Of a DNA stretch of 53,799 bases, positions 1 through 53,799 are shown in pieces. This DNA comes from a virus. Under the pieces are notes generated by a model. That model saw nothing but the letters and a program-made list of their open reading frames with translations. It searched no databases and was not told the origin of the DNA. The DNA lies in IMG/VR virus record IMGVR_UViG_3300018049_000024, positions 1 to 53,799 of that record; one strand, 5' to 3'. The translations under genes and the position numbers were made by a program. Position 1 is the first letter of the stretch. Each line of letters opens with the position of its first letter.

Positions 1-3000
1 AACTATGTTCTCAAGCAACACCTCATAGTAGATAATAAATCGCTAACTAAACTACATGAATATGATAAGCCACCTTTAAAAACATCAAACTTGTATGATA
101 TTGAAGTTGATTTGCGAGCAGATTTAGATCAGTATGGAACATCAAGACTTGAGGAAGCAAAAGTAATACTAGATATTGTAGACGGCAGAATTGATTCTGT
201 TCTTATAACAAATCCAGGCAGAGGTTATTTTGTATCCCCATCATATCATATTAAGAGCAGAGGACAAGATGCTATAATTGAATTTGATTTAAATTCTGTT
301 GGATCACTAATCCGTGCTCATGTTATCAACGGTGGTAAAAATTATCATGATGGTGCTGAGATAGAACTAAGACGATTTACAGCACTAGTTCGAAATGATG
401 AGACTATAGAAGGCAAATGGGCACTATATGAGCGAGATCGTAACGCAGATTCGTGGCGTAGAATACAAAGTCAAGGTTATGATGTTAGATTGTATTGGGA
501 TTATATAGATTGGTATAAAGCAGGATTTAGTGAGGTATCAGCAGTAAAGCATATTGTGCAGTATTCATATGAGTTACCAAGTGTAGAAGATTCAATAGGT
601 GATCTTGTAAAAATTAATCATATTGGATCAGGCGGTTGGTTGTTGTTGCGAAAAATAGACAATCAGCTAAATGTAGATTATACTGTAAATTATGAAACTA
701 TTGGGCGTGAAAAAGGAACTATAGAATTTAAGTCCTCATTATATGATCCGTTTGCTGGACTTGTAAATTTTGATATTATAAACTATGATATCAATTTTTA
801 TGATGGATTACCAAGTAAAGAAATTCGATATATAGCTCAAGCAATAAAAGAAGATATTTTTATAGATGATTTAGCAGTAGAATACAATAAACTATTTTTT
901 GCCGCTATTCGTTATGTGCTAACAGAAGGAACTAATGTAGATTGGTTATTCAAAACATCATTTATTAGAGCCAAACACAATGTTGGAACATTGAGAGAAG
1001 ATATTACATTCAATAATGATAACTTGTCTAGTTATCAAGATTATATTAGTGAAGTAAAAGCATTCAAAGCAAAAATTAGGGAATATATTTCTTCATACGA
1101 AAAAACTGACTCCACTGTTAGTAGAATTACAGACTTTGACTTGCCTCCATATTATAGTCCAGAGCAAAAGAAGATTGTACCACATGCAATAAAAATATGG
1201 GATGATAACTTATTAGGGGCACAGTTTGTTGATACATATCCAAATAAAAATTGGTATGATAATAGTTCATATGTATTAACAGAGGTTCGTATTGTAGATC
1301 CGGGCTATGGTTATCAAAGCCCTCCACAAGTAGTGCTAACTGGAGGAGGTGGCAGCGGTGCTAAGATTAGGACTCATTTAGGATCTAACGGAATAGTACG
1401 ATTAGCAGAGATTATAGATGAAGGCAAAGGCTATTATTCATTACCAAAGATTACTATTAACGGATCGCTTGAAGAAGGCGGGCGTCCTGTAATATTGAGT
1501 GTAAAGATTGGCAGAGCACTACCAAGAAGTCTCAAAACAGATATTAAGTTTGATAGAATTACAGGAAAATATTTTATTACAGAATTAGAAGAAACTGATA
1601 ATATTATATCTTCAGGATCGCAATATGTATTTGATTTAACTTGGCCTATGAATTTGCGTAGGGGTTTTACTAAAGTTTACGTAGATGATAATGCTTTGCT
1701 TACAAGCCAATTTACATACAAAAATGTTTTGGATACAAGTAAGAGCTATGACAGGTATCACGGACAAGTTACATTTACAGTGCCTGCCCCAAAATATTCA
1801 AAAATAAGAATAGAATATATTAAAGACGCAGAATTACTTTCAGCAGCAGACAGAGTTAATTTATACTACGAGCCAGAGGTTGGACAGTTTGGAAAAGATT
1901 TGTCGCAGCTAATGGACGGAGTTGATTATGGAGGAGTTGAAGTAAAAGCATTTGACTTTGGAAATAAAGTTGGGTGGGATACTGAGAATTGGTATGATAC
2001 ATCTTGGGATTCATATGATTTGACATTTACAGATCAGTCTTTCAAAGTTATTCCTAATATACTGCTTTTCCCGCAGCTAGGATATAAACTTTGGATTAAT
2101 TGGGGACTCGTTGGTAGAGATATAAATTTTGCTAAAGATCCTCTAAATCTTCCTGCTATGGCAAGCCCAAGTTTTATCAATATTTACAACAAAGGTAGCC
2201 AGTTTGAAATGGCAGATTTGATCCATGGCGAGGATGTTCAAAAATATGCTTTGGGAACACTAACAGATCCAGATGCGTTGAGCGTGATAGACAATTATCT
2301 AATACCTAGATTTGGTGAGCTAACAGCAGATGAGATTGACGAACTTATCAAAGATGGATTGCTAAAAGAGATTGCTTTTGAAGCACAGCAGCCATTAGAA
2401 AATGGTGAGATATATAATGTTTATTACAACGGCATACGGATTGATGATGAGCAATATGGAACTGGCAATGAGACAAATCCAAACGCCAAAATAAAAACTA
2501 TTACAGGTGATGGAACAAATATTAAGATTTTGTTAAGAGATGTTGGTATTGATCCAGAAGTAGATGATATGTTTGTGTTACGCAAGCCTTCATCTGATGG
2601 TAGCTTCCTCCCAAGTGAGTTTGATTATGATACTATGCTATCTGGTGGTAGTTTGACATACGCTAATGCTAAAGGTATTACTGCAGAAGAGATTGTAGTA
2701 GATGGTGATAATTTTATTACACCAATGACTAGCAAAGGACCAGAGGAGCAAGTGCCAGGACACTTGGTTGATACACTAGACATTACAGTATTTGAACGTC
2801 CTACGCCAGGCGTTAGCACAATCACTAGCCGCAACTTTACTACAGACGGCACAAATAAAATTTATCCAATAGGTGTGTCTCCTCTAACAGAACACTCACT
2901 CATGGTAAAAGTAGATGGGAAGCTGAAGAAAGTAAAAACAGATTATAAAATAAACTCAGCGGATCAAACAATAGAATTTACAAGAAAGCCTAGAGCAGGA

Positions 3001-5148
3001 AGAAAAGTAAGTCTTATTACATTAGATTACAGCGGCACTGATATTTTAGATGTAGATACTATTATAGCTGATGGAGTATCAGTAGGTTATTACATTAATG
3101 TTAGATGGAGTGAGGACTTATCAAGCCAAGTGTCTGTAAATGCTGAGAATCAAGATTATACACTAGTAAAATCAGATGACTCATCTTACCCAACGCCAGA
3201 CAATGTAGTTATACAGTTTGCACTTCCTCCACCTAAAGGATCTATTATACGCTACGCAATATTCAAAGGCGATGAAGGAAAATATAGTACAGTAACAGTT
3301 GATACATTTACAGCAGATGGATCTTCAATTGAATATCAGCTATCACAAATACCAGAGCAGCAAGAGCCAACAGAATGGTACACAATGGTATTGCTAAATG
3401 GAGATTTACTAAATCCAGGTTATGTTGAGACTATTACGCTAACAGATGCTAGGGAATATAAGTTGAAGTTATATCAAGTTCCACTATCCTCAGTTGATGT
3501 AAAGCAAATGCGAGTATTCCTAAATGATCACGAGTTGGAAAATATTAAGGAATGGAGATATAGTTCATTAGAAGAAATTGATCCATTGCTACACCCAGAT
3601 CAACAAGCAGGAAGCCTAATACAATTACAACGTGGAACTGGGCAACCTGGTGACATAATGAAAGTGTATGTAACAGGACAAGAGCATCATGTAAAAGACG
3701 CAGTAAGCTCAGGTGGTGATTATAGGTATGGATATTTTGATAAGTTTGGAGAGTTTGTAAAAACGCCAGGCATACTTTATATTAACAAGCCGCATAACGC
3801 AGGTGATGAAATTATGGTATATCAATTTAGCAACCATGATAGCCAAGGGATTGATTGGCAATCCTTCGACATTGAGGAGCGGACAGCATTACGACAAGGC
3901 TACATAGAAAGCTCAGCAGTGTTTATCGTTCCACACCCCACCTCAGATATTACTTTGGATTTTGAGCTGGAGTACGGGTCCTTATATAGCGTCACACTAA
4001 ACGATATTCGCATTGATGACATAAACTATGGATCAGACGACCCAGTAACAAACCCATTCGCAAAAATCAAACCAATAGAAGGTGATGGCACTAACATACT
4101 GCACCTACCAGATATTGGACCGTTCATCAAAGAGAACGATTTTATGAGGATTGAGAAAATAGGAGCTGAGATGATACACGATGCTAGTTCAAAAGATTGG
4201 TATGAGTTTAGATTGATGCAGAATGGATTTATCCCACTTAATAAGCCAGCTATTGAGGTATATTATGTTTGGGTAGCAGTAAATGGTAAACTATTAGCAC
4301 CAAGTGTAGATTATCGCTTGACAAATGATAAAAAATATATTAAACTAGCAAAGAACTTGCTCATAGGCGATAATGTTCAGACAATACATTTTAGTAATCG
4401 TCCGCAGTCAGGAAAACTTGGATGGAGGCAGTTTAAGGATGTTCTTAATAGAACTCATTATATGATTATTGATGGAACAAAAAATATCGAGCTAGCACAA
4501 GATTTGCATTGGAATGATAAGACAGTAGAGCTTGTTGATGCTTCTCATTTGCCAGATCCAGGCAAAGGCGCAAAAAATCCAGGCGTAGTGTTTATCAATA
4601 AAGAGAGAGTTGAATACTTTGAGCGTGTAAATAATAGGCTACAACAGTTGCGTCGAGGAACATTAGGAACAGGAGTCAATGCTGTTGTTCCTGCTGGAAC
4701 TGAGATTTATAATGGCTCAGTGACAATGATGTTGCCTTACAAGGATGAAACAAAAACGTTAACACATATAGCAGATGGGATATCTAATGAGTATGAATTA
4801 GATTTTGTTCCTAACAGTGTAAATGAGTTTGAAGTATATGTAGCTGGAATACGGTTGCGTAAAACACCTTTAGAGTCATATCAACTCAACAGTGATTTAC
4901 GAAAACAATATGCTAAAGACGGACAGCTAGTAGCACAAGATTCTCCTGAAGGTGATGTAACATTGCCTCCAGAGTTTGCAGTAGATGGCAATAAGTTAAT
5001 ATTGTTACATACTCCTGAGAAAAATCAACACATTCATATAATAAGAAAGCTAGGTGCTCCTTGGACAGAAAAAGGAAAGGCACTAGGCGAGAGCGAGACC
5101 CTAATAGCAAGAATGATCAAGTCTGCACAGGTGGATCTGCCTAGATAA
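1..5148 (+). CDS. Giant phage tail/baseplate structural protein (5' partial)
   Basis: The frame is open from the first base, so the gene begins left of the window; the TTG at 91 is not a convincing start. At least 1715 residues are visible. No enzyme motif was found. The protein is built of repeated beta-type modules: 'PG.GY..P' elements near nt 208-240, 1294-1326 and 1414-1446, and two copies of an 'IRIDD..YG....TNP.AKIK.I.GDGTNI' module near nt 2434-2523 and 4003-4098. Size, repeats and position directly before tail-fibre genes fit a baseplate or proximal tail-fibre protein of a T4-like marine phage. The precise T4 counterpart cannot be assigned. Codon use is AT-rich like its neighbours, with a more GC-rich patch near nt 3850-4100. 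Confidence 0.75.
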   Translation, partial: NYVLKQHLIVDNKSLTKLHEYDKPPLKTSNLYDIEVDLRADLDQYGTSRLEEAKVILDIVDGRIDSVLITNPGRGYFVSPSYHIKSRGQDAIIEFDLNSVGSLIRAHVINGGKNYHDGAEIELRRFTALVRNDETIEGKWALYERDRNADSWRRIQSQGYDVRLYWDYIDWYKAGFSEVSAVKHIVQYSYELPSVEDSIGDLVKINHIGSGGWLLLRKIDNQLNVDYTVNYETIGREKGTIEFKSSLYDPFAGLVNFDIINYDINFYDGLPSKEIRYIAQAIKEDIFIDDLAVEYNKLFFAAIRYVLTEGTNVDWLFKTSFIRAKHNVGTLREDITFNNDNLSSYQDYISEVKAFKAKIREYISSYEKTDSTVSRITDFDLPPYYSPEQKKIVPHAIKIWDDNLLGAQFVDTYPNKNWYDNSSYVLTEVRIVDPGYGYQSPPQVVLTGGGGSGAKIRTHLGSNGIVRLAEIIDEGKGYYSLPKITINGSLEEGGRPVILSVKIGRALPRSLKTDIKFDRITGKYFITELEETDNIISSGSQYVFDLTWPMNLRRGFTKVYVDDNALLTSQFTYKNVLDTSKSYDRYHGQVTFTVPAPKYSKIRIEYIKDAELLSAADRVNLYYEPEVGQFGKDLSQLMDGVDYGGVEVKAFDFGNKVGWDTENWYDTSWDSYDLTFTDQSFKVIPNILLFPQLGYKLWINWGLVGRDINFAKDPLNLPAMASPSFINIYNKGSQFEMADLIHGEDVQKYALGTLTDPDALSVIDNYLIPRFGELTADEIDELIKDGLLKEIAFEAQQPLENGEIYNVYYNGIRIDDEQYGTGNETNPNAKIKTITGDGTNIKILLRDVGIDPEVDDMFVLRKPSSDGSFLPSEFDYDTMLSGGSLTYANAKGITAEEIVVDGDNFITPMTSKGPEEQVPGHLVDTLDITVFERPTPGVSTITSRNFTTDGTNKIYPIGVSPLTEHSLMVKVDGKLKKVKTDYKINSADQTIEFTRKPRAGRKVSLITLDYSGTDILDVDTIIADGVSVGYYINVRWSEDLSSQVSVNAENQDYTLVKSDDSSYPTPDNVVIQFALPPPKGSIIRYAIFKGDEGKYSTVTVDTFTADGSSIEYQLSQIPEQQEPTEWYTMVLLNGDLLNPGYVETITLTDAREYKLKLYQVPLSSVDVKQMRVFLNDHELENIKEWRYSSLEEIDPLLHPDQQAGSLIQLQRGTGQPGDIMKVYVTGQEHHVKDAVSSGGDYRYGYFDKFGEFVKTPGILYINKPHNAGDEIMVYQFSNHDSQGIDWQSFDIEERTALRQGYIESSAVFIVPHPTSDITLDFELEYGSLYSVTLNDIRIDDINYGSDDPVTNPFAKIKPIEGDGTNILHLPDIGPFIKENDFMRIEKIGAEMIHDASSKDWYEFRLMQNGFIPLNKPAIEVYYVWVAVNGKLLAPSVDYRLTNDKKYIKLAKNLLIGDNVQTIHFSNRPQSGKLGWRQFKDVLNRTHYMIIDGTKNIELAQDLHWNDKTVELVDASHLPDPGKGAKNPGVVFINKERVEYFERVNNRLQQLRRGTLGTGVNAVVPAGTEIYNGSVTMMLPYKDETKTLTHIADGISNEYELDFVPNSVNEFEVYVAGIRLRKTPLESYQLNSDLRKQYAKDGQLVAQDSPEGDVTLPPEFAVDGNKLILLHTPEKNQHIHIIRKLGAPWTEKGKALGESETLIARMIKSAQVDLPR

Positions 5149-5151
5149 ATA
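5144..5151 (+). promoter_or_regulatory. Possible T4-type late promoter (GATAAATA)
   Basis: GATAAATA overlaps the stop codon of the upstream giant gene and ends 17 nt before the ATG at 5169. T4-like phages use TATAAATA as the only late-promoter core. Seven of eight bases match, but such motifs are common by chance in AT-rich DNA. Confidence 0.3.
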
Positions 5152-5168
5152 AAATAACGGGATATAAT

Positions 5169-5771
5169 ATGAAAGACAACAGTGGAATATTAGTTGAAGG
5201 ATATATCAAAATTTATGATCCAGAAACTGAGCAAGTATTTATAGATAAAAGAAATGCTATTCATTATGAGAATATGAGTATAGCACTTGCTCAAAGTTTA
5301 AGTAACGCAGGATCAGGTTTTATATATTCTATGAGTTTTGGTAATGGAGGAACAAGTGTTGACCCAACAGGAATTATTACCTATCTTACTCCAAATTCTA
5401 CAGGAGTTAATGCGTCTCTTTACAATGAGACTTACTCAAAAGTAGTAGATGATAGAAGCATTAATAATACAGATCCATATAGAAATAAAACAGAAGTAAG
5501 GCATGTTAGTGGCACAAATTATACAGATGTGCTTGTAACTTGTTTGTTAGATTATGGCGAGCCTGCAGGGCAAGATGCTTTTGATACAGCATCTGATAAT
5601 AATAATTTATTTGTATTTGATGAACTAGGCTTACGAAGTTGGAATCCAGATGGGCAAGGACTACTTATTACTCATGTATTATTCCACCCAGTACAAAAAA
5701 GTCTAAACAGATTGATTCAAATTGATTATACAGTGAGAGTACAAAGTCTCTCAGGATTGATAGGAGAGTAA
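5169..5771 (+). CDS. Small virion structural protein (putative)
   Basis: 200 residues with no enzyme motif. The N-terminus (GYIKIYDPETEQVFIDKRNA) reads like a beta-strand-rich virion protein, and the rest is rich in Asn, Ser, Thr, Gly and Asp as in tail components. The gene lies between the giant structural protein and three tail fibres, 20 nt after the former and 1 nt before the next start, so a tail or baseplate role is inferred from position. I recall similar short 'virion structural proteins' at this place in T4-like marine phages, but exact homology is unverified. Confidence 0.6.
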   Translation: MKDNSGILVEGYIKIYDPETEQVFIDKRNAIHYENMSIALAQSLSNAGSGFIYSMSFGNGGTSVDPTGIITYLTPNSTGVNASLYNETYSKVVDDRSINNTDPYRNKTEVRHVSGTNYTDVLVTCLLDYGEPAGQDAFDTASDNNNLFVFDELGLRSWNPDGQGLLITHVLFHPVQKSLNRLIQIDYTVRVQSLSGLIGE

Positions 5772-5772
5772 T

Positions 5773-7905
5773 ATGCCATATCAGATTTTATTTACAGATT
5801 ATGTAAACAAGTTAGGCATAGTAGTAGAAGACGGAACTATCAATCAAGAAACCTCACTAAAATTACCAGGGCGAAATGCTACTGCTTACGGCACAGTAAT
5901 TGCTGAAAACTTTTTACATTTATTAGAAAATTTTGCTGCTTCCACAGAGCCATCCGTTCCTGTTCAAGGACAGTTGTGGTATGACTCAGGTGATGACGCA
6001 GGAGAGCTAAGAGTTTATAACGGCACTGACTGGGTAACTGTAAATGGTGTAAACAAATCATTAGAGACTCCTACAAATCCTAGAGAAGGTGATTTGTGGA
6101 TTGATAGAAACAATTTACAACTAATGATGTTTACGGGTGAAGAAAAAGGCGCTGAGTGGGTGTTGATTGGACCGCAATTCCAAGGCGGTGTTGTAACAGG
6201 ATCAACTCCAAAAGCAGTTGTTGGCATTGACGATAATACTTATAATATTTTACAAATAGACATCAATGCTATGCCAGCAATGATTATATCTACATATGAG
6301 TTTACACCTAAAGTAAAAATACCAGGTTTTGTTACATTATATCCTGGTATGAATATGAGCACAAGATATGAGCCAGGGCAAAAGCCACTAAAGTATTTTG
6401 GAGTATCTGAAAAAGCTGAAAGTCTTATCGTAAATAACCAATCAGTTCCTGCTGGTAACTTTATGCGTAAAGATGAGATTAGCTCAACTTCGTTTTATTT
6501 GAATGTACAACATGATACTGGAATCAATTATGGACTAAATGCTGCTCTTAATGTAGGCGTTGATGGACAAGTAGGTGTTGTAAAAAGTAAAGTAGCAGGT
6601 GCTGGAGTTGATATTAGAGTTCGAGGCGATTCCTCTGACTTGTATGCTGTTAGAGCTACATCAGCAGAGTCACCAGTAACATTTACACAAGTAATTAGAG
6701 TTGGTATCAACAACAGAAACCCATCTACTACATTAGATGTAGCAGGCGATGTAAGAATATCTATACCAGTAGAAGATGCAACACAAGGAAACTTAGTTAT
6801 TGATAGCACTAAAGATAGTACCTTAATCAGCAATGGATCTATTGTAACTGCTGGCGGTATTGGTGTTGCGAAAAGTATTACTATTGGTGAAAAACTTAAA
6901 GTTGGATTTTTGGGTGCTAGTTATAATGATGGTGAGATTGAAACACGCAGAGTTATACCAGATAAAGACGCCTCACAAATTATTGACAAAGCAAATGATA
7001 TGTCATACATTGGAACTAAGGATCTAAAGTATGGCGAGATACACGCTCAAAACTTTTATGGAGATTTGACAGGTACTGTAAATGGATCAGTATCAGGTAG
7101 AGCAGGTTCAGCAAATCAACTGGCAGCAGCAAGCACATTCTCATTCGCAGGTGATGTAGAGCTTGAAGATGAAGTTATATTTTTAGGTAAAGGCGGATTA
7201 GTTCCGTTTGTTACAAGACTTAGTAACGGATTTATATCGTCAAAAGAACCTGTGGAAGAGATACAAAGAGATGATGAGCTTCTAGTCAATAGAATTAGAA
7301 CTGACATTGGTGTTAAAAAAGTAACAGTCCAAAAATTGCTTAGTGCGGTTCCAATTATGCCTATTGGTAGTATTGTTCCGTATGCAGGTGAAGAATCACC
7401 TCCAGGATGGCTGTTATGCGATGGACGAAAAGTGTTAAGATCAGATTATGTAGAGTTATTTGAGACTATTGGATTTTTATATCAAGGTGGAGTAGCAAGC
7501 ACAGATGGAATGTTTACTTTGCCAGACTTGAGAGGAAGATTTCCTTTAGGGATGCATAACATGGGCGGAATTGCTCCGTATGTTGAGGTTGTAGGAGAGT
7601 CTGCTGCTGAGGTGTTGGGAGCGCATGGCGGTGCTGATGAAGTAGATATTTTAGAAGAAAATTTACCAGATCACAAGCATACCTTGTTCCACAATAATAT
7701 GCAGTATTATGCTTTAGCTCAAAAGCAATATAACATTGCTGATTCTGAAGTAGATGATTATCACTTCTACACACAAACATCAGGATCATTAGATGGTGTT
7801 GGTATGAAGAATACGCAAGGTATAAAAACAACAGGATCTTTAGGGCAACCAATTAATAAAATGAATCCGTTTTTGACATTGAATTATATTATATACGCAG
7901 GATGA
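5773..7905 (+). CDS. Tail fibre protein with tail-collar domain
   Basis: 710 residues. Residues 1-95 form the module shared with the next two genes ('VVEDGTINQETSLKLPGRN', 'ENFLHLLENFAASTEPSVPV', GQLWYD), probably the attachment domain to the baseplate. The middle is a Gly/Asn-rich shaft. Residues about 528-595 match the phage tail-collar domain: PIGSIVPYAGEESPPGWLLC, then DG followed by 'FTLPDLRGRFPLG'. The C-terminus, with several His (LPDHKHTLFHNN), resembles receptor-binding tips of short tail fibres. The ribosome site is AGGAGA in the end of the preceding gene. Host recognition is inferred from family and location. Confidence 0.85.
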   Translation: MPYQILFTDYVNKLGIVVEDGTINQETSLKLPGRNATAYGTVIAENFLHLLENFAASTEPSVPVQGQLWYDSGDDAGELRVYNGTDWVTVNGVNKSLETPTNPREGDLWIDRNNLQLMMFTGEEKGAEWVLIGPQFQGGVVTGSTPKAVVGIDDNTYNILQIDINAMPAMIISTYEFTPKVKIPGFVTLYPGMNMSTRYEPGQKPLKYFGVSEKAESLIVNNQSVPAGNFMRKDEISSTSFYLNVQHDTGINYGLNAALNVGVDGQVGVVKSKVAGAGVDIRVRGDSSDLYAVRATSAESPVTFTQVIRVGINNRNPSTTLDVAGDVRISIPVEDATQGNLVIDSTKDSTLISNGSIVTAGGIGVAKSITIGEKLKVGFLGASYNDGEIETRRVIPDKDASQIIDKANDMSYIGTKDLKYGEIHAQNFYGDLTGTVNGSVSGRAGSANQLAAASTFSFAGDVELEDEVIFLGKGGLVPFVTRLSNGFISSKEPVEEIQRDDELLVNRIRTDIGVKKVTVQKLLSAVPIMPIGSIVPYAGEESPPGWLLCDGRKVLRSDYVELFETIGFLYQGGVASTDGMFTLPDLRGRFPLGMHNMGGIAPYVEVVGESAAEVLGAHGGADEVDILEENLPDHKHTLFHNNMQYYALAQKQYNIADSEVDDYHFYTQTSGSLDGVGMKNTQGIKTTGSLGQPINKMNPFLTLNYIIYAG

Positions 7906-7909
7906 ATAA

Positions 7910-9958
7910 ATGAGTTATAGAATTAATAGAACTGATGGCGAGTTACTAATTGACTTGACGGACGGCGTCATAGATAAGTCTGTAACGGATCTTACACTAA
8001 TTGGTAAAAACTATAAAGGGTTTGGTGAATGGCTCAATGAAAACTTCATCAAACTACTAGAAAATTTTGCCTCTACATCACAGCCTCCCAATCCTCTGAC
8101 TGGACAGTTGTGGTATGACAAGCAGGATCAAAGGCTAAAGATTTTTAATGGAACTTATTTTCGTTCAGCAACAGGCACTATAGTCAATAGCAGCCAGCCT
8201 ACAAATTTAGTAGCTGGTGATATATGGATTGATAACGCAAATAATAGATTATACTTATACGATGGTGTAGATTTAACACTAGTAGGTCCTACTTATGATG
8301 TAGGACAAGGGCGTACAGGTTTTGAAGCTGATACACAATTAGATATCAATAATACAGCACATACCATTATGAAAATGTTTATAGGTGGTAAATTAGCTGG
8401 AATATTAGCAACAGAGGAATTTTGGATACCATATGATCACATTATTCCTACTTTAGATCCAGACCCAGAGGATACTTTCAAACCACCACGACAAAGACTC
8501 AAAAAAGGTTTCAATGTTGTAGATAAAGAAGCAGAATCTGGTGTAGATGGATTTTGGTGGCGGGGGACTTCGGATCAAACCAAGGCGTTACTTGATGATT
8601 ACGGTAATAGAAAAGAGTCTAAGCACTTTTTGCCAACAGATGGAGATGCTATTACAACAGGTTATATATCAATTAAGAACTCACAGGGTTTGATTATTGG
8701 TGTAGGTGATAGGCCTCATATTCAAACAAAAATATTTGGTAATACTACTTACATGGATAATTTAGAGGTTGATGCGAACTTTAGCTTGAGAGTAAAAAAT
8801 GCTCAATTTAAAAATAGTAACATTGAAGCATTTAGAGTTGATGCTTCAGAATATAAAGTGACGATGTTTGCTGATTTGCCTATTACATATCAGCCCTTAA
8901 CTAATTTGTATGATTTTAGTTTATTGAGTGCTCGCCCTAAATTAGAGTTTTGGGGAGATGCCTTTTTAGCAGGTAATCAACACTTTGCTGGAAATGTCAG
9001 CATACAGGGCGATTTAGATGTTGCAGGTACTACAGTTTATGTTAATACTGAGAATTTGTTTATACAAGATAAGAATATTGAGTTAGCTATTGATTCTGAT
9101 GGCAATATAGTAAATGATGCTTTTGTAGATGAAGGCGGGTTTATTCTAAAAAGTCTCGATGGCGATAAACAATTTTTATGGGATGTTACTTACAAAGCAT
9201 GGGAAGCTAATCAGCATATAAATCTTATAGCTGGGCCTAGTATTACCGATCCGTCTTTTATGATAGATGGTGTACCAATTTTATCAGCTACTGCTTTAGC
9301 AGCATCTGTAACAATAGCACCAGGTATGACAAAGCTAGGAACATTGACTGACTTGACAGTTGATAATGTTTTTATAAACGAAAACAAAATAGAAACTGTA
9401 GGGGTTGGTGTATATGGGCTTAAGATAGACCCAAAAGGTGATATTAGTGTAACATCACAGAAAATAGTTGATCTTGGGGATCCAGTCAATGACAAAGATG
9501 CTGCTCATAAACAGTATGTAGAAGAAACTATAGCAAGCCAAGGCGTTGTATTAGCATTTGACATCAATGGTTTGATGGTAGGTAACGATCCTCGAACAGC
9601 ACCATATAATGCTGGTACGATTGAGAATGTAAGAATAATAGCAGAGCAGATGAGATCAGCTACATTAGTATTACCAGGAACAGTGCTAAAGGTGTTGGCA
9701 ACATCTATCAAAGAGATTTCAGCTACAATTCCTGTAACAATTGGGTATGGCGATGATACTACAATACAGTTATCTAAAGTAACAGTTAGAAATTTTGATA
9801 ATACTGGGACAGTAAATGTTATTGAGGATATTGCAGCTAATAGTACAAGTGATGGCGTTAGTGCGGACATCAGTTTTGAAGTTGATCGGTTTGTTTATAA
9901 ATTTGAAAGCGATGGTTTTAACTGGATCAATCCTGAAGTAGAACAGTTAGTTATCTGA
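7910..9958 (+). CDS. Tail fibre protein, second of three tandem paralogues
   Basis: 682 residues. The first about 95 residues repeat the attachment module (TLIGKNYKGFGEWLNENF, LLENFASTSQPPNPLTGQLW, YD). The central part is shaft-like ('VSIQGDLDVAGTTVYVNTEN', 'LFIQDKNIELAID', typical of trimeric phage fibres). The last about 200 residues (from 'KIVDLGDPVNDKDAAHKQYV') contain the phage-fibre 'DLG.P....DAA.K.YV' motif followed by a beta-rich tip. It begins 5 nt after the previous gene. There is no collar domain, so the distal parts of the three paralogues have diverged or been exchanged while the N-terminus stayed constant. Confidence 0.82.
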   Translation: MSYRINRTDGELLIDLTDGVIDKSVTDLTLIGKNYKGFGEWLNENFIKLLENFASTSQPPNPLTGQLWYDKQDQRLKIFNGTYFRSATGTIVNSSQPTNLVAGDIWIDNANNRLYLYDGVDLTLVGPTYDVGQGRTGFEADTQLDINNTAHTIMKMFIGGKLAGILATEEFWIPYDHIIPTLDPDPEDTFKPPRQRLKKGFNVVDKEAESGVDGFWWRGTSDQTKALLDDYGNRKESKHFLPTDGDAITTGYISIKNSQGLIIGVGDRPHIQTKIFGNTTYMDNLEVDANFSLRVKNAQFKNSNIEAFRVDASEYKVTMFADLPITYQPLTNLYDFSLLSARPKLEFWGDAFLAGNQHFAGNVSIQGDLDVAGTTVYVNTENLFIQDKNIELAIDSDGNIVNDAFVDEGGFILKSLDGDKQFLWDVTYKAWEANQHINLIAGPSITDPSFMIDGVPILSATALAASVTIAPGMTKLGTLTDLTVDNVFINENKIETVGVGVYGLKIDPKGDISVTSQKIVDLGDPVNDKDAAHKQYVEETIASQGVVLAFDINGLMVGNDPRTAPYNAGTIENVRIIAEQMRSATLVLPGTVLKVLATSIKEISATIPVTIGYGDDTTIQLSKVTVRNFDNTGTVNVIEDIAANSTSDGVSADISFEVDRFVYKFESDGFNWINPEVEQLVI

Positions 9959-9998
9959 TTTGGGGTAAATACAATATAATAGTTAGGGGTAACACAGA

Positions 9999-11543
9999 AT
10001 GGCGTATATTATTAATACATATAATACTGCTCAACTTACAGTAGTTGAAGATGGAACGATTGACCAAACTACTGATTTGAAGCTAGTAGGTAAAAATTAT
10101 GCAGGTTACGGTGAGATACAAAATGAGAACTTTGTATTCTTGCTTGAAAACTTTGCTGGAAATAATGAGCCACCTAAAGCCTTACAAGGACAGCTTTGGT
10201 TTGATGCAGCTAATCTAAAGTTGAAATTTTGGGATGGCAGTAAGTGGCGTTTAGCAGGAGGTTCTGAAGTATCTGAAGTTCCCCCAGCTGGTTTGTCAGA
10301 AGGTGATTTTTGGTGGGATGATAAAAATGATCAACTTTACTGCTGGAATGGTGATGAATACATTTTAGTAGGACCACAAGGAGTTGGTGACAGTATTACA
10401 AGATTCCAAAGCCGTTCCATCAGAGATACGGCAGGAGTTTCTCGCCCAGTTATTTGCTCTGTAGTAGATGATGAAGTAATTCATATTATTAGCGGAGTTG
10501 ATTTTACTATTGGGCCTGAAGACGCACCAAAATATCCAGGCTTTGATGTAATTCACTCAGGGCTTACATTAAAAAATACAGTCCACTCAGCAGCAGGACA
10601 AACATCTACGCATCATAGATGGTGGGGTACTGCTACGAACGCAGATAGATTAGGTGGTTATACACCAGATCAGTTTGTGCAAAAGACAGGGGCTACTTTT
10701 CCAAATATGGTAGGCTTTGGCGATGAAGGTGTTGCTATTGGCGATAGTAATGATTTACGATTGAAAATTATTAATGGCGATCAAGCACTTATTGCTAATG
10801 AGCAAGGTACAAATATGTACTTCCAAGTTAGAGATGTAAGTGGTAATTTAAGAATGCCATTTAGATTAATTGATAACGCAATTCTTCCAGGATACGATGT
10901 AATGTTTAGTCCAGGATCATTGAGCGCTTCGTTTGCTTCCGCAGTAGGAAGATCAGTAGATGTTGGAAGTATATCATATCCATTCCAAAATATGTTTGCT
11001 ACATCTTTTAAAGGAAATGCCGACACTGCATCTAAATTAGCGGTTGGCGCAACATATCATGAAGCATCAGCTACAGCACAAGCCAATTCAATCGCAGCAA
11101 GAAATGCGACAGGAGATTTGGTAGCAAATATTTTCCATGGTGTAGCAACCTCAGCTAGGTTTGCTGATTTAGCTGAAAAATATGAAGCTGATCAAGATTA
11201 TTCACCAGGTACTGTATTAGTATATGGTGGATCAAAAGAAGTAACAATGAGTACTCGAAAAAATGACAACAATGTTATTGGAGTTGTATCAACTAACCCG
11301 GCACATTTAATGAATGATGATATTGACGGTGTTGCTGTAGCATTACGCGGAAGAGTCCCTTGTAAAGTTATTGGACCAGTGAAAAAAGGTGATTTTATCA
11401 TTACATCTGATCGTCCAGGCGTTGGTAAAGCATTTAGCTTCCAAGATACTGGATCAGTCAAACCAGATTTTTATGCCATTATTGGTAGAAGTTTAGAGGA
11501 TAACAATTCAGAAGATATACGGTTAGTAGAAATAGTAGTATAA
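9999..11543 (+). CDS. Tail fibre protein, third of three tandem paralogues
   Basis: 514 residues. Residues 1-95 repeat the attachment module ('VVEDGTIDQTTDLKLVGKNY', LLENFAGNNEPPKALQGQLW). The C-terminal about 130 residues start at 'ARFADLAEKYEADQDYSPGT' and run through 'IGVVSTNPAHLMN', 'VALRGRVPCKVIGPVKKGD' and 'DIRLVEIVV'. This arrangement is found at the end of many phage and bacterial fibre-like proteins ('DLAE.Y.....PG..V', 'GVVS..P', 'VAL.GRVP.KV.G....GD'). A 40-nt gap upstream carries 'taaatacaatataatag', which might hold a weak promoter. The stop codon overlaps a TATAAATA motif for the next gene. Confidence 0.82.
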   Translation: MAYIINTYNTAQLTVVEDGTIDQTTDLKLVGKNYAGYGEIQNENFVFLLENFAGNNEPPKALQGQLWFDAANLKLKFWDGSKWRLAGGSEVSEVPPAGLSEGDFWWDDKNDQLYCWNGDEYILVGPQGVGDSITRFQSRSIRDTAGVSRPVICSVVDDEVIHIISGVDFTIGPEDAPKYPGFDVIHSGLTLKNTVHSAAGQTSTHHRWWGTATNADRLGGYTPDQFVQKTGATFPNMVGFGDEGVAIGDSNDLRLKIINGDQALIANEQGTNMYFQVRDVSGNLRMPFRLIDNAILPGYDVMFSPGSLSASFASAVGRSVDVGSISYPFQNMFATSFKGNADTASKLAVGATYHEASATAQANSIAARNATGDLVANIFHGVATSARFADLAEKYEADQDYSPGTVLVYGGSKEVTMSTRKNDNNVIGVVSTNPAHLMNDDIDGVAVALRGRVPCKVIGPVKKGDFIITSDRPGVGKAFSFQDTGSVKPDFYAIIGRSLEDNNSEDIRLVEIVV

Positions 11544-11546
11544 ATA
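11539..11546 (+). promoter_or_regulatory. T4-type late promoter core TATAAATA
   Basis: An exact TATAAATA overlaps the stop codon of the third tail fibre and ends 16 nt before the ATG at 11563. The ribosome site AAAGGA lies at about 11551-11556. It is the best late-promoter match in the window. Spacing resembles that of the GATAAATA before 5169. A transcription start just downstream would leave a very short leader. Confidence 0.42.
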
Positions 11547-11562
11547 AAGTAAAGGATTAAAA

Positions 11563-12540
11563 ATGCCAATTAACTATAAAGCTAGTGGTGCTACCATCTA
11601 TGCCGAAGACTATAACAGGCTTCAAACTAAAGTTGCTGCTATACTTGGACAAGGTGGAGGTATTCACGGAGCAGATTATGGTTACGGACAAACTATAAAA
11701 AGTTCGCAAGTGTCAGCAGTTAATGATTTAGTAACTGTAGAGCAAATGAACAATTTGCGACAAGATATAATGACTTGTTGGTTCCATCAGTCATCCGACG
11801 CATTCCCATTGTTATCAGTAGCTACAACAGATACCATTACTGCTGGAGCAGGAACTACATCAGCTATAATAGCAGAAGCAGTCAATAAAACTTATAATGA
11901 TTATACTTGGGTAGTAAATAAAATTGATATTGATCGATTATCAGCTACTCCTGGTGCTATGAATTTAGTGAATGATAAAGCATCAATGTCATTTAGTAAT
12001 TGGAACTCATACAGAGTGCATGAAGTAGTTGTAACTTTTGTAGACTCTAATCATAAAAGATATTTTTTCAATAGTGGCGGAGAAATTAGACTTCAGTCAC
12101 AACATATTGGATCTTTTTCATCAACGACTAAATCATATGTATGGCAGGAACTATTGTCATCGGCTGGAGTAACTAAGTTCGGTTATGATAATTATATTTC
12201 AGCAACATCAGCACCAAGTGTATTATTGCTAAAAAACCCAAATGCCTCGGCTGTATATGCTGAAAATTATTATAAGATATATTCTAGTTCGCCTTCAGCA
12301 AGCACACTATTATTTAAAATTGTGTTCAATGATGTTGATACTGGTGATAGGCCGGTTAATTCTCCTCCAGGACCATATGGCGCTTTAGTAGATGAGAATG
12401 TTACTGGAACAACTAAGAGCACACTATCAATATATTATCCGTCCATGACTTATGTCGATCCAAGAGCAACAGCAAATAGTTATACTGGTGTAACACTTAC
12501 AGTACCAAATACAACATCTAGACAAGGAACATCCATCTAA
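11563..12540 (+). CDS. Putative virion/fibre-tip protein, paralogue of next gene
   Basis: 325 residues, rich in Ser, Thr, Tyr, Asn and Gly. No catalytic motif was recognised. It shares a clear layout with the following gene: 'GYGQ....S.VS', then a 'VEQMNNLRQDIMTCWFHQ' segment (LR.DI..CW.HQ in both), 'NH.R.FFN.GG.IR', and 'YYP' near the end. The pair follows the three tail fibres and precedes the enzyme block, so an adhesin or fibre-associated role is likely by position. Because of this position and composition it is also a candidate substrate for the modification enzymes downstream, which is inference only. Confidence 0.6.
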   Translation: MPINYKASGATIYAEDYNRLQTKVAAILGQGGGIHGADYGYGQTIKSSQVSAVNDLVTVEQMNNLRQDIMTCWFHQSSDAFPLLSVATTDTITAGAGTTSAIIAEAVNKTYNDYTWVVNKIDIDRLSATPGAMNLVNDKASMSFSNWNSYRVHEVVVTFVDSNHKRYFFNSGGEIRLQSQHIGSFSSTTKSYVWQELLSSAGVTKFGYDNYISATSAPSVLLLKNPNASAVYAENYYKIYSSSPSASTLLFKIVFNDVDTGDRPVNSPPGPYGALVDENVTGTTKSTLSIYYPSMTYVDPRATANSYTGVTLTVPNTTSRQGTSI

Positions 12541-12549
12541 GAGATTATT

Positions 12550-13446
12550 ATGCCAATATCAAGTAGAAATACAAGCCAGACTTTGTCAGCAACACATTAC
12601 AATGAATTGAGGAATAAGATTGTAACAATTTTAGGAACTGGTTCAGGTAGCTATGGTTATGGACAAGGGACTACTAGCTCTACAGTTGCTGCAGGAGCAG
12701 GCGGTGGGCATGTATCAGCATCGCAAATGTCGCAACTAAGATCAGACATTTATAAATGTTGGTTACATCAAACAGGATCAACTTTTAGCTTACAAGTACC
12801 AACAGGAGGTACTGATGTATATAGAGCAGGAGGCTCAGGAGATTCGGATTACCAAAAGACACATAATGCTTATATAGCAGCAATTAATTCTTGTGAGACT
12901 AATAGGTTAAATGCCAACCCAACGCAAATGACGCTAGTTACTGGTTTAGCAGGTAAATCAATTGGAGCTAATTGGAACACTTCTAGGGTTATAACACATA
13001 CAGTAACTTTTTCAAACTCAAATCATAGGCGATGGTTTTTCAATGCAGGTGGATATATAAGATTTTCCATAGGAATGTCATATTCAGGATCTCAAACAAA
13101 GACACTTGATTGGGTGAATATATGTTCAAGATTTAATGGTTATACTTATGCCTATTCCCAATGGAATAATGGCTCAGGCACAGGAACACTTTCTACTTAT
13201 ACTGGCGGTAGTGCTAGCTCAGTATATAATGATAATTATGCAAATATGGCAGTGTCATTCCCAAATGCAAATAGCATAACCTTTACACAAAATTATGTTG
13301 ATGCTGATGTTGGAAGAAAATCTGGAAATCCATATTGGGTTGCAGCATATGATGAGCAAGTGTTAGGTACTATAAACTCATCAGTGTCTGTTTATTATCC
13401 AACAGGGTCCTCATCAGTTTCATTAGCTCGCCCTTCAGTAGGATAA
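12550..13446 (+). CDS. Putative virion/fibre-tip protein, tandem duplicate
   Basis: 298 residues, paralogous to the gene 9 nt upstream. Shared elements are 'HYNELRNKIVTILG', 'YGYGQGTTSS', 'MSQLRSDIYKCWLHQ', 'NHRRWFFNAGGYIRFS' and 'VSVYYPTG'. Gly, Ser, Tyr and Asn are abundant; no enzyme signature, signal peptide or membrane segment is visible. It closes the late structural block, followed by a 55-nt gap. Function is unknown; a trimeric tip or decoration protein is a reasonable guess from context. Confidence 0.58.
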   Translation: MPISSRNTSQTLSATHYNELRNKIVTILGTGSGSYGYGQGTTSSTVAAGAGGGHVSASQMSQLRSDIYKCWLHQTGSTFSLQVPTGGTDVYRAGGSGDSDYQKTHNAYIAAINSCETNRLNANPTQMTLVTGLAGKSIGANWNTSRVITHTVTFSNSNHRRWFFNAGGYIRFSIGMSYSGSQTKTLDWVNICSRFNGYTYAYSQWNNGSGTGTLSTYTGGSASSVYNDNYANMAVSFPNANSITFTQNYVDADVGRKSGNPYWVAAYDEQVLGTINSSVSVYYPTGSSSVSLARPSVG

Positions 13447-13501
13447 CCACTTTTTATACTACCGTTTGTTGAATAAACTATATACATAAAAGGAGTTATG
13501 T

Positions 13502-13849
13502 ATGGACGAACGGCTAGAAAAAGCATTAGAGTTTTCCAATTTTATGGTTACTCTAAACAACCAAAAAAGAATTTTCCAAGAAACATACTATCAAGATATA
13601 CTCCATTATCATAAAGGCGCTCAGTTTTCTGTAAATCAACAGTTAATTTGTTTTGTCAAGATTATGCTAATGGAGGAGCAAGAGTCTGTAGTTTTAATTG
13701 ACGATAATGATCGGCCCGTTGAGATTGAAGATTTGCAAGCGTTCTATGATACAATTTTAAGTGTATATGTTGAAGCTAGTAATTCATATATGAGCAAATA
13801 TAATCATCTAATCAAAAATAGATCAATAGAAAAAATGGTAGAACTATGA
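13502..13849 (+). CDS. Unknown small protein opening the accessory operon
   Basis: 115 residues, mostly predicted helical and acidic ('MLMEEQESVVLIDDNDRPVE' in the middle). I do not recognise the family. The start at 13502 is supported by AAAAGGAG ending six bases before it; an overlapping ATG at 13498 is in another frame. The gene follows a 55-nt gap after the fibre-tip pair and overlaps the next gene by four bases (ATGA), making it the first gene of the long coupled operon. No catalytic residues can be argued for. Confidence 0.6.
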   Translation: MDERLEKALEFSNFMVTLNNQKRIFQETYYQDILHYHKGAQFSVNQQLICFVKIMLMEEQESVVLIDDNDRPVEIEDLQAFYDTILSVYVEASNSYMSKYNHLIKNRSIEKMVEL

Positions 13850-14751
13850 AAAGTCGTGGGGCTCTTGTTGTAGCAAGAAATAACCCAAATATTGATTATT
13901 TAAAACAAGCAGCATTTCTAGCTCAAAGATTAGATCATTATTTAAATATTCCTACATCAGTTATTACTGATAGCCCAGAATGGGTAGTGGTAAATGGTTA
14001 TGCAGATATATTTGATAGAATTATACCAATCGTATGGGAAGATAAAGAATCATTACCAGGTAAAAATGTTATGGCTAGAACAAGCCCTCATTATACTTGG
14101 GAAAATGTTAGGCGATATTATGATGGTGTTTTGTCACATAAAGCATTGCCATTTAAAAATGAAGCTAGAACTTCGGCATATGACGCTACACCATATGATG
14201 AAACAATTCTAATAGACAGTGATATGTTTATTATGAATGATGATTATAAACATTGCTTTGAACAAGATCATAACTTTCTCATCTATGATAAAAGTTATGA
14301 CTTAGCAGGGTTTAGAAACCCAATGGAATTTAAATATATTAGTCAGCCTAGTATTAAGTTTTATTGGGCAACAGTTGTGTTTTTTAGAAAGTCTAAAGAA
14401 AATGAGATCTTCTTTGAGTTGTTAAAGCACATACAAGATAACTGGTATCATTATAGAGCTATTTTCCAAATACCAACAGCTTTATATCGTAATGATTTTG
14501 CATTTAGTATAGCAATTCATATTATGAACGGGTATGAAGAAGGAACATTTTCAATGCCAATGCCAGGCAAGTTATTTTTTACAGCAGATAAAGATATTCT
14601 ATGGGATGCTGACAGGGATCGTATAAATTTTTTATTGGAAAAAGAAGATTATCCAGGAGAATATACAATATGCCAATGGCGTAATGAAAATATTCATGTT
14701 ATGAATAAATTTAGTTTAGAACGATATATTGATAAGGTGTTGCATGTCTAA
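13846..14751 (+). CDS. Glycosyltransferase-like protein (GT-A type)
   Basis: 301 residues. 'ATPYDETILIDSDMFIMNDD' at about 114-133 contains a DxD-type motif (D124-S-D126), the metal/nucleotide-sugar site of GT-A enzymes such as family GT8. The next gene has the same segment (ASPYDETIVLDADTVV), so the two are paralogues. The N-terminus ('GALVVARNNPNIDYLKQAAF') fits a Rossmann-like donor-binding start. Donor and acceptor cannot be deduced. It overlaps genes on both sides and belongs to the modification operon after the tail-fibre genes, so a virion or surface glycan role is possible. Confidence 0.7.
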   Translation: MKSRGALVVARNNPNIDYLKQAAFLAQRLDHYLNIPTSVITDSPEWVVVNGYADIFDRIIPIVWEDKESLPGKNVMARTSPHYTWENVRRYYDGVLSHKALPFKNEARTSAYDATPYDETILIDSDMFIMNDDYKHCFEQDHNFLIYDKSYDLAGFRNPMEFKYISQPSIKFYWATVVFFRKSKENEIFFELLKHIQDNWYHYRAIFQIPTALYRNDFAFSIAIHIMNGYEEGTFSMPMPGKLFFTADKDILWDADRDRINFLLEKEDYPGEYTICQWRNENIHVMNKFSLERYIDKVLHV

Positions 14752-15610
14752 AGGTTTTGTAATATATGCCAGTGGAAAAGAATATGTAAAGCAGGCTTAT
14801 ATTTGTGCTATTAGTATAAAAGAAAAAGGAAACTCATATCCAGTAACAATTGTTACTTGTGATAAGATAGATGACGAGCAGAAAAAGGTATTTGATAGCG
14901 TAGTACCAATACCTTGGCACGAGCATGACAATACTCGATATCAAGTTTTGAATCGATGGAAGACTTACCACGCCTCACCTTATGATGAGACAATTGTATT
15001 AGATGCTGATACTGTAGTAACACAAAATATTGATGATTGGTGGAAGTTTTTTAGTAAGTATGAGTTATTTTTTCCATCTAGAGTTTATACATATCGAGGC
15101 GAGTTAGTTACAGGACATTATTATCGTAAAGCATTTGTAGAAAATAATTTGCCAAGTATATATACAGGAATACATTATTTTAGAAAAGATGATTTGGCGC
15201 ATGAATTTTTTAAATGGTTAGAACTTATATCTAATAATTGGGAATTGTTTTATGGGCAATACTGTAAAGATTATTATCCACCAGCACCAAGTATGGATGT
15301 ATCTACAGCAATTGCAATTAAAATTTTAGAGTTAGATCAAACAGTAACTAATAATAAAACTAATCTTATAAATTTTGTTCATATGAAAGAACGAATACAA
15401 GGTTGGGCAAATATTCGATCTACTTGGTTGAAGCACGTTGGGGTTTATTTAACAGAAGATTTAGATTTAGTGATCGGTAATCATTTTCAAAGAGGTGTTT
15501 TTCATTATGTTGATTCTGATTTTTTATCTAAAGAAATAGTTGATATATATGAAAGGAAATATTTTCCTAACAAAGTTTATGAAGAAATAGTACAAGGTAT
15601 TGTATCATGA
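14744..15610 (+). CDS. Glycosyltransferase-like protein (GT-A type), paralogue
   Basis: 288 residues from the ATG at 14744, which overlaps the preceding stop by eight bases; a TTG farther upstream is less likely because an AAGG lies just before this ATG. Residues 1-40 ('GFVIYASGKEYVKQAYICAI') are a typical GT-A entry, and D87-A-D89 in 'SPYDETIVLDADTVV' is the DxD motif. The motif segment is shared with the preceding gene. Substrates are unknown. Overlap with the next gene (ATGA at 15607) suggests coupled translation. Confidence 0.72.
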   Translation: MSKGFVIYASGKEYVKQAYICAISIKEKGNSYPVTIVTCDKIDDEQKKVFDSVVPIPWHEHDNTRYQVLNRWKTYHASPYDETIVLDADTVVTQNIDDWWKFFSKYELFFPSRVYTYRGELVTGHYYRKAFVENNLPSIYTGIHYFRKDDLAHEFFKWLELISNNWELFYGQYCKDYYPPAPSMDVSTAIAIKILELDQTVTNNKTNLINFVHMKERIQGWANIRSTWLKHVGVYLTEDLDLVIGNHFQRGVFHYVDSDFLSKEIVDIYERKYFPNKVYEEIVQGIVS

Positions 15611-16209
15611 GTTATGTTTGTTTTAATGTTCGAGAAGGAAATATATTAGCAATAACAAATAATAAACCAGATGATTTAGATTTTGACTGTGAATGGAAAT
15701 CTATAATAGTTGATGTTGCTGAGGTTGAAGATATTCTATTAGGAAATGAAGACTACGCAAATTTTATAGTAATATATGATCGAACGTATCTTGGTTATAA
15801 ATTAAAGCGTAAAGAAATTATACCAGTTGATGAATTAAATATACAAGAAATTGTTTATAAAATTCCACAAGTTCATAAGGACTTAGATGCTGATATTAAG
15901 ATAATACAAGATATTGATACAACTTGTTGGAAAGTTTATGTTGGTAAAGATGCCGCTGGAAAACTTAGAGCAGAGTTTGCTAGTTTAAAGTTAGTTTTAC
16001 ATTTTTCAGTAACTCAATATAACAATCCTAATATATTATATCGTATATTAAAAGTAGATTTAGAGAAATTAGTAAATGAGCATCATTGTGTCCTTCATTT
16101 TGAAGAAGACTGGGAATATGATCCATATTTTCCAGTGAGTATTTTTACAGTAAGACGATTTGACAATTACACATATCAAAGAGTAGTGGATTATGGAGAA
16201 AGTATTTAA
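15607..16209 (+). CDS. Unknown protein with MSYV N-terminal domain
   Basis: 200 residues. About residues 1-65 ('MSYVCFNVREGNILAITNNK', later 'VEDILLGNEDYANFIVIYD') resemble residues 1-60 of the radical SAM protein starting at 19888 ('MSYVYYNNDGSIIAASNDLL', 'IEKLLVGEHLPSEYNVYKN'). The rest (about 70-200) has 'LHFSVTQYNNPNILYRILKV' and 'VSIFTVRRFDNYTYQRVVDY', mixed alpha/beta with no recognised catalytic motif. The shared domain suggests a recognition or docking role within the rSAM system, but this is inference. It overlaps both neighbours. Confidence 0.6.
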   Translation: MSYVCFNVREGNILAITNNKPDDLDFDCEWKSIIVDVAEVEDILLGNEDYANFIVIYDRTYLGYKLKRKEIIPVDELNIQEIVYKIPQVHKDLDADIKIIQDIDTTCWKVYVGKDAAGKLRAEFASLKLVLHFSVTQYNNPNILYRILKVDLEKLVNEHHCVLHFEEDWEYDPYFPVSIFTVRRFDNYTYQRVVDYGESI

Positions 16210-17122
16210 GGTATTGGATTACGATATAATTTATTTAAGTTATGATGAACCAAATGCTGAACAGAATTATGCTGATTTATGTAAGAAAATACCATGGGCA
16301 AAAAGAGTTCATGGCGTAGAAGGCTCGGATGCGGCACACAAAGCCTGCGCAAATTTATCTGAGACTGATAGATTTGTTACTATAGACGGCGATAATAGAA
16401 TTAGAGAAGATTTTCTTACGCAAGAGATTAATTTTGGCGATCATTATGAGCTAGAAGATAAAGTTATTAGTTGGTGTGGGTATAATGTTATCAACGGACT
16501 TATGTATGGTAACGGCGGAGTAAAATGTTGGCCCAAAGATTTTGTGCTAAATATGCGAACACACGAAAACGCAGATCCAAATAATCCACACGCTCAAGTA
16601 GATTTTTGCTGGGATGTAGAATACATTCAAATGAATTCTTGTTTCTCTGATATTTACAATAACGCAACACCACAGCAAGCATGGCGAGCAGGATTTAGAG
16701 AAGGCGTAAAGATGGCACTAGATCAAGGAGTAAAGCCATCTTTGGAAGACTTCAAAAATAACCACTGGAAAAACCTCCACAGGCTGTTTATTTGGCTTAT
16801 GGTGGGTAACGATGTTGAGAATGGAATGTGGGCGATCTTGGGCGCTAGACAGGGCCTATACAAGACGATGTGCACCGACTGGGATTATGTTCAAGTAAGA
16901 GACTTTACTTACCTAAATAAATTATGGAATGAAGAAGTTAGTAAGCTAACCGAAACAGATGCTGAAGGAGAGATTATTTGGTTTGGCAGATTATTAGAAG
17001 AAGAATTAGATTTACCAATTGATAGAAAACCCTTAACAGAAAAGCAAAGTATATTTTTCAAAACAGTATATCAAAACCCATCTAGGATTTCAAGAGCAGT
17101 AATTGATCCGGAGATAGGATGA
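16193..17122 (+). CDS. Glycosyltransferase-like protein (DGD type)
   Basis: 309 residues. 'YDIIYLSYDEPNAEQNYADL' followed by 'RVHGVEG...AH', 'FVTIDGDNRI' (D65-G-D67, DxD-like) and 'YGNGGVKCWPKDF' is matched closely in the C-terminal domain of the 549-residue protein starting at 25248 ('MSYDEEYADENYENLLKKAP', 'RVHGVKG...AH', 'IVDADAI', 'YGYGGVKLFPREL'). Both therefore share a GT-A-like fold. Later 'AFREG.K' and 'LHRLFIWLMVGNDVENG.WAI' are also matched. Nucleotides 16640-16880 include clearly more GC-rich stretches than the flanks. Substrate unknown. Confidence 0.65.
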   Translation: MEKVFKVLDYDIIYLSYDEPNAEQNYADLCKKIPWAKRVHGVEGSDAAHKACANLSETDRFVTIDGDNRIREDFLTQEINFGDHYELEDKVISWCGYNVINGLMYGNGGVKCWPKDFVLNMRTHENADPNNPHAQVDFCWDVEYIQMNSCFSDIYNNATPQQAWRAGFREGVKMALDQGVKPSLEDFKNNHWKNLHRLFIWLMVGNDVENGMWAILGARQGLYKTMCTDWDYVQVRDFTYLNKLWNEEVSKLTETDAEGEIIWFGRLLEEELDLPIDRKPLTEKQSIFFKTVYQNPSRISRAVIDPEIG

Positions 17123-18543
17123 GAGAAAATCAGCGAGGAGATCAAGTCTCGCTAGTTGAAGGACGATATGTTTCAAAATATTTTAAAGATAGTAAAGAGA
17201 CACTAACGGATCTCAATGCCGTTAGTCCGTCATTCTGCCTAGCAAAATGGTTCAATGTATCAATTCATATCCCAACAGGGCAGACTCACAGTTGTTATCA
17301 TCCCCAGTCTCACGCTATACCATTAGACGAGTTAGCGGCTAATCCAGATGCTATACACAACACTAGCCATAAAATACAGCAGCGGCATAAGATGTTGGAA
17401 GGAGAGCGTCCAAAAGAGTGTAGTTACTGCTGGGATATTGAAGATCAAGGCAATATAAGTGACAGAGCTTACCGCAGCAATGATGTTCAAGAGGAAGGAC
17501 TAATACAAAAAGCATTAGACAACATTCAGCACCCAACTCCACGCTATATGGAGGTAAATTTTAATCAGGCTTGTAACTTTAAGTGTGCATATTGCTCACC
17601 GCATTTATCTACTGAATGGCTAAAGGAGGTACAAGAGTATGGCGGTTACAAATTATCATCAGGAACGCATAATGATAAAGGTTGGGTAGATAGATTAGGG
17701 ATTGACAATAGCCCAGACAATCCATACGTTCAATCGTTTTGGGAATGGTGGCCCACTGTATATAAGGATCTAAAAACATTTAGAATGACAGGCGGTGAGC
17801 CACTAATGGATAAGAATACTTTCAGAGTATTTGATTATGTAAAACAAAATCCAAATCCAGAACTTAATTTGTGTATTACAAGTAATTGTTGCCCACCAGG
17901 CAATCAATGGAATAAGTTTATGGTTGCTATAAAAGAGATAGCAAATGAAGAAACGCTCAATCACTTTCAACTATATTGTAGCTTAGATACTTGGGGAGAG
18001 CAAGCAGAATATATCCGTAACGGTTTAGATTATGAGATATTAAGAAAAAATATTGTACAATTTTTAACAGAGTGCAAAAATCATAGCTTAGGATTTATAA
18101 TTACATCAAATTTGCTCAGTCTTCCTAATTGGTGTAAGTTTATAGAGACTATTCATGAGCTACGATGTAAAGTAAATAAAGAGAGACAACTAATATGGTT
18201 TGATACTCCAATGCTACATCATCCTAATTGGCTAAGTATGAGATTAGCAACTCCAGAGATGTTGAATAATTTACAACTTAGTATAGATTTTATGGAAAAT
18301 AATAAAGAGACTTCCAATAATAGATTTAAAGGTTTTAAGGATTTTGAGATTGATAGAGTAAGACGATTATATGATTGGGCTAAACATCCTTTTAGTGCTG
18401 AAGAAGATGAGAAACATAAGATAGACTTTTATTTATTTTTTACTGAACATGATAAAAGGCGCAATACAAATTTTACAAAAACATTTCCAACTATGATAAA
18501 ATTTATGAACCAGTGTAAGGAGTATTATGAGCAAAGGAGATGA
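17119..18543 (+). CDS. Radical SAM protein, N-terminal twitch type (A1)
   Basis: 474 residues. The [4Fe-4S]/SAM motif CxxxCxxC is C152-C156-C159 (ACNFKCAYC), and TGGEP at about 224-228 is the SAM-binding GGE motif. An upstream cysteine set, C40, C59, C101 and C104 ('ECSYCWDIE'), with 'GQTHSCYHP', fits an auxiliary-cluster twitch domain at the N-terminus, as in the family known as twitch-domain radical SAM proteins. It forms a tandem paralogue pair with the next gene: both have 'SCYHP..H.IPL', 'YC..HLST/QAST.W..E', 'DNPY...FW.WWP' and 'DTWG.QAEY.R.G'. Substrate unknown. Confidence 0.88.
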   Translation: MRENQRGDQVSLVEGRYVSKYFKDSKETLTDLNAVSPSFCLAKWFNVSIHIPTGQTHSCYHPQSHAIPLDELAANPDAIHNTSHKIQQRHKMLEGERPKECSYCWDIEDQGNISDRAYRSNDVQEEGLIQKALDNIQHPTPRYMEVNFNQACNFKCAYCSPHLSTEWLKEVQEYGGYKLSSGTHNDKGWVDRLGIDNSPDNPYVQSFWEWWPTVYKDLKTFRMTGGEPLMDKNTFRVFDYVKQNPNPELNLCITSNCCPPGNQWNKFMVAIKEIANEETLNHFQLYCSLDTWGEQAEYIRNGLDYEILRKNIVQFLTECKNHSLGFIITSNLLSLPNWCKFIETIHELRCKVNKERQLIWFDTPMLHHPNWLSMRLATPEMLNNLQLSIDFMENNKETSNNRFKGFKDFEIDRVRRLYDWAKHPFSAEEDEKHKIDFYLFFTEHDKRRNTNFTKTFPTMIKFMNQCKEYYEQRR

Positions 18544-19891
18544 TCACGTTCGAGAAGCAAGAGATGTTGCAAAGAGACTGAATGCAGTAGGTCCAGGGTT
18601 TTGTGCTATGAAGTGGCTACATCAAACTTTATATTTACATACAGGTGATAATCATAGTTGTTATCATCCACGTCCCCATCATATTCCTTTACATACTCTA
18701 AAAGATAACCCGTCTGCTTTGCATAATACTAACTGGAAAAAAGAACAACGAAAAACAATGTTAGAGGGTGGACGCCCTGCTGAGTGTTATTATTGTTGGA
18801 ATATTGAAGATTTAGAAGGAGATCATTTATCAGATAGAATGTTCCATAGCTCTAGCTCGTTTGCTGAGCCAATGATTGAAAAATTAGCAGAGCTTCCTTG
18901 GGATGCTAATATAAATCCAAGATATTTAGAAGTATCGTTTGGCAATGGTTGTAATTATAGATGTGGTTACTGCTGTCCACAAGCAAGCACAATGTGGATG
19001 GAAGAAATTGAGACATACGGCAATTATGATTTGACATATAATCAATATGGAACAGAGTTTTTGCGAAGCGGAAACTACTATGGACCAAATGAAGATAATC
19101 CATATATTGAGGCGTTTTGGAAATGGTGGCCCAGTTTGAAAAATGATTTATGGACACTTCGTATTACTGGCGGGGAGCCACTAATGAATCCTGGAGCTAT
19201 GAAGTTTTTTGATTTATTAGAAAATGAACCATCGCCTAACTTAGAGATTAGCTTAAATAGTAATTTAGGTGTTACTACAAAAAAGATTGATAGGTTGTTT
19301 GATCGGATACGAAGTTTATTAGATCAAAATAAAATTAAGAAATTTAGACTCTTTACAAGTATTGATACATGGGGACCACAAGCTGAGTATATGCGTACTG
19401 GAATGAAGTTAGATCATTGGGAGCGCAATCTTAGAAAAGCAATGGAGATGGAATTTGAAGTAAGTCTTATGTGTACATTTAATGTTTTATGTGTTACAAA
19501 CTATAAATCGTTTTTATATAAAATGAAAGAATGGAGAGCTGATTATGGCAAAGAGGCTATTTCATTTGATGTTCCATATCTTAAAGAACCACCTCATTGG
19601 ATGATTAATATTTTGCCCGAAAGTTTTATGGAATATATGCATGATACTTTAGAGTTTATTAATAGTGACTCTGATTTTTTACCAGCAGAGTATGAGAGAT
19701 TTAAACGAGTCACAAATTATATGAAAACTAATCCAGTTGAGCATAGTAAAATTTTACAAGGACAAAGAGATTTTTATTCATTTTTTACAGAAAATGATAA
19801 ACGATTAGGAACTGATTTGTTAGCTACATTTCCTGAGTATAAAGATTTTTATTATCATTGTAAAGATGTTTATGAGAACTACGAAAAATGA
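18527..19891 (+). CDS. Radical SAM protein, N-terminal twitch type (A2)
   Basis: 454 residues, paralogue of the preceding gene. The radical SAM cluster cysteines are C142, C146 and C149 (GCNYRCGYC); TGGEP is at 214-218. N-terminal auxiliary cysteines are C26, C45, C87 and C90 ('SCYHPRPHHIPL', 'ECYYCWNIED'). The C-terminal part has 'LFTSIDTWGPQAEYMRTG', close to 'LYCSLDTWGEQAEYIRNG' of the paralogue. The overlap of 17 nt with the upstream gene and four with the downstream one indicates co-translation. Known family chemistry is SAM cleavage to a 5'-deoxyadenosyl radical; which substrate is modified is unknown. Confidence 0.88.
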   Translation: MSKGDDHVREARDVAKRLNAVGPGFCAMKWLHQTLYLHTGDNHSCYHPRPHHIPLHTLKDNPSALHNTNWKKEQRKTMLEGGRPAECYYCWNIEDLEGDHLSDRMFHSSSSFAEPMIEKLAELPWDANINPRYLEVSFGNGCNYRCGYCCPQASTMWMEEIETYGNYDLTYNQYGTEFLRSGNYYGPNEDNPYIEAFWKWWPSLKNDLWTLRITGGEPLMNPGAMKFFDLLENEPSPNLEISLNSNLGVTTKKIDRLFDRIRSLLDQNKIKKFRLFTSIDTWGPQAEYMRTGMKLDHWERNLRKAMEMEFEVSLMCTFNVLCVTNYKSFLYKMKEWRADYGKEAISFDVPYLKEPPHWMINILPESFMEYMHDTLEFINSDSDFLPAEYERFKRVTNYMKTNPVEHSKILQGQRDFYSFFTENDKRLGTDLLATFPEYKDFYYHCKDVYENYEK

Positions 19892-21450
19892 GTTATGTAT
19901 ATTATAATAATGACGGCTCAATAATAGCAGCATCAAATGATTTGTTAACAGATTTTGCAAATGCCAACATTTTAGAAATTGAGTTTGAAAAAATAGAAAA
20001 ATTGTTAGTTGGAGAGCATTTACCATCAGAGTATAATGTTTATAAAAATAAACTAGTCTATAAAAAAGAGAAAGTAGAATCAACATGGAAGTTAAAGGCT
20101 ATTACATTTTTTTATAAATATTTGAGAAGAGTTGAATCATATTATAATACCTATCATGACATACTTAAATATAAAGTAGCATTAATGACAACGACACCAT
20201 ATAGTCCCCCATCTAAATCTCTTTATCATCGTCCCCCATCTAAACCTATTCATCCAACAAGATGTGTTAATCCATATCTAAATTTAACAATACATCCAAG
20301 TGGTAAAGTTAAAGTATGTTGTATGAGTCATAAGTGGCTCACTACTGATTCTGGAGAGACTACTTTAAATAATGCTAGTTTGTTAGATTTTTGGAATTCA
20401 AAAGACAGAAAACGATTTATAAAACAATTAGAGAGTAAAATACAAGTTCCTGAATGTAAGGCTTGTTGGACTGAAGAAGCAGCAGGAAAAGATAGTAAAA
20501 GATTGCGAGATAATGCAGCATACAAACACATACCACACGATGAACAGTCTTTTCCAATAGTATTAGATTTAGGTATGGGAAACTTATGTAATTTAAAATG
20601 TCGTATTTGTTCAGCAGTTCATAGTACACCTATGTTAGCTGAAGAAGCTGAAATGTTGCAGCCAAACGATGTTGTTGGTTATATGAATCAAGATAAGTTC
20701 CGTATTACTCGTGAAAGTTTTGATCCTAATAATTCGTATGTTTGGGAAGATATAAAACCATTTCTAAAAAATGCTATGAGGTTTGATTTCTCAGGCGGAG
20801 AGCCTTTTTATATTGATTCGCATTGGCGTATAATAGATCATTGTGTAGAGAATGATTATGCGAAAGAACAAATAGTTCATTACAATACAAATGGATCAAT
20901 ATTTCCACAAAAGCATATTCACAAGTTAGATAAATTCAAATTAGTTGATATACAAATAAGTTCAGATGGTATAGGTAAACAATTTGAATATTTGAGAAGT
21001 GGTGTATCATTTGAATTGTCAGAACAAAATATAGATAAGTTTTTAGAAAGAAAAAAAGAAAGTAAAACTAATTGGTTATTAGGTGCTTGTCTAAGTGTAA
21101 GTGCTTTCAATGTTTTTGATTTTTTTGAAACTTATGAGCATTATACAGCAAAAGGTTTAGGGGTATATGTTAATTTTGTTCATGATAATGGTGGAATACG
21201 AGTGCTACCAACAGAAGTTAAAAATCATTTGATAGATAAACTTCAAAGGACTGAAAGTAAGTATAACAAAGCAGATTGGCGTAAAGTAAAAAACTCAATA
21301 TCAAGTATATTGAATAATACTGAGTTCGTAGAAGAAGATTGGCTTTGGTTTTGTAATAGATTTCAAAGTTTAGATAAAGTGAGAGAGGAAAGTTTTGAAC
21401 AAACTTTTCCAGAATACTATAAGTTATTAAAGGAATATATAAATGTTTAA
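19888..21450 (+). CDS. Radical SAM protein with extra MSYV N-terminal domain
   Basis: 520 residues, the longest rSAM here. Residues 1-65 are an added domain shared with the protein at 15607. A linker with a doubled 'PPSK' (about 107-119) follows. Residues 125-195 form the N-terminal twitch-like region: C126, C144-C145 ('SGKVKVCC'), C190 and C193. The rSAM motif is C234-C238-C241 (LCNLKCRIC), with SGGEP at 302-306. 'ISSDGIGKQFEYLRSGVSFE' is the DG/YxRxG segment seen in the other twitch proteins. The fusion to a mobile domain suggests a specific partner or substrate. Substrate unknown. Confidence 0.87.
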   Translation: MSYVYYNNDGSIIAASNDLLTDFANANILEIEFEKIEKLLVGEHLPSEYNVYKNKLVYKKEKVESTWKLKAITFFYKYLRRVESYYNTYHDILKYKVALMTTTPYSPPSKSLYHRPPSKPIHPTRCVNPYLNLTIHPSGKVKVCCMSHKWLTTDSGETTLNNASLLDFWNSKDRKRFIKQLESKIQVPECKACWTEEAAGKDSKRLRDNAAYKHIPHDEQSFPIVLDLGMGNLCNLKCRICSAVHSTPMLAEEAEMLQPNDVVGYMNQDKFRITRESFDPNNSYVWEDIKPFLKNAMRFDFSGGEPFYIDSHWRIIDHCVENDYAKEQIVHYNTNGSIFPQKHIHKLDKFKLVDIQISSDGIGKQFEYLRSGVSFELSEQNIDKFLERKKESKTNWLLGACLSVSAFNVFDFFETYEHYTAKGLGVYVNFVHDNGGIRVLPTEVKNHLIDKLQRTESKYNKADWRKVKNSISSILNNTEFVEEDWLWFCNRFQSLDKVREESFEQTFPEYYKLLKEYINV

Positions 21451-22696
21451 TGGTAGCAAATATCAAGTCCATTGGGAACCATCAGATAGATGTAATAGTC
21501 GGTGTCCAATGTGCCCAAGGTATGATGACAGAGGTTATGAGACAAAGCATTTAGCAAATACTGAATGGACCTTAGCTCAGTTTAAGAAAGCATGGCCCTT
21601 AGATTTTTTATCTGTGAATCTTAAGAAAATATTATCGTGTGGTAATTTTGGAGATCCTTGTGCCTGTCGAGAGTTTGTGGATATTTATGAGTATGTTAGG
21701 GAAATAAATCCAACAGTTGGTTTAGCTTGTAACACAAATGCTAGTCTTAGGCAAACAGATTGGTGGGCTAGGTTAGGTGCTGTTATGACAAAAGAGCAAA
21801 ATGCAGGAAACTACTGTACGTTTAGTATAGATGGTTTGAAGGATACTAATCATATATATAGGCGTAATACAGATTTTGATAGGATTATAGAAAATGCTAA
21901 AGCATTTATTGATGCAGGCGGAGTAGCTCATTGGGATTTTATAGTATTTAGGCATAATGAGCATCAAGTAGAAGAAGCTAGAGATTTAGCTCGATCAATG
22001 GGATTTGAAAACTTCAATGTAAAGAAAACAACCCGTTGGCAACGATATGATGATGGTATTGGCAGTTATAAAGTATATCACAATGGCGAATACAAATATG
22101 ATTTGCAACAACCATCTGATAAAGCATTTAGACATCACTTTGAAGATGCTACTATGTTCCAAGGGGAAGAGAGACAATCTTTTAGACCCAGTGATTTTCA
22201 AAATATGGTTGGGAGACATAATTCTGAAAGAAGATGGGTAGGTGATAGTTGGCAAGACATTGATTTACATAAGTTAAATATTGCGTGTCGTAGCTCAGCT
22301 GGGGCTCGTATAAATTATTATAATGAGATTTATATTTCAGCAGATGGAACTGTTCATCCTTGCTGTTATTTAGGAAGTGAGATAGTAAAAAGTCATAATG
22401 AAGTAGCAGATCAAAATTATTTAGATATGTTACAACTTGATGGCGGTTATGAGATGTTTAATATGCATAAGTATAACTTATGGGATATCTTAGATAGAAA
22501 AACATTTAGGGAATATTTACCTAGCTCGTGGGATTTAGAAAAAGGAAATGTTTCAATGCGTCCTCAAAAATGTGGAGCGTGTTGTGGTGTTGAATGGAAT
22601 TGTTTAGATTACGGTGAGCTTGGCGATAAAAATGAAGGTTACTTTGTAAAAGAAGATACAAAAATTGAAGCACAGGAATCAGAAAATGAAATCTAG
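21443..22696 (+). CDS. Radical SAM protein with C-terminal SPASM-like cysteines
   Basis: 417 residues. CxxxCxxC is at C17-C21-C24 (RCNSRCPMC), very near the N-terminus, so there is no N-terminal twitch. Instead C-terminal cysteines C282, C307-C308 ('GTVHPCCYLG'), C377, C380, C381 and C387 look like a SPASM/twitch auxiliary-cluster domain. It is paralogous to the gene at 28131: 'SIDGLKDTNHIYRRNTDF' and 'AGGVAHWDFIVFRHNEHQVE' have close counterparts there. SPASM rSAM enzymes often modify peptides or sugars; which applies here is unknown. ATG overlaps the previous stop by eight bases. Confidence 0.87.
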   Translation: MFNGSKYQVHWEPSDRCNSRCPMCPRYDDRGYETKHLANTEWTLAQFKKAWPLDFLSVNLKKILSCGNFGDPCACREFVDIYEYVREINPTVGLACNTNASLRQTDWWARLGAVMTKEQNAGNYCTFSIDGLKDTNHIYRRNTDFDRIIENAKAFIDAGGVAHWDFIVFRHNEHQVEEARDLARSMGFENFNVKKTTRWQRYDDGIGSYKVYHNGEYKYDLQQPSDKAFRHHFEDATMFQGEERQSFRPSDFQNMVGRHNSERRWVGDSWQDIDLHKLNIACRSSAGARINYYNEIYISADGTVHPCCYLGSEIVKSHNEVADQNYLDMLQLDGGYEMFNMHKYNLWDILDRKTFREYLPSSWDLEKGNVSMRPQKCGACCGVEWNCLDYGELGDKNEGYFVKEDTKIEAQESENEI

Positions 22697-23894
22697 CAAT
22701 TATTGCGTACTGCCATTTAAAAGTTTTAGCACAAATCCATCAGGTGAGATCAGAGTATGTTGTAATAATGGACACATGCCAGCCCCGTATCAAAAAATAT
22801 CTGAAACTGAAGATGTATTGAATAGTAGGTTTATCCAAGATATTAGGCAACAGTTTATTAATAATGAAAAACCAAGCATATGTGATAGATGCTGGAAACA
22901 AGAAGAAGCACAAGTTCGTAGTTTTCGTCATTATGCAAATAATGATTTACTTTTTGGTATAAAAGATGATGACGAGTCATCTAAGGCTAACGTTAAAGTT
23001 TCTTTTGAAGATATAGAGTATTGCGATATTAGCATAGGAAATCATTGTAACCTTGCTTGTAGAATGTGCAACCCTTTTAGTAGTAGTCTAGTTGGTAAAG
23101 AATTTGCTTCTATGGAAGGACTTCCAGAACCAAATTTAATAGGCCCAACACCAGATGAGAAGAAAAAAATATATGAGATTTTAGAAAAAGCAGTAAATTT
23201 AAATACTGTTTATTTGTTAGGCGGTGAGCCGTTGATTACAGATTTACATGAAGAAATATTAGATTTATTAATTGATTCAGGTAAAGCTCAGAATGTTGTT
23301 CTTAGGCTTAGCACTAATTTGCAAACAAATAAACTAGATAAGTTTATTGAGAAATGGGTTAAGTTTAGGCAATTAGCGATTCAAGTTAGTATAGATGGTT
23401 ATGACAATATGTATGAGTATATTAGATGGCCCGGCAAATGGAGTAAAATAGATGAGAATTTTAGACATTTGATAGATGCTACAAAATTATCAAAAAGAAA
23501 ATTGCTCCCAAGTATCGCAACTACTATTCAAAATATAAACTGCCATAGTATTTTAGATTTGGTAGAAAATTATTGTATGACAAATAGATATCCAGTATCG
23601 TTTTATTTTATACCAGTAACTTCAGGCGAGGATTTATATATGACTCCAAAGAAGACTTTGATGGAGGTTTTTAAGAGACAAGAAAGGTTACAGCACAAAC
23701 TGGGAGGATATATACCTTTAAGTGATTTAGAAAAATATTTAACAAGTGCTATGAGTCGAAAACCTACTAAAGATGAAGTAACGAAATTTTTTGACAAGTA
23801 TAAAAAGTTTGATATTAGACGAAAACAAAATTTATTTGAGGCTGCTCCTTTTATGGAAAATTTAGCTAAGGAGTTTAAGATTACGACATGGTGA
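22686..23894 (+). CDS. Radical SAM protein, N-terminal twitch type (B1)
   Basis: 402 residues from ATG 22686, preferred over a TTG 21 nt upstream because AGGA lies nine bases before it and the protein then begins as its paralogues do ('MKSSNYCVLPFKSFS'). N-terminal cysteines: C7, C25-C26 ('GEIRVCC'), C66, C69 ('CDRCWKQEEA'). The rSAM motif is C121-C125-C128 (HCNLACRMC) and LGGEP is at about 178-182. 'VSIDGYDNMYEYIRWPGKW' is the conserved middle segment. It follows a SPASM-type rSAM gene, as the similar gene at 29188 does, suggesting that the two enzymes act as a pair. Confidence 0.88.
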   Translation: MKSSNYCVLPFKSFSTNPSGEIRVCCNNGHMPAPYQKISETEDVLNSRFIQDIRQQFINNEKPSICDRCWKQEEAQVRSFRHYANNDLLFGIKDDDESSKANVKVSFEDIEYCDISIGNHCNLACRMCNPFSSSLVGKEFASMEGLPEPNLIGPTPDEKKKIYEILEKAVNLNTVYLLGGEPLITDLHEEILDLLIDSGKAQNVVLRLSTNLQTNKLDKFIEKWVKFRQLAIQVSIDGYDNMYEYIRWPGKWSKIDENFRHLIDATKLSKRKLLPSIATTIQNINCHSILDLVENYCMTNRYPVSFYFIPVTSGEDLYMTPKKTLMEVFKRQERLQHKLGGYIPLSDLEKYLTSAMSRKPTKDEVTKFFDKYKKFDIRRKQNLFEAAPFMENLAKEFKITTW

Positions 23895-24547
23895 TAAAAT
23901 CATTAGAAGTTGTAAATAAGAATCCTGCAATATTGCATGTAGAAATTCATCCATTTACTAGTAAAGAGATTTTAGGTAGGTTGATGAATAGAAACAATTA
24001 TGAAACTCAAACCCAAAGGGGTGGATATGGAGAGTTGTCTATATCTTCTTCTAGAATGCCTATGAAGCAAGATTCTGAGTTACACAAAAAAATTAATAAA
24101 CCAGAGTTTAAAAAAGAGTTTGGTTTTGAGGTATCGTGGCAATTCTTACAATTAGAAACTATCCGATACCCAATGACAACGCCTTATAAAAATCGTTATA
24201 AACGATATTATGAGCAATTGTTGGAACATGAGTTTAGAGTAGAACCTACAATAGATTTGTCAGGTTACTATTTAGATTCTCATATAGATAATAGATATAT
24301 AATGTGGTCTGGTAGTATAAATTTAATAGAAAATCAAAACTCAACAGTTCTTTTTGATAAGGATCAACAACTTGGTAATGGACATCTTAACTCAACACCA
24401 ATATATGAAGGAAGTAGAAAACGTTGGGAAGGAACTTGTTGGTTAAACACCGAAATTACTTGGCATGGTGTTACGCCAGTCCCAGAGGGCGCTGATAGAC
24501 ATACACTACTTCTTAATCAGTTTTTAATATCACCGCCCGTCTGTTAA
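23888..24547 (+). CDS. Putative 2-oxoglutarate/Fe(II) oxygenase
   Basis: 219 residues. 'YLDSHIDNRYIMWSGSINLI' has an H132-x-D134 pair followed by a beta-strand, and 'EITWHGVTPVPEGADRHTLL' has H193 and R204, matching the H-x-D...H facial triad plus 2-oxoglutarate-binding Arg of double-stranded beta-helix oxygenases. Family knowledge: such enzymes hydroxylate or otherwise oxidise peptides, sugars or small molecules. It follows a radical SAM gene with a seven-base overlap and converges on the minus-strand SDR-like gene six bases beyond. A plain cupin is the main alternative. Confidence 0.6.
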   Translation: MVIKSLEVVNKNPAILHVEIHPFTSKEILGRLMNRNNYETQTQRGGYGELSISSSRMPMKQDSELHKKINKPEFKKEFGFEVSWQFLQLETIRYPMTTPYKNRYKRYYEQLLEHEFRVEPTIDLSGYYLDSHIDNRYIMWSGSINLIENQNSTVLFDKDQQLGNGHLNSTPIYEGSRKRWEGTCWLNTEITWHGVTPVPEGADRHTLLLNQFLISPPVC

Positions 24548-24552
24548 AATGG

Positions 24553-25197
24553 CTAAATCCAGGTACTTCCGTCTTTATTAAATGTTTTGCCATTATCTTT
24601 AGGTTCTATTTTTTCTATAACATTGAGTATTGCTTCAGCATCTTTAACCTCATCACCTTTTGGAAACCAAATAGGATTGATAGCAAAAAATATTCCAGGA
24701 TGTGCAGAGGCAAACCCTCTCATAATAAACAAATGCATAGATTTCATAGATCCGTACCCGGCATAACCCCAATGATTTGGATCCTTCCCGTCAATCAAAC
24801 CTGTTAGCATCCAACCAACTTTTGTTGATTTATTTATAGAGTTTGTTAGCTTGTGAACTAACCGATATGACATCATACTATCTCTTTTCAATATATCTGC
24901 CCAGCTATCTTCTGAAAACATACAGTTAGGCCTAAACCATTCATTGTTAGGACCGCCTCCTCCATTTTGATTAAAGAAAATTAGATCATAAGTTTTCTGT
25001 GATAAGTTTTCAGATATTGTATCAACTACTGGTCCAGTATATTGCTGCCAATCTACTTTGTGAGGATTGACATTTGGAGTGCCTGAGAAATTGTCAGAGC
25101 TTGTAATCAAATCAATGTGATAATTTTTTGTTAGTAAGTAACGGGTAAAGTCTGCTCCCCATTTACTACCACAACCAATTAATAGAGCATTTTTCAT
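24553..25197 (-). CDS. SDR-like oxidoreductase, lone minus-strand gene
   Basis: 214 residues. 'ALLIGCGSKWGADFTRYLLT' gives a short-chain dehydrogenase/reductase type glycine motif (G8, G10, G14), and 'WGYAGYGSMKSMHLF' gives YxxxK (Y148, K152), the catalytic pair. Family length is usually about 250, so this is short but complete-looking. It is the only minus-strand gene inside the plus-strand accessory block. It converges with the oxygenase gene and is divergent from the gene at 25248, with a symmetric AATAAATA pair between them. This suggests a later insertion with its own promoter. Sugar-nucleotide reduction would fit the neighbours, as inference. Confidence 0.68.
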   Translation of the reverse strand: MKNALLIGCGSKWGADFTRYLLTKNYHIDLITSSDNFSGTPNVNPHKVDWQQYTGPVVDTISENLSQKTYDLIFFNQNGGGGPNNEWFRPNCMFSEDSWADILKRDSMMSYRLVHKLTNSINKSTKVGWMLTGLIDGKDPNHWGYAGYGSMKSMHLFIMRGFASAHPGIFFAINPIWFPKGDEVKDAEAILNVIEKIEPKDNGKTFNKDGSTWI

Positions 25198-25214
25198 TAG
25201 GTGCCTTTCTTCTA

Positions 25215-25237
25215 AATAAATACTACTATTATTTATT
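25215..25237. promoter_or_regulatory. Divergent late-promoter-like inverted repeat
   Basis: AATAAATA (25215-25222, plus) and its exact reverse complement TATTTATT (25230-25237) flank a seven-base centre. Each half would read as a T4-type late promoter core, one toward the ATG at 25248 (25 nt away) and one toward the minus-strand gene starting at 25197 (32 nt away). The spacing suits both genes, but the motif is AT-rich and may be a chance palindrome or a hairpin. Confidence 0.35.
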
Positions 25238-25247
25238 AAACCTTTTT

Positions 25248-26897
25248 ATGTATGATATATTTTATATAGGCCCAAAGAACGATTCTTACCAAAAGCTAAA
25301 AAATAAAATTCTAACATTACGACAAGCTGATACTTTTGAGAGTGCTAATAAAAAATGCATTACTAAATTCTTTTGGTGTGTTTGGGATGATATTATAATA
25401 GAGGATGATTTTACATTTGATTATGCACCAGATGAGTGGAGTCAAGATGTACCTCATGTTTTTAAGAATGGTGCGTTATATGATGGTGTATGGTTAGTTC
25501 CAAAGAAAAATACTATAAGAACTAAAGAGATTGAGTATAGATTTTTAGTAAGTAAAAAAGAAATCCCAATTGTTGCAAGCACTCCTCGACCTTATGAGAT
25601 TTTTATTATCGATACTATGGAGCAGTATGAGCAAGCATTGGCAAGCTCTAAGACAGAAATGTTTTTTGGTGTTTCATCTATGGTTGATATAATTGATATG
25701 CCTGACGTTTATTTTAGAGTAAGCAAAGCTGAAGAATATAATAGGAAAGAAAATCATGCTTGGTTAAACGATGTATGTGGTGAACTAAAATATGATGGAT
25801 TATACTTATTTTCCAAACATAAACCTGTATCAAAAAAAGAGATAGAATATAGACATCTTGTTTATAAAAAAGAATACGAAACTATAGCAACAAGAGCAAG
25901 TAAATATCCAATATATACAATTGATACATATGATGACTATGAACATGCTCTAAATACTTGTAAAACTGAAATGTTTTTTGGAACAAGTAAGGGCATTGAT
26001 ATATTAGATTTTGATTTTGATATTTTTTATACATATAGGGGCAATGAGTTTGAATATGAAAGAAAAGAAAATCACGCCTTCAAAAATATATGTAACGGGG
26101 AAGAAAAATATAATGGTATATTCTTGTTATCAAAACATAAACAGTTGTCAAAAAGAGAGCTACAATTTAGACATATTGTATATAAAAAGGAATGGAACAT
26201 TGTAGCTAGTAAGCATAAGCCATATGATGTAGTGTTTATGAGTTATGATGAAGAATATGCTGATGAGAATTATGAGAATTTATTAAAGAAAGCACCTCAC
26301 GCTACCCGTGTTCATGGAGTAAAAGGAATTCACCAAGCTCATATAGCAGCAGCAAAACAGTGTTCATCAGAAATGATTTGGATTGTAGATGCTGATGCTA
26401 TAATAATGGATGATTTTAATTTTGAGTTGTTTGTAGAAAAATGGGATAGAGAAACTGTTCATGTTTGGCGCTCTAAAAATCCTATAAATGATTTAGTGTA
26501 TGGTTATGGCGGGGTAAAACTTTTTCCAAGAGAGCTTACAATCAATATGGACACTAGTAAGCCAGATATGACAACTAGCATTACACACAAGTTTAAGGCA
26601 ATGCCAGCAATATCAAATATTACAGCATTCAATACAGATCCGTTCAATACTTGGAAGTCTGCGTTTAGAGAATGTTGCAAGCTAAGTTCAAAAATTATTG
26701 ATAGGCAAAGGGCTAAGGAAACAGAAGAAAGATTACATATATGGTGTACTGTAGGGGATGATAAAGAGTTTGGAGAATATGCTATATCTGGAGCTAAAGC
26801 AGGAGCAGCATATGGCTCTAGAAATAAAGAAAATTTAGAAGCACTAAAGAAAATAAACGATTTTGATTGGTTAAAGAATTATTATAATGAAATCTAA
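25248..26897 (+). CDS. Three tandem repeats fused to glycosyltransferase-like domain
   Basis: 549 residues. Three imperfect repeats of about 105 residues cover about 2-115, 116-221 and 222-325. Each contains an aromatic/acidic start ('YEIFIIDTMEQYEQAL', 'IYTIDTYDDYEHAL'), 'KTEMFFG' or an equivalent, 'ENHA' or 'VPHVFKNG', 'YDG.WL/YLFSKHKP', and ends 'K.E..YR.LV.KKE...A'. Residues 326-549 are a domain paralogous to the protein at 16193, with D381-A-D383-A as the DxD-like motif and 'YGYGGVKLFPREL'. The repeats look like degenerate copies of the same 'YD/IxT' fold, perhaps acceptor-recognition modules. Confidence 0.65.
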   Translation: MYDIFYIGPKNDSYQKLKNKILTLRQADTFESANKKCITKFFWCVWDDIIIEDDFTFDYAPDEWSQDVPHVFKNGALYDGVWLVPKKNTIRTKEIEYRFLVSKKEIPIVASTPRPYEIFIIDTMEQYEQALASSKTEMFFGVSSMVDIIDMPDVYFRVSKAEEYNRKENHAWLNDVCGELKYDGLYLFSKHKPVSKKEIEYRHLVYKKEYETIATRASKYPIYTIDTYDDYEHALNTCKTEMFFGTSKGIDILDFDFDIFYTYRGNEFEYERKENHAFKNICNGEEKYNGIFLLSKHKQLSKRELQFRHIVYKKEWNIVASKHKPYDVVFMSYDEEYADENYENLLKKAPHATRVHGVKGIHQAHIAAAKQCSSEMIWIVDADAIIMDDFNFELFVEKWDRETVHVWRSKNPINDLVYGYGGVKLFPRELTINMDTSKPDMTTSITHKFKAMPAISNITAFNTDPFNTWKSAFRECCKLSSKIIDRQRAKETEERLHIWCTVGDDKEFGEYAISGAKAGAAYGSRNKENLEALKKINDFDWLKNYYNEI

Positions 26898-27429
26898 ATA
26901 TATTTTTATAACAGGCGCTCCAGGAAGCAAGTGGAGTAGCTACAGCCAAAAAATAAGGCAATGGGATACAATAGATAACTCAGATTGTAATCAGCTTCGA
27001 TCTTATACCCACAATCAATTCTCAGGACATAAAGGGGTGTACTTTGGCCCTGAGATGGAATACGGCGATTGGCTCAAAGATGGGTTTTATCCTAACAAAC
27101 TAGAAGAAGATGTAAAGTCAATATGGACAGGAGATGGGCAAAAAATATTGATGAGCCATAATTGGTGTTATTACTTTGATGAAATTTTATATGCTTATCC
27201 CACAGCAACAATCATAACAGTGCAGAGAAAAAATGATAAGTGTTTTGAATGGTGGAAACAGGCAGGTGGTTGGGGAATTACATACCCTAGCTATAGTTGG
27301 TATAAAAATGATGATAGGATGAAAGAAGAAATTAGTAAGCAAAATAAATGTATTGAAGATTATATTGAGAAACATAAATTAGAGAGAACATATTTTGAAG
27401 ATATAACATCAACTATAAATATAAAATGA
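26887..27429 (+). CDS. Sulfotransferase-like P-loop protein
   Basis: 180 residues. 'YIFITGAPGSKWSSYSQKI' (G10-A-P-G-S-K-W-S17) is a P-loop-like start similar to the 5'-phosphosulfate-binding loop of PAPS-dependent sulfotransferases, and 'ATIITVQRKNDKCFEWWKQA' resembles their 'R.P......S' 3'-phosphate region. Sulfotransferases are usually 250-300 residues, so this is short. A small nucleoside-kinase-type P-loop enzyme is an alternative. It overlaps the repeat-glycosyltransferase by eleven bases and the methyltransferase-like gene by four, consistent with decorating a glycan or peptide. Confidence 0.5.
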   Translation: MKSKYIFITGAPGSKWSSYSQKIRQWDTIDNSDCNQLRSYTHNQFSGHKGVYFGPEMEYGDWLKDGFYPNKLEEDVKSIWTGDGQKILMSHNWCYYFDEILYAYPTATIITVQRKNDKCFEWWKQAGGWGITYPSYSWYKNDDRMKEEISKQNKCIEDYIEKHKLERTYFEDITSTINIK

Positions 27430-28130
27430 AAAATATTGAATGGCAAGACGATAGAGATATATATGGAAGAATGTTGTTACTTACAGATTCTTTTTTGTTT
27501 AATGGGTTGCGTAATGCTGTAGATCATTATGATGCAGATTTTACAGATGCATTAACCTGGGGGCAGCTAAAAAGTAAAAGATGGTTATTACAAGAATTGC
27601 ACAAATGCAATAAAGAAGATTTAGGAACTGTCTTTTTATGTGCTGGTTGGTATGCTATTTTAGCTGGTATGCTATTTGAAGATAGTTTTAATATAGATAG
27701 AATATTATCATTTGACATTGATGTAGATTGCGTTCCTATTGCTGAAACAATCAATAAAAAATATGTATCAAAAGATTGGCAATTTAAAGCACTCCAATAC
27801 GATATACATGATATAACATATAAAGATTTTTCTTGGACATTTTGGAGTAATAAAAATAATAGGATGAGCTATCCTATAACTGAATCTGCTGATACTGTTA
27901 TCAATACAAGTTGTGAGCATATTGATAACTTTAAATTGTGGTATGATTCTTTACCTTTTGGCATATTACTAATACTACAAACAAATAATTATTTTGAAAT
28001 AGAAGATCATATTAACTGCTCAGAGTCATTAGAGAATTTTGCAGCCAGTACACCAATGGATAAAGTGTTATATGAAGGTGAGTTAGATTGTAACAAATAT
28101 ACAAGGTTTATGAGGATAGGAATAAAGTAA
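27426..28130 (+). CDS. Methyltransferase-like protein (class I fold)
   Basis: 234 residues. 'DLGTVFLCAGWYAILAGMLF' is a strand-glycine-helix start in place of the classical E/DxGxGxG; 'RILSFDIDVDCVPIAETIN' supplies the acidic residue after strand 2; 'ADTVINTSCEHIDNFKLWYD' and 'LPFGILLILQTNNYFEIEDH' resemble strands 4-5 of Rossmann methyltransferases. SAM binding is inferred from this order; the glycine motif is degenerate. It is flanked by the sulfotransferase-like gene and by an rSAM gene that starts immediately after its stop. Confidence 0.55.
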   Translation: MKNIEWQDDRDIYGRMLLLTDSFLFNGLRNAVDHYDADFTDALTWGQLKSKRWLLQELHKCNKEDLGTVFLCAGWYAILAGMLFEDSFNIDRILSFDIDVDCVPIAETINKKYVSKDWQFKALQYDIHDITYKDFSWTFWSNKNNRMSYPITESADTVINTSCEHIDNFKLWYDSLPFGILLILQTNNYFEIEDHINCSESLENFAASTPMDKVLYEGELDCNKYTRFMRIGIK

Positions 28131-29195
28131 ATGTACAAGTATTCAGACATCCGCCAAATCCACTTAGAGGTTACCCAAAAATGCAATGCCTCCTGTCCAA
28201 TGTGCGATAGGAACCAAAATGGGGGTGATATTAATCCACATATAAATCTAGATGAACTAACATTACAAGACTGCCAAAAAATATTTGAGCCAGAGTTTAT
28301 ACAACAATTAGACGCTATGTATATGTGCGGTAATCTTGGAGATCCAATAATTGCTAAAGATACAATAAAAATATTTGAATATTTTAGGGATCATAATGAG
28401 CATATGTGGCTGTCTATGAATACGAACGGCGGCGCACGGGACAGAGAGTGGTGGCAAATGCTCGCTAGGATACTTAGAAAGCCCGCTGTTGTGATTTTTT
28501 CAGTAGATGGGTTAGCTGATACTAATCATTTATATCGTCAAGGTGTGATATGGGAACACGTTGAAATGAATATGAGGGCGTTTATTGAAGCAGGCGGCAG
28601 GGCTCGTTGGGATTTTTTAGTATTTGAACATAATCAACATCAAATAGAAGAAGCCAGGGCATTGGCAGAGAGTTGGGGAGTAGAAAGATTTGTAACTAAA
28701 AAGACAGCTAGGTTTGTGACAGCTAATGCAAAGCCAAAAGAAAACCACCAAGCAGTAAATCGTAAAGGCGAAAAAACACAAGAGCTAAAAAAGCCAACTG
28801 AAGAATACCAAAACGCCGCTGCGAAAAAATTACCAGACCTTATTGAAAAATATGGCACGATAGAAGATTATACATCTAAAGTTCCTATTGAGTGTAAAGT
28901 TAAAAAAGATAATAGTTTATTTGTTTCAGCAGAAGGTTTATTATTGCCTTGTTGCTGGACTGCCGGTAGAATGTATAAATGGTGGTTAGAAAATCCATAT
29001 AAAGAACAAATCTGGGGATATATTAATCAAGCTGGCGGAAAAAGTAGTATCAATGCTAAGAAAGTGGGGATGAAAGCAGTGTTTGAAACAGGAATATTTG
29101 ATTCTATAGAAAAATCTTTTACTAATAATAGAATGAGAGTTTGTGCGCTAAAATGTGGAGTTGAACTTGATTTAGTGAAGTCTCAATATGAGTAA
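28131..29195 (+). CDS. Radical SAM protein with C-terminal SPASM-like cysteines (2)
   Basis: 354 residues. C18-C22-C25 (KCNASCPMC) is the rSAM cluster motif, close to the N-terminus. C-terminal cysteines in 'EGLLLPCCWTAGRMYKWW' and 'RVCALKCGVELD' suggest an auxiliary cluster. Middle segments 'DGLADTNHLYRQGVIWEHVE' and 'FLVFEHNQHQIEEARALAES' match the rSAM gene at 21443 closely, so the two are paralogues. Like that gene it is followed by an N-terminal-twitch rSAM with a small overlap. The first about 100 bases and the stretch around 28400-28500 are richer in GC than the rest. Confidence 0.87.
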   Translation: MYKYSDIRQIHLEVTQKCNASCPMCDRNQNGGDINPHINLDELTLQDCQKIFEPEFIQQLDAMYMCGNLGDPIIAKDTIKIFEYFRDHNEHMWLSMNTNGGARDREWWQMLARILRKPAVVIFSVDGLADTNHLYRQGVIWEHVEMNMRAFIEAGGRARWDFLVFEHNQHQIEEARALAESWGVERFVTKKTARFVTANAKPKENHQAVNRKGEKTQELKKPTEEYQNAAAKKLPDLIEKYGTIEDYTSKVPIECKVKKDNSLFVSAEGLLLPCCWTAGRMYKWWLENPYKEQIWGYINQAGGKSSINAKKVGMKAVFETGIFDSIEKSFTNNRMRVCALKCGVELDLVKSQYE

Positions 29196-30318
29196 TACAT
29201 TTTGTGCTTTGCCATTTGTTCATTCTTGTGTTAGAGTAGGCGGCACAATGTCTCCTTGTTGTAGATTTCATGACTCGGCATATTTAATAGACGGTATGAA
29301 TCCTAGAGAATATTTTGACTCAAGACATCTTGAAGATATTCGTAAGAAAATGATAGCTGGTGAAAAGTTAAAAGGTTGCGCCAAGTGTTATCAAGAAGAA
29401 GAATTAGGTAAAAAGAGTATGAGGCAACATGCAAATAATGAGTATAAAAAATTTGCTGGAACGATATACCCTAACAGAGAAGTTAAGTTTATAGAAGTTA
29501 GTTTTGACAATTTGTGTAATATGGCGTGTGTGTCTTGCACACCGATAGAAAGTTCTAAATGGGGAGAGTATTTAGAAGAACTAAATTATGATAATAAACT
29601 AGGTAGCAGATACAAACAATCTCCAGTTTCAATAATAGACATAGATTATACAGATAATGATTATACTACCACTGATAAAATAAAGTTATTAGGTGGTGAG
29701 CCTTTTTTAAATGTTAAGAATATTGAGTTTTTAGAAAAATTTCAGTTAGAACAATTACATTTTATGATGCACACTAATTGCTCTTTAGTACCAAATAAAA
29801 AATGGAATGAGTTACTTGAAAAAATAAGGTTATTGCAAATAACATTATCTATTGACGGTATGGGTGAGGTAGCAGAGTTTTCGCGATATGGGGTTGAATG
29901 GAATCAGGTTGAACGGGCATTGGATTGGTTTATAAAGTTCAAGGAAAAGAAGAAATATCAAGATATAAAGAAAGGTAAAGGTGTATATCTATCTGTACAT
30001 TCAGTAATTCATATTTTTAACATATTTGATCTTAATAATTTTAAAAATTATCTTATTGATAAACAGTTGAGATATAATTTTGATATACTCAGTAATCCGC
30101 ACCATTTAGATATAAAGATATTACCAAAGCAAATAAAAGAACAGCTAATAGATACAATTGATTATGCTTATATACGAAACTATTTAATAAAAAATATTGA
30201 TTATGTAGATAATGATAGTTTAGATAGATTTTTTATTTACGCAGAACGATTACAAAAAAGACAGCATTTTAATTTTGTAGATACTATAGTAGAGGAGATT
30301 AAAAAATGCAATGGTTAG
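29188..30318 (+). CDS. Radical SAM protein, N-terminal twitch type (B2)
   Basis: 376 residues. N-terminal signature 'FCALPFVHSCVRVGGTMSPC' with C6, C24-C25, then C64 and C67 ('GCAKCYQEEELGKKSMR'); rSAM motif C110-C114-C117 (LCNMACVSC); LGGEP at about 168-172; 'LSIDGMGEVAEFSRYGVEW' in the middle. It resembles the gene at 22686 and follows the matching SPASM-type partner, so the two-gene unit occurs twice. It overlaps the upstream gene by eight bases and the next by thirteen. Substrate unknown. Confidence 0.88.
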   Translation: MSNTFCALPFVHSCVRVGGTMSPCCRFHDSAYLIDGMNPREYFDSRHLEDIRKKMIAGEKLKGCAKCYQEEELGKKSMRQHANNEYKKFAGTIYPNREVKFIEVSFDNLCNMACVSCTPIESSKWGEYLEELNYDNKLGSRYKQSPVSIIDIDYTDNDYTTTDKIKLLGGEPFLNVKNIEFLEKFQLEQLHFMMHTNCSLVPNKKWNELLEKIRLLQITLSIDGMGEVAEFSRYGVEWNQVERALDWFIKFKEKKKYQDIKKGKGVYLSVHSVIHIFNIFDLNNFKNYLIDKQLRYNFDILSNPHHLDIKILPKQIKEQLIDTIDYAYIRNYLIKNIDYVDNDSLDRFFIYAERLQKRQHFNFVDTIVEEIKKCNG

Positions 30319-30842
30319 ATATTTTAAAAAATAAAAAACAAATACATTATTTTAGTAATAGAACAGTTGATAAGCAACTTATTGTAGATATATTAGATGA
30401 GTTGCATGAGTATTGCCCGTCTAAGCAAAATAAAACACCATACACTATCAAAGTTGTTCCATCAGAAGGTAATGAAAGCCTAAAAGAAGCCATATTTTAT
30501 AATACTTGGTGTGATTCACCGAGCCCATCAGATCCAAGAAATACACAAGTATTAGCTCCTTATACTTTTTTATTTAAGACTACTACTTTGGAGCCAATTG
30601 GAATGATCGAGATAGGAATAGCATCTACTTTTATTGCTTACGCAGCAATATCTAGAGGATTGTCAATTGGATTTTGTGAATGCTATAAAAAAGACGATAT
30701 TGATTTGATGTTAGGAATTGGATATCCAATAGTTGGTGATGAGACATTTTATCACCCATTGCAAAAAAAGAAAAAGCAGCATCATTTCGAAGAGGAAGGA
30801 CCAAAAAAGCAAGATAGCTCAGAATATATTTTATGGGTATAA
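30306..30842 (+). CDS. Nitroreductase-like FMN protein
   Basis: 178 residues, near the usual 180-220 for the family. The N-terminus 'WLDILKNKKQIHYFSNRTVD' has the nitroreductase '..R.S.R.F....V' layout in degenerate form. 'NTQVLAPYTFLFK' corresponds to the 'L..AP..ivv' strand, and 'EIGIASTFIAYAAISRGLSI' followed by GFC matches the 'd.g.a..nl.laA...Gl' core helix. FMN is the expected cofactor. It is paralogous to the gene at 41768 ('QVLAPWILLFN', 'EIGIFSAFIMLALANRGI'). In other systems such enzymes oxidise peptides or reduce flavin-dependent substrates. It has a good GAGGA ribosome site. Confidence 0.65.
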   Translation: MQWLDILKNKKQIHYFSNRTVDKQLIVDILDELHEYCPSKQNKTPYTIKVVPSEGNESLKEAIFYNTWCDSPSPSDPRNTQVLAPYTFLFKTTTLEPIGMIEIGIASTFIAYAAISRGLSIGFCECYKKDDIDLMLGIGYPIVGDETFYHPLQKKKKQHHFEEEGPKKQDSSEYILWV

Positions 30843-30855
30843 TATTAAGATAAAT

Positions 30856-31566
30856 ATGATTATTGCAATTGTTGGGTGTAGTTATACTCACTATAAAGAT
30901 AGCGACTCTTTATTTGGCACTTATCCATATTTTTTATCTAAAAGTTTTCCAAATTATAATATAGTAGATTTATCTACGCCAGGTGGGAGTAATGATAGTG
31001 CATATTTGAGATTACAATGGTATGAGCAGAGATATGGCAAAGTCATTGATAAAGTCATTATGCAAGTTACCCACTTATATAGAACATTTATTCATTCTAA
31101 AGCAGAGGTAAAAAGTATACAGTTAAAAGATATAGATTTATTTGATGAAATAGATACTAAAAATAATTATTTTTATACAAATGGGTCTGTAAATAAAATT
31201 GTTGGAAGACATATGAGTATGAATAGTTCTGAACCAAATTTAAAGTGGATTGACAATCATCTCGGTAAAAATTTTAAACAATCTAAAGAAATAGAGTTAG
31301 CTACGTGGAAATCACAATGGCAAACAAAACAGTCTGTAGATTTGATTAATGCTACATATGATTCTATATTTTTTGATTGGCATAATAGCACAAAATATAA
31401 TATGAGTTTTATGCCTTATCGAAAAGATGTTTTACATTTAGGATCCGTAGAAGATTTATTAGGTACTGATTATTTTGAAAAACACGGCAAAGAGATAACA
31501 TATCATTTTGGAAAAGTAGAGCAGAAACAAATTGCAGATATGATAGGCGAAATACTGTGGAAATAA
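30856..31566 (+). CDS. SGNH-hydrolase-like protein
   Basis: 236 residues from the ATG at 30856; longer reading upstream would overlap the preceding gene and has no homologous start. 'MIIAIVGCSYTHYKDSDSLF' carries G-C-S9, the nucleophile block equivalent to GDS. 'STPGGSNDSAYLR' fits block II-like glycine and asparagine. The C-terminal His block is weak (H at 'YHFGK'). SGNH proteins are typically acyl esterases or acyltransferases acting on glycans. Two other genes here (36805 and 48244) carry the same GCS-T entry. It overlaps the next rSAM gene by ten bases. Confidence 0.6.
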   Translation: MIIAIVGCSYTHYKDSDSLFGTYPYFLSKSFPNYNIVDLSTPGGSNDSAYLRLQWYEQRYGKVIDKVIMQVTHLYRTFIHSKAEVKSIQLKDIDLFDEIDTKNNYFYTNGSVNKIVGRHMSMNSSEPNLKWIDNHLGKNFKQSKEIELATWKSQWQTKQSVDLINATYDSIFFDWHNSTKYNMSFMPYRKDVLHLGSVEDLLGTDYFEKHGKEITYHFGKVEQKQIADMIGEILWK

Positions 31567-32648
31567 AAATAGATAACAAAGTTCCATTTTGTTTTGCCCC
31601 TTGGGTTGGATTGCATGCAAGAGCAACTCAAAAAATTGATGAACCAAAAAAATTAAGGTATGCGCCTTGTTGTGCTTGGCAAAGTGATTTTGTAGATGAT
31701 ATACAGTTTACAGATATCAAAGAAAAAATGTTAAGACAAGATATCTCTATTATTAAATCCTGTAAAGAATGTATAGATGAAGAAAGAGTTAGCCAATGGT
31801 CCGAGAGGTTAAACTATAAAAGAAAAGTAAATGAAAAAAATTATTTTACTTTAGATAAAATAAATTGGCTAGATGTTCGTCCTTCAAATTTATGTAATCT
31901 AAAATGCATTATTTGTACAGCACATAATTCATCTATGATTGCAAAAGAAGAAAACATTCAATATCATGATGCCTCATTGGATGATTTAAAAAAGTTAGAT
32001 TTATCAGATGTTAAACAGCTTAAAATTTTAGGTGGAGAGCCTACTATACAAGCATCAGCATTAAGTTTTATTGACTATATGTGTGACACTTACGATGTGT
32101 CAAACATGCAGTTACATATTACATCTAATGGAACAAATATAAATGAGAGTTTAATTAATAAGTGTCTTCCATTTAATGAGTCAATTTATACTATAAGCAT
32201 TGATGGTACAGGTAAGGTATTTGAATACATTAGGAAAAATGCAGATTGGGAATCAGTAAGACAAAATATATTATTTTTGAAAGATATGACTACTAAACAT
32301 AAAAATATAGTTTTGGACTTACAATCAACTATAGGAGCTATTGCTTTTGTTACAGTTAATAAATGGCTAGAAGAGTTTATTGGGTTAGATGTACCTTCTA
32401 GGTTTTTTCTCGCTCAAGGTAAAAGAAATTCTATTGCAGCAGTTCCTTTAAAATATAAAAAGAAAGTTAGAAGTTATTTGAAAACAATAAACCACGAGTA
32501 TGCTAATATAATTTATAAAATGAGTGACGCAATCAAATATGATAAGAACAGTTATGAGGCGTTTTATAATCATGTATTATCTAAAGATAAAATAAGAAAT
32601 ACAAACATTTTAGATTTACATCCTTATTTTAAAGAGTTTTTGAAATGA
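31557..32648 (+). CDS. Radical SAM protein, N-terminal twitch type (C)
   Basis: 363 residues with a GTG start at 31557, overlapping the previous stop; 'AGGCGA' lies about six bases upstream. The N-terminus has C12 ('PFCFAPWVGLHARA'), C38-C39 ('YAPCCAW'), C69 and C72 ('SCKECIDEERVSQWS'); the rSAM motif is C113-C117-C120 (LCNLKCIIC); LGGEP at about 158-162; then 'ISIDGTGKVFEYIRKNADWE'. It is one of the shorter members of the set. Nothing indicates the substrate. Overlap of four bases with the next gene. Confidence 0.86.
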   Translation: MEIKIDNKVPFCFAPWVGLHARATQKIDEPKKLRYAPCCAWQSDFVDDIQFTDIKEKMLRQDISIIKSCKECIDEERVSQWSERLNYKRKVNEKNYFTLDKINWLDVRPSNLCNLKCIICTAHNSSMIAKEENIQYHDASLDDLKKLDLSDVKQLKILGGEPTIQASALSFIDYMCDTYDVSNMQLHITSNGTNINESLINKCLPFNESIYTISIDGTGKVFEYIRKNADWESVRQNILFLKDMTTKHKNIVLDLQSTIGAIAFVTVNKWLEEFIGLDVPSRFFLAQGKRNSIAAVPLKYKKKVRSYLKTINHEYANIIYKMSDAIKYDKNSYEAFYNHVLSKDKIRNTNILDLHPYFKEFLK

Positions 32649-34030
32649 TATCCCCAACCTTTTGCGCCCTACCCTGGCTACACCTGTCCTCAAGACCCGA
32701 CGGAAAAATGCGAACCTGCTGCACCTCGAATGCAAGTTCCGTGCAAGACCCAGACTCATCTAATAAAATTGGAGGAGGAGAAGTTGGCGTGGTAAAAAAT
32801 GATGATGGTGTTCCTGCTAATTTTAATCATACTAGCTTGGCAGATGCTTGGAACTCATCATATATGCGTAATGTTAGGAAAATGATGTTGCGAGGTGAAA
32901 AACCTGCGTCTTGTCTAAAGTGTTACAAAGAAGAAGACGCTGGGCACAGATCCAAACGCAATTGGGAAACAGAGTATTGGGCAGCACGATATGATTTGCC
33001 TACCATGGTTGAAGCTACTCAAGAAGATGGTAGTATAGAGCCAAAGATTCGTTATATTGATTTGAGGATGGGCACCAAATGCCAGTTAGCTTGTGTTATG
33101 TGTTCACCTCATGACTCGTCAGGTTGGGTAAAAGATTGGCAAGAGATATTTCCACAAATACAAAATGAAAAACTAAAAGGAACATCAGAATGGAAAAATA
33201 AAGGAAAAGTGCATGGAGCATCTTATAATTGGCATTTAGACAACCCTAGATTTTGGAAAGAGTTGATGGAACAAGTTCCACATATGTACCAATTGTATTT
33301 TGCAGGTGGCGAAAGCCTTATTATTGATGAACATTATGATTTATTAGAAGAGTGTATAAAGAAAGGGTATGCCAAAAACATAGAGCTTAGGTATAACTCA
33401 AATGCTGTTGAATGGCGTGAAGATTTATTTGATTTGTGGCAAGAGTTTAAACGAGTAAGATTCCATTACTCAATTGATGCTGATGGAGAAAGAAATGATT
33501 ATATTAGATATCCAAGTAATTGGCAACATCAAGAAGATGTATTTTGGAAATTAGATGAAACTACTGATAATGTTGAAGTTACTACTGCTACGACTATAAT
33601 GTTATTGAATATTGGTTATATACCTGAATTTGTACAATGGAAGGTAAATCAAGGTTTTAGAAAAATAAATAAATGGCCCTTAGGAGCAGGAGGAGTTAAT
33701 ATGCATTTTGCTTACTGGCCTCCACAGCTAAATGTAAAAGTTCTTCCACAAAATATAAAAGAAAAAATTACAAACAAGTATGAGAAAGAATTTTACCCTT
33801 GGTGTCGTGAAAATTGGCAAAAATTTACAGGTGTAACAGAAGCTGGAATAGAGTATGACACTTGGAATGAGGCAGTATATGGAATTAAACGATACCAAGG
33901 ATTAATAAAGTTTATGAACTCAGAGGATTGGAGTTCTAGATTGCCAGAAACTAGAGAATATTTAAAATTAGTTGATTCTCGACGAGGATTAGACTATACA
34001 AAAACATTTCCATTATTAGAGGATTTATAA
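32645..34030 (+). CDS. Radical SAM protein, N-terminal twitch type with GGES (D1)
   Basis: 461 residues. The N-terminus 'FCALPWLHLSSRPDGKMRTC' has C7, C25-C26, C90 and C93 ('SCLKCYKEEDAGHRSKR'); rSAM motif C146-C150-C153 (KCQLACVMC). The SAM-binding motif is AGGES instead of GGEP. An insertion follows the first cysteine pair (about 30-65). It is paralogous to the next gene. The first about 120 bases (32645-32760) are about 53 percent GC, while the next 60 fall to about 38 percent, a sharp change inside one frame. Confidence 0.86.
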   Translation: MISPTFCALPWLHLSSRPDGKMRTCCTSNASSVQDPDSSNKIGGGEVGVVKNDDGVPANFNHTSLADAWNSSYMRNVRKMMLRGEKPASCLKCYKEEDAGHRSKRNWETEYWAARYDLPTMVEATQEDGSIEPKIRYIDLRMGTKCQLACVMCSPHDSSGWVKDWQEIFPQIQNEKLKGTSEWKNKGKVHGASYNWHLDNPRFWKELMEQVPHMYQLYFAGGESLIIDEHYDLLEECIKKGYAKNIELRYNSNAVEWREDLFDLWQEFKRVRFHYSIDADGERNDYIRYPSNWQHQEDVFWKLDETTDNVEVTTATTIMLLNIGYIPEFVQWKVNQGFRKINKWPLGAGGVNMHFAYWPPQLNVKVLPQNIKEKITNKYEKEFYPWCRENWQKFTGVTEAGIEYDTWNEAVYGIKRYQGLIKFMNSEDWSSRLPETREYLKLVDSRRGLDYTKTFPLLEDL

Positions 34031-35380
34031 ATGTCAAACTTTTGTCCGTTACCATGGAATAGTGTTAGCACACGAAATAATGGTGATATGAGAGTTTGCT
34101 GTCATGCTAACAGTTATACAGCGAATAGAGGAATACTTCGTAAAAAAGATAATACGCCATATAATGCTGGTGTTGATGATTGGGATGAGGTAAGAAATTC
34201 TGACTTACTGAAAGAAGTTCGCAAAACAATGCTCAACGGAGAGTGGCATCCAGAGTGCGAAAGATGCAGACAAGAGGAAGTAAACGGGTATGTTAGTCGA
34301 AGGATGTATGAGTCTAAAGATTGGGCAGAGTATCATGGAGACTTTACTGAAGATAAAGCCAGACAAGTTACACAAGAAGATGGAACAATAGATGTTGGTG
34401 CTATGTCACTTGATTATATGGATATAAGATATGGTAATTTTTGCAATTTGAAATGTCGTATGTGTGGCCCAACAGATAGTCATCAATGGTATGATGATCA
34501 TGTAAAGTTATATAATACTACATCTTATCCAGAAACAAGTGGCAAAATTCATTTAGAAAAAAATGAAAAAGGAAGATGGACCACATCAGCTTATGATTGG
34601 TTTGTTGGCAATAAGCATCATATCAAAAGTTTGCAGGATAGAGCTAAAAGTTTAAAAAAACTATATATAGTTGGCGGTGAGCCTCTTATAATTCAAGAGC
34701 ATACTGATTTATTGGAAATGCTAGTAGAAACAGGAGACTGTAAACATTTACAATTAGAGTATAATACAAATTTGACTAATATTACAGATAAGGTTTATAA
34801 ATTATGGGAAAATTTTAAACAAATTCGTATAGGTGCTAGTATAGATGGGTATGGTAAAGTATTAGAGTATCAACGCCATCCAGCAAAATGGGATATGATT
34901 TATGAAAATATGGTATTATTAGAGCAAAATGATAAAGTCAATTTGAAGGCTTGGATTGCATATACTATTACTCCGTATAATGTTTATCATTTACCTGAGT
35001 TTATGAAATGGAAATTATGTGATAGTAATCTTACAAAATTTAATCCAAAAACATCGCCTCGCCCAGTAATTAGTGAGCATTTGTGTCATAATCCAAAATA
35101 TTACAATATCAAGTTGTTACCAAAACATCATAAAGAAGCTGTTGTAAAAAAGAATTTAGAGTATTGTGATTGGATTGAAAAAACAGAGTTTGGGGATAAT
35201 ATAAAATCAGCATTCAAAAAAATATTAACAAATGTTAATACTTTTATGATGAGTGAAGATTTGTATGAGAAAGAAGGACAGGAATTTATAAATTTAACAC
35301 TTAAATTAGATAAAATTCGAAATCAATCTATAATAGATATAGTACCTGAATTAGAGGATATGTTTGATGCATATTACTAA
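34031..35380 (+). CDS. Radical SAM protein, N-terminal twitch type (D2)
   Basis: 449 residues, starting directly after the previous stop. The N-terminus 'FCPLPWNSVSTRNNGDMRVC' has C5, C23-C24, C76 and C79 ('ECERCRQEEVNGYVSRRM'); rSAM motif C138-C142-C145 (FCNLKCRMC); VGGEP at about nt 34672-34686; 'ASIDGYGKVLEYQRHPAKW'. It shares with the preceding gene the insertion after the first cysteine pair and 'TQEDG' before the rSAM barrel. The pair is a tandem duplication within the operon. Substrate unknown. Confidence 0.87.
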   Translation: MSNFCPLPWNSVSTRNNGDMRVCCHANSYTANRGILRKKDNTPYNAGVDDWDEVRNSDLLKEVRKTMLNGEWHPECERCRQEEVNGYVSRRMYESKDWAEYHGDFTEDKARQVTQEDGTIDVGAMSLDYMDIRYGNFCNLKCRMCGPTDSHQWYDDHVKLYNTTSYPETSGKIHLEKNEKGRWTTSAYDWFVGNKHHIKSLQDRAKSLKKLYIVGGEPLIIQEHTDLLEMLVETGDCKHLQLEYNTNLTNITDKVYKLWENFKQIRIGASIDGYGKVLEYQRHPAKWDMIYENMVLLEQNDKVNLKAWIAYTITPYNVYHLPEFMKWKLCDSNLTKFNPKTSPRPVISEHLCHNPKYYNIKLLPKHHKEAVVKKNLEYCDWIEKTEFGDNIKSAFKKILTNVNTFMMSEDLYEKEGQEFINLTLKLDKIRNQSIIDIVPELEDMFDAYY

Positions 35381-36260
35381 TGAAAATCTAGATTGTTGTA
35401 TAGTTACATTTTTTCTTCATAATGTTTGTAACTATCAATGCTCTTACTGTAGTGAATATCATAATGGCGGAGATCAACGATGGCCAGAGGATTGGAAACC
35501 ATATCTTAATTTCATTAATGAAATAAAGAAACGCAACAAATATGTTTATATTGAAGTTTTAGGCGGAGAGCCTACAGTTTGGCCTCAGTTTCAAGATTTT
35601 GTAGAATATATTAGTGATGATGATGTGTTTATTGAGTTTGCTACAAATGCAAGTAGAACTTTGAGATATTGGAAAGAGTTTAGATTGCATCATGGTTATG
35701 TGTTTTTATCTTGGCATCATGAACAAGCAGATGATGATCATTTTTATCAAGTAGCTGAGATATTGCAAGATAAAGCAAGCGTATCTATTCCTCTAATGAT
35801 GCTTCCTGAAAACTTTGATAGAGGAAAAAAGTTATATGATAGATTAAAAAAGTTAAAGGTAGAAATAACACCAAAATTTACTCGCGTGTCTATACATGGA
35901 TTTCAATATCCTAATTATACAGAGGAACAAACAAGTTGGATCAAGAGTAGTTATTACAATAAGATGATGCCATTTAATATTGATTGGAAAATACCAATAC
36001 AGTTACATTTAGATGGAGTTCCAACAAAATTTGTAGACATTCTTTCAGAAAATCTTCATTATTTTGAGAATTATACTTGCACTGCAGGAATAAAAAGATT
36101 TTATGTAGAGCCAAATGGTAATGTAAAACGGTGCACAAAAAGTGTTGGTGGAATCGTAGCAAATATATTTGAAGATTATACTTTGCCTACTGATCCTATT
36201 GTTTGTGATTATAAGGCTTGCCCTTGTAAATTAGATGCTTTAGTTGAAAAATGGAAATAA
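35367..36260 (+). CDS. Radical SAM protein, short type without N-terminal twitch (E1)
   Basis: 297 residues from the ATG at 35367, with AGAGGA nine bases upstream; the TTG three bases earlier is less likely. C21-C25-C28 (VCNYQCSYC) followed by 'EYHNGGDQRWPEDW', and LGGEP with 'TVWPQF' downstream, define a compact rSAM barrel. C-terminal cysteines in 'YTCTAGIKRFYVEPNGNVKRC' region, plus 'CDYKACPCKLD', look like a short SPASM-like segment. The motif surroundings (CNY.CSYC, GGEPT) match the rSAM gene at 42480. It overlaps the previous gene by 14 bases. Confidence 0.84.
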   Translation: MHITNENLDCCIVTFFLHNVCNYQCSYCSEYHNGGDQRWPEDWKPYLNFINEIKKRNKYVYIEVLGGEPTVWPQFQDFVEYISDDDVFIEFATNASRTLRYWKEFRLHHGYVFLSWHHEQADDDHFYQVAEILQDKASVSIPLMMLPENFDRGKKLYDRLKKLKVEITPKFTRVSIHGFQYPNYTEEQTSWIKSSYYNKMMPFNIDWKIPIQLHLDGVPTKFVDILSENLHYFENYTCTAGIKRFYVEPNGNVKRCTKSVGGIVANIFEDYTLPTDPIVCDYKACPCKLDALVEKWK

Positions 36261-36808
36261 ATCATTCTATAGGTTGGATTAATAAAGAAGGCATTGAACT
36301 TCATTTAGATTATATGACAAATGATTATGGTAAGATATTAGAAGGAGGCTCTGCCGCTGGAAAATTATTTTATCATTTACATCAGGTAAAACCTAATTGG
36401 GAGTATTATGCTGTGAATACTTGGACCAAAGATGATGTGTTTTTGCAAAAAGATTGGAATGGCAAATATTGGGATAAAGATAATCTTGGTGAACGTGTTA
36501 CTATTGATTTATTTGTAAAGTATTGCCCGTTTTCTAAATATTATGATGGCAGGTTTGAAGATTATAAGATTGACGAAAAGTTTGACATTGTAAGCATTGG
36601 ACAAATTGGTCCTAATATAGATTGGGAGAAGACTTTTACTGTAGCCTATGATTATTTAAAAGATGGTGGGGTTATTATAGGTAGAAATTATAGTCATTAT
36701 CATTATAAAGACCCAATTCGTAAAGCAACTGAAAGGTTTGATGTTTTAGAGATTGATAATAGAAATGATGAATATCCTAATCAAAATTTTATAATAGAGA
36801 AAAAATGA
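36251..36808 (+). CDS. Methyltransferase-like or Rossmann-fold protein
   Basis: 185 residues. 'YGKILEGGSAAGKLFYHLHQ' is a glycine-rich start after the first strand, 'WEYYAVNTWTKDD' follows, and 'EKFDIVSIGQIGPNIDWEKT' with 'YDYLKDGGVIIGRNY' resembles strands 4-5 of class I methyltransferases ('fD.i.ig.......e......L.pGG.ii..d'). The cofactor is inferred to be SAM. It overlaps the rSAM gene before it and the SGNH gene after it (ATGA). Substrate unknown. Confidence 0.55.
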   Translation: MEINHSIGWINKEGIELHLDYMTNDYGKILEGGSAAGKLFYHLHQVKPNWEYYAVNTWTKDDVFLQKDWNGKYWDKDNLGERVTIDLFVKYCPFSKYYDGRFEDYKIDEKFDIVSIGQIGPNIDWEKTFTVAYDYLKDGGVIIGRNYSHYHYKDPIRKATERFDVLEIDNRNDEYPNQNFIIEKK

Positions 36809-37515
36809 AAATAGAACCATTTCTTAGGGCTATGCATAAAAATGAATGTAACCAAACAAAAGATTTTCTATATCCTCGTCAAAAAGAGGAACTTGCTAAA
36901 CATAGAAAATTCTTATCAAAATATAAAGATGGATTATATATTAAAAATCCTGTAACATACACCATAAACCATTTAGGATATCGAACTAGAGACGATATAC
37001 CTACCACTGATTATATATTAGCAGTGGGCTGTAGTCATACATTTGGGATAGGATTACATGAAGAACATAGATTTACTAATTTATTAGAAGATTTTTATAA
37101 GGTCCCAGTGCTGAATGTTTCTATACCAGGTGGATCACCAAATAGCGTTCGAGACAATATAATCCAATTATTATCAAGTGATACTTGTTTACCAAAATTA
37201 GTTATACTACAATGGCCCAGTGATACTAGGCTTACTTTTGGACTTCAGAATCTTGGGCCATGGGCTAGAAGAGATCTTTATTATGCTAGGTTTGTAGCTT
37301 TGAATAAAGATAATATATCTTTATATAGTAAGATAGCAAAAGAGCAAACACCTAGATTACTAACAAAGCATGGTATTCCGTTTATTTCTTTTGATATGAA
37401 GGAGAGAGAAAAACATTTTTTTCTTGATGTAGCTAATGATAGAGATCATTCTGGTATAGAAGGGAACAAGCTAGTTTTTGAGCATTTAAAAGAACAAATT
37501 GATGCAATATTGTAA
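36805..37515 (+). CDS. SGNH-hydrolase-like protein (2)
   Basis: 236 residues. 'DYILAVGCSHTFGIGLHEEH' includes S77 of a GCS block, 'VSIPGGSPNSVRDN' the glycine/asparagine block, and 'NDRDHSGIEGNKLVFEHL' a D-x-x-H-like C-terminal block, so all elements expected of an SGNH catalytic set are present. This is the clearest of the three SGNH-like proteins here. Likely reaction is acyl-ester hydrolysis or transfer, perhaps on a sugar. It overlaps the next gene by 14 bases. Confidence 0.7.
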   Translation: MKIEPFLRAMHKNECNQTKDFLYPRQKEELAKHRKFLSKYKDGLYIKNPVTYTINHLGYRTRDDIPTTDYILAVGCSHTFGIGLHEEHRFTNLLEDFYKVPVLNVSIPGGSPNSVRDNIIQLLSSDTCLPKLVILQWPSDTRLTFGLQNLGPWARRDLYYARFVALNKDNISLYSKIAKEQTPRLLTKHGIPFISFDMKEREKHFFLDVANDRDHSGIEGNKLVFEHLKEQIDAIL

Positions 37516-38026
37516 GAACGATTGTCTTAATGAGCATATAAAGCAACGGAGAGTGTATCATGGTGGAGATCATATCTATAAAACATGGATCAAACCAAAA
37601 ATAACTTATGAGTATTTAAGAAATATGGTGGAGTTGATTGAAAAAGTAGATCCGTCATATGTATTAGATTATGGTATTAATAATGGTAAATGTTGGGCTA
37701 AGTTTCGTATAGTAGAAGGAGAGCTTAGATATAATCCCTTCAAATGGAATGAAGAATCAGTTAGAAACGTTATTAATTTTATTACAAATCATTATAAAAC
37801 TTTTTACCCAATATATCACGGTGATCCTTGTTTAGGAAATATTTTAGTATCAGATGACACTTTTCATTTTATAGATTATGACGACATATGTGTAAATGAA
37901 AATATAAATCAAGTGTTTAAACTTATACAGAATAAATGTTTAGAATCATTTTCAATGGGTGCATTTGCAGGAAAATATAATAACTTGATAAAGTCAGTAA
38001 TAAAAGAGAATAAAAAACTAATATGA
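37502..38026 (+). CDS. Compact APH/choline-kinase-type phosphotransferase
   Basis: 174 residues from the ATG at 37502. 'FYPIYHGDPCLGNILVSDDT' has HGD at 106-108 and N113, the catalytic loop of aminoglycoside/choline-kinase-type phosphotransferases, and 'FHFIDYDDI' places D125 as the metal-binding Asp. The usual 250-300-residue fold is much reduced: only a short N-lobe-like region ('YHGGDHIYKTWIKP', possible Lys27) precedes it. It is a likely small-molecule or sugar kinase, but ATP-binding elements are minimal. The frame ends just before the aminotransferase start (ATGA). Confidence 0.6.
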   Translation: MQYCKNDCLNEHIKQRRVYHGGDHIYKTWIKPKITYEYLRNMVELIEKVDPSYVLDYGINNGKCWAKFRIVEGELRYNPFKWNEESVRNVINFITNHYKTFYPIYHGDPCLGNILVSDDTFHFIDYDDICVNENINQVFKLIQNKCLESFSMGAFAGKYNNLIKSVIKENKKLI

Positions 38027-38964
38027 AATATGAAGATATGACTTTTGAAGTCTTAGGCACTCATAGACAGCGTCCAATGTATTTGCGTAAATTTACAACC
38101 TTTAGGAGTGAGTTAGATATGGCTACTTATCCTAGAGATCCACATGCATATACAGAAATATTTTTAGATACTATAGACAAATGGATAGCATCTCACAAAT
38201 ATATCAAGTATAATGGATTAGAATCATTTTCTCGACGAGATGTGATTTTAGGTACTACACACCAGCTAGATGAGTTACATCTTCTTCACGGGGAAAATAT
38301 TGTAGTCTATAAAGGCGAATATAAATATCATAGAAGATTAACAAACCATAGTGTAAGGCAGATCAATACATACACTCAGCTTAGAAAGGGAGATGTATTT
38401 ATAGTATCTTATCCAAGTTGTATTACAACAGGCAAAATAGATGAGTTTGATGAGCTTTTAGATTATTGTGCTAAATTGTATATACCAGTTCATATAGATG
38501 GAGCTTGGTTTGGGCAATGTAGAAATATTGAGATTTCTGTAGATCATCCCGCGATTCAAAGTGTAAGTGTAAGTTTAAGCAAAGCATTAGGAATGGGAAA
38601 TCAACGAATAGGTATTAGATATACAAAAGATCGAGTAAATGGACCTATTGCTATTATGAATGATTTCGGTTATGTGAATGCTAGTGATATGTGGGTAGGA
38701 GTAGAAGCAACAACTTATTTTGGTGCTGATTATTGGTGGGCAAATTATGGCGAGTTATATACTAAAGTTTGTAAAGATTTTGATTTGCTAGAGTCCGATA
38801 GTATTCATGCAGCATGGAAAGACAATATTTTGTATGGAATTCGAACCCCGCTACGAATGTTAATAGAAGGTATATACGATGAAAGAGGTACTGATAAAGG
38901 ATTATCAGATATTGAACGAAAAGATAGATCAAATGAAGTTTGGAAATCAATGTCTAGACATTGA
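38023..38964 (+). CDS. PLP-dependent aminotransferase-like enzyme (fold type I)
   Basis: 313 residues. 'LYIPVHIDGAWFGQCRNIEI' gives D159, the residue that contacts the PLP ring nitrogen, and 'QSVSVSLSKALGMGNQRIGI' gives K187, the Schiff-base lysine in an S-x-S-K context. 'GDVFIVSYPSCITTGKID' matches the usual strand before the Asp. At 313 residues it is shorter than typical (350-400). It could make amino-sugars, or act as a decarboxylase. It overlaps the oxygenase gene by 86 bases, unusually long for this operon. Confidence 0.68.
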   Translation: MKYEDMTFEVLGTHRQRPMYLRKFTTFRSELDMATYPRDPHAYTEIFLDTIDKWIASHKYIKYNGLESFSRRDVILGTTHQLDELHLLHGENIVVYKGEYKYHRRLTNHSVRQINTYTQLRKGDVFIVSYPSCITTGKIDEFDELLDYCAKLYIPVHIDGAWFGQCRNIEISVDHPAIQSVSVSLSKALGMGNQRIGIRYTKDRVNGPIAIMNDFGYVNASDMWVGVEATTYFGADYWWANYGELYTKVCKDFDLLESDSIHAAWKDNILYGIRTPLRMLIEGIYDERGTDKGLSDIERKDRSNEVWKSMSRH

Positions 38965-39625
38965 TTTAGATAAATGGATTGAAAAATTTTATAAAATATA
39001 TAAAGATAAATCTGATGATTTTAAAATATCTGGCGCATTTAAAGGAAACACGCATTATAAATTTACATTAGACGATAGAATATCTTTTGCTAAGGATATT
39101 CCATTTATTCGTGATAGTAAGTTGCAATGGTTTTTTGAATTTTTCTATGCTACAGAACCAGTAGGTTTGCATAATGATTATTTACTAACCAACATGTCCA
39201 ATGGTGATATTATAAGGGATAAGATTGGCATACTAATACCATTAGAGTGGAATTCAAAACAACCATATACACTTTTCTTTGATAAATTTACAGAAGATTC
39301 AAAATTAATTTTTCGAAAAGGCGAAATGCGCCATCATAAAACAAATGAAGTATATTCGTATAGACACTCTGATGATATTGATAAAGAAATTGATTTTTAT
39401 CAACCAATAGGATCTAAAAATAGGCGACAATATATAGATTTAAAAATAGTTGATATTTTTACATATAAGAAAAATTATAGTTATGTTTTTGATACGCGGC
39501 AATGGCATTCTGGGTCTTGGTTTATAGATAACTTAACTGGTGAACCAGAAGAAAAAAAGTATAAATTGATTATTTCTGGTTTTGGCTCAGAAATACTAAA
39601 CCCTAAAAACAGGAATAAATGTTAA
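38879..39625 (+). CDS. Putative 2-oxoglutarate/Fe(II) oxygenase (2)
   Basis: 248 residues. 'ATEPVGLHNDYLLTN' contains H98-x-D100 and 'SYVFDTRQWHSGSWFIDN' contains H210, giving the H-x-D...H triad of the double-stranded beta-helix fold. A basic residue follows ('KKYKLIISGFG'). The ATG at 38879 is preferred since GAAGG lies about eight bases upstream; a shorter start at 38933 would reduce the overlap with the aminotransferase from 86 to 32 bases. Substrate unknown. Confidence 0.55.
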   Translation: MKEVLIKDYQILNEKIDQMKFGNQCLDIDLDKWIEKFYKIYKDKSDDFKISGAFKGNTHYKFTLDDRISFAKDIPFIRDSKLQWFFEFFYATEPVGLHNDYLLTNMSNGDIIRDKIGILIPLEWNSKQPYTLFFDKFTEDSKLIFRKGEMRHHKTNEVYSYRHSDDIDKEIDFYQPIGSKNRRQYIDLKIVDIFTYKKNYSYVFDTRQWHSGSWFIDNLTGEPEEKKYKLIISGFGSEILNPKNRNKC

Positions 39626-40305
39626 CAAAAGATTTTCAGATTAATGATGCTTATAAAAAGATAGGAATCAAATTATCAGGTGGTGCAGATAGTTCTATAA
39701 TTTATTATATGTTATGCGAGCATACTAAAGATAAAGATGTAGATATATATGTTCTATCAATTGGCACGCCTGTGAAACCATGGTATCCTGACGGAGCAAA
39801 ACGTGTAATTGATATTGTTGGAAAGATGACAGGAAAATATCCAAAAGAACATTTGATAAATATGGTCCCGCATTCTGAGTATGTTATAGGACAGGACAAA
39901 TTAGCTGAAAAATTAAGAAATGAATATGGAGTAGATGTCATTTATTCAGGTTTAACTATGAATGTTGAAAACAACAAGTTTCAGAACGTATTGATGTCTA
40001 ATAAAGAACTTTGGAACTTAAATGAAACTGACATTAAGAATAGGCTAGCTACTAGAGATAAATCAAGAGATTATAAAGTAAATAAGAAACAGATACCTTG
40101 GAGACCATTCGGCCACGGTGATAAAATGACTACTTACGAAGCCTATAAAATTAATAATATGATAGATGAGTTATATCCATATACTTATTCCTGTGAAAGA
40201 ATGGATGTACCAATCGAAGAATATAAAGGAATAGAAAATATGGTGCATTGTAATCGATGTTATTTTTGTTTTGAGCGGTGGTATGCGTTTGGGAGGCTGT
40301 TGTAG
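39619..40305 (+). CDS. QueC/ExsB-like PP-loop ATPase
   Basis: 228 residues, matching the family size. 'IGIKLSGGADSSIIYYMLCE' has the PP-loop SGGxDS (20-25). The C-terminus 'CNRCYFCFERWYAFG' plus an upstream Cys ('YSCERMD') resembles the zinc-binding cysteines of QueC, which turns a carboxy-deazaguanine into preQ0. QueC uses C-x8-C-x2-C-x2-C; here the first gap is longer (about 19). No QueD or QueE is evident beside it, so the substrate may be different: it may activate another acid by adenylation for amide or nitrile formation. Confidence 0.7.
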   Translation: MLTKDFQINDAYKKIGIKLSGGADSSIIYYMLCEHTKDKDVDIYVLSIGTPVKPWYPDGAKRVIDIVGKMTGKYPKEHLINMVPHSEYVIGQDKLAEKLRNEYGVDVIYSGLTMNVENNKFQNVLMSNKELWNLNETDIKNRLATRDKSRDYKVNKKQIPWRPFGHGDKMTTYEAYKINNMIDELYPYTYSCERMDVPIEEYKGIENMVHCNRCYFCFERWYAFGRLL

Positions 40306-41061
40306 ATGGATTATAAAAAATATGATAAAGATGGAAATGAGTTAAATCTAATACCTTTGGCAAAAAGATCAAAGCAAGCAAATTTTTATCAAAAATGGTT
40401 AGATGATCCAAACTCAGTAATGCCAACAGATGAGGATATTAAGTGTGAGCTACAATTGCAAGCACTTAGTTATTGGGAACCTTTATCAATCAAAATCAAA
40501 CGTAAAGTTCAAGAAGAATTAACAGCGTTAGACGATATGTGGCAACCATATTTAAGACGAGAAGGAATAATGAATGATAGGGAAGGTATTCCTTTGTTTT
40601 CTATTCCAGAATTAGATATGAAAAGCGGCATAAGTATGCCTGATGCTACAAAAGCAATGGGTAGGCCTTTATCAGAGTTAGAGTTTTGCCATCCAACAGA
40701 AGCATATCATGCTCTACCTAGTCTCCATACTTTGTTAGATTATTGGCAACCATTAGGCAGAACATTTTTAGTAAAATTAAATGCCGGTGGGTATTTTCCT
40801 CCGCATAAAGACACTCCATTGTTAACAAGAAATACTTTTAGAGTAGTGGCATTTTTATCTGATCAAAATTCACTAGATCAGTTTGAATGGGAAATGGATC
40901 GCAGGCAAGTACCAACAAAGGAATTTACTGCTTATTATTGCGATACAAGGCAAACACATAGAACTCATTCTTGGGCACATAATTGTATTCATTTAATAAT
41001 GAACATTCCTAAAACTTGGGAAAATGTAATGAAGGTAATGAGTGTGACTGATAAGTATTGA
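40306..41061 (+). CDS. Putative 2-oxoglutarate/Fe(II) oxygenase (3)
   Basis: 251 residues. 'LNAGGYFPPHKDTPLLTRNT' has H167-x-D169, and 'CDTRQTHRTHSWAHNCIHLI' provides H218 or H221 for the third iron ligand; a C-terminal strand follows. The strand pattern 'FLVKLNAGGYFPPHKD' resembles asparaginyl/prolyl-hydroxylase-type DSBH folds. Arrangement differs from the oxygenase genes at 23888 and 38879, so the set is divergent rather than a recent duplication. It starts right after the PP-loop gene stop. Confidence 0.62.
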   Translation: MDYKKYDKDGNELNLIPLAKRSKQANFYQKWLDDPNSVMPTDEDIKCELQLQALSYWEPLSIKIKRKVQEELTALDDMWQPYLRREGIMNDREGIPLFSIPELDMKSGISMPDATKAMGRPLSELEFCHPTEAYHALPSLHTLLDYWQPLGRTFLVKLNAGGYFPPHKDTPLLTRNTFRVVAFLSDQNSLDQFEWEMDRRQVPTKEFTAYYCDTRQTHRTHSWAHNCIHLIMNIPKTWENVMKVMSVTDKY

Positions 41062-41063
41062 TT

Positions 41064-41768
41064 ATGAGATCTCGACAACAAATAACCAAATTGAAAAAGG
41101 CACAAAGTCCGCCAGTCTCAATAACTGATATATCAATAGAGGTTGATAAGTATTTAAATTTTTATTATGAAAATAAAAAGCATTGGGTTATAAAAAATAC
41201 AGGCCCTACTTTTTTACAGATAGAAAAAGTAGATAAAAACAATGAGCTATTACAGCCTATAGTTAATAAACTTAAAGATAGGTTTGGATCATTCAAAATA
41301 AGAACTTCTCATATTTTTGATGTTACATCTCCTCATGTTATTCATAATGATGACACTCCAGAATACCCAAATAGTTACAAAGCATTTACTATACCTTTAA
41401 AAATATATGGAAAGTCAAACGATCTTAAATTAGTTTTATTTGATCAATATTATTATCATGGTCCTGCGAAATTTTTTAACGGTGATATCCCCAATAAGCA
41501 TGCAGTCTATTATAATAAACCATTATGTAACTATAAGTATGTTTCGTATAAAAGTAACCTAAAAATTAGTGATGAGATATACAAAAAATATTTAACTCAC
41601 TGTAAAAAAGAATGGTTGGATAATTTATCTATAAATACTTTGTTAGATTGGAAACTAGGAAATATTTTATGCTTTGATAGTTTACAATTACATTGTAGTT
41701 CAAATTTTAGAAATAATAATGTATCTCAAAAGATTGGACTATCAATTTTTACTGTAAAGGATGATTGA
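41064..41768 (+). CDS. Putative 2-oxoglutarate/Fe(II) oxygenase (4)
   Basis: 234 residues from the ATG at 41064. 'SHIFDVTSPHVIHNDDTPEY' has H94-x-D96, 'LLDWKLGNILCFDSLQLHCS' has H210, and 'QKIGLSIFTV' carries a Lys where 2-oxoglutarate is often bound. These fit the DSBH iron triad. 'GDI' and 'YYYHGPAKFF' lie between. It ends in a TGATG junction with the nitroreductase-like gene. Assignment rests on motif order only. Confidence 0.58.
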   Translation: MRSRQQITKLKKAQSPPVSITDISIEVDKYLNFYYENKKHWVIKNTGPTFLQIEKVDKNNELLQPIVNKLKDRFGSFKIRTSHIFDVTSPHVIHNDDTPEYPNSYKAFTIPLKIYGKSNDLKLVLFDQYYYHGPAKFFNGDIPNKHAVYYNKPLCNYKYVSYKSNLKISDEIYKKYLTHCKKEWLDNLSINTLLDWKLGNILCFDSLQLHCSSNFRNNNVSQKIGLSIFTVKDD

Positions 41769-42487
41769 TGGAATGGTTAGAGCTAATAGAAGAAAGACAT
41801 ACAACTTTTGCATGGGATGAAGAGAGAATCCCTAAAAAAGAGCTTATTATAGAAGCGTTACAAGAAGTACACACTCACATACCAAGTAAAAACTTAATGT
41901 TTCCGTATCAAGTAAGATTATATAGACACAATGATGAGGCTAAACGAAAAAGACTTATGGAGATATGTCTTAGAAATGGATCGTTATCTACAGAAGATGA
42001 TCCTGGAAATCCACAAGTTCTTGCTCCGTGGATACTTTTATTTAATTCAAGATATTGTTCTGATTTAGAAGGTAGATTTGATACAAAAAGTCCTAGGGCA
42101 AAATTAGATGGTTTAGGTTCTGGAAAAACTCGTACACCGGGGCATCAAACAACAAAGCAAATTCAAACAGAAAATATTGAGATTGGAATTTTTTCAGCAT
42201 TTATAATGTTAGCCTTGGCAAATAGAGGAATACAAAGTGGCATGTGCCAAAATTTATGTAATGATTATCCTGCAGTTGAAGAAATGTTTCCTATATCTCA
42301 CGATGAAAGAGCGTTAGATCTTCGTTTTTTAATAGGTGTAGGATATGGTAAAGATAGATATGTACATTATGACTATTTTGATCCTCGGGTAGATATAGTG
42401 AAAAAAATACCATATCCTCCTGGTATTGTAGATAAGGTATATGGTAGACCTTCGTTCAACAATATTGTAATAGTGGAAGATGAATAA
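41768..42487 (+). CDS. Nitroreductase-like FMN protein (2)
   Basis: 239 residues from the ATG at 41768 (TGATG junction with the upstream stop). 'WLELIEERHTTFAWDEERIP' is the N-terminal segment, 'NPQVLAPWILLFN' the AP strand, and 'EIGIFSAFIMLALANRGIQS' plus GMC the core helix; 'LIGVGYGKD' resembles the family's end segment 'iGyp'. A Ser/Gly/Thr-rich insert near 115-135 ('LDGLGSGKTRTPGHQT') is absent from its paralogue at 30306. FMN binding is expected. It lies between an oxygenase and an rSAM gene, consistent with one oxidative pathway. Confidence 0.66.
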   Translation: MEWLELIEERHTTFAWDEERIPKKELIIEALQEVHTHIPSKNLMFPYQVRLYRHNDEAKRKRLMEICLRNGSLSTEDDPGNPQVLAPWILLFNSRYCSDLEGRFDTKSPRAKLDGLGSGKTRTPGHQTTKQIQTENIEIGIFSAFIMLALANRGIQSGMCQNLCNDYPAVEEMFPISHDERALDLRFLIGVGYGKDRYVHYDYFDPRVDIVKKIPYPPGIVDKVYGRPSFNNIVIVEDE

Positions 42488-43589
42488 AGATTTAAAATGG
42501 AGTCAATACGACTTTACTAAAATTCCTTTTGATGATATAGTCTCATTAGGACAGCGAACATTATTATATAGAGATTTATTTACAGTGTCGTGGTTGCTAG
42601 GACGATATTGTAACTACAAGTGTTCCTATTGTTGGCCCTATGCCCATACTACAAAAAAGGATCATCGTCCTACAGAGCTATGCCTAAAAACAATTGATGA
42701 AATTAAAAGACAAGCAAGGATTAATGGATTTAATTCATTTCATTTTTCTCTGTCAGGCGGTGAGCCTACATTTCACCCTGGCTACTTAGATATCCTAAAA
42801 TATCTAGCAGATGATGTGCCTAACACAAACTACACATCAATTCATATGACTAGTAACTGCTCCCGCCCCTTAGACTGGTTTAGAACGTATGTAGAGTTCG
42901 CTAAGCCGTTTCATAGAGCATCTATAACTGCTAGCCTACATACAGAACATGTCGCTACTACGGGCGATCTAAGCGACTTTGCGGACAAGCTAGAATTCTG
43001 CCAATCATATGATGTGCAAGTAACAGTCAATATGGTGATGGTGCCTGAATGGTTTGACAAGGACTGGGAGAACGCCCTCTATTTACACAACAGAGGGATC
43101 AACGTTACGCTAAAGCCACAGTCCGACCCCACAGCATCCCGTGTGGTAGATGGCTATACAGAGGAACAATTACACACCTTACACAACGGAATGCCGCAAA
43201 GGGCTTATACAGAGACAAAGCGAGAATGGAAAGATAGGCCTAAAGCAACTTTTGAAGTTCCACAAGGACAAAAAGATGATTCATCGGTACCAGGACATTT
43301 TCAAGTAGAGTTTACAGACTCAACTGGTAAAAAATGGTATATGGATCAGGCAGAAAGATTTAATGCGTTTAATTTTAATAATTTTGAAGGATGGATATGT
43401 AACTCAGGGTATCAAGGAATTATTATTAGAGAACCAGATGGTAATATAAAACGAAGTTATTCTTGTCATGATGAACCGTTGGGGAATATAGAAACAGGAT
43501 TCAAATTGTTTAACAAACCAACGATTTGTACAACTAAATCCTGTGTTTCTAGTGCAGACTCTAAATTGCCAAAATATAAATTAATGTAA
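42480..43589 (+). CDS. Radical SAM protein, short type (E2), end of operon
   Basis: 369 residues. C44-C48-C51 (YCNYKCSYC) and LSGGEPTFHP define the radical SAM barrel; paralogous in motif context to the gene at 35367. C-terminal 'WICNSGYQGIIIREPDGN', 'YSCHDEP' and 'CTTKSC' suggest a SPASM-like end. Nucleotides 42780-43240 have about 45-50 percent GC, falling to about 28 percent near 43330, an abrupt composition shift. Its stop overlaps the stop of the convergent tail-fibre gene by nine bases, with no terminator hairpin between. Confidence 0.87.
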   Translation: MNKDLKWSQYDFTKIPFDDIVSLGQRTLLYRDLFTVSWLLGRYCNYKCSYCWPYAHTTKKDHRPTELCLKTIDEIKRQARINGFNSFHFSLSGGEPTFHPGYLDILKYLADDVPNTNYTSIHMTSNCSRPLDWFRTYVEFAKPFHRASITASLHTEHVATTGDLSDFADKLEFCQSYDVQVTVNMVMVPEWFDKDWENALYLHNRGINVTLKPQSDPTASRVVDGYTEEQLHTLHNGMPQRAYTETKREWKDRPKATFEVPQGQKDDSSVPGHFQVEFTDSTGKKWYMDQAERFNAFNFNNFEGWICNSGYQGIIIREPDGNIKRSYSCHDEPLGNIETGFKLFNKPTICTTKSCVSSADSKLPKYKLM

Positions 43590-45281
43590 ATCTACCCATG
43601 TTCCGTTAGCACTGCCTTGGAATTTATTTACATCAGTATTATAAATAACCATTCCATTTTCTGCAGTCAAGGCATCTCTTTCTACAGTAGTAAGGCTACC
43701 AAATTGAACAAACCCATGTACTTTTGTGTTGCCATGGACTTCTAATTTTTCACTAGCTTTCACATTACTGCCAACATTTAAATTACCTTCAGCTAATGTT
43801 ACATATTCTTCGGGTATTGTTCCATTATTGAATGAGTGACAAAGAATCAAACCTCCAGTATAGGCAGATATATAAACATTTCGCATCTCATTAGGCGTGT
43901 CTAATATACTGGAGGATGTAAATCTAATCATCCCAAGTTTTTCACCTAAAAGTGGTGAGTTTGCAAAGTTGTTAGCAAAAGAAATTGTATTATCAACTCT
44001 TTCCATTCTTAAAGATGATTGCCCAACATATGAGCGAATATCTAAAGAATCAGTTTCAAGCTGTTCAGTATGTATTCTATCTACCTCTAAAGACGATGCT
44101 GTAATCGCAGATGTGCTAGAATTGATAATTACGGTACTATCGGCTGCGATTACATCTCTACTTTCATATGTTGAGCCTGATATCAAGTCTGTAATTACCA
44201 TACCAATCCAATGAAAACCGTCCCAATATAATACACTGCCCATTTCAGGATTGTTTTGAATATATGTATCTGTTAAATCTTGAAGGCTGTTATTTTTTAC
44301 AATAAAATGAAATCCGTCCCATGATAAAATTTGATTCATTTCTAATGGAACAGTTTCATCTATCCAAATATCATCTAGATCAGATAATCCCAATGTTCCA
44401 TTAGTCCATTGAGTACCGTCAAATTTAAGAATTTCATTTGAGCTTGGTGCTGGAACATTTACATTGCTAATATTATCTATTACAATACTAGTTAGATTAA
44501 TATGAGAAACATCAATTTCTTTATGAGTCCAAAAATCACCATCCCAAGTTAGCACCTCATTTGGTTGTAGGGAAGAATTATCAATAAATACATCGCTAAA
44601 TGTTTGGATTGATGATGAACCTAAATAAACTTCACCACTAGCAAGATCAATTAAGACAGAACTATCATCAGCTATAATTTTATTAGATCCAACCCATCCA
44701 TTGCTTGAAGTGTATTGTAACAAAGAATTATTTGGGGGAGGTAATTGGGTTATGGGATCAGTTCCAAATGGCTGTGCATGCCATCCATCTGATTGATATT
44801 GCAAAGTGTCGCCAATTTGTGGATTGACAATCTTGACATCTTGCAATGATTCAAGAGGAGTGAAATTTAGATTAATTAGCTTAGTGTCAACATCTACTAA
44901 AGGTACATCACCGGAAACGACACTTGCAGTAATTATTCCTTGATTTCCATCGACGAGCATAGTGCTGTCGTTCCCAAATAAAGATCCTCGATAGTCTGCT
45001 AAAATAAAATCAGCATTCAATCCACCTTTGATAGTTAGATCACCAACAATGTCAATGTTTCCAACACCTGTAATGTTATTATTATTTAAATCTAGATTAT
45101 TGCCAAGTTGTGGAGTAGTGTCTTCGAGGAGTGATTTGATACCAGTAACAAGATTTCCCCCTACAGTTGATCCATCACCAACGTAGAGCTGTTTTGTATC
45201 AGTAGTGTAAAGAGGCTCGCCTTCTGCAAAAGTAATTGATTGCCTTTCAATGTCAAGCCCTCTTCGTAATCGTAGTGCCAT
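43581..45281 (-). CDS. Tail fibre protein with MTD-like N-terminus
   Basis: 566 residues on the minus strand. The N-terminus 'MALRLRRGLDIERQSITFAE' then 'GEPLYTTDTKQLYVGDGSTV' matches the major-tropism-determinant N-terminal domain of phage fibre proteins ('RRG......tf..GE..y..dt..ly.GdG'). The centre has repeated 'EVLTWDGDFW' and 'ILSWDGFHF' blocks (LxWDGxxW), and the end has 'ALTAENGMVIYNTDVNKFQG' with 'ANGTWVDLH', typical of fibre tips. The ribosome site is AGGAG seven bases before ATG. A hairpin lies in its leader (45294-45343). Confidence 0.82.
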   Translation of the reverse strand: MALRLRRGLDIERQSITFAEGEPLYTTDTKQLYVGDGSTVGGNLVTGIKSLLEDTTPQLGNNLDLNNNNITGVGNIDIVGDLTIKGGLNADFILADYRGSLFGNDSTMLVDGNQGIITASVVSGDVPLVDVDTKLINLNFTPLESLQDVKIVNPQIGDTLQYQSDGWHAQPFGTDPITQLPPPNNSLLQYTSSNGWVGSNKIIADDSSVLIDLASGEVYLGSSSIQTFSDVFIDNSSLQPNEVLTWDGDFWTHKEIDVSHINLTSIVIDNISNVNVPAPSSNEILKFDGTQWTNGTLGLSDLDDIWIDETVPLEMNQILSWDGFHFIVKNNSLQDLTDTYIQNNPEMGSVLYWDGFHWIGMVITDLISGSTYESRDVIAADSTVIINSSTSAITASSLEVDRIHTEQLETDSLDIRSYVGQSSLRMERVDNTISFANNFANSPLLGEKLGMIRFTSSSILDTPNEMRNVYISAYTGGLILCHSFNNGTIPEEYVTLAEGNLNVGSNVKASEKLEVHGNTKVHGFVQFGSLTTVERDALTAENGMVIYNTDVNKFQGSANGTWVDLH

Positions 45282-45293
45282 GTTTGCTCCTAG

Positions 45294-45343
45294 AGTAGTA
45301 TTTCTATATATTTATCTATGAAATAGAAATACTACTTTTTTTT
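45294..45343 (+). terminator. Strong rho-independent terminator (plus) / leader hairpin (minus)
   Basis: AGTAGTATTTCTAT (45294-45307) and ATAGAAATACTACT (45323-45336) are perfectly complementary, 14 bp with a 15-nt loop, followed on the plus strand by eight T. This is a textbook intrinsic terminator for plus-strand transcripts, likely ending the long accessory transcript after it has crossed the fibre gene antisense. On the minus strand the same hairpin falls in the leader between the upstream stop codon and the AGGAG of the fibre gene, with an A run before it, so no termination is expected there. Confidence 0.75.
45309..45316 (-). promoter_or_regulatory. Possible late promoter in hairpin loop
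   Basis: Minus-strand GATAAATA sits in the loop of the 45294-45343 hairpin, 27 nt before the start of the tail-fibre gene at 45281. It is one base from T4's TATAAATA. Chance occurrence is quite possible. Confidence 0.3.
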
Positions 45344-45652
45344 CTTAAGGAACAAATTAGTGCGTCGTTGAACATCTGTTTTTATTTTCTCAGAATTCAA
45401 CTTGAAGTTAATATGCTTAATGTCAGCTTCGTATTCGTCAAATAGTTTAGTTAACGAATTTTCTACTTCTTCAGGATTTTCTTTTAGATCCTTTTCCTTC
45501 AAATCTATATCCCAAACTTTGCCATCATTAAACTGTACCTGCACGGAATCTAAATAACGTACAGGTATTACTTCAAGTTTAACATCTTTGAAAACTTCTG
45601 GCCAATGTTCAATAACGTCATCTGGAAGCGATGTGTTATACTTCCTCGGCAC
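45332..45652 (-). CDS. Unknown small T4-like phage protein
   Basis: 106 residues if the GTG at 45652 is used ('VPRKYNTSLPDDVIEHWPEV'). A start further upstream would overlap the preceding gene by 140 bases, so the GTG, overlapping it by 17, is preferred. Highly charged, with a C-terminal Lys tail (FLKKKK) that overlaps the terminator hairpin. 'VEVIPVRYLDSVQVQF'-like beta strands ('LEVIPVRYLDSVQVQFNDGK') precede an acidic helical part. Family not recognised with certainty; it travels with the next two small genes and a fibre gene. Confidence 0.55.
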   Translation of the reverse strand: MPRKYNTSLPDDVIEHWPEVFKDVKLEVIPVRYLDSVQVQFNDGKVWDIDLKEKDLKENPEEVENSLTKLFDEYEADIKHINFKLNSEKIKTDVQRRTNLFLKKKK

Positions 45653-46280
45653 TCTTCTTTTCGTTTCCCCGTCGTTTCTTAGTAGGAACCAATGCTTCAG
45701 CTTGTTCACGCAAGAGCTTTGCTTCTTTGAAAAGTTTGTCTGCTTGTGAACGATAGTTAGCAGCAATCTGCTCATCAGTTAGTACACCGCCCTCAGGGGC
45801 TTGTAGTGGTGCTACGGGTGCCTCAGCTACTGTGGGTTTAGTAACGGGCTCTGACGGGGCTTTTGCAGCTTCAGTTTTTCTCTTCCTTGGTTCTGACGGA
45901 TTTACCATAGCCAACTCGTCTACAGTGACTCCGCGTTGCTCTGCAATCAGTTTGTTCAACTCGTCTAATGATATAACTGTATTAGAGTCGGGTGTCATCT
46001 CAATATCTGTAGTGGGATAACGTGACATCTTTCCTCTTACATGGAAAGCCTGTAACATATTAGCACCATCAGATAGATGAGAACGCATCATCACTTCAGC
46101 AAACTCATCAGCAGCCTGGCCAGAATTTGATTCGACAACCTGCATTAGGCTATCATGATCGGCTGCTTCTAAGCTCTCCGTGGAAATACAAACACAATGG
46201 CTAGGATCATTAGGTAGCGTCTTATACGCTACAATAACTTTCCTTTGATTGTGTCTGAGCCTTCCAATATGTTTTAACAT
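45636..46280 (-). CDS. Conserved-type T4-like phage protein with disordered tail
   Basis: 214 residues. The N-terminal domain (about 1-110, 'MLKHIGRLRHNQRKVIVAYK', 'DHDSLMQVVES', 'ISLDELNKLIAEQRGV') is compact and reminds me of a conserved hypothetical protein of T4-like marine phages. Residues 120-165 are Pro/Ala/Lys-rich and likely disordered ('EAAKAPSEPVTKPTVAEAPV'). The last part is a charged helix ending in Lys/Arg-rich 'KKRRGNEKK'. Function is unknown; the ATG overlaps the preceding stop by one base. No enzyme motif. Confidence 0.6.
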   Translation of the reverse strand: MLKHIGRLRHNQRKVIVAYKTLPNDPSHCVCISTESLEAADHDSLMQVVESNSGQAADEFAEVMMRSHLSDGANMLQAFHVRGKMSRYPTTDIEMTPDSNTVISLDELNKLIAEQRGVTVDELAMVNPSEPRKRKTEAAKAPSEPVTKPTVAEAPVAPLQAPEGGVLTDEQIAANYRSQADKLFKEAKLLREQAEALVPTKKRRGNEKKSAEEV

Positions 46281-46549
46281 TATCCTGCCTGCTGAGCTTG
46301 TTGCTGCTGAGCCACAACATTCAAGAATGTTTCTAGACGAGAATAAGTGGTTCCAATAGCAACCATTTCATTTGGGCGGAACGCACCACGTGAGCTGGCA
46401 ATGTCAATAATCTGCTTGAGAGCGCCCAAGTCATTTACTGTAAGCTCTACATTACCTTCGCCTTCTGCGGATTCTGCAGATTCTGGGGTTACTGTAGGTT
46501 GTGTTGGAACTGTAGCAGTTTCTTCTGCTGGTTTTCTTCGATTAGCCAT
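46280..46549 (-). CDS. Small conserved phage protein with helical core
   Basis: 89 residues. The first about 30 are Pro/Thr/Glu-rich, apparently disordered; the core is 'VELTVNDLGALKQIIDIASS' then 'RGAFRPNEMVAIG', a pattern I associate with a short conserved T4-like cyanophage protein. The tail 'VVAQQQQAQQAG' is Gln-rich. Ribosome site AAGGAG precedes the ATG. Probably the first gene of a minus-strand group running to the fibre gene at 43581, with an AATAAATA motif upstream. Confidence 0.6.
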   Translation of the reverse strand: MANRRKPAEETATVPTQPTVTPESAESAEGEGNVELTVNDLGALKQIIDIASSRGAFRPNEMVAIGTTYSRLETFLNVVAQQQQAQQAG

Positions 46550-46582
46550 TTTTTCTCCTTGTAAGCTAAAAAGTGTGTATAT

Positions 46583-46590
46583 TATTTATT
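46583..46590 (-). promoter_or_regulatory. Possible late promoter for the minus-strand fibre group
   Basis: Minus-strand AATAAATA overlaps the stop codon of the next upstream gene (stop at 46589-46591) and lies 33 nt before the ATG at 46549. The arrangement over a stop codon mirrors TATAAATA at 11539. Matches seven of eight late-promoter bases. Confidence 0.35.
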
Positions 46591-46879
46591 AGTATTTCAA
46601 ATGAGGACACGCTAAAGTGAAGTATGACAACTCTTTAGGTTCCTCAAACCCAATGTATAAAACTTCTGAGATTCCTCTATCAACTGGATCAATTTTTAGC
46701 GTTCGTCCAATATAATATCGTCCTTTCAGATTATCGTGGATCCATTTGTCCATGGATCGCTCTAAATTATAGTGTAACGGAATCGTCATATATTCGAAAT
46801 GAGCAGGCGCCGAGGACGCCTTTCTCACTCCGTAAAAGTTTAGCCGATTCGCTTTTTTTATTTTAAGCGGATTCGTCAT
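46589..46879 (-). CDS. Unknown 96-residue phage protein
   Basis: 96 residues starting at the ATG at 46879 ('MTNPLKIKKANRLNFYGVRK'), which overlaps the end of the VWA-like gene by 17 bases; longer starts upstream would lie deep inside that gene. Contains 'FEYMTIPLHYNLERSMDKWI' and 'GRYYIGRTL', mixed alpha/beta, no catalytic motif seen. Its Cys in 'TLACPHLKY' is single. Overlap suggests co-expression with the VWA gene. The family is not recognised. Confidence 0.55.
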   Translation of the reverse strand: MTNPLKIKKANRLNFYGVRKASSAPAHFEYMTIPLHYNLERSMDKWIHDNLKGRYYIGRTLKIDPVDRGISEVLYIGFEEPKELSYFTLACPHLKY

Positions 46880-48164
46880 AGTGTGTAGTAAATCCAAATG
46901 GTGCCTCAAAATTCTTATCGTGATGTCCGTGAATAACAAATATGGTATCGCAGTAATCTGGATCACCCCAACTAGCCCACGGATAACCATCGGTAAACAT
47001 AATGAACTTCTTTGGCTGAAAATCTTCGTCTTTCATATACCGCCAATTCACGTCGAAGTCAGTACCACCGCCTCCCATGGGCTCATATGTAGTTATGTCT
47101 TCTCCGTTGTCGGAAGTAAATTCTTGAGTATTGTAAATCTCAGTATCAAAGCACCATACCTTGATGCGGTAGTCTTTGTACTGCTCCATAATGCCTTGTA
47201 GCTCAGACAGCATATCACGTGCCTGCTCGTGCCCTATGGACCCGGACATATCTAAAGCAATAGCTACATCAATAGATTCATCAAAGTTCATGCCGGGCAA
47301 AATAGCGCCCGAATGCCAATTCTTTCGTGATGGACGGGAGAATGTGTAATCAGCCTTGATGGTTGATTGGATCTGTGTTTGGATAATCTCACGCCAGTTC
47401 ATCTTAGGCTCAGTAAGCTCTTGGATGATACGCTTCACCTCACCTGGCACGTTACCAGCACCAGCAGCCTGTGCCGCTTGGATCATGGACTCTTTGATCT
47501 CGTCCTTAATCTTCTTCATCTCCTCCTCAGACATTTGAGGACGTCCTTTGGATGGAGTGCCATCTTGTCCTGGGGATGAACCTGAGCGGCTGTCTGCGGA
47601 ATCATCACCGTCAGTCCAATCAACGTGATCATCTAGCAATTCGCCTTCGCCATCACCAGCTGAACCTTCGCCATTCTCCTCTTCTTGTTTCTTCAAGTCA
47701 TCGTATACGTCCTCCGATGTCCAACCATCATACTTGAAGTCTTGAAAGATTGGAATTTGCGTAACCTTGTGTCCAATACCGTCACGAACCAACAAGTTAT
47801 TGACAATGTAATCTGAAGCAATATTATATAGGCGTGGATCCCTATCGTCGCGGCGTGTGAGGTGATCATAGACACAATGCATGATCTCGTGGGCAATAAC
47901 GAACTCAATTTGTTTCTCAGTTAGGATGTTGAAAAATTGTGTATTGAAGTAAAGGTGGCGCCCGTCAGTAGCAGCAGTAGGACACCAATCGTCACATGAC
48001 TCAATCTTGAGCCGTGTAGCCATATTGCCAAAAAATGGATGACGAAGCAGCATACCTACCCTAGCAACCGTAATCTTATCCTCAACCTCAGCTCGCATCT
48101 TAGCAAGCTCTTCCGGGGACAAATCTTTTGGTTGGAAGCTGGATTTGCTGTTGTCTATGGACAT
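46863..48164 (-). CDS. VWA-like metallopeptidase-type protein (MoxR partner)
   Basis: 433 residues. Residues 85-100 have 'EFVIAHEIMHCVYDHL' with HEXXH (H92, E93, H96), typical of the putative metallopeptidase domain of the DUF2201 group. Residues about 160-205 form an acidic, Gly/Ser-rich linker. 'AIALDMSGSIGHEQA' gives the DxSxS MIDAS motif (305-309) of a VWA domain, and 'FIMFTDGYPW' is its later strand. MoxR-type AAA+ ATPases and VWA proteins act together as chaperone-like modules; the MoxR gene is at 50985-52064 with a near-identical promoter block. Confidence 0.85.
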   Translation of the reverse strand: MSIDNSKSSFQPKDLSPEELAKMRAEVEDKITVARVGMLLRHPFFGNMATRLKIESCDDWCPTAATDGRHLYFNTQFFNILTEKQIEFVIAHEIMHCVYDHLTRRDDRDPRLYNIASDYIVNNLLVRDGIGHKVTQIPIFQDFKYDGWTSEDVYDDLKKQEEENGEGSAGDGEGELLDDHVDWTDGDDSADSRSGSSPGQDGTPSKGRPQMSEEEMKKIKDEIKESMIQAAQAAGAGNVPGEVKRIIQELTEPKMNWREIIQTQIQSTIKADYTFSRPSRKNWHSGAILPGMNFDESIDVAIALDMSGSIGHEQARDMLSELQGIMEQYKDYRIKVWCFDTEIYNTQEFTSDNGEDITTYEPMGGGGTDFDVNWRYMKDEDFQPKKFIMFTDGYPWASWGDPDYCDTIFVIHGHHDKNFEAPFGFTTHYDESA

Positions 48165-48189
48165 AGTATCTCCTGTGTGTTGTTGTTAT

Positions 48190-48234
48190 TTACTGTATAT
48201 TTCTAATTATATATAGAAATATGGAGAAAGTCAA
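48190..48234 (-). promoter_or_regulatory. Sigma70-type promoter of the VWA gene
   Basis: On the minus strand: TTGACT (48229-48234), a 17-nt spacer, and TATAAT (48206-48211), i.e. near-perfect consensus. The 25-bp block 48190-48214 recurs exactly at 52107-52131 in the MoxR promoter. A perfect 9-bp inverted repeat, ATATTTCTA / TAGAAATAT (48197-48205 and 48214-48222), brackets the -10 box and could be an operator. Confidence 0.85.
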
Positions 48235-48243
48235 GATATTTTT

Positions 48244-49149
48244 TTAGATAAGTATTCTGTTTGATGAGTTGCCTTCACTAACCATGAGGTCTCGATTGTC
48301 TTTGGTAAATTCAGAGGTAACCTTTACAAAGTTATAGCCTTCCCAATCTAATCTTTGAGTAAGGGTATTACCTTTTTGTATAACACTATCATTGGCGGTT
48401 TTTACTAATTTATCCAAGGTAGGATGCCACTCGCAAGAAAAAGTCTTTTTTAGATATTTAAAATGCTCGGATGGCAATGGGTGTGGATCAAAATATTTTC
48501 GTCTATCTACAATATTATCATTCCATACAACTTTATAAAATGAAGGATACAAAGATTCTATAGTTGGTGAATAGATTTTTTTTATTTCTTCATATATATT
48601 GTCAGTTGATGCTATCTCATTTGGCTGAGCTGGATTTTGTAAAAATTGTGTATCTATTTGACACATTTGCAAAAAATGCATTTCGCATTTATCTTTTAAC
48701 AATGATCTAACCAACTCGATGTATGTTAAATTTTTAATCAACAGATCTGAAAACGCAATTTTTTTTAAATTCTTTTTAGGATATAAAGGTGAGGTAAAGA
48801 TGTTACCATACCCCCACCATTCATATTTAGGAATTAATGGTTTGATTCCTTTCTTATCGTTATCAAAATTATCTTTCCTTGCAATATTTGTCCAGCATAC
48901 AATTACTAAATCATCTTTTGTAAAGTTATAAATTAGATTTGCTTGAGATACAAGATTTGCTATAGCTTCATTGCCTATGCCAGTCTTTCCAAAATTATAC
49001 CAAGTTGTACCATAGGATGACTCTAAATGTGCACCAATAATATTAGCCCACGTAGCCCAAAAATACTTCGTAAAGCTACAACCAAAAGCAAAAAATCTTT
49101 TAGGTGGGCTAGTTATGTTGTTAAAAATTTTTGGGAGGTAACAGGTCAA
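48244..49149 (-). CDS. SGNH-hydrolase-like protein (3)
   Basis: 301 residues. 'RFFAFGCSFTKYFWATWANI' has G-C-S25 as block I, 'FGKTGIGNEAIANLV' the glycine/asparagine block, and 'YFDPHPLPSEHFKYLKKTF' a D-x-H-P C-terminal block, so the serine, glycine/asparagine and Asp-His elements are in order. It reads with the gene at 36805 and 30856 as one superfamily. It overlaps the start of the next upstream gene by four bases. Likely an acyl esterase or transferase; substrate unknown. Confidence 0.66.
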   Translation of the reverse strand: MTCYLPKIFNNITSPPKRFFAFGCSFTKYFWATWANIIGAHLESSYGTTWYNFGKTGIGNEAIANLVSQANLIYNFTKDDLVIVCWTNIARKDNFDNDKKGIKPLIPKYEWWGYGNIFTSPLYPKKNLKKIAFSDLLIKNLTYIELVRSLLKDKCEMHFLQMCQIDTQFLQNPAQPNEIASTDNIYEEIKKIYSPTIESLYPSFYKVVWNDNIVDRRKYFDPHPLPSEHFKYLKKTFSCEWHPTLDKLVKTANDSVIQKGNTLTQRLDWEGYNFVKVTSEFTKDNRDLMVSEGNSSNRILI

Positions 49150-49439
49150 TCTATAATTCTCTCAATTCGGCATGGGTATTCTAAGCATAGTCGAGTAAAT
49201 TTCTTTTTAGGCCTTCCCCGTAGCAATACTTTATAACTTTCTACTTTTTCTTTTACATTCATATATAAAAAATACCATCCTTCGTGTATAGGATCACCAA
49301 ATATAGATGTAATTGTGTCTTCTATATTTTGTTTAGTATATTTTCCTAGTGGTATATCTACAATATAAGAATGTGGAGTCCATCTACTTTGTGCTTCAGG
49401 GTCTGTAATAACTTCATACTCAAACTGGTCTTTTAACAT
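49146..49439 (-). CDS. Unknown 97-residue protein
   Basis: 97 residues from the ATG at 49439 ('MLKDQFEYEVITDPEAQSRW'); TTAGGAG lies seven bases before it, which decides the start over longer frames. The sequence is mixed with 'GWYFLYMNVKEKVESYKVLL' and ends in a basic stretch ('RGRPKKKFTRLCLEYPCRIE'). No motif recognised. It overlaps the SGNH-like gene (ATGA) and is divergent from the GNAT gene. Confidence 0.55.
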   Translation of the reverse strand: MLKDQFEYEVITDPEAQSRWTPHSYIVDIPLGKYTKQNIEDTITSIFGDPIHEGWYFLYMNVKEKVESYKVLLRGRPKKKFTRLCLEYPCRIERIID

Positions 49440-49444
49440 AAATA
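49437..49444 (+). promoter_or_regulatory. Possible late promoter before the GNAT gene
   Basis: CATAAATA lies 26 nt before the ATG at 49471 on the plus strand and overlaps the start codon of the divergent gene. It is the only promoter-like element seen for this isolated plus-strand gene. Weak support. Confidence 0.22.
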
Positions 49445-49470
49445 CTCCTAATAATAAAATATTTAGCTCT

Positions 49471-49914
49471 ATGATTGTTGATAAAATAAATTTTGAAACC
49501 ATATGTAACATATGGTCCAACTATCTTTGGAAAGATAGATTATCGCCTATAAAGCATATTAGTTCTATGCTCTATCTCGGGGGATATGATATGTCAATTT
49601 ATAATAACGAGCCAACTTTTTTTGCTATAAAAGAAAATGACAAAATAGTGGCAGTAAATAGTGGGCACATGACTATAAATGGTTATTATAGAAGCAGAGG
49701 TTTGTATGTTGATGAAACATATAGAGGTAAGGGTTTAACTTACATTCTTTTCAACGAATTATATGAACAAGCAAAAAAGGAATCTGCGAAATATATTTGG
49801 AGTTACCCCAAACAAAGTTCTGTTGGGGCTTATACTAAAAATGGGTTTGCTATTACCAGCACTATATGTGATAACGAGCTTGGTCCTCATTATTATGTTA
49901 GGCGTTCAGTTTAG
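49471..49914 (+). CDS. GNAT-family acetyltransferase
   Basis: 147 residues, the usual single-domain length. 'RSRGLYVDETYRGKGLTYIL' contains the acetyl-CoA-binding R-x-x-G-x-G/A type loop (YRGKGL, 84-89), and 'YIWSYPKQSSVGAYTKNGFA' fits motif B with the 'Y.K.GF' end. It is the only plus-strand gene in the right arm; its end overlaps the convergent PP-loop gene by 17 bases. Acceptor unknown; N-acetylation of an amino-sugar or a host protein are both possible. Confidence 0.75.
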   Translation: MIVDKINFETICNIWSNYLWKDRLSPIKHISSMLYLGGYDMSIYNNEPTFFAIKENDKIVAVNSGHMTINGYYRSRGLYVDETYRGKGLTYILFNELYEQAKKESAKYIWSYPKQSSVGAYTKNGFAITSTICDNELGPHYYVRRSV

Positions 49915-50941
49915 GCCCATACCAAGTGTTAGGAGCTTCAACGGCCCAGTCTTTAAAATCAATCCAATAGTTTGAAATAGATCCATCTTCAATTCTTTTA
50001 TGAAAGTCAAACATAGAATATTCAAACTGAAGGTTTGTATGCGAAATATTTACATCTCCAGCTGCCATTGCTTTGTGCCATTTCTTTAGCCATTTATGGT
50101 TCTCAAACATTTGAACAGATGTTTTAGGAACTACATATGGTGTAATATCAAAACCTGACGTTAGGCTCCATGCTTTATATTTTAATTCAGGATCAGATAG
50201 CATCTCGCCATTGGACAAATTAAATATATTATCGTATAATATACGTTCTGCAATATCGCCAGCAAAAAAAGCAGATATTGCTTTGGGAGTAGTCCAATAA
50301 GGCCTTGTAGTTCCATTAAGCCCTAAGTTTGTAAAAACTTCCTGTGTATGCTGGTTATCCATTACATTTCTATACATCCAATCATTCTCATATTTTATAT
50401 AACCTGTAAAACCTGGTTCTGAAATAATTGTAAATAACGACGGATCTATTTTTGATGCGGACCATACTTGTAAAGATGAGTCCATTATATTTGTAGAATA
50501 ACCTTTCCATTTTGGATCATTTATCCACTCGTCTAAGAAGTCAGAAACATTGTGCTCTAATACATCGTATTTAATACGATGCTTTCCAGCAAATTTAAAT
50601 GCTTCTTTTACTTCTCTAGCATTACAGATGTGATCGTGATCTTTATAGAGGATAATAGTATGATTTACATCATACCCGCAGGCTAAAAAACCAAAAGCAG
50701 TAGTTAAACTATCACTACCCCCTGATAATAATATGTTGATATCAGAGTTGTGCTTATACATTTTAGGAAGCTCTTCATCTAACCAAATAGTTCTCCAAGA
50801 TGAAGAAAAGTTTGAGTCACAAGTAAATTTTAGCCTCCAGCCTATAATATCTTGTCTAGGATATTGATGATATGTGCCTGAGGCTATTGTTTTATCTTTT
50901 GTATAAAATTGATAATCGGGTTTAGGTAAATTATATGACAT
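49898..50941 (-). CDS. Asparagine-synthetase-like PP-loop protein
   Basis: 347 residues if the ATG at 50941 is used. The frame is open to 50980 but that stretch is the terminator hairpin. 'DINILLSGGSDSLTTAFGFL' carries the PP-loop SGGxDS (73-78), as in the synthetase half of asparagine synthetase-like ligases. The N-terminal glutaminase domain (Cys2 start) is absent, so ammonia would come from elsewhere. A role in adenylating a carboxylate, or in sugar/peptide amidation, is inferred. No ribosome site is obvious. Confidence 0.62.
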   Translation of the reverse strand: MSYNLPKPDYQFYTKDKTIASGTYHQYPRQDIIGWRLKFTCDSNFSSSWRTIWLDEELPKMYKHNSDINILLSGGSDSLTTAFGFLACGYDVNHTIILYKDHDHICNAREVKEAFKFAGKHRIKYDVLEHNVSDFLDEWINDPKWKGYSTNIMDSSLQVWSASKIDPSLFTIISEPGFTGYIKYENDWMYRNVMDNQHTQEVFTNLGLNGTTRPYWTTPKAISAFFAGDIAERILYDNIFNLSNGEMLSDPELKYKAWSLTSGFDITPYVVPKTSVQMFENHKWLKKWHKAMAAGDVNISHTNLQFEYSMFDFHKRIEDGSISNYWIDFKDWAVEAPNTWYGPKLNA

Positions 50942-50952
50942 TATGTAATATG

Positions 50953-50985
50953 AATAAATAGGCGCTATCATAGCGCCCATTTATT
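50953..50985 (-). terminator. Bidirectional terminator hairpin after the MoxR gene
   Basis: GGCGCTA (50961-50967) and TAGCGCC (50971-50977) pair perfectly around TCA, and the stem extends through AATAAAT/ATTTATT with one A-C mismatch on plus, which becomes a G-U pair in minus RNA: about 15 bp. On the minus strand the stem starts at the MoxR stop codon and ends in a U-rich arm (CCTATTTATT). It can end MoxR transcripts and also plus-strand read-through. Confidence 0.65.
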
Positions 50986-52064
50986 TATGCTTGTTGAGCC
51001 TTAGTAATAATTTTACCGTATTTCTCATGGAACTCGTCAAAGTTGTCGAGCTCGTCTGGATCTACTGGAAGTTGATATGTAGTGAGTGCCAACTTGACGC
51101 CCATGACAACCAACTCTGGCTCATAGTTGTTCATCATAAATGCTAGGAAGTTATCAACCTTGGTGTTGAACTTCTTATCATTCTTGTCATTAGCTTCTTT
51201 CAATTCGTAGCACAATGACACTGTCAGTGAATACATAGCACTGATCTCTTTGGATGTCATCTCAGTAACCTTGCCATCGAGAATGTCGGTGGGGTTAGGT
51301 AATGTAGAAGCAATCTTGCGATGTGCTTGGAATTTGATAGCCAAGCCCTCACCAATACAGCCGGACACCAAATCCATCATGGAATCTTCGTCAATCTCGT
51401 CTTCGAGCAACTCAGATACAAAGGACCATGAGCGAGGTGTAGCAAACGAGCGTGATGATGACTTAGGATCAAAGTCATACAAATCTTTCTTGGAAAACTG
51501 AAGGAAGCCAACAACATCTTTGTGGATTTTGTTGGTGACAGCCCAGTTGAACCAGTCATCAAAGCCTACAGCAAGCTCGAGGTGAACAAAGCGATTAGCG
51601 AGTGGGCTAGGCATGCGATATACAACGCCTTTGTCAGCGTCACGGTTACCAGCAGCAACGATAACCACGTTGTCTGGTAATACATATGTGCCTACACGGC
51701 GGTTGAGGATGAGCTGGTATGCCGCAGCCTGTACAGCGGGCGCAGCAGAGTTGAGCTCGTCTAAGAACAAAATAATTTTATCGTGCTCAGCAGCCATGTC
51801 AGCGTCTGGCAGCTCAATTGGTGGAGCCCATGTCATCTTGTTAGCATTGGAGTCATAGTAGGGGATACCTTTGATGTCAGTTGGCTCCCATAATGACAAT
51901 CGCACATCAATAACGTGAGCGCCAATGTCAGCACCAATCTGATGAACGACATCGGACTTGCCAATGCCTGGAGGGCCCCAAATAAATACGGGGCGCATCT
52001 TTGTCATGCAGTGTTGAATTCGTGACTTGGCAGCATTTACTGTTACGGTGCGTGTTACGTCCAT
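50985..52064 (-). CDS. MoxR-type AAA+ ATPase
   Basis: 359 residues. Walker A is GPPGIGKS (30-37), Walker B 'KIILFLDELNSA' (D102-E103), sensor 'VIVAAGNRD' with N140, and the 'SPLANRFVHLEL' arginine region (R158). 'LWEPTDIKGIPYY' is the conserved segment after the first strand that marks the MoxR branch. MoxR ATPases work with VWA proteins in remodelling or maturation; here the VWA gene is 2.8 kb downstream. T4-like marine phages often carry an ATPase of this type annotated as CobS/MoxR. Own sigma70 promoter upstream. Confidence 0.88.
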   Translation of the reverse strand: MDVTRTVTVNAAKSRIQHCMTKMRPVFIWGPPGIGKSDVVHQIGADIGAHVIDVRLSLWEPTDIKGIPYYDSNANKMTWAPPIELPDADMAAEHDKIILFLDELNSAAPAVQAAAYQLILNRRVGTYVLPDNVVIVAAGNRDADKGVVYRMPSPLANRFVHLELAVGFDDWFNWAVTNKIHKDVVGFLQFSKKDLYDFDPKSSSRSFATPRSWSFVSELLEDEIDEDSMMDLVSGCIGEGLAIKFQAHRKIASTLPNPTDILDGKVTEMTSKEISAMYSLTVSLCYELKEANDKNDKKFNTKVDNFLAFMMNNYEPELVVMGVKLALTTYQLPVDPDELDNFDEFHEKYGKIITKAQQA

Positions 52065-52106
52065 GGTGTATCCTGTATTGGAGTTGAAGTGTGTAAGCCC
52101 TATTGC

Positions 52107-52151
52107 TTACTGTATATTTCTAATTATATATCCTATTTCTAGGAATGTCAA
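52107..52151 (-). promoter_or_regulatory. Sigma70-type promoter of the MoxR gene
   Basis: On the minus strand: TTGACA (52146-52151), 17-nt spacer, TATAAT (52123-52128), a perfect consensus. The block 52107-52131 is identical to 48190-48214 before the VWA gene. The spacer holds a small hairpin, TCCTA-GAAA-TAGGA. Downstream, the leader contains GTAAGC-AATAGG-GCTTAC, a possible 6-bp hairpin. Confidence 0.88.
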
Positions 52152-52159
52152 GAAATTTC

Positions 52160-52378
52160 TTAGATATCAATGTCTAAAAGTTCAACAACGTCTTCTGCGG
52201 TGACATCATCATAGTCAACCATCAGTTGATACAAGTAAGTCTCTCGCAGGATTTGGTTAGCTCTGTTGGCTACGTCAGCCAAAGTCTCCATATCAACATA
52301 GTCACGCTCTGGATGAACACGAAGTTCGTATGCTGCGGCTTGGACTGCTACTCTTCTAATTTGTGCTTGGGGCATCAT
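52160..52378 (-). CDS. Small unknown protein with QAAAY motif (1)
   Basis: 72 residues. 'MMPQAQIRRVAVQAAAYELR' then 'VHPERDYVDMETLADVANRA' reads as two helices; the end is acidic ('DYDDVTAEDVVELLDIDI'). The motif 'I..A.QAAAY...V' recurs at the N-terminus of the gene at 52866. AGGAGA seven bases before the ATG is a strong ribosome site. It has its own sigma70 promoter and shares its leader with the gene at 52465. Function unknown; small early anti-host or regulatory proteins are common at such places. Confidence 0.65.
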   Translation of the reverse strand: MMPQAQIRRVAVQAAAYELRVHPERDYVDMETLADVANRANQILRETYLYQLMVDYDDVTAEDVVELLDIDI

Positions 52379-52383
52379 ATAGT

Positions 52384-52416
52384 GTCTCCTGTGTGTGTTG
52401 CTATTGCCTAACTGTT
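52384..52416 (-). promoter_or_regulatory. Conserved 33-nt 5' leader (copy 1)
   Basis: This 33-nt leader, ending in the AGGAGAC ribosome site, is identical to 52711-52743. Its first base falls about seven bases after the -10 box, which is where transcription should start. Hence two different transcripts probably begin with the same RNA. Confidence 0.8.
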
Positions 52417-52422
52417 CTAATA

Positions 52423-52451
52423 ATTATAACAAAGGGCTGACAAAAAGTCAA
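52423..52451 (-). promoter_or_regulatory. Sigma70-type promoter for the 72-residue gene
   Basis: Minus strand: TTGACT (52446-52451), 17-nt spacer, TATAAT (52423-52428). The -35 box lies inside the hairpin 52431-52458, so promoter and upstream terminator overlap. Confidence 0.85.
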
Positions 52452-52458
52452 CCCCTTT
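52431..52458 (-). terminator. Probable intrinsic terminator overlapping a promoter
   Basis: The minus RNA can pair AAAGGG(G)UUGAC with GUCAGCCCUUU around five U, with one bulge and one G-U pair, then continues U-rich (UUUGUU). It lies seven bases after the stop of the gene at 52465. On the plus strand the stem is followed by T residues as well. Strength is moderate. Confidence 0.5.
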
Positions 52459-52464
52459 TTTTAA

Positions 52465-52707
52465 TTATTTTGACATTATTTCAGCGTACCATACTGGATC
52501 AGCATCACGCAGGATGCCTACTGGAGTTTCTCTGTTGCCCAGCTTCTCAAAGTATTCAGCTGGAGTGTGGTTGGCGATGAGCTGCTTGACGAACTTGGCT
52601 TTGGTGATTGGGTTGCGATACTTGAAGCGAGCAACAAACTTTCGCTCATTGTTGACGGTGTAGTACAACCATCCTGCTGAGTAGCTAAACAGTGCCTTTT
52701 CAAACAT
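52465..52707 (-). CDS. Small unknown protein (80 residues)
   Basis: 80 residues. The first part, 'MFEKALFSYSAGWLYYTVNN' then 'ERKFVARFKYRNP', is beta-rich and basic; the second, 'TKAKFVKQLIANHTPAEYFE' onward, is helical. No family recognised. AGGAGAC six bases before the ATG and the sigma70 promoter at 52751-52778 indicate strong expression. It shares its 5' leader exactly with the next gene downstream, implying coordinated control. Confidence 0.62.
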   Translation of the reverse strand: MFEKALFSYSAGWLYYTVNNERKFVARFKYRNPITKAKFVKQLIANHTPAEYFEKLGNRETPVGILRDADPVWYAEIMSK

Positions 52708-52710
52708 ATC

Positions 52711-52743
52711 GTCTCCTGTGTGTGTTGCTATTGCCTAACTGTT
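52711..52743 (-). promoter_or_regulatory. Conserved 33-nt 5' leader (copy 2)
   Basis: Identical to 52384-52416. It ends in AGGAGAC before the ATG at 52707 and starts about where transcription should begin after the -10 box at 52751-52756. Confidence 0.8.
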
Positions 52744-52750
52744 AAAATAT

Positions 52751-52778
52751 ATTATAACACACCTGCGAATAAAGTCAA
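52751..52778 (-). promoter_or_regulatory. Sigma70-type promoter for the 80-residue gene
   Basis: Minus strand: TTGACT (52773-52778), 16-nt spacer, TATAAT (52751-52756). A long T/A tract (52781-52807) precedes it on the minus strand and may act as an UP element. Confidence 0.82.
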
Positions 52779-52806
52779 GCCTTTTTCTTATCTTTTTTTA
52801 TTTTTT

Positions 52807-52878
52807 TATGTACGGACCTTATGTACGGACCAACTCCTGTTATGTACGGACCTTATGTACGGACCTTATGTACGGACC
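52807..52878. repeat. Five 12-bp direct repeats (TATGTACGGACC)
   Basis: TATGTACGGACC occurs at 52807, 52820, 52841, 52854 and 52867, with period 13 except one 21-bp step. Each unit holds the palindrome GTAC. The last copy contains the stop codon of the gene at 52866. The array sits behind an AT-rich tract upstream of a promoter, like iterons or operator arrays. Too short for CRISPR. Confidence 0.85.
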
Positions 52879-53159
52879 GAGTATACTTCTTGCCAGTGCT
52901 TCTCATCTATACAGAACAGAGCTTCAAAGATACACTCACGAGTGATGTTGTTTGGGTCCGCCAATGTTCTATCAGTTATCCAAGGTTTGGGTTCAGGTAG
53001 AACATCATCTAGCTGTTGAAGTTCGAGAATCCACTCAGTCTTCTCAATCAGATATGGCATAATTTCAATATCAAAATTCTCAGGACCACCTGTGACACCA
53101 GCTTGATATGCGGCAGCTTGGATAGCAGTTCTGATGATATGGTTTAGATCAGGTTTCAT
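52866..53159 (-). CDS. Small unknown protein with QAAAY motif (2)
   Basis: 97 residues. 'MKPDLNHIIRTAIQAAAYQA' shares 'I..A.QAAAY...V' with the 72-residue gene at 52160, suggesting a small family. A second helix, 'MPYLIEKTEWILELQQLDDV', and an acidic tail follow; the C-terminus (VYSVRT) is encoded by the 12-bp repeat. AAGGAAG before the ATG; overlap of four bases with the gene upstream. Function unknown. Confidence 0.62.
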   Translation of the reverse strand: MKPDLNHIIRTAIQAAAYQAGVTGGPENFDIEIMPYLIEKTEWILELQQLDDVLPEPKPWITDRTLADPNNITRECIFEALFCIDEKHWQEVYSVRT

Positions 53160-53272
53160 TTGTCTTCCTTTTCAACAACATATCGCCCATTCATATGAGC
53201 GATAGCCTCATCGCGTGTCATGCCTTGTCGCATAAGAGCAGAAATAATTCTGGCTAATTGATTCCTAGTCAT
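53156..53272 (-). CDS. Very small protein (38 residues)
   Basis: 38 residues from the ATG at 53272 ('MTRNQLARIISALMRQGMTR'), with AAGGA six bases before it. The start follows the upstream stop after one base and the end overlaps the next gene (ATGA). Basic helix then 'DEAIAHMNGRYVVEKEDK'. The coupling at both ends supports it as real despite its size. Confidence 0.5.
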   Translation of the reverse strand: MTRNQLARIISALMRQGMTRDEAIAHMNGRYVVEKEDK

Positions 53273-53273
53273 A

Positions 53274-53588
53274 TTAGTCCTTATATTTGTTATGGGAGTT
53301 CTGCTTGAAGTACCACTTCTCAGGTACTGGGTTGCCATTCTCGTCCTCGTCAATACAAATGTAGCAGCGAGTCTTTAGTACCTTGCCATAGCGGAAGCCA
53401 CTGTCCAGTGTCATGCCATTTGAGGCAACCATTGGAGTAGTAACCCAAATCTTGTGTGGGAAGTCTGTGAAGACGCCGTCGTTGTTCTCAGAATATTCAA
53501 ACAACTTACCAGCATCAGCTTCTGTGAAGTTGCCGAGGATGCTGCCGTCGCCTGTGTTGAAGTAAGTTGAGCTGGGAGCAAATGCCAT
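53274..53588 (-). CDS. Unknown small phage protein (104 residues)
   Basis: 104 residues. 'MAFAPSSTYFNTGDGSILGN' starts a Gly/Asn/Tyr-rich, likely beta-structured protein; 'KTRCYICIDEDENGNPVPEK' has two Cys in C-x2-C spacing without a partner pair. No family is recognised. AGGATA precedes the ATG and it follows the partial gene at 53593 after four bases, so it belongs to the same minus-strand operon. Confidence 0.58.
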   Translation of the reverse strand: MAFAPSSTYFNTGDGSILGNFTEADAGKLFEYSENNDGVFTDFPHKIWVTTPMVASNGMTLDSGFRYGKVLKTRCYICIDEDENGNPVPEKWYFKQNSHNKYKD

Positions 53589-53592
53589 ATAA

Positions 53593-53799
53593 TTATCCTA
53601 CCTGAGAGTCAATAAGTTCAACGAGTTGATCTGCGAAGATACCTTCTACTGATGCTGCTACGGTGCGCTTCACACCACGCATCTTGAAGAACTCAATGTT
53701 ATACAGATCCTGTCCCTCGTCCAGTGTGATTTGAACATAACCTTTCCAACGTACCATACCTGACGACTTGAAGATCAAACCGTTCTTGGTAGCAGTAAA
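53593..53799 (-). CDS. Unknown protein, 5' end outside the window
   Basis: The minus-strand frame is open to the right edge (residues read 'FTATKNGLIFKSSGMVRWKG'), so the true start is beyond it; the visible TTG is not a reliable start. 69 residues are seen. 'YVQITLDEGQDLYNIEFFKM' and 'GVKRTVAASVEGIFADQLVE' suggest alpha/beta structure. No motif is recognised. Similar coding density to the gene at 53274. Confidence 0.5.
   Translation of the reverse strand, partial: FTATKNGLIFKSSGMVRWKGYVQITLDEGQDLYNIEFFKMRGVKRTVAASVEGIFADQLVELIDSQVG

Follow-up and report, generated by a model that had tools for sequence, protein, structure and literature searches.

A radical SAM-rich gene island behind the tail genes of a putative jumbo-type phage and its possible role in virion decoration

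Pelagimyophages and cyanomyophages carry a host recognition cluster (HRC) in which radical SAM (rSAM) cassettes distinguish two genomes (PMC7029224, 2020). The 183-kb T4-like genome TARA_ERS488813_N000010 carries 12 rSAM genes according to the accessible text of its description (PMC5332604, 2017), and jumbo cyanophages possess polysaccharide or secondary-metabolite clusters (PMC7824862, 2021). Here, we analyze IMG/VR virus record IMGVR_UViG_3300018049_000024 over its full 53,799 nucleotides (the window), for which a preliminary description had proposed twelve rSAM genes in an operon-like block encoding a multi-step pathway that might decorate tail proteins or produce a surface compound. Genes are named by their start coordinates and lie on the plus strand unless stated otherwise.

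Gene content of the island and its flanks

The left flank includes a structural gene of the tail/baseplate region (5169..5771; phrog_11259), which has a 54% identical counterpart in the Sinorhizobium phage Phosso and whose PA5oct homolog, EST35_0126, is annotated with an ESI-MS/MS note, and a tail collar/fiber-like protein matching PHROG tail families (5773..7905). The island itself begins with two TIP genes of one tail-tip family (11563..12540 and 12550..13446; profile A4), whose products are candidate substrates, and a T4-type late promoter, TATAAATA, lies at 11539. The TIP homolog of PA5oct (EST35_0123; E = 4e-35) also bears an ESI-MS/MS note and adjoins a T4 gp10-like tail-pin gene. The right landmarks, all on the minus strand, are a receptor-binding-type protein with an Mtd_N domain (43581..45281; PF18454, E = 9e-10), a DUF2201 metallopeptidase/VWA protein (46863..48164), and a MoxR-type AAA ATPase with 51% identity in PA5oct (50985..52064). 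The operon-like character of the block holds up: the stretch bounded by TIP and rSAM-C has 33 genes, 96% of them on one strand, with ends that overlap or nearly touch; 24553 is reversed.

All twelve rSAM genes proved real, and each product combines an intact CxxxCxxC motif with the GGE-type SAM motif characteristic of the radical SAM superfamily (GGEP or GGES in 10, GN[FL]GDP in 2). A six-frame search of the window with PF04055 matched 11 of them, ten above the curated cutoff; the twelfth, 17119, reaches only E = 0.0011 with PF04055 but E = 4.8e-92 with NCBIfam NF033640 (“twitch domain-containing radical SAM”). NF033640 matches 8 of the 12 over nearly their full length, rSAM-B included; measured against its curated cutoff of 170 bits, seven lie above, 31557 scores 166.1 bits, and four are nonmembers, with rSAM-A and rSAM-C far below. 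The SPASM/twitch auxiliary cluster family PF13186 exceeds its cutoff in 19888, 21443, and 32645, with conserved Cys patterns.

Three rSAM genes belong to a universal core found in 25/25 islands: rSAM-A (28131..29195; 57 to 74% identity in alignment A3), rSAM-B (32645..34030; N-terminal twitch, 77 to 84% identity in relatives), and rSAM-C (42480..43589; 74 to 88% identity in alignment A2), the last gene of the island. The remaining nine are cargo. Five of these are rSAM 1 (17119..18543; N-terminal twitch, NF033640), rSAM 2 (18527..19891; NF033640), rSAM 3 (19888..21450; NF033640, SPASM-like N terminus), rSAM 4 (21443..22696; C-terminal SPASM), and rSAM 5 (22665..23894; NF033640). The others are rSAM 7 (29188..30318; NF033640), rSAM 8 (31557..32648; the near-cutoff NF033640 match), rSAM 10 (34031..35380; NF033640), which is frequent as cargo, and rSAM 11 (35364..36260), which forms a module with 36251, 38023, and 39619 common to relatives G004, G007, and G012. 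The AF2 model of rSAM-B is poor (pLDDT 63), and a Foldseek search with it returned nothing at E ≤ 0.001, the best match being SkfB at 0.0038. Recent tandem duplication of the rSAM genes was considered and rejected, since the top-scoring match of each is in another phage and not in the window. Purifying selection acts on the island genes as judged by dN/dS, a ratio that saturated dS values put out of reach for several genes; together with the intact active-site motifs in 12/12, this argues against the possibility that most of the twelve are inactive.

Assignments of the enzyme types said to accompany the rSAMs are less secure than the preliminary description suggested. Glycosyltransferase gt14729 (14729..15610) exceeds the cutoff for PF11051 (Mannosyl_trans3) and, like its glycosyltransferase-like paralog gt13846 (13846..14751), occurs in 25/25 islands. 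They follow s13502 (13502..13849), a conserved 115-amino-acid protein that comes after TIP in the 25 islands, and precede the small protein s15607 (15607..16209), recognized in 14/25. A universal GT-A-fold glycosyltransferase (16193..17122; AF2 pLDDT 89) has no cultured-phage homolog at E 1e-5; GT-A matches to its model cover residues 3 to 166 with Z of about 8 to 10 and barely cover residues 167 to 309, suggesting nothing finer than a GT-A fold. Six other assignments are subthreshold Pfam matches (E = 2e-4 to 0.04): a second GT-A-type glycosyltransferase (25248..26897; PF00535, E = 2.8e-4), a sulfotransferase-like gene (26887..27429; PF17784, just under cutoff), two weak nitroreductase-like genes (30306..30842 and 41765..42487; PF00881, E = 0.011 and 0.0078), a weakly matched PLP-dependent enzyme (38023..38964; PF00282, E = 0.009; 65 to 66% identity in relatives), and a PP-loop ATP pyrophosphatase-like gene with an SGGADS motif, Asn-synthase/QueC-like (39619..40305; E = 0.018 and 0.038). 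The N-terminal repeat units of 25248 are visible by eye, and self-BLAST did not report them. An APH-like kinase is likewise weak (37499..38026; PF01636, E = 0.015).

The 2OG-, SGNH-, and methyltransferase-like labels rely on motifs seen by eye. The candidate 2OG oxygenases are 23888..24547 (HxD...H, no Pfam match), 38879..39625, 40306..41061 (65% identity in relative G005), and 41058..41768; the SGNH-like genes are 30853..31566 (no Pfam match) and 36805..37515. Methyltransferase-like genes are MT (27426..28130), a core gene with TATAAATA at 27414, and 36251..36808, with 41 to 46% identity in three relatives. An SDR-like gene on the minus strand (24553..25197) has the motif only and no Pfam match. 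Apart from MT and the glycosyltransferases, the enzyme genes of these two paragraphs are cargo.

Conserved scaffold and exchangeable cargo among relatives

The neighbors of the rSAM genes are conserved rather than a unique patchwork. In 25/25 islands examined in related phages, the order is TIP-s13502-gt13846-gt14729-GT (GT-A), followed by variable cargo and the A-B-C sequence, and rSAM-C has at least 527 relatives among viral contigs. These islands hold 7 to 20 rSAMs in 17 to 51 kb. A separate search of 29 records found TIP in 27, and in 25 of those 27 it shares the strand of rSAM-C and precedes it by 16 to 51 kb. We found TATAAATA within 40 bp of the TIP start in 13/25 islands, compared with a mean of 0.56 and a maximum of 5 TIP starts for 55 letter-permuted motifs; the exact octamer is missing before TIP in the other 12.

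The cargo between the anchors turns over almost completely. Its 543 genes include 240 rSAMs (44%) in 136 families at 40% identity, the median Jaccard overlap between islands is 0.027, and 294/365 families are confined to one island. The proposal of a multi-step pathway is thus supported in part. The block is conserved in kind across relatives, sits behind tail-tip genes in 25/25 islands, is collinear with them, and has a late promoter before the tail-tip gene in 13/25. A pathway with fixed steps finds no such support: among the twelve rSAMs only 28131, 32645, and 42480 are universal, and the remaining nine come from a set that phages exchange. TIP evolves fast (median identity, 32%, versus 78% for rSAM-B and 83% for rSAM-C), and cargo repertoire weakly tracks TIP once rSAM-B/-C divergence is removed (partial Mantel r = 0.16, p = 0.023; the islands are nonindependent).

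Recognizable homologs of 32645 and 34031 occur in only 3 and 4, respectively, of 50,697 cultured-phage records, and a DNA-level search of cultured phages with 17119-25000 as the query found no relatives. This rarity, set against the 10 to 25 rSAM matches per record in relatives of the phage, indicates that the rSAM density of the block is not a product of chance. By sequence, relative G008 encodes look-alikes of Nfu, ferredoxin, an FNR-type reductase, and a carrier of the A-type Fe-S class, and these could load and reduce rSAM enzymes. Its DNA polymerase is nearest to those of Phosso, Atu_ph07, and 121Q, and the island carriers appear to be a clade of large T4-like (jumbo-type), uncultured aquatic phages.

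The rSAM core also occurs in 16/241 Bdellovibrionota genomes. A TIP homolog is absent from 15 of these 16, so the core can work without TIP, and GT2 glycosyltransferases near the cassette loci would fit a glycan pathway. One Bdellovibrionota contig carries a collinear TIP-s13502-gt13846-gt14729-GT-rSAM unit, which may be a phage-derived insert because its gt14729 nests among phages (97/95). Metagenome-assembled contigs MED685 (L065) and NAT137 (L069) have the gene content of misbinned phage and were therefore left out of the bacterial evidence.

Candidate functions of the island

We tentatively favor, at somewhat less than even confidence, a reading in which the island is expressed late, is linked to the tail genes, and equips the adhesins of the virion with varied radical modifications. 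The scaffold would comprise TIP, s13502, up to four glycosyltransferases, the methyltransferase-like protein, and the universal rSAM-A, -B, and -C, and it would be transcribed late, jointly with the tail genes. A glycan and carbon-centered radical modifications would most likely go onto the attachment proteins of the virion, and onto members of the TIP family before others. The variable cargo (rSAMs and 2OG-like, PLP, PP-loop, nitroreductase-like, and sulfotransferase genes) would diversify this decoration, and the chemistry displayed by the attachment apparatus would differ from almost every phage to the next. We infer that the enzymes act together on TIP or a neighboring virion protein, following late transcription, in attachment or evasion.

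The invariant order in 25/25 islands, the TIP-linked late promoter in 13/25, and the mass spectrometry note on the PA5oct TIP point toward such decoration. Also consistent with it are the Mtd_N protein at the right edge, the fast TIP beside steady rSAM-B and -C, the partial Mantel signal, the rSAM slot of Phosso and Atu_ph07, the bacterial collinear TIP unit, purifying selection, intact motifs, and the putative Fe-S proteins of G008. Against it, a tail-gene neighborhood is common for many T4-like phage genes by reason of genome layout, the Bdellovibrionota cassettes mostly lack TIP, the Mantel correlation is weak, the bacterial example of a TIP unit comes from one contig, and 12/25 islands have no exact late-promoter octamer ahead of TIP. 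A more ambitious version, possible but rather doubtful, holds that a fixed glycosyltransferase/rSAM core combined with an open-ended stock of far more than one hundred rSAM families, swapped between phages, renews the surface of the tail-tip adhesin.

The same glycosyltransferases, conserved in the islands, could instead add to the host envelope (LPS/O-antigen, capsule, or lipid A), with rSAM, 2OG, and transferase enzymes tailoring the product to block superinfection or mask the cell. Relatives carry fatty-acid desaturase genes and genes of the aspartyl/asparaginyl-hydroxylase family, of which LpxO is a member, and the Bdellovibrionota rSAM core has GT2 genes nearby, mostly without TIP. HRC glycosyltransferases of pelagimyophages and the jumbo cyanophage clusters have been interpreted along these lines (PMC7029224; PMC7824862). 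Nevertheless, we hold envelope remodeling to be unlikely, if still credible: the late promoter before TIP and the collinearity with tail genes suggest a timing that would come late for keeping competitors out, we recognized no nucleotide-sugar pathway within the window, and an order that stays identical across 25/25 islands links these genes to TIP.

Synthesis of a diffusible compound, RiPP-like or derived from sugars or amino acids and directed against competitors or the host, appears improbable. It would need a distinct compound from nearly every island, and we recognized neither an exporter or immunity gene nor a conserved precursor peptide among open reading frames of at least 70 amino acids across islands. 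A protein of about 74 amino acids before rSAM-A was considered as a RiPP precursor and rejected; it is conserved where present and absent in the window and in G008, G002, G005, and G006. What speaks for a natural product is the cargo of relatives, with carbamoyltransferase, AMP-ligase, B12-rSAM, and PLP-type genes, as well as the reading given to a jumbo cyanophage cluster (PMC7824862) and the prevalence of RiPP maturation among SPASM/twitch enzymes (PMC11002830).

Slightly more improbable again is a recombination hot spot that gathers enzyme genes without a common product, each contributing some small effect by itself in auxiliary metabolism or in connection with Fe-S. The extreme cargo turnover would be expected of such a site, and such genes are classed under Fe-S metabolism in the accessible text of earlier authors (PMC5332604). 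An rSAM share of 44% is nonetheless far from a random gene sample, the scaffold is constant through all islands, and the 12/12 rSAMs of the window are intact.

To our knowledge, the substrates of characterized SPASM/twitch rSAMs are peptides or small molecules. DNA hypermodification does involve glycosyltransferases and rSAM enzymes of viruses, and G008 has a QueE-like gene by sequence while 39619 is weakly QueC-like, but DNA or RNA hypermodification against restriction is very improbable given these substrates, an island that sits with tail genes and looks late, and the recognition within it of no DNA-acting or modified-pyrimidine synthesis gene.

Comparison with described systems

Should the target prove to be the virion, decoration of attachment proteins would represent a new phage route to vary attachment or escape defenses. 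The 136 cargo rSAM families in only 25 islands would also form a very rich pool of unstudied radical SAM chemistry, and the phages that carry such islands have over 500 relatives among public viral contigs. NF033640 names a family but no substrate, and twitch-type function becomes testable through rSAM-A, -B, and -C, a defined universal minimal set common to Bdellovibrionota.

Two cultured jumbo phages, Phosso and Agrobacterium phage Atu_ph07, have rSAMs at the corresponding slot. In both, the rSAM genes come immediately after homologous tail genes, and Phosso has the same right-flank genes, but their rSAMs are of other families, and no TIP, rSAM-A, -B, or -C was recognized in the Phosso stretch. 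Moraphages, similar by their four core glycosyltransferases, are not counted in this group here, as their predicted hosts are Bacteroidota and their description mentions no radical SAM in its text (PMC12619734). Our literature search, which covered chiefly open-access journals, found nothing on rSAMs and phage tail-protein modification.

The jumbo cyanophage clusters resemble the island in sugar and amino-acid tailoring, with carbamoyltransferase, 2OG, and methyltransferase genes, but comprise 8 to 12 genes, and the word “radical” is absent from the main text (PMC7824862). TARA_ERS488813_N000010 has an equal rSAM count in one marine T4-like genome and an A-type Fe-S carrier, yet the accessible text treats it in one sentence under Fe-S metabolism, without an island, anchors, or tail linkage (PMC5332604). 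The HRC of marine T4-like phages is likewise hypervariable, lies among structural genes, and holds tail fibers and glycosyltransferases, but it is situated between VrlC and gp14 and its rSAM cassettes are occasional (PMC7029224). The island described here is also hypervariable and structural in location, with tail genes on one side, the Mtd_N protein on the other, and a cargo Jaccard of 0.027. It differs in its fixed TIP/GT/rSAM-A-B-C scaffold, its cargo of 44% rSAMs, and its jumbo-type carriers; its site runs from the tail genes to Mtd_N/DUF2201/MoxR. Parts of this arrangement had already been recorded, with a phage of 12 rSAMs in 2017 and HRC rSAM cassettes in 2020, and the accessible texts gave us no previous account of the fixed architecture. 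If cargo rSAMs do renew the adhesin surface in combination, the island might be likened to a protein-modification counterpart of diversity-generating retroelements.

Radical SAM genes and the conserved island

The viral record is linear, 53.8 kb in length, and carries 12 radical SAM (rSAM) genes between 17119 and 43589. The preliminary description had counted twelve such enzymes in this block, and the count holds: a six-frame search with PF04055 recovered 11, the twelfth matches NF033640 (E = 4.8e-92), and the CxxxCxxC motif with either a GGE or a GNxGDP motif is intact in all 12. Eight are N-terminal-twitch enzymes (NF033640). The remaining enzyme labels in that description stand less firmly than the rSAM calls, as several correspond to sub-threshold Pfam matches and the 2OG, SGNH, and methyltransferase labels were assigned by motifs. 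Every window rSAM scores higher against a protein of some other phage than against any window paralog, which rules out a recent tandem expansion of the set; for 22665 and 31557, percent identities to another phage and to a window paralog are about equal. Silent-site bias is strong in the compared genes (pN, 0.08 to 0.47 versus pS, 0.60 to 0.86), with dN/dS of 0.07 to 0.36 where dS is estimable.

A search with rSAM-B (32645) identified 16 viral loci; 12 records from it, of 33 to 180 kb, carry 11 to 25 rSAM matches apiece, and one, G001, represents essentially the window phage itself. At least 527 relatives of rSAM-C (42480) occur in viral contigs, the best 80 of which share 75 to 80% identity, with contigs of up to 382 kb among the matches listed. 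Twenty-nine rSAM-C-bearing records of 76 to 382 kb have 10 to 21 rSAM matches apiece. The DNA polymerase of G008, a related 180-kb record, is nearest to those of Sinorhizobium phage Phosso (49%) and Agrobacterium phage Atu_ph07, followed by 121Q-type jumbo phages, and the window MoxR gene shares 51% identity with that of Pseudomonas jumbo phage PA5oct. Putative A-type Fe-S carrier-, Nfu-, ferredoxin-, and alternative oxidase-like proteins are also encoded by G008 (105605, 163928, 87935, and 177270). Outside the island and adjoining MoxR is a second PP-loop-like protein of the window (49898-50980, minus strand), with an LSGGSDS motif and no Pfam match.

We compared 25 islands, each the stretch from a tail-tip family protein (TIP; 11563 and 12550 in the window) to rSAM-C, from 22 further records, G003, G009, and the window. 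The scaffold of the block is conserved in relatives: all 25 share one gene order. The left end consists of one or two TIP copies, the small protein s13502, glycosyltransferases gt13846 and gt14729, (where present) the small protein s15607, and the GT-A-fold gene 16193 (GT). Cargo follows, usually with a second GT (25248) and a methyltransferase-like gene (MT; 27426), and then come rSAM-A (28131), rSAM-B, and rSAM-C, interspersed with further cargo. Island length ranges from 17 to 51 kb, with 7 to 20 rSAMs per island and 67 to 100% of the genes on one strand. A separate profile search of 29 records found TIP in 27, and in 25 of these it is on the same strand as rSAM-C, 16 to 51 kb upstream of that gene; the two exceptions (G015 and G016), apparently one phage, have weak TIP matches.

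The predicted structure of GT (pLDDT, 89) has a GT-A fold at residues 3 to 166 (VIA Z of about 8 to 10), with many unrelated GT-A enzymes tied; the rSAM-B model is poor. A single longer GT replaces the two GTs in 4 of the 25 islands. The second, GT-A-type protein (25248-26897) has N-terminal repeat units by eye, and its homologs range from ~224 to 969 aa among relatives. A highly conserved protein of ~74 aa, absent from the window, directly precedes rSAM-A in many relatives (G004, 13697-13921; G012, 6378-6599; L067, 5316-5531; and others) and is possibly a carrier or adaptor.

Cargo turnover and bacterial occurrences

Cargo was counted as genes of at least 100 aa between the fixed scaffold genes, or anchors, with families defined at 40% identity. 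The 25 islands hold 543 such genes, including 240 rSAMs in 136 families. Altogether, 294 of the 365 cargo families are confined to one island and 1 is found in more than 12, with a median Jaccard similarity between islands of 0.027. Median identity across islands is 32% for TIP, 78% for rSAM-B, and 83% for rSAM-C. Cargo similarity correlates with that of rSAM-B (r = 0.24, p = 0.011) and, weakly, with that of TIP when rSAM-B and -C are removed (r = 0.16, p = 0.023), p-values that are only indicative because the islands are related.

Eight matches to rSAM-B were found in GTDB genomes, five of them in Bdellovibrionota MAGs. At E ≤ 1e-60, rSAM-C occurs in 16 of 241 genomes from the phylum to which the Bacteriovoracaceae MAG G042 belongs and in 1 of 398 from the phylum of a gammaproteobacterial MAG, this single case lying on a phage-like contig. 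Among 14 bacterial loci read, rSAM-B is next to rSAM-C in 13, an rSAM-A ortholog (≥40%) is present at 11, GT-A and MT homologs are present at about half, and GT2-type glycosyltransferases lie near most. At two Bdellovibrionota loci (L178, 13686-15320; L181, 14906-16927), the neighbor of rSAM-A is a large protein judged pilin-like by eye from an N-terminal motif; other loci have Tat-signal-like small proteins. In the rSAM-C tree, the phage genes form one clade (99/100), with bacterial rows closest to it (92/86) and very long outgroup rows.

The end of one bacterial contig (L173) carries TIP-s13502-gt13846-gt14729-GT-rSAM in phage order, adjoining genes that appear to be pheT, trmD, and rimM. 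Its rSAM-C falls outside the phage group, and its gt14729 is nested among phages (97/95), so the TIP-to-rSAM unit may be of phage origin. No TIP besides that of L173 was found in the 241 genomes of G042's phylum. Two contigs in GTDB genomes (L065, MED685; L069, NAT137) resemble misbinned phage DNA of the island type by gene content.

Late promoter motif, tail linkage, and possible function

The late-promoter octamer of phage T4, TATAAATA, precedes 13 TIP starts by no more than 40 bp, compared with 0.56 starts on average and at most 5 for 55 permuted octamers, and it precedes 4 rSAM-B starts versus 0.6 for the permuted octamers. In 13 of the 25 islands, a copy lies no more than 60 bp before the first TIP gene (at 11539 in the window). 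Judging from sequence, we infer that the island would be transcribed late together with the tail genes. The PA5oct homolog of TIP, EST35_0123 (E = 4e-35), adjoins a T4 gp10-like baseplate/tail-pin gene and homologs of other window left-flank genes. GenBank notes on EST35_0123 and these neighbors cite ESI-MS/MS, the sample not being spelled out in the record, which we take as mass-spectrometric detection in PA5oct virion preparations. The right edge of the island in the window is an Mtd_N-domain protein; therefore, receptor-binding-type proteins flank the island on both sides.

Genes, order, selection, a promoter motif, and a virion-noted homolog are established for the island, and we infer a common product, target, and purpose for its enzymes. 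Tentatively, we favor a late-expressed island, linked to the tail genes, that would modify virion adhesins through a constant core and interchangeable radical chemistry. The enzymes could instead remodel a glycan or lipid of the host envelope, which we consider rather unlikely. It is doubtful that they make a diffusible compound, and improbable that the island is simply a hot spot that collects genes. Modification of nucleic acid is very hard to credit.

Comparison with described phages

A 2017 report gives one sentence to a 183-kb marine T4-like genome with 12 rSAM genes (PMC5332604). In 2020, rSAM cassettes were noted as a difference between two host-recognition clusters (PMC7029224), and tailoring clusters of jumbo cyanophages have been described with radical enzymes unmentioned (PMC7824862). 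In the literature searched, which included few subscription journals, we found no earlier account of the fixed TIP-GT-rSAM-A/B/C scaffold, of how widely it occurs, of how large its cargo pool is, or of the bacterial core.

Several rSAM genes cluster without the anchors in the cultured Vibrio phage K566 (L025, 14878-19280; 22 to 28% identity). PA5oct has TIP and no annotated rSAM at the slot after its tail genes. Phosso and Atu_ph07 carry homologs of window tail genes (5169, 54%) with rSAM genes directly after them, four motif-bearing in Phosso (one annotated as an oxidoreductase) and three in Atu_ph07; on the far side of the Phosso slot are homologs of the window's right flank (46280 and 45636). 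Because rSAMs follow homologous tail genes, with right-flank homologs in Phosso, the window shares its rSAM slot with these cultured phages. The rSAMs that occupy it in Phosso and Atu_ph07 belong to families other than those of the window.
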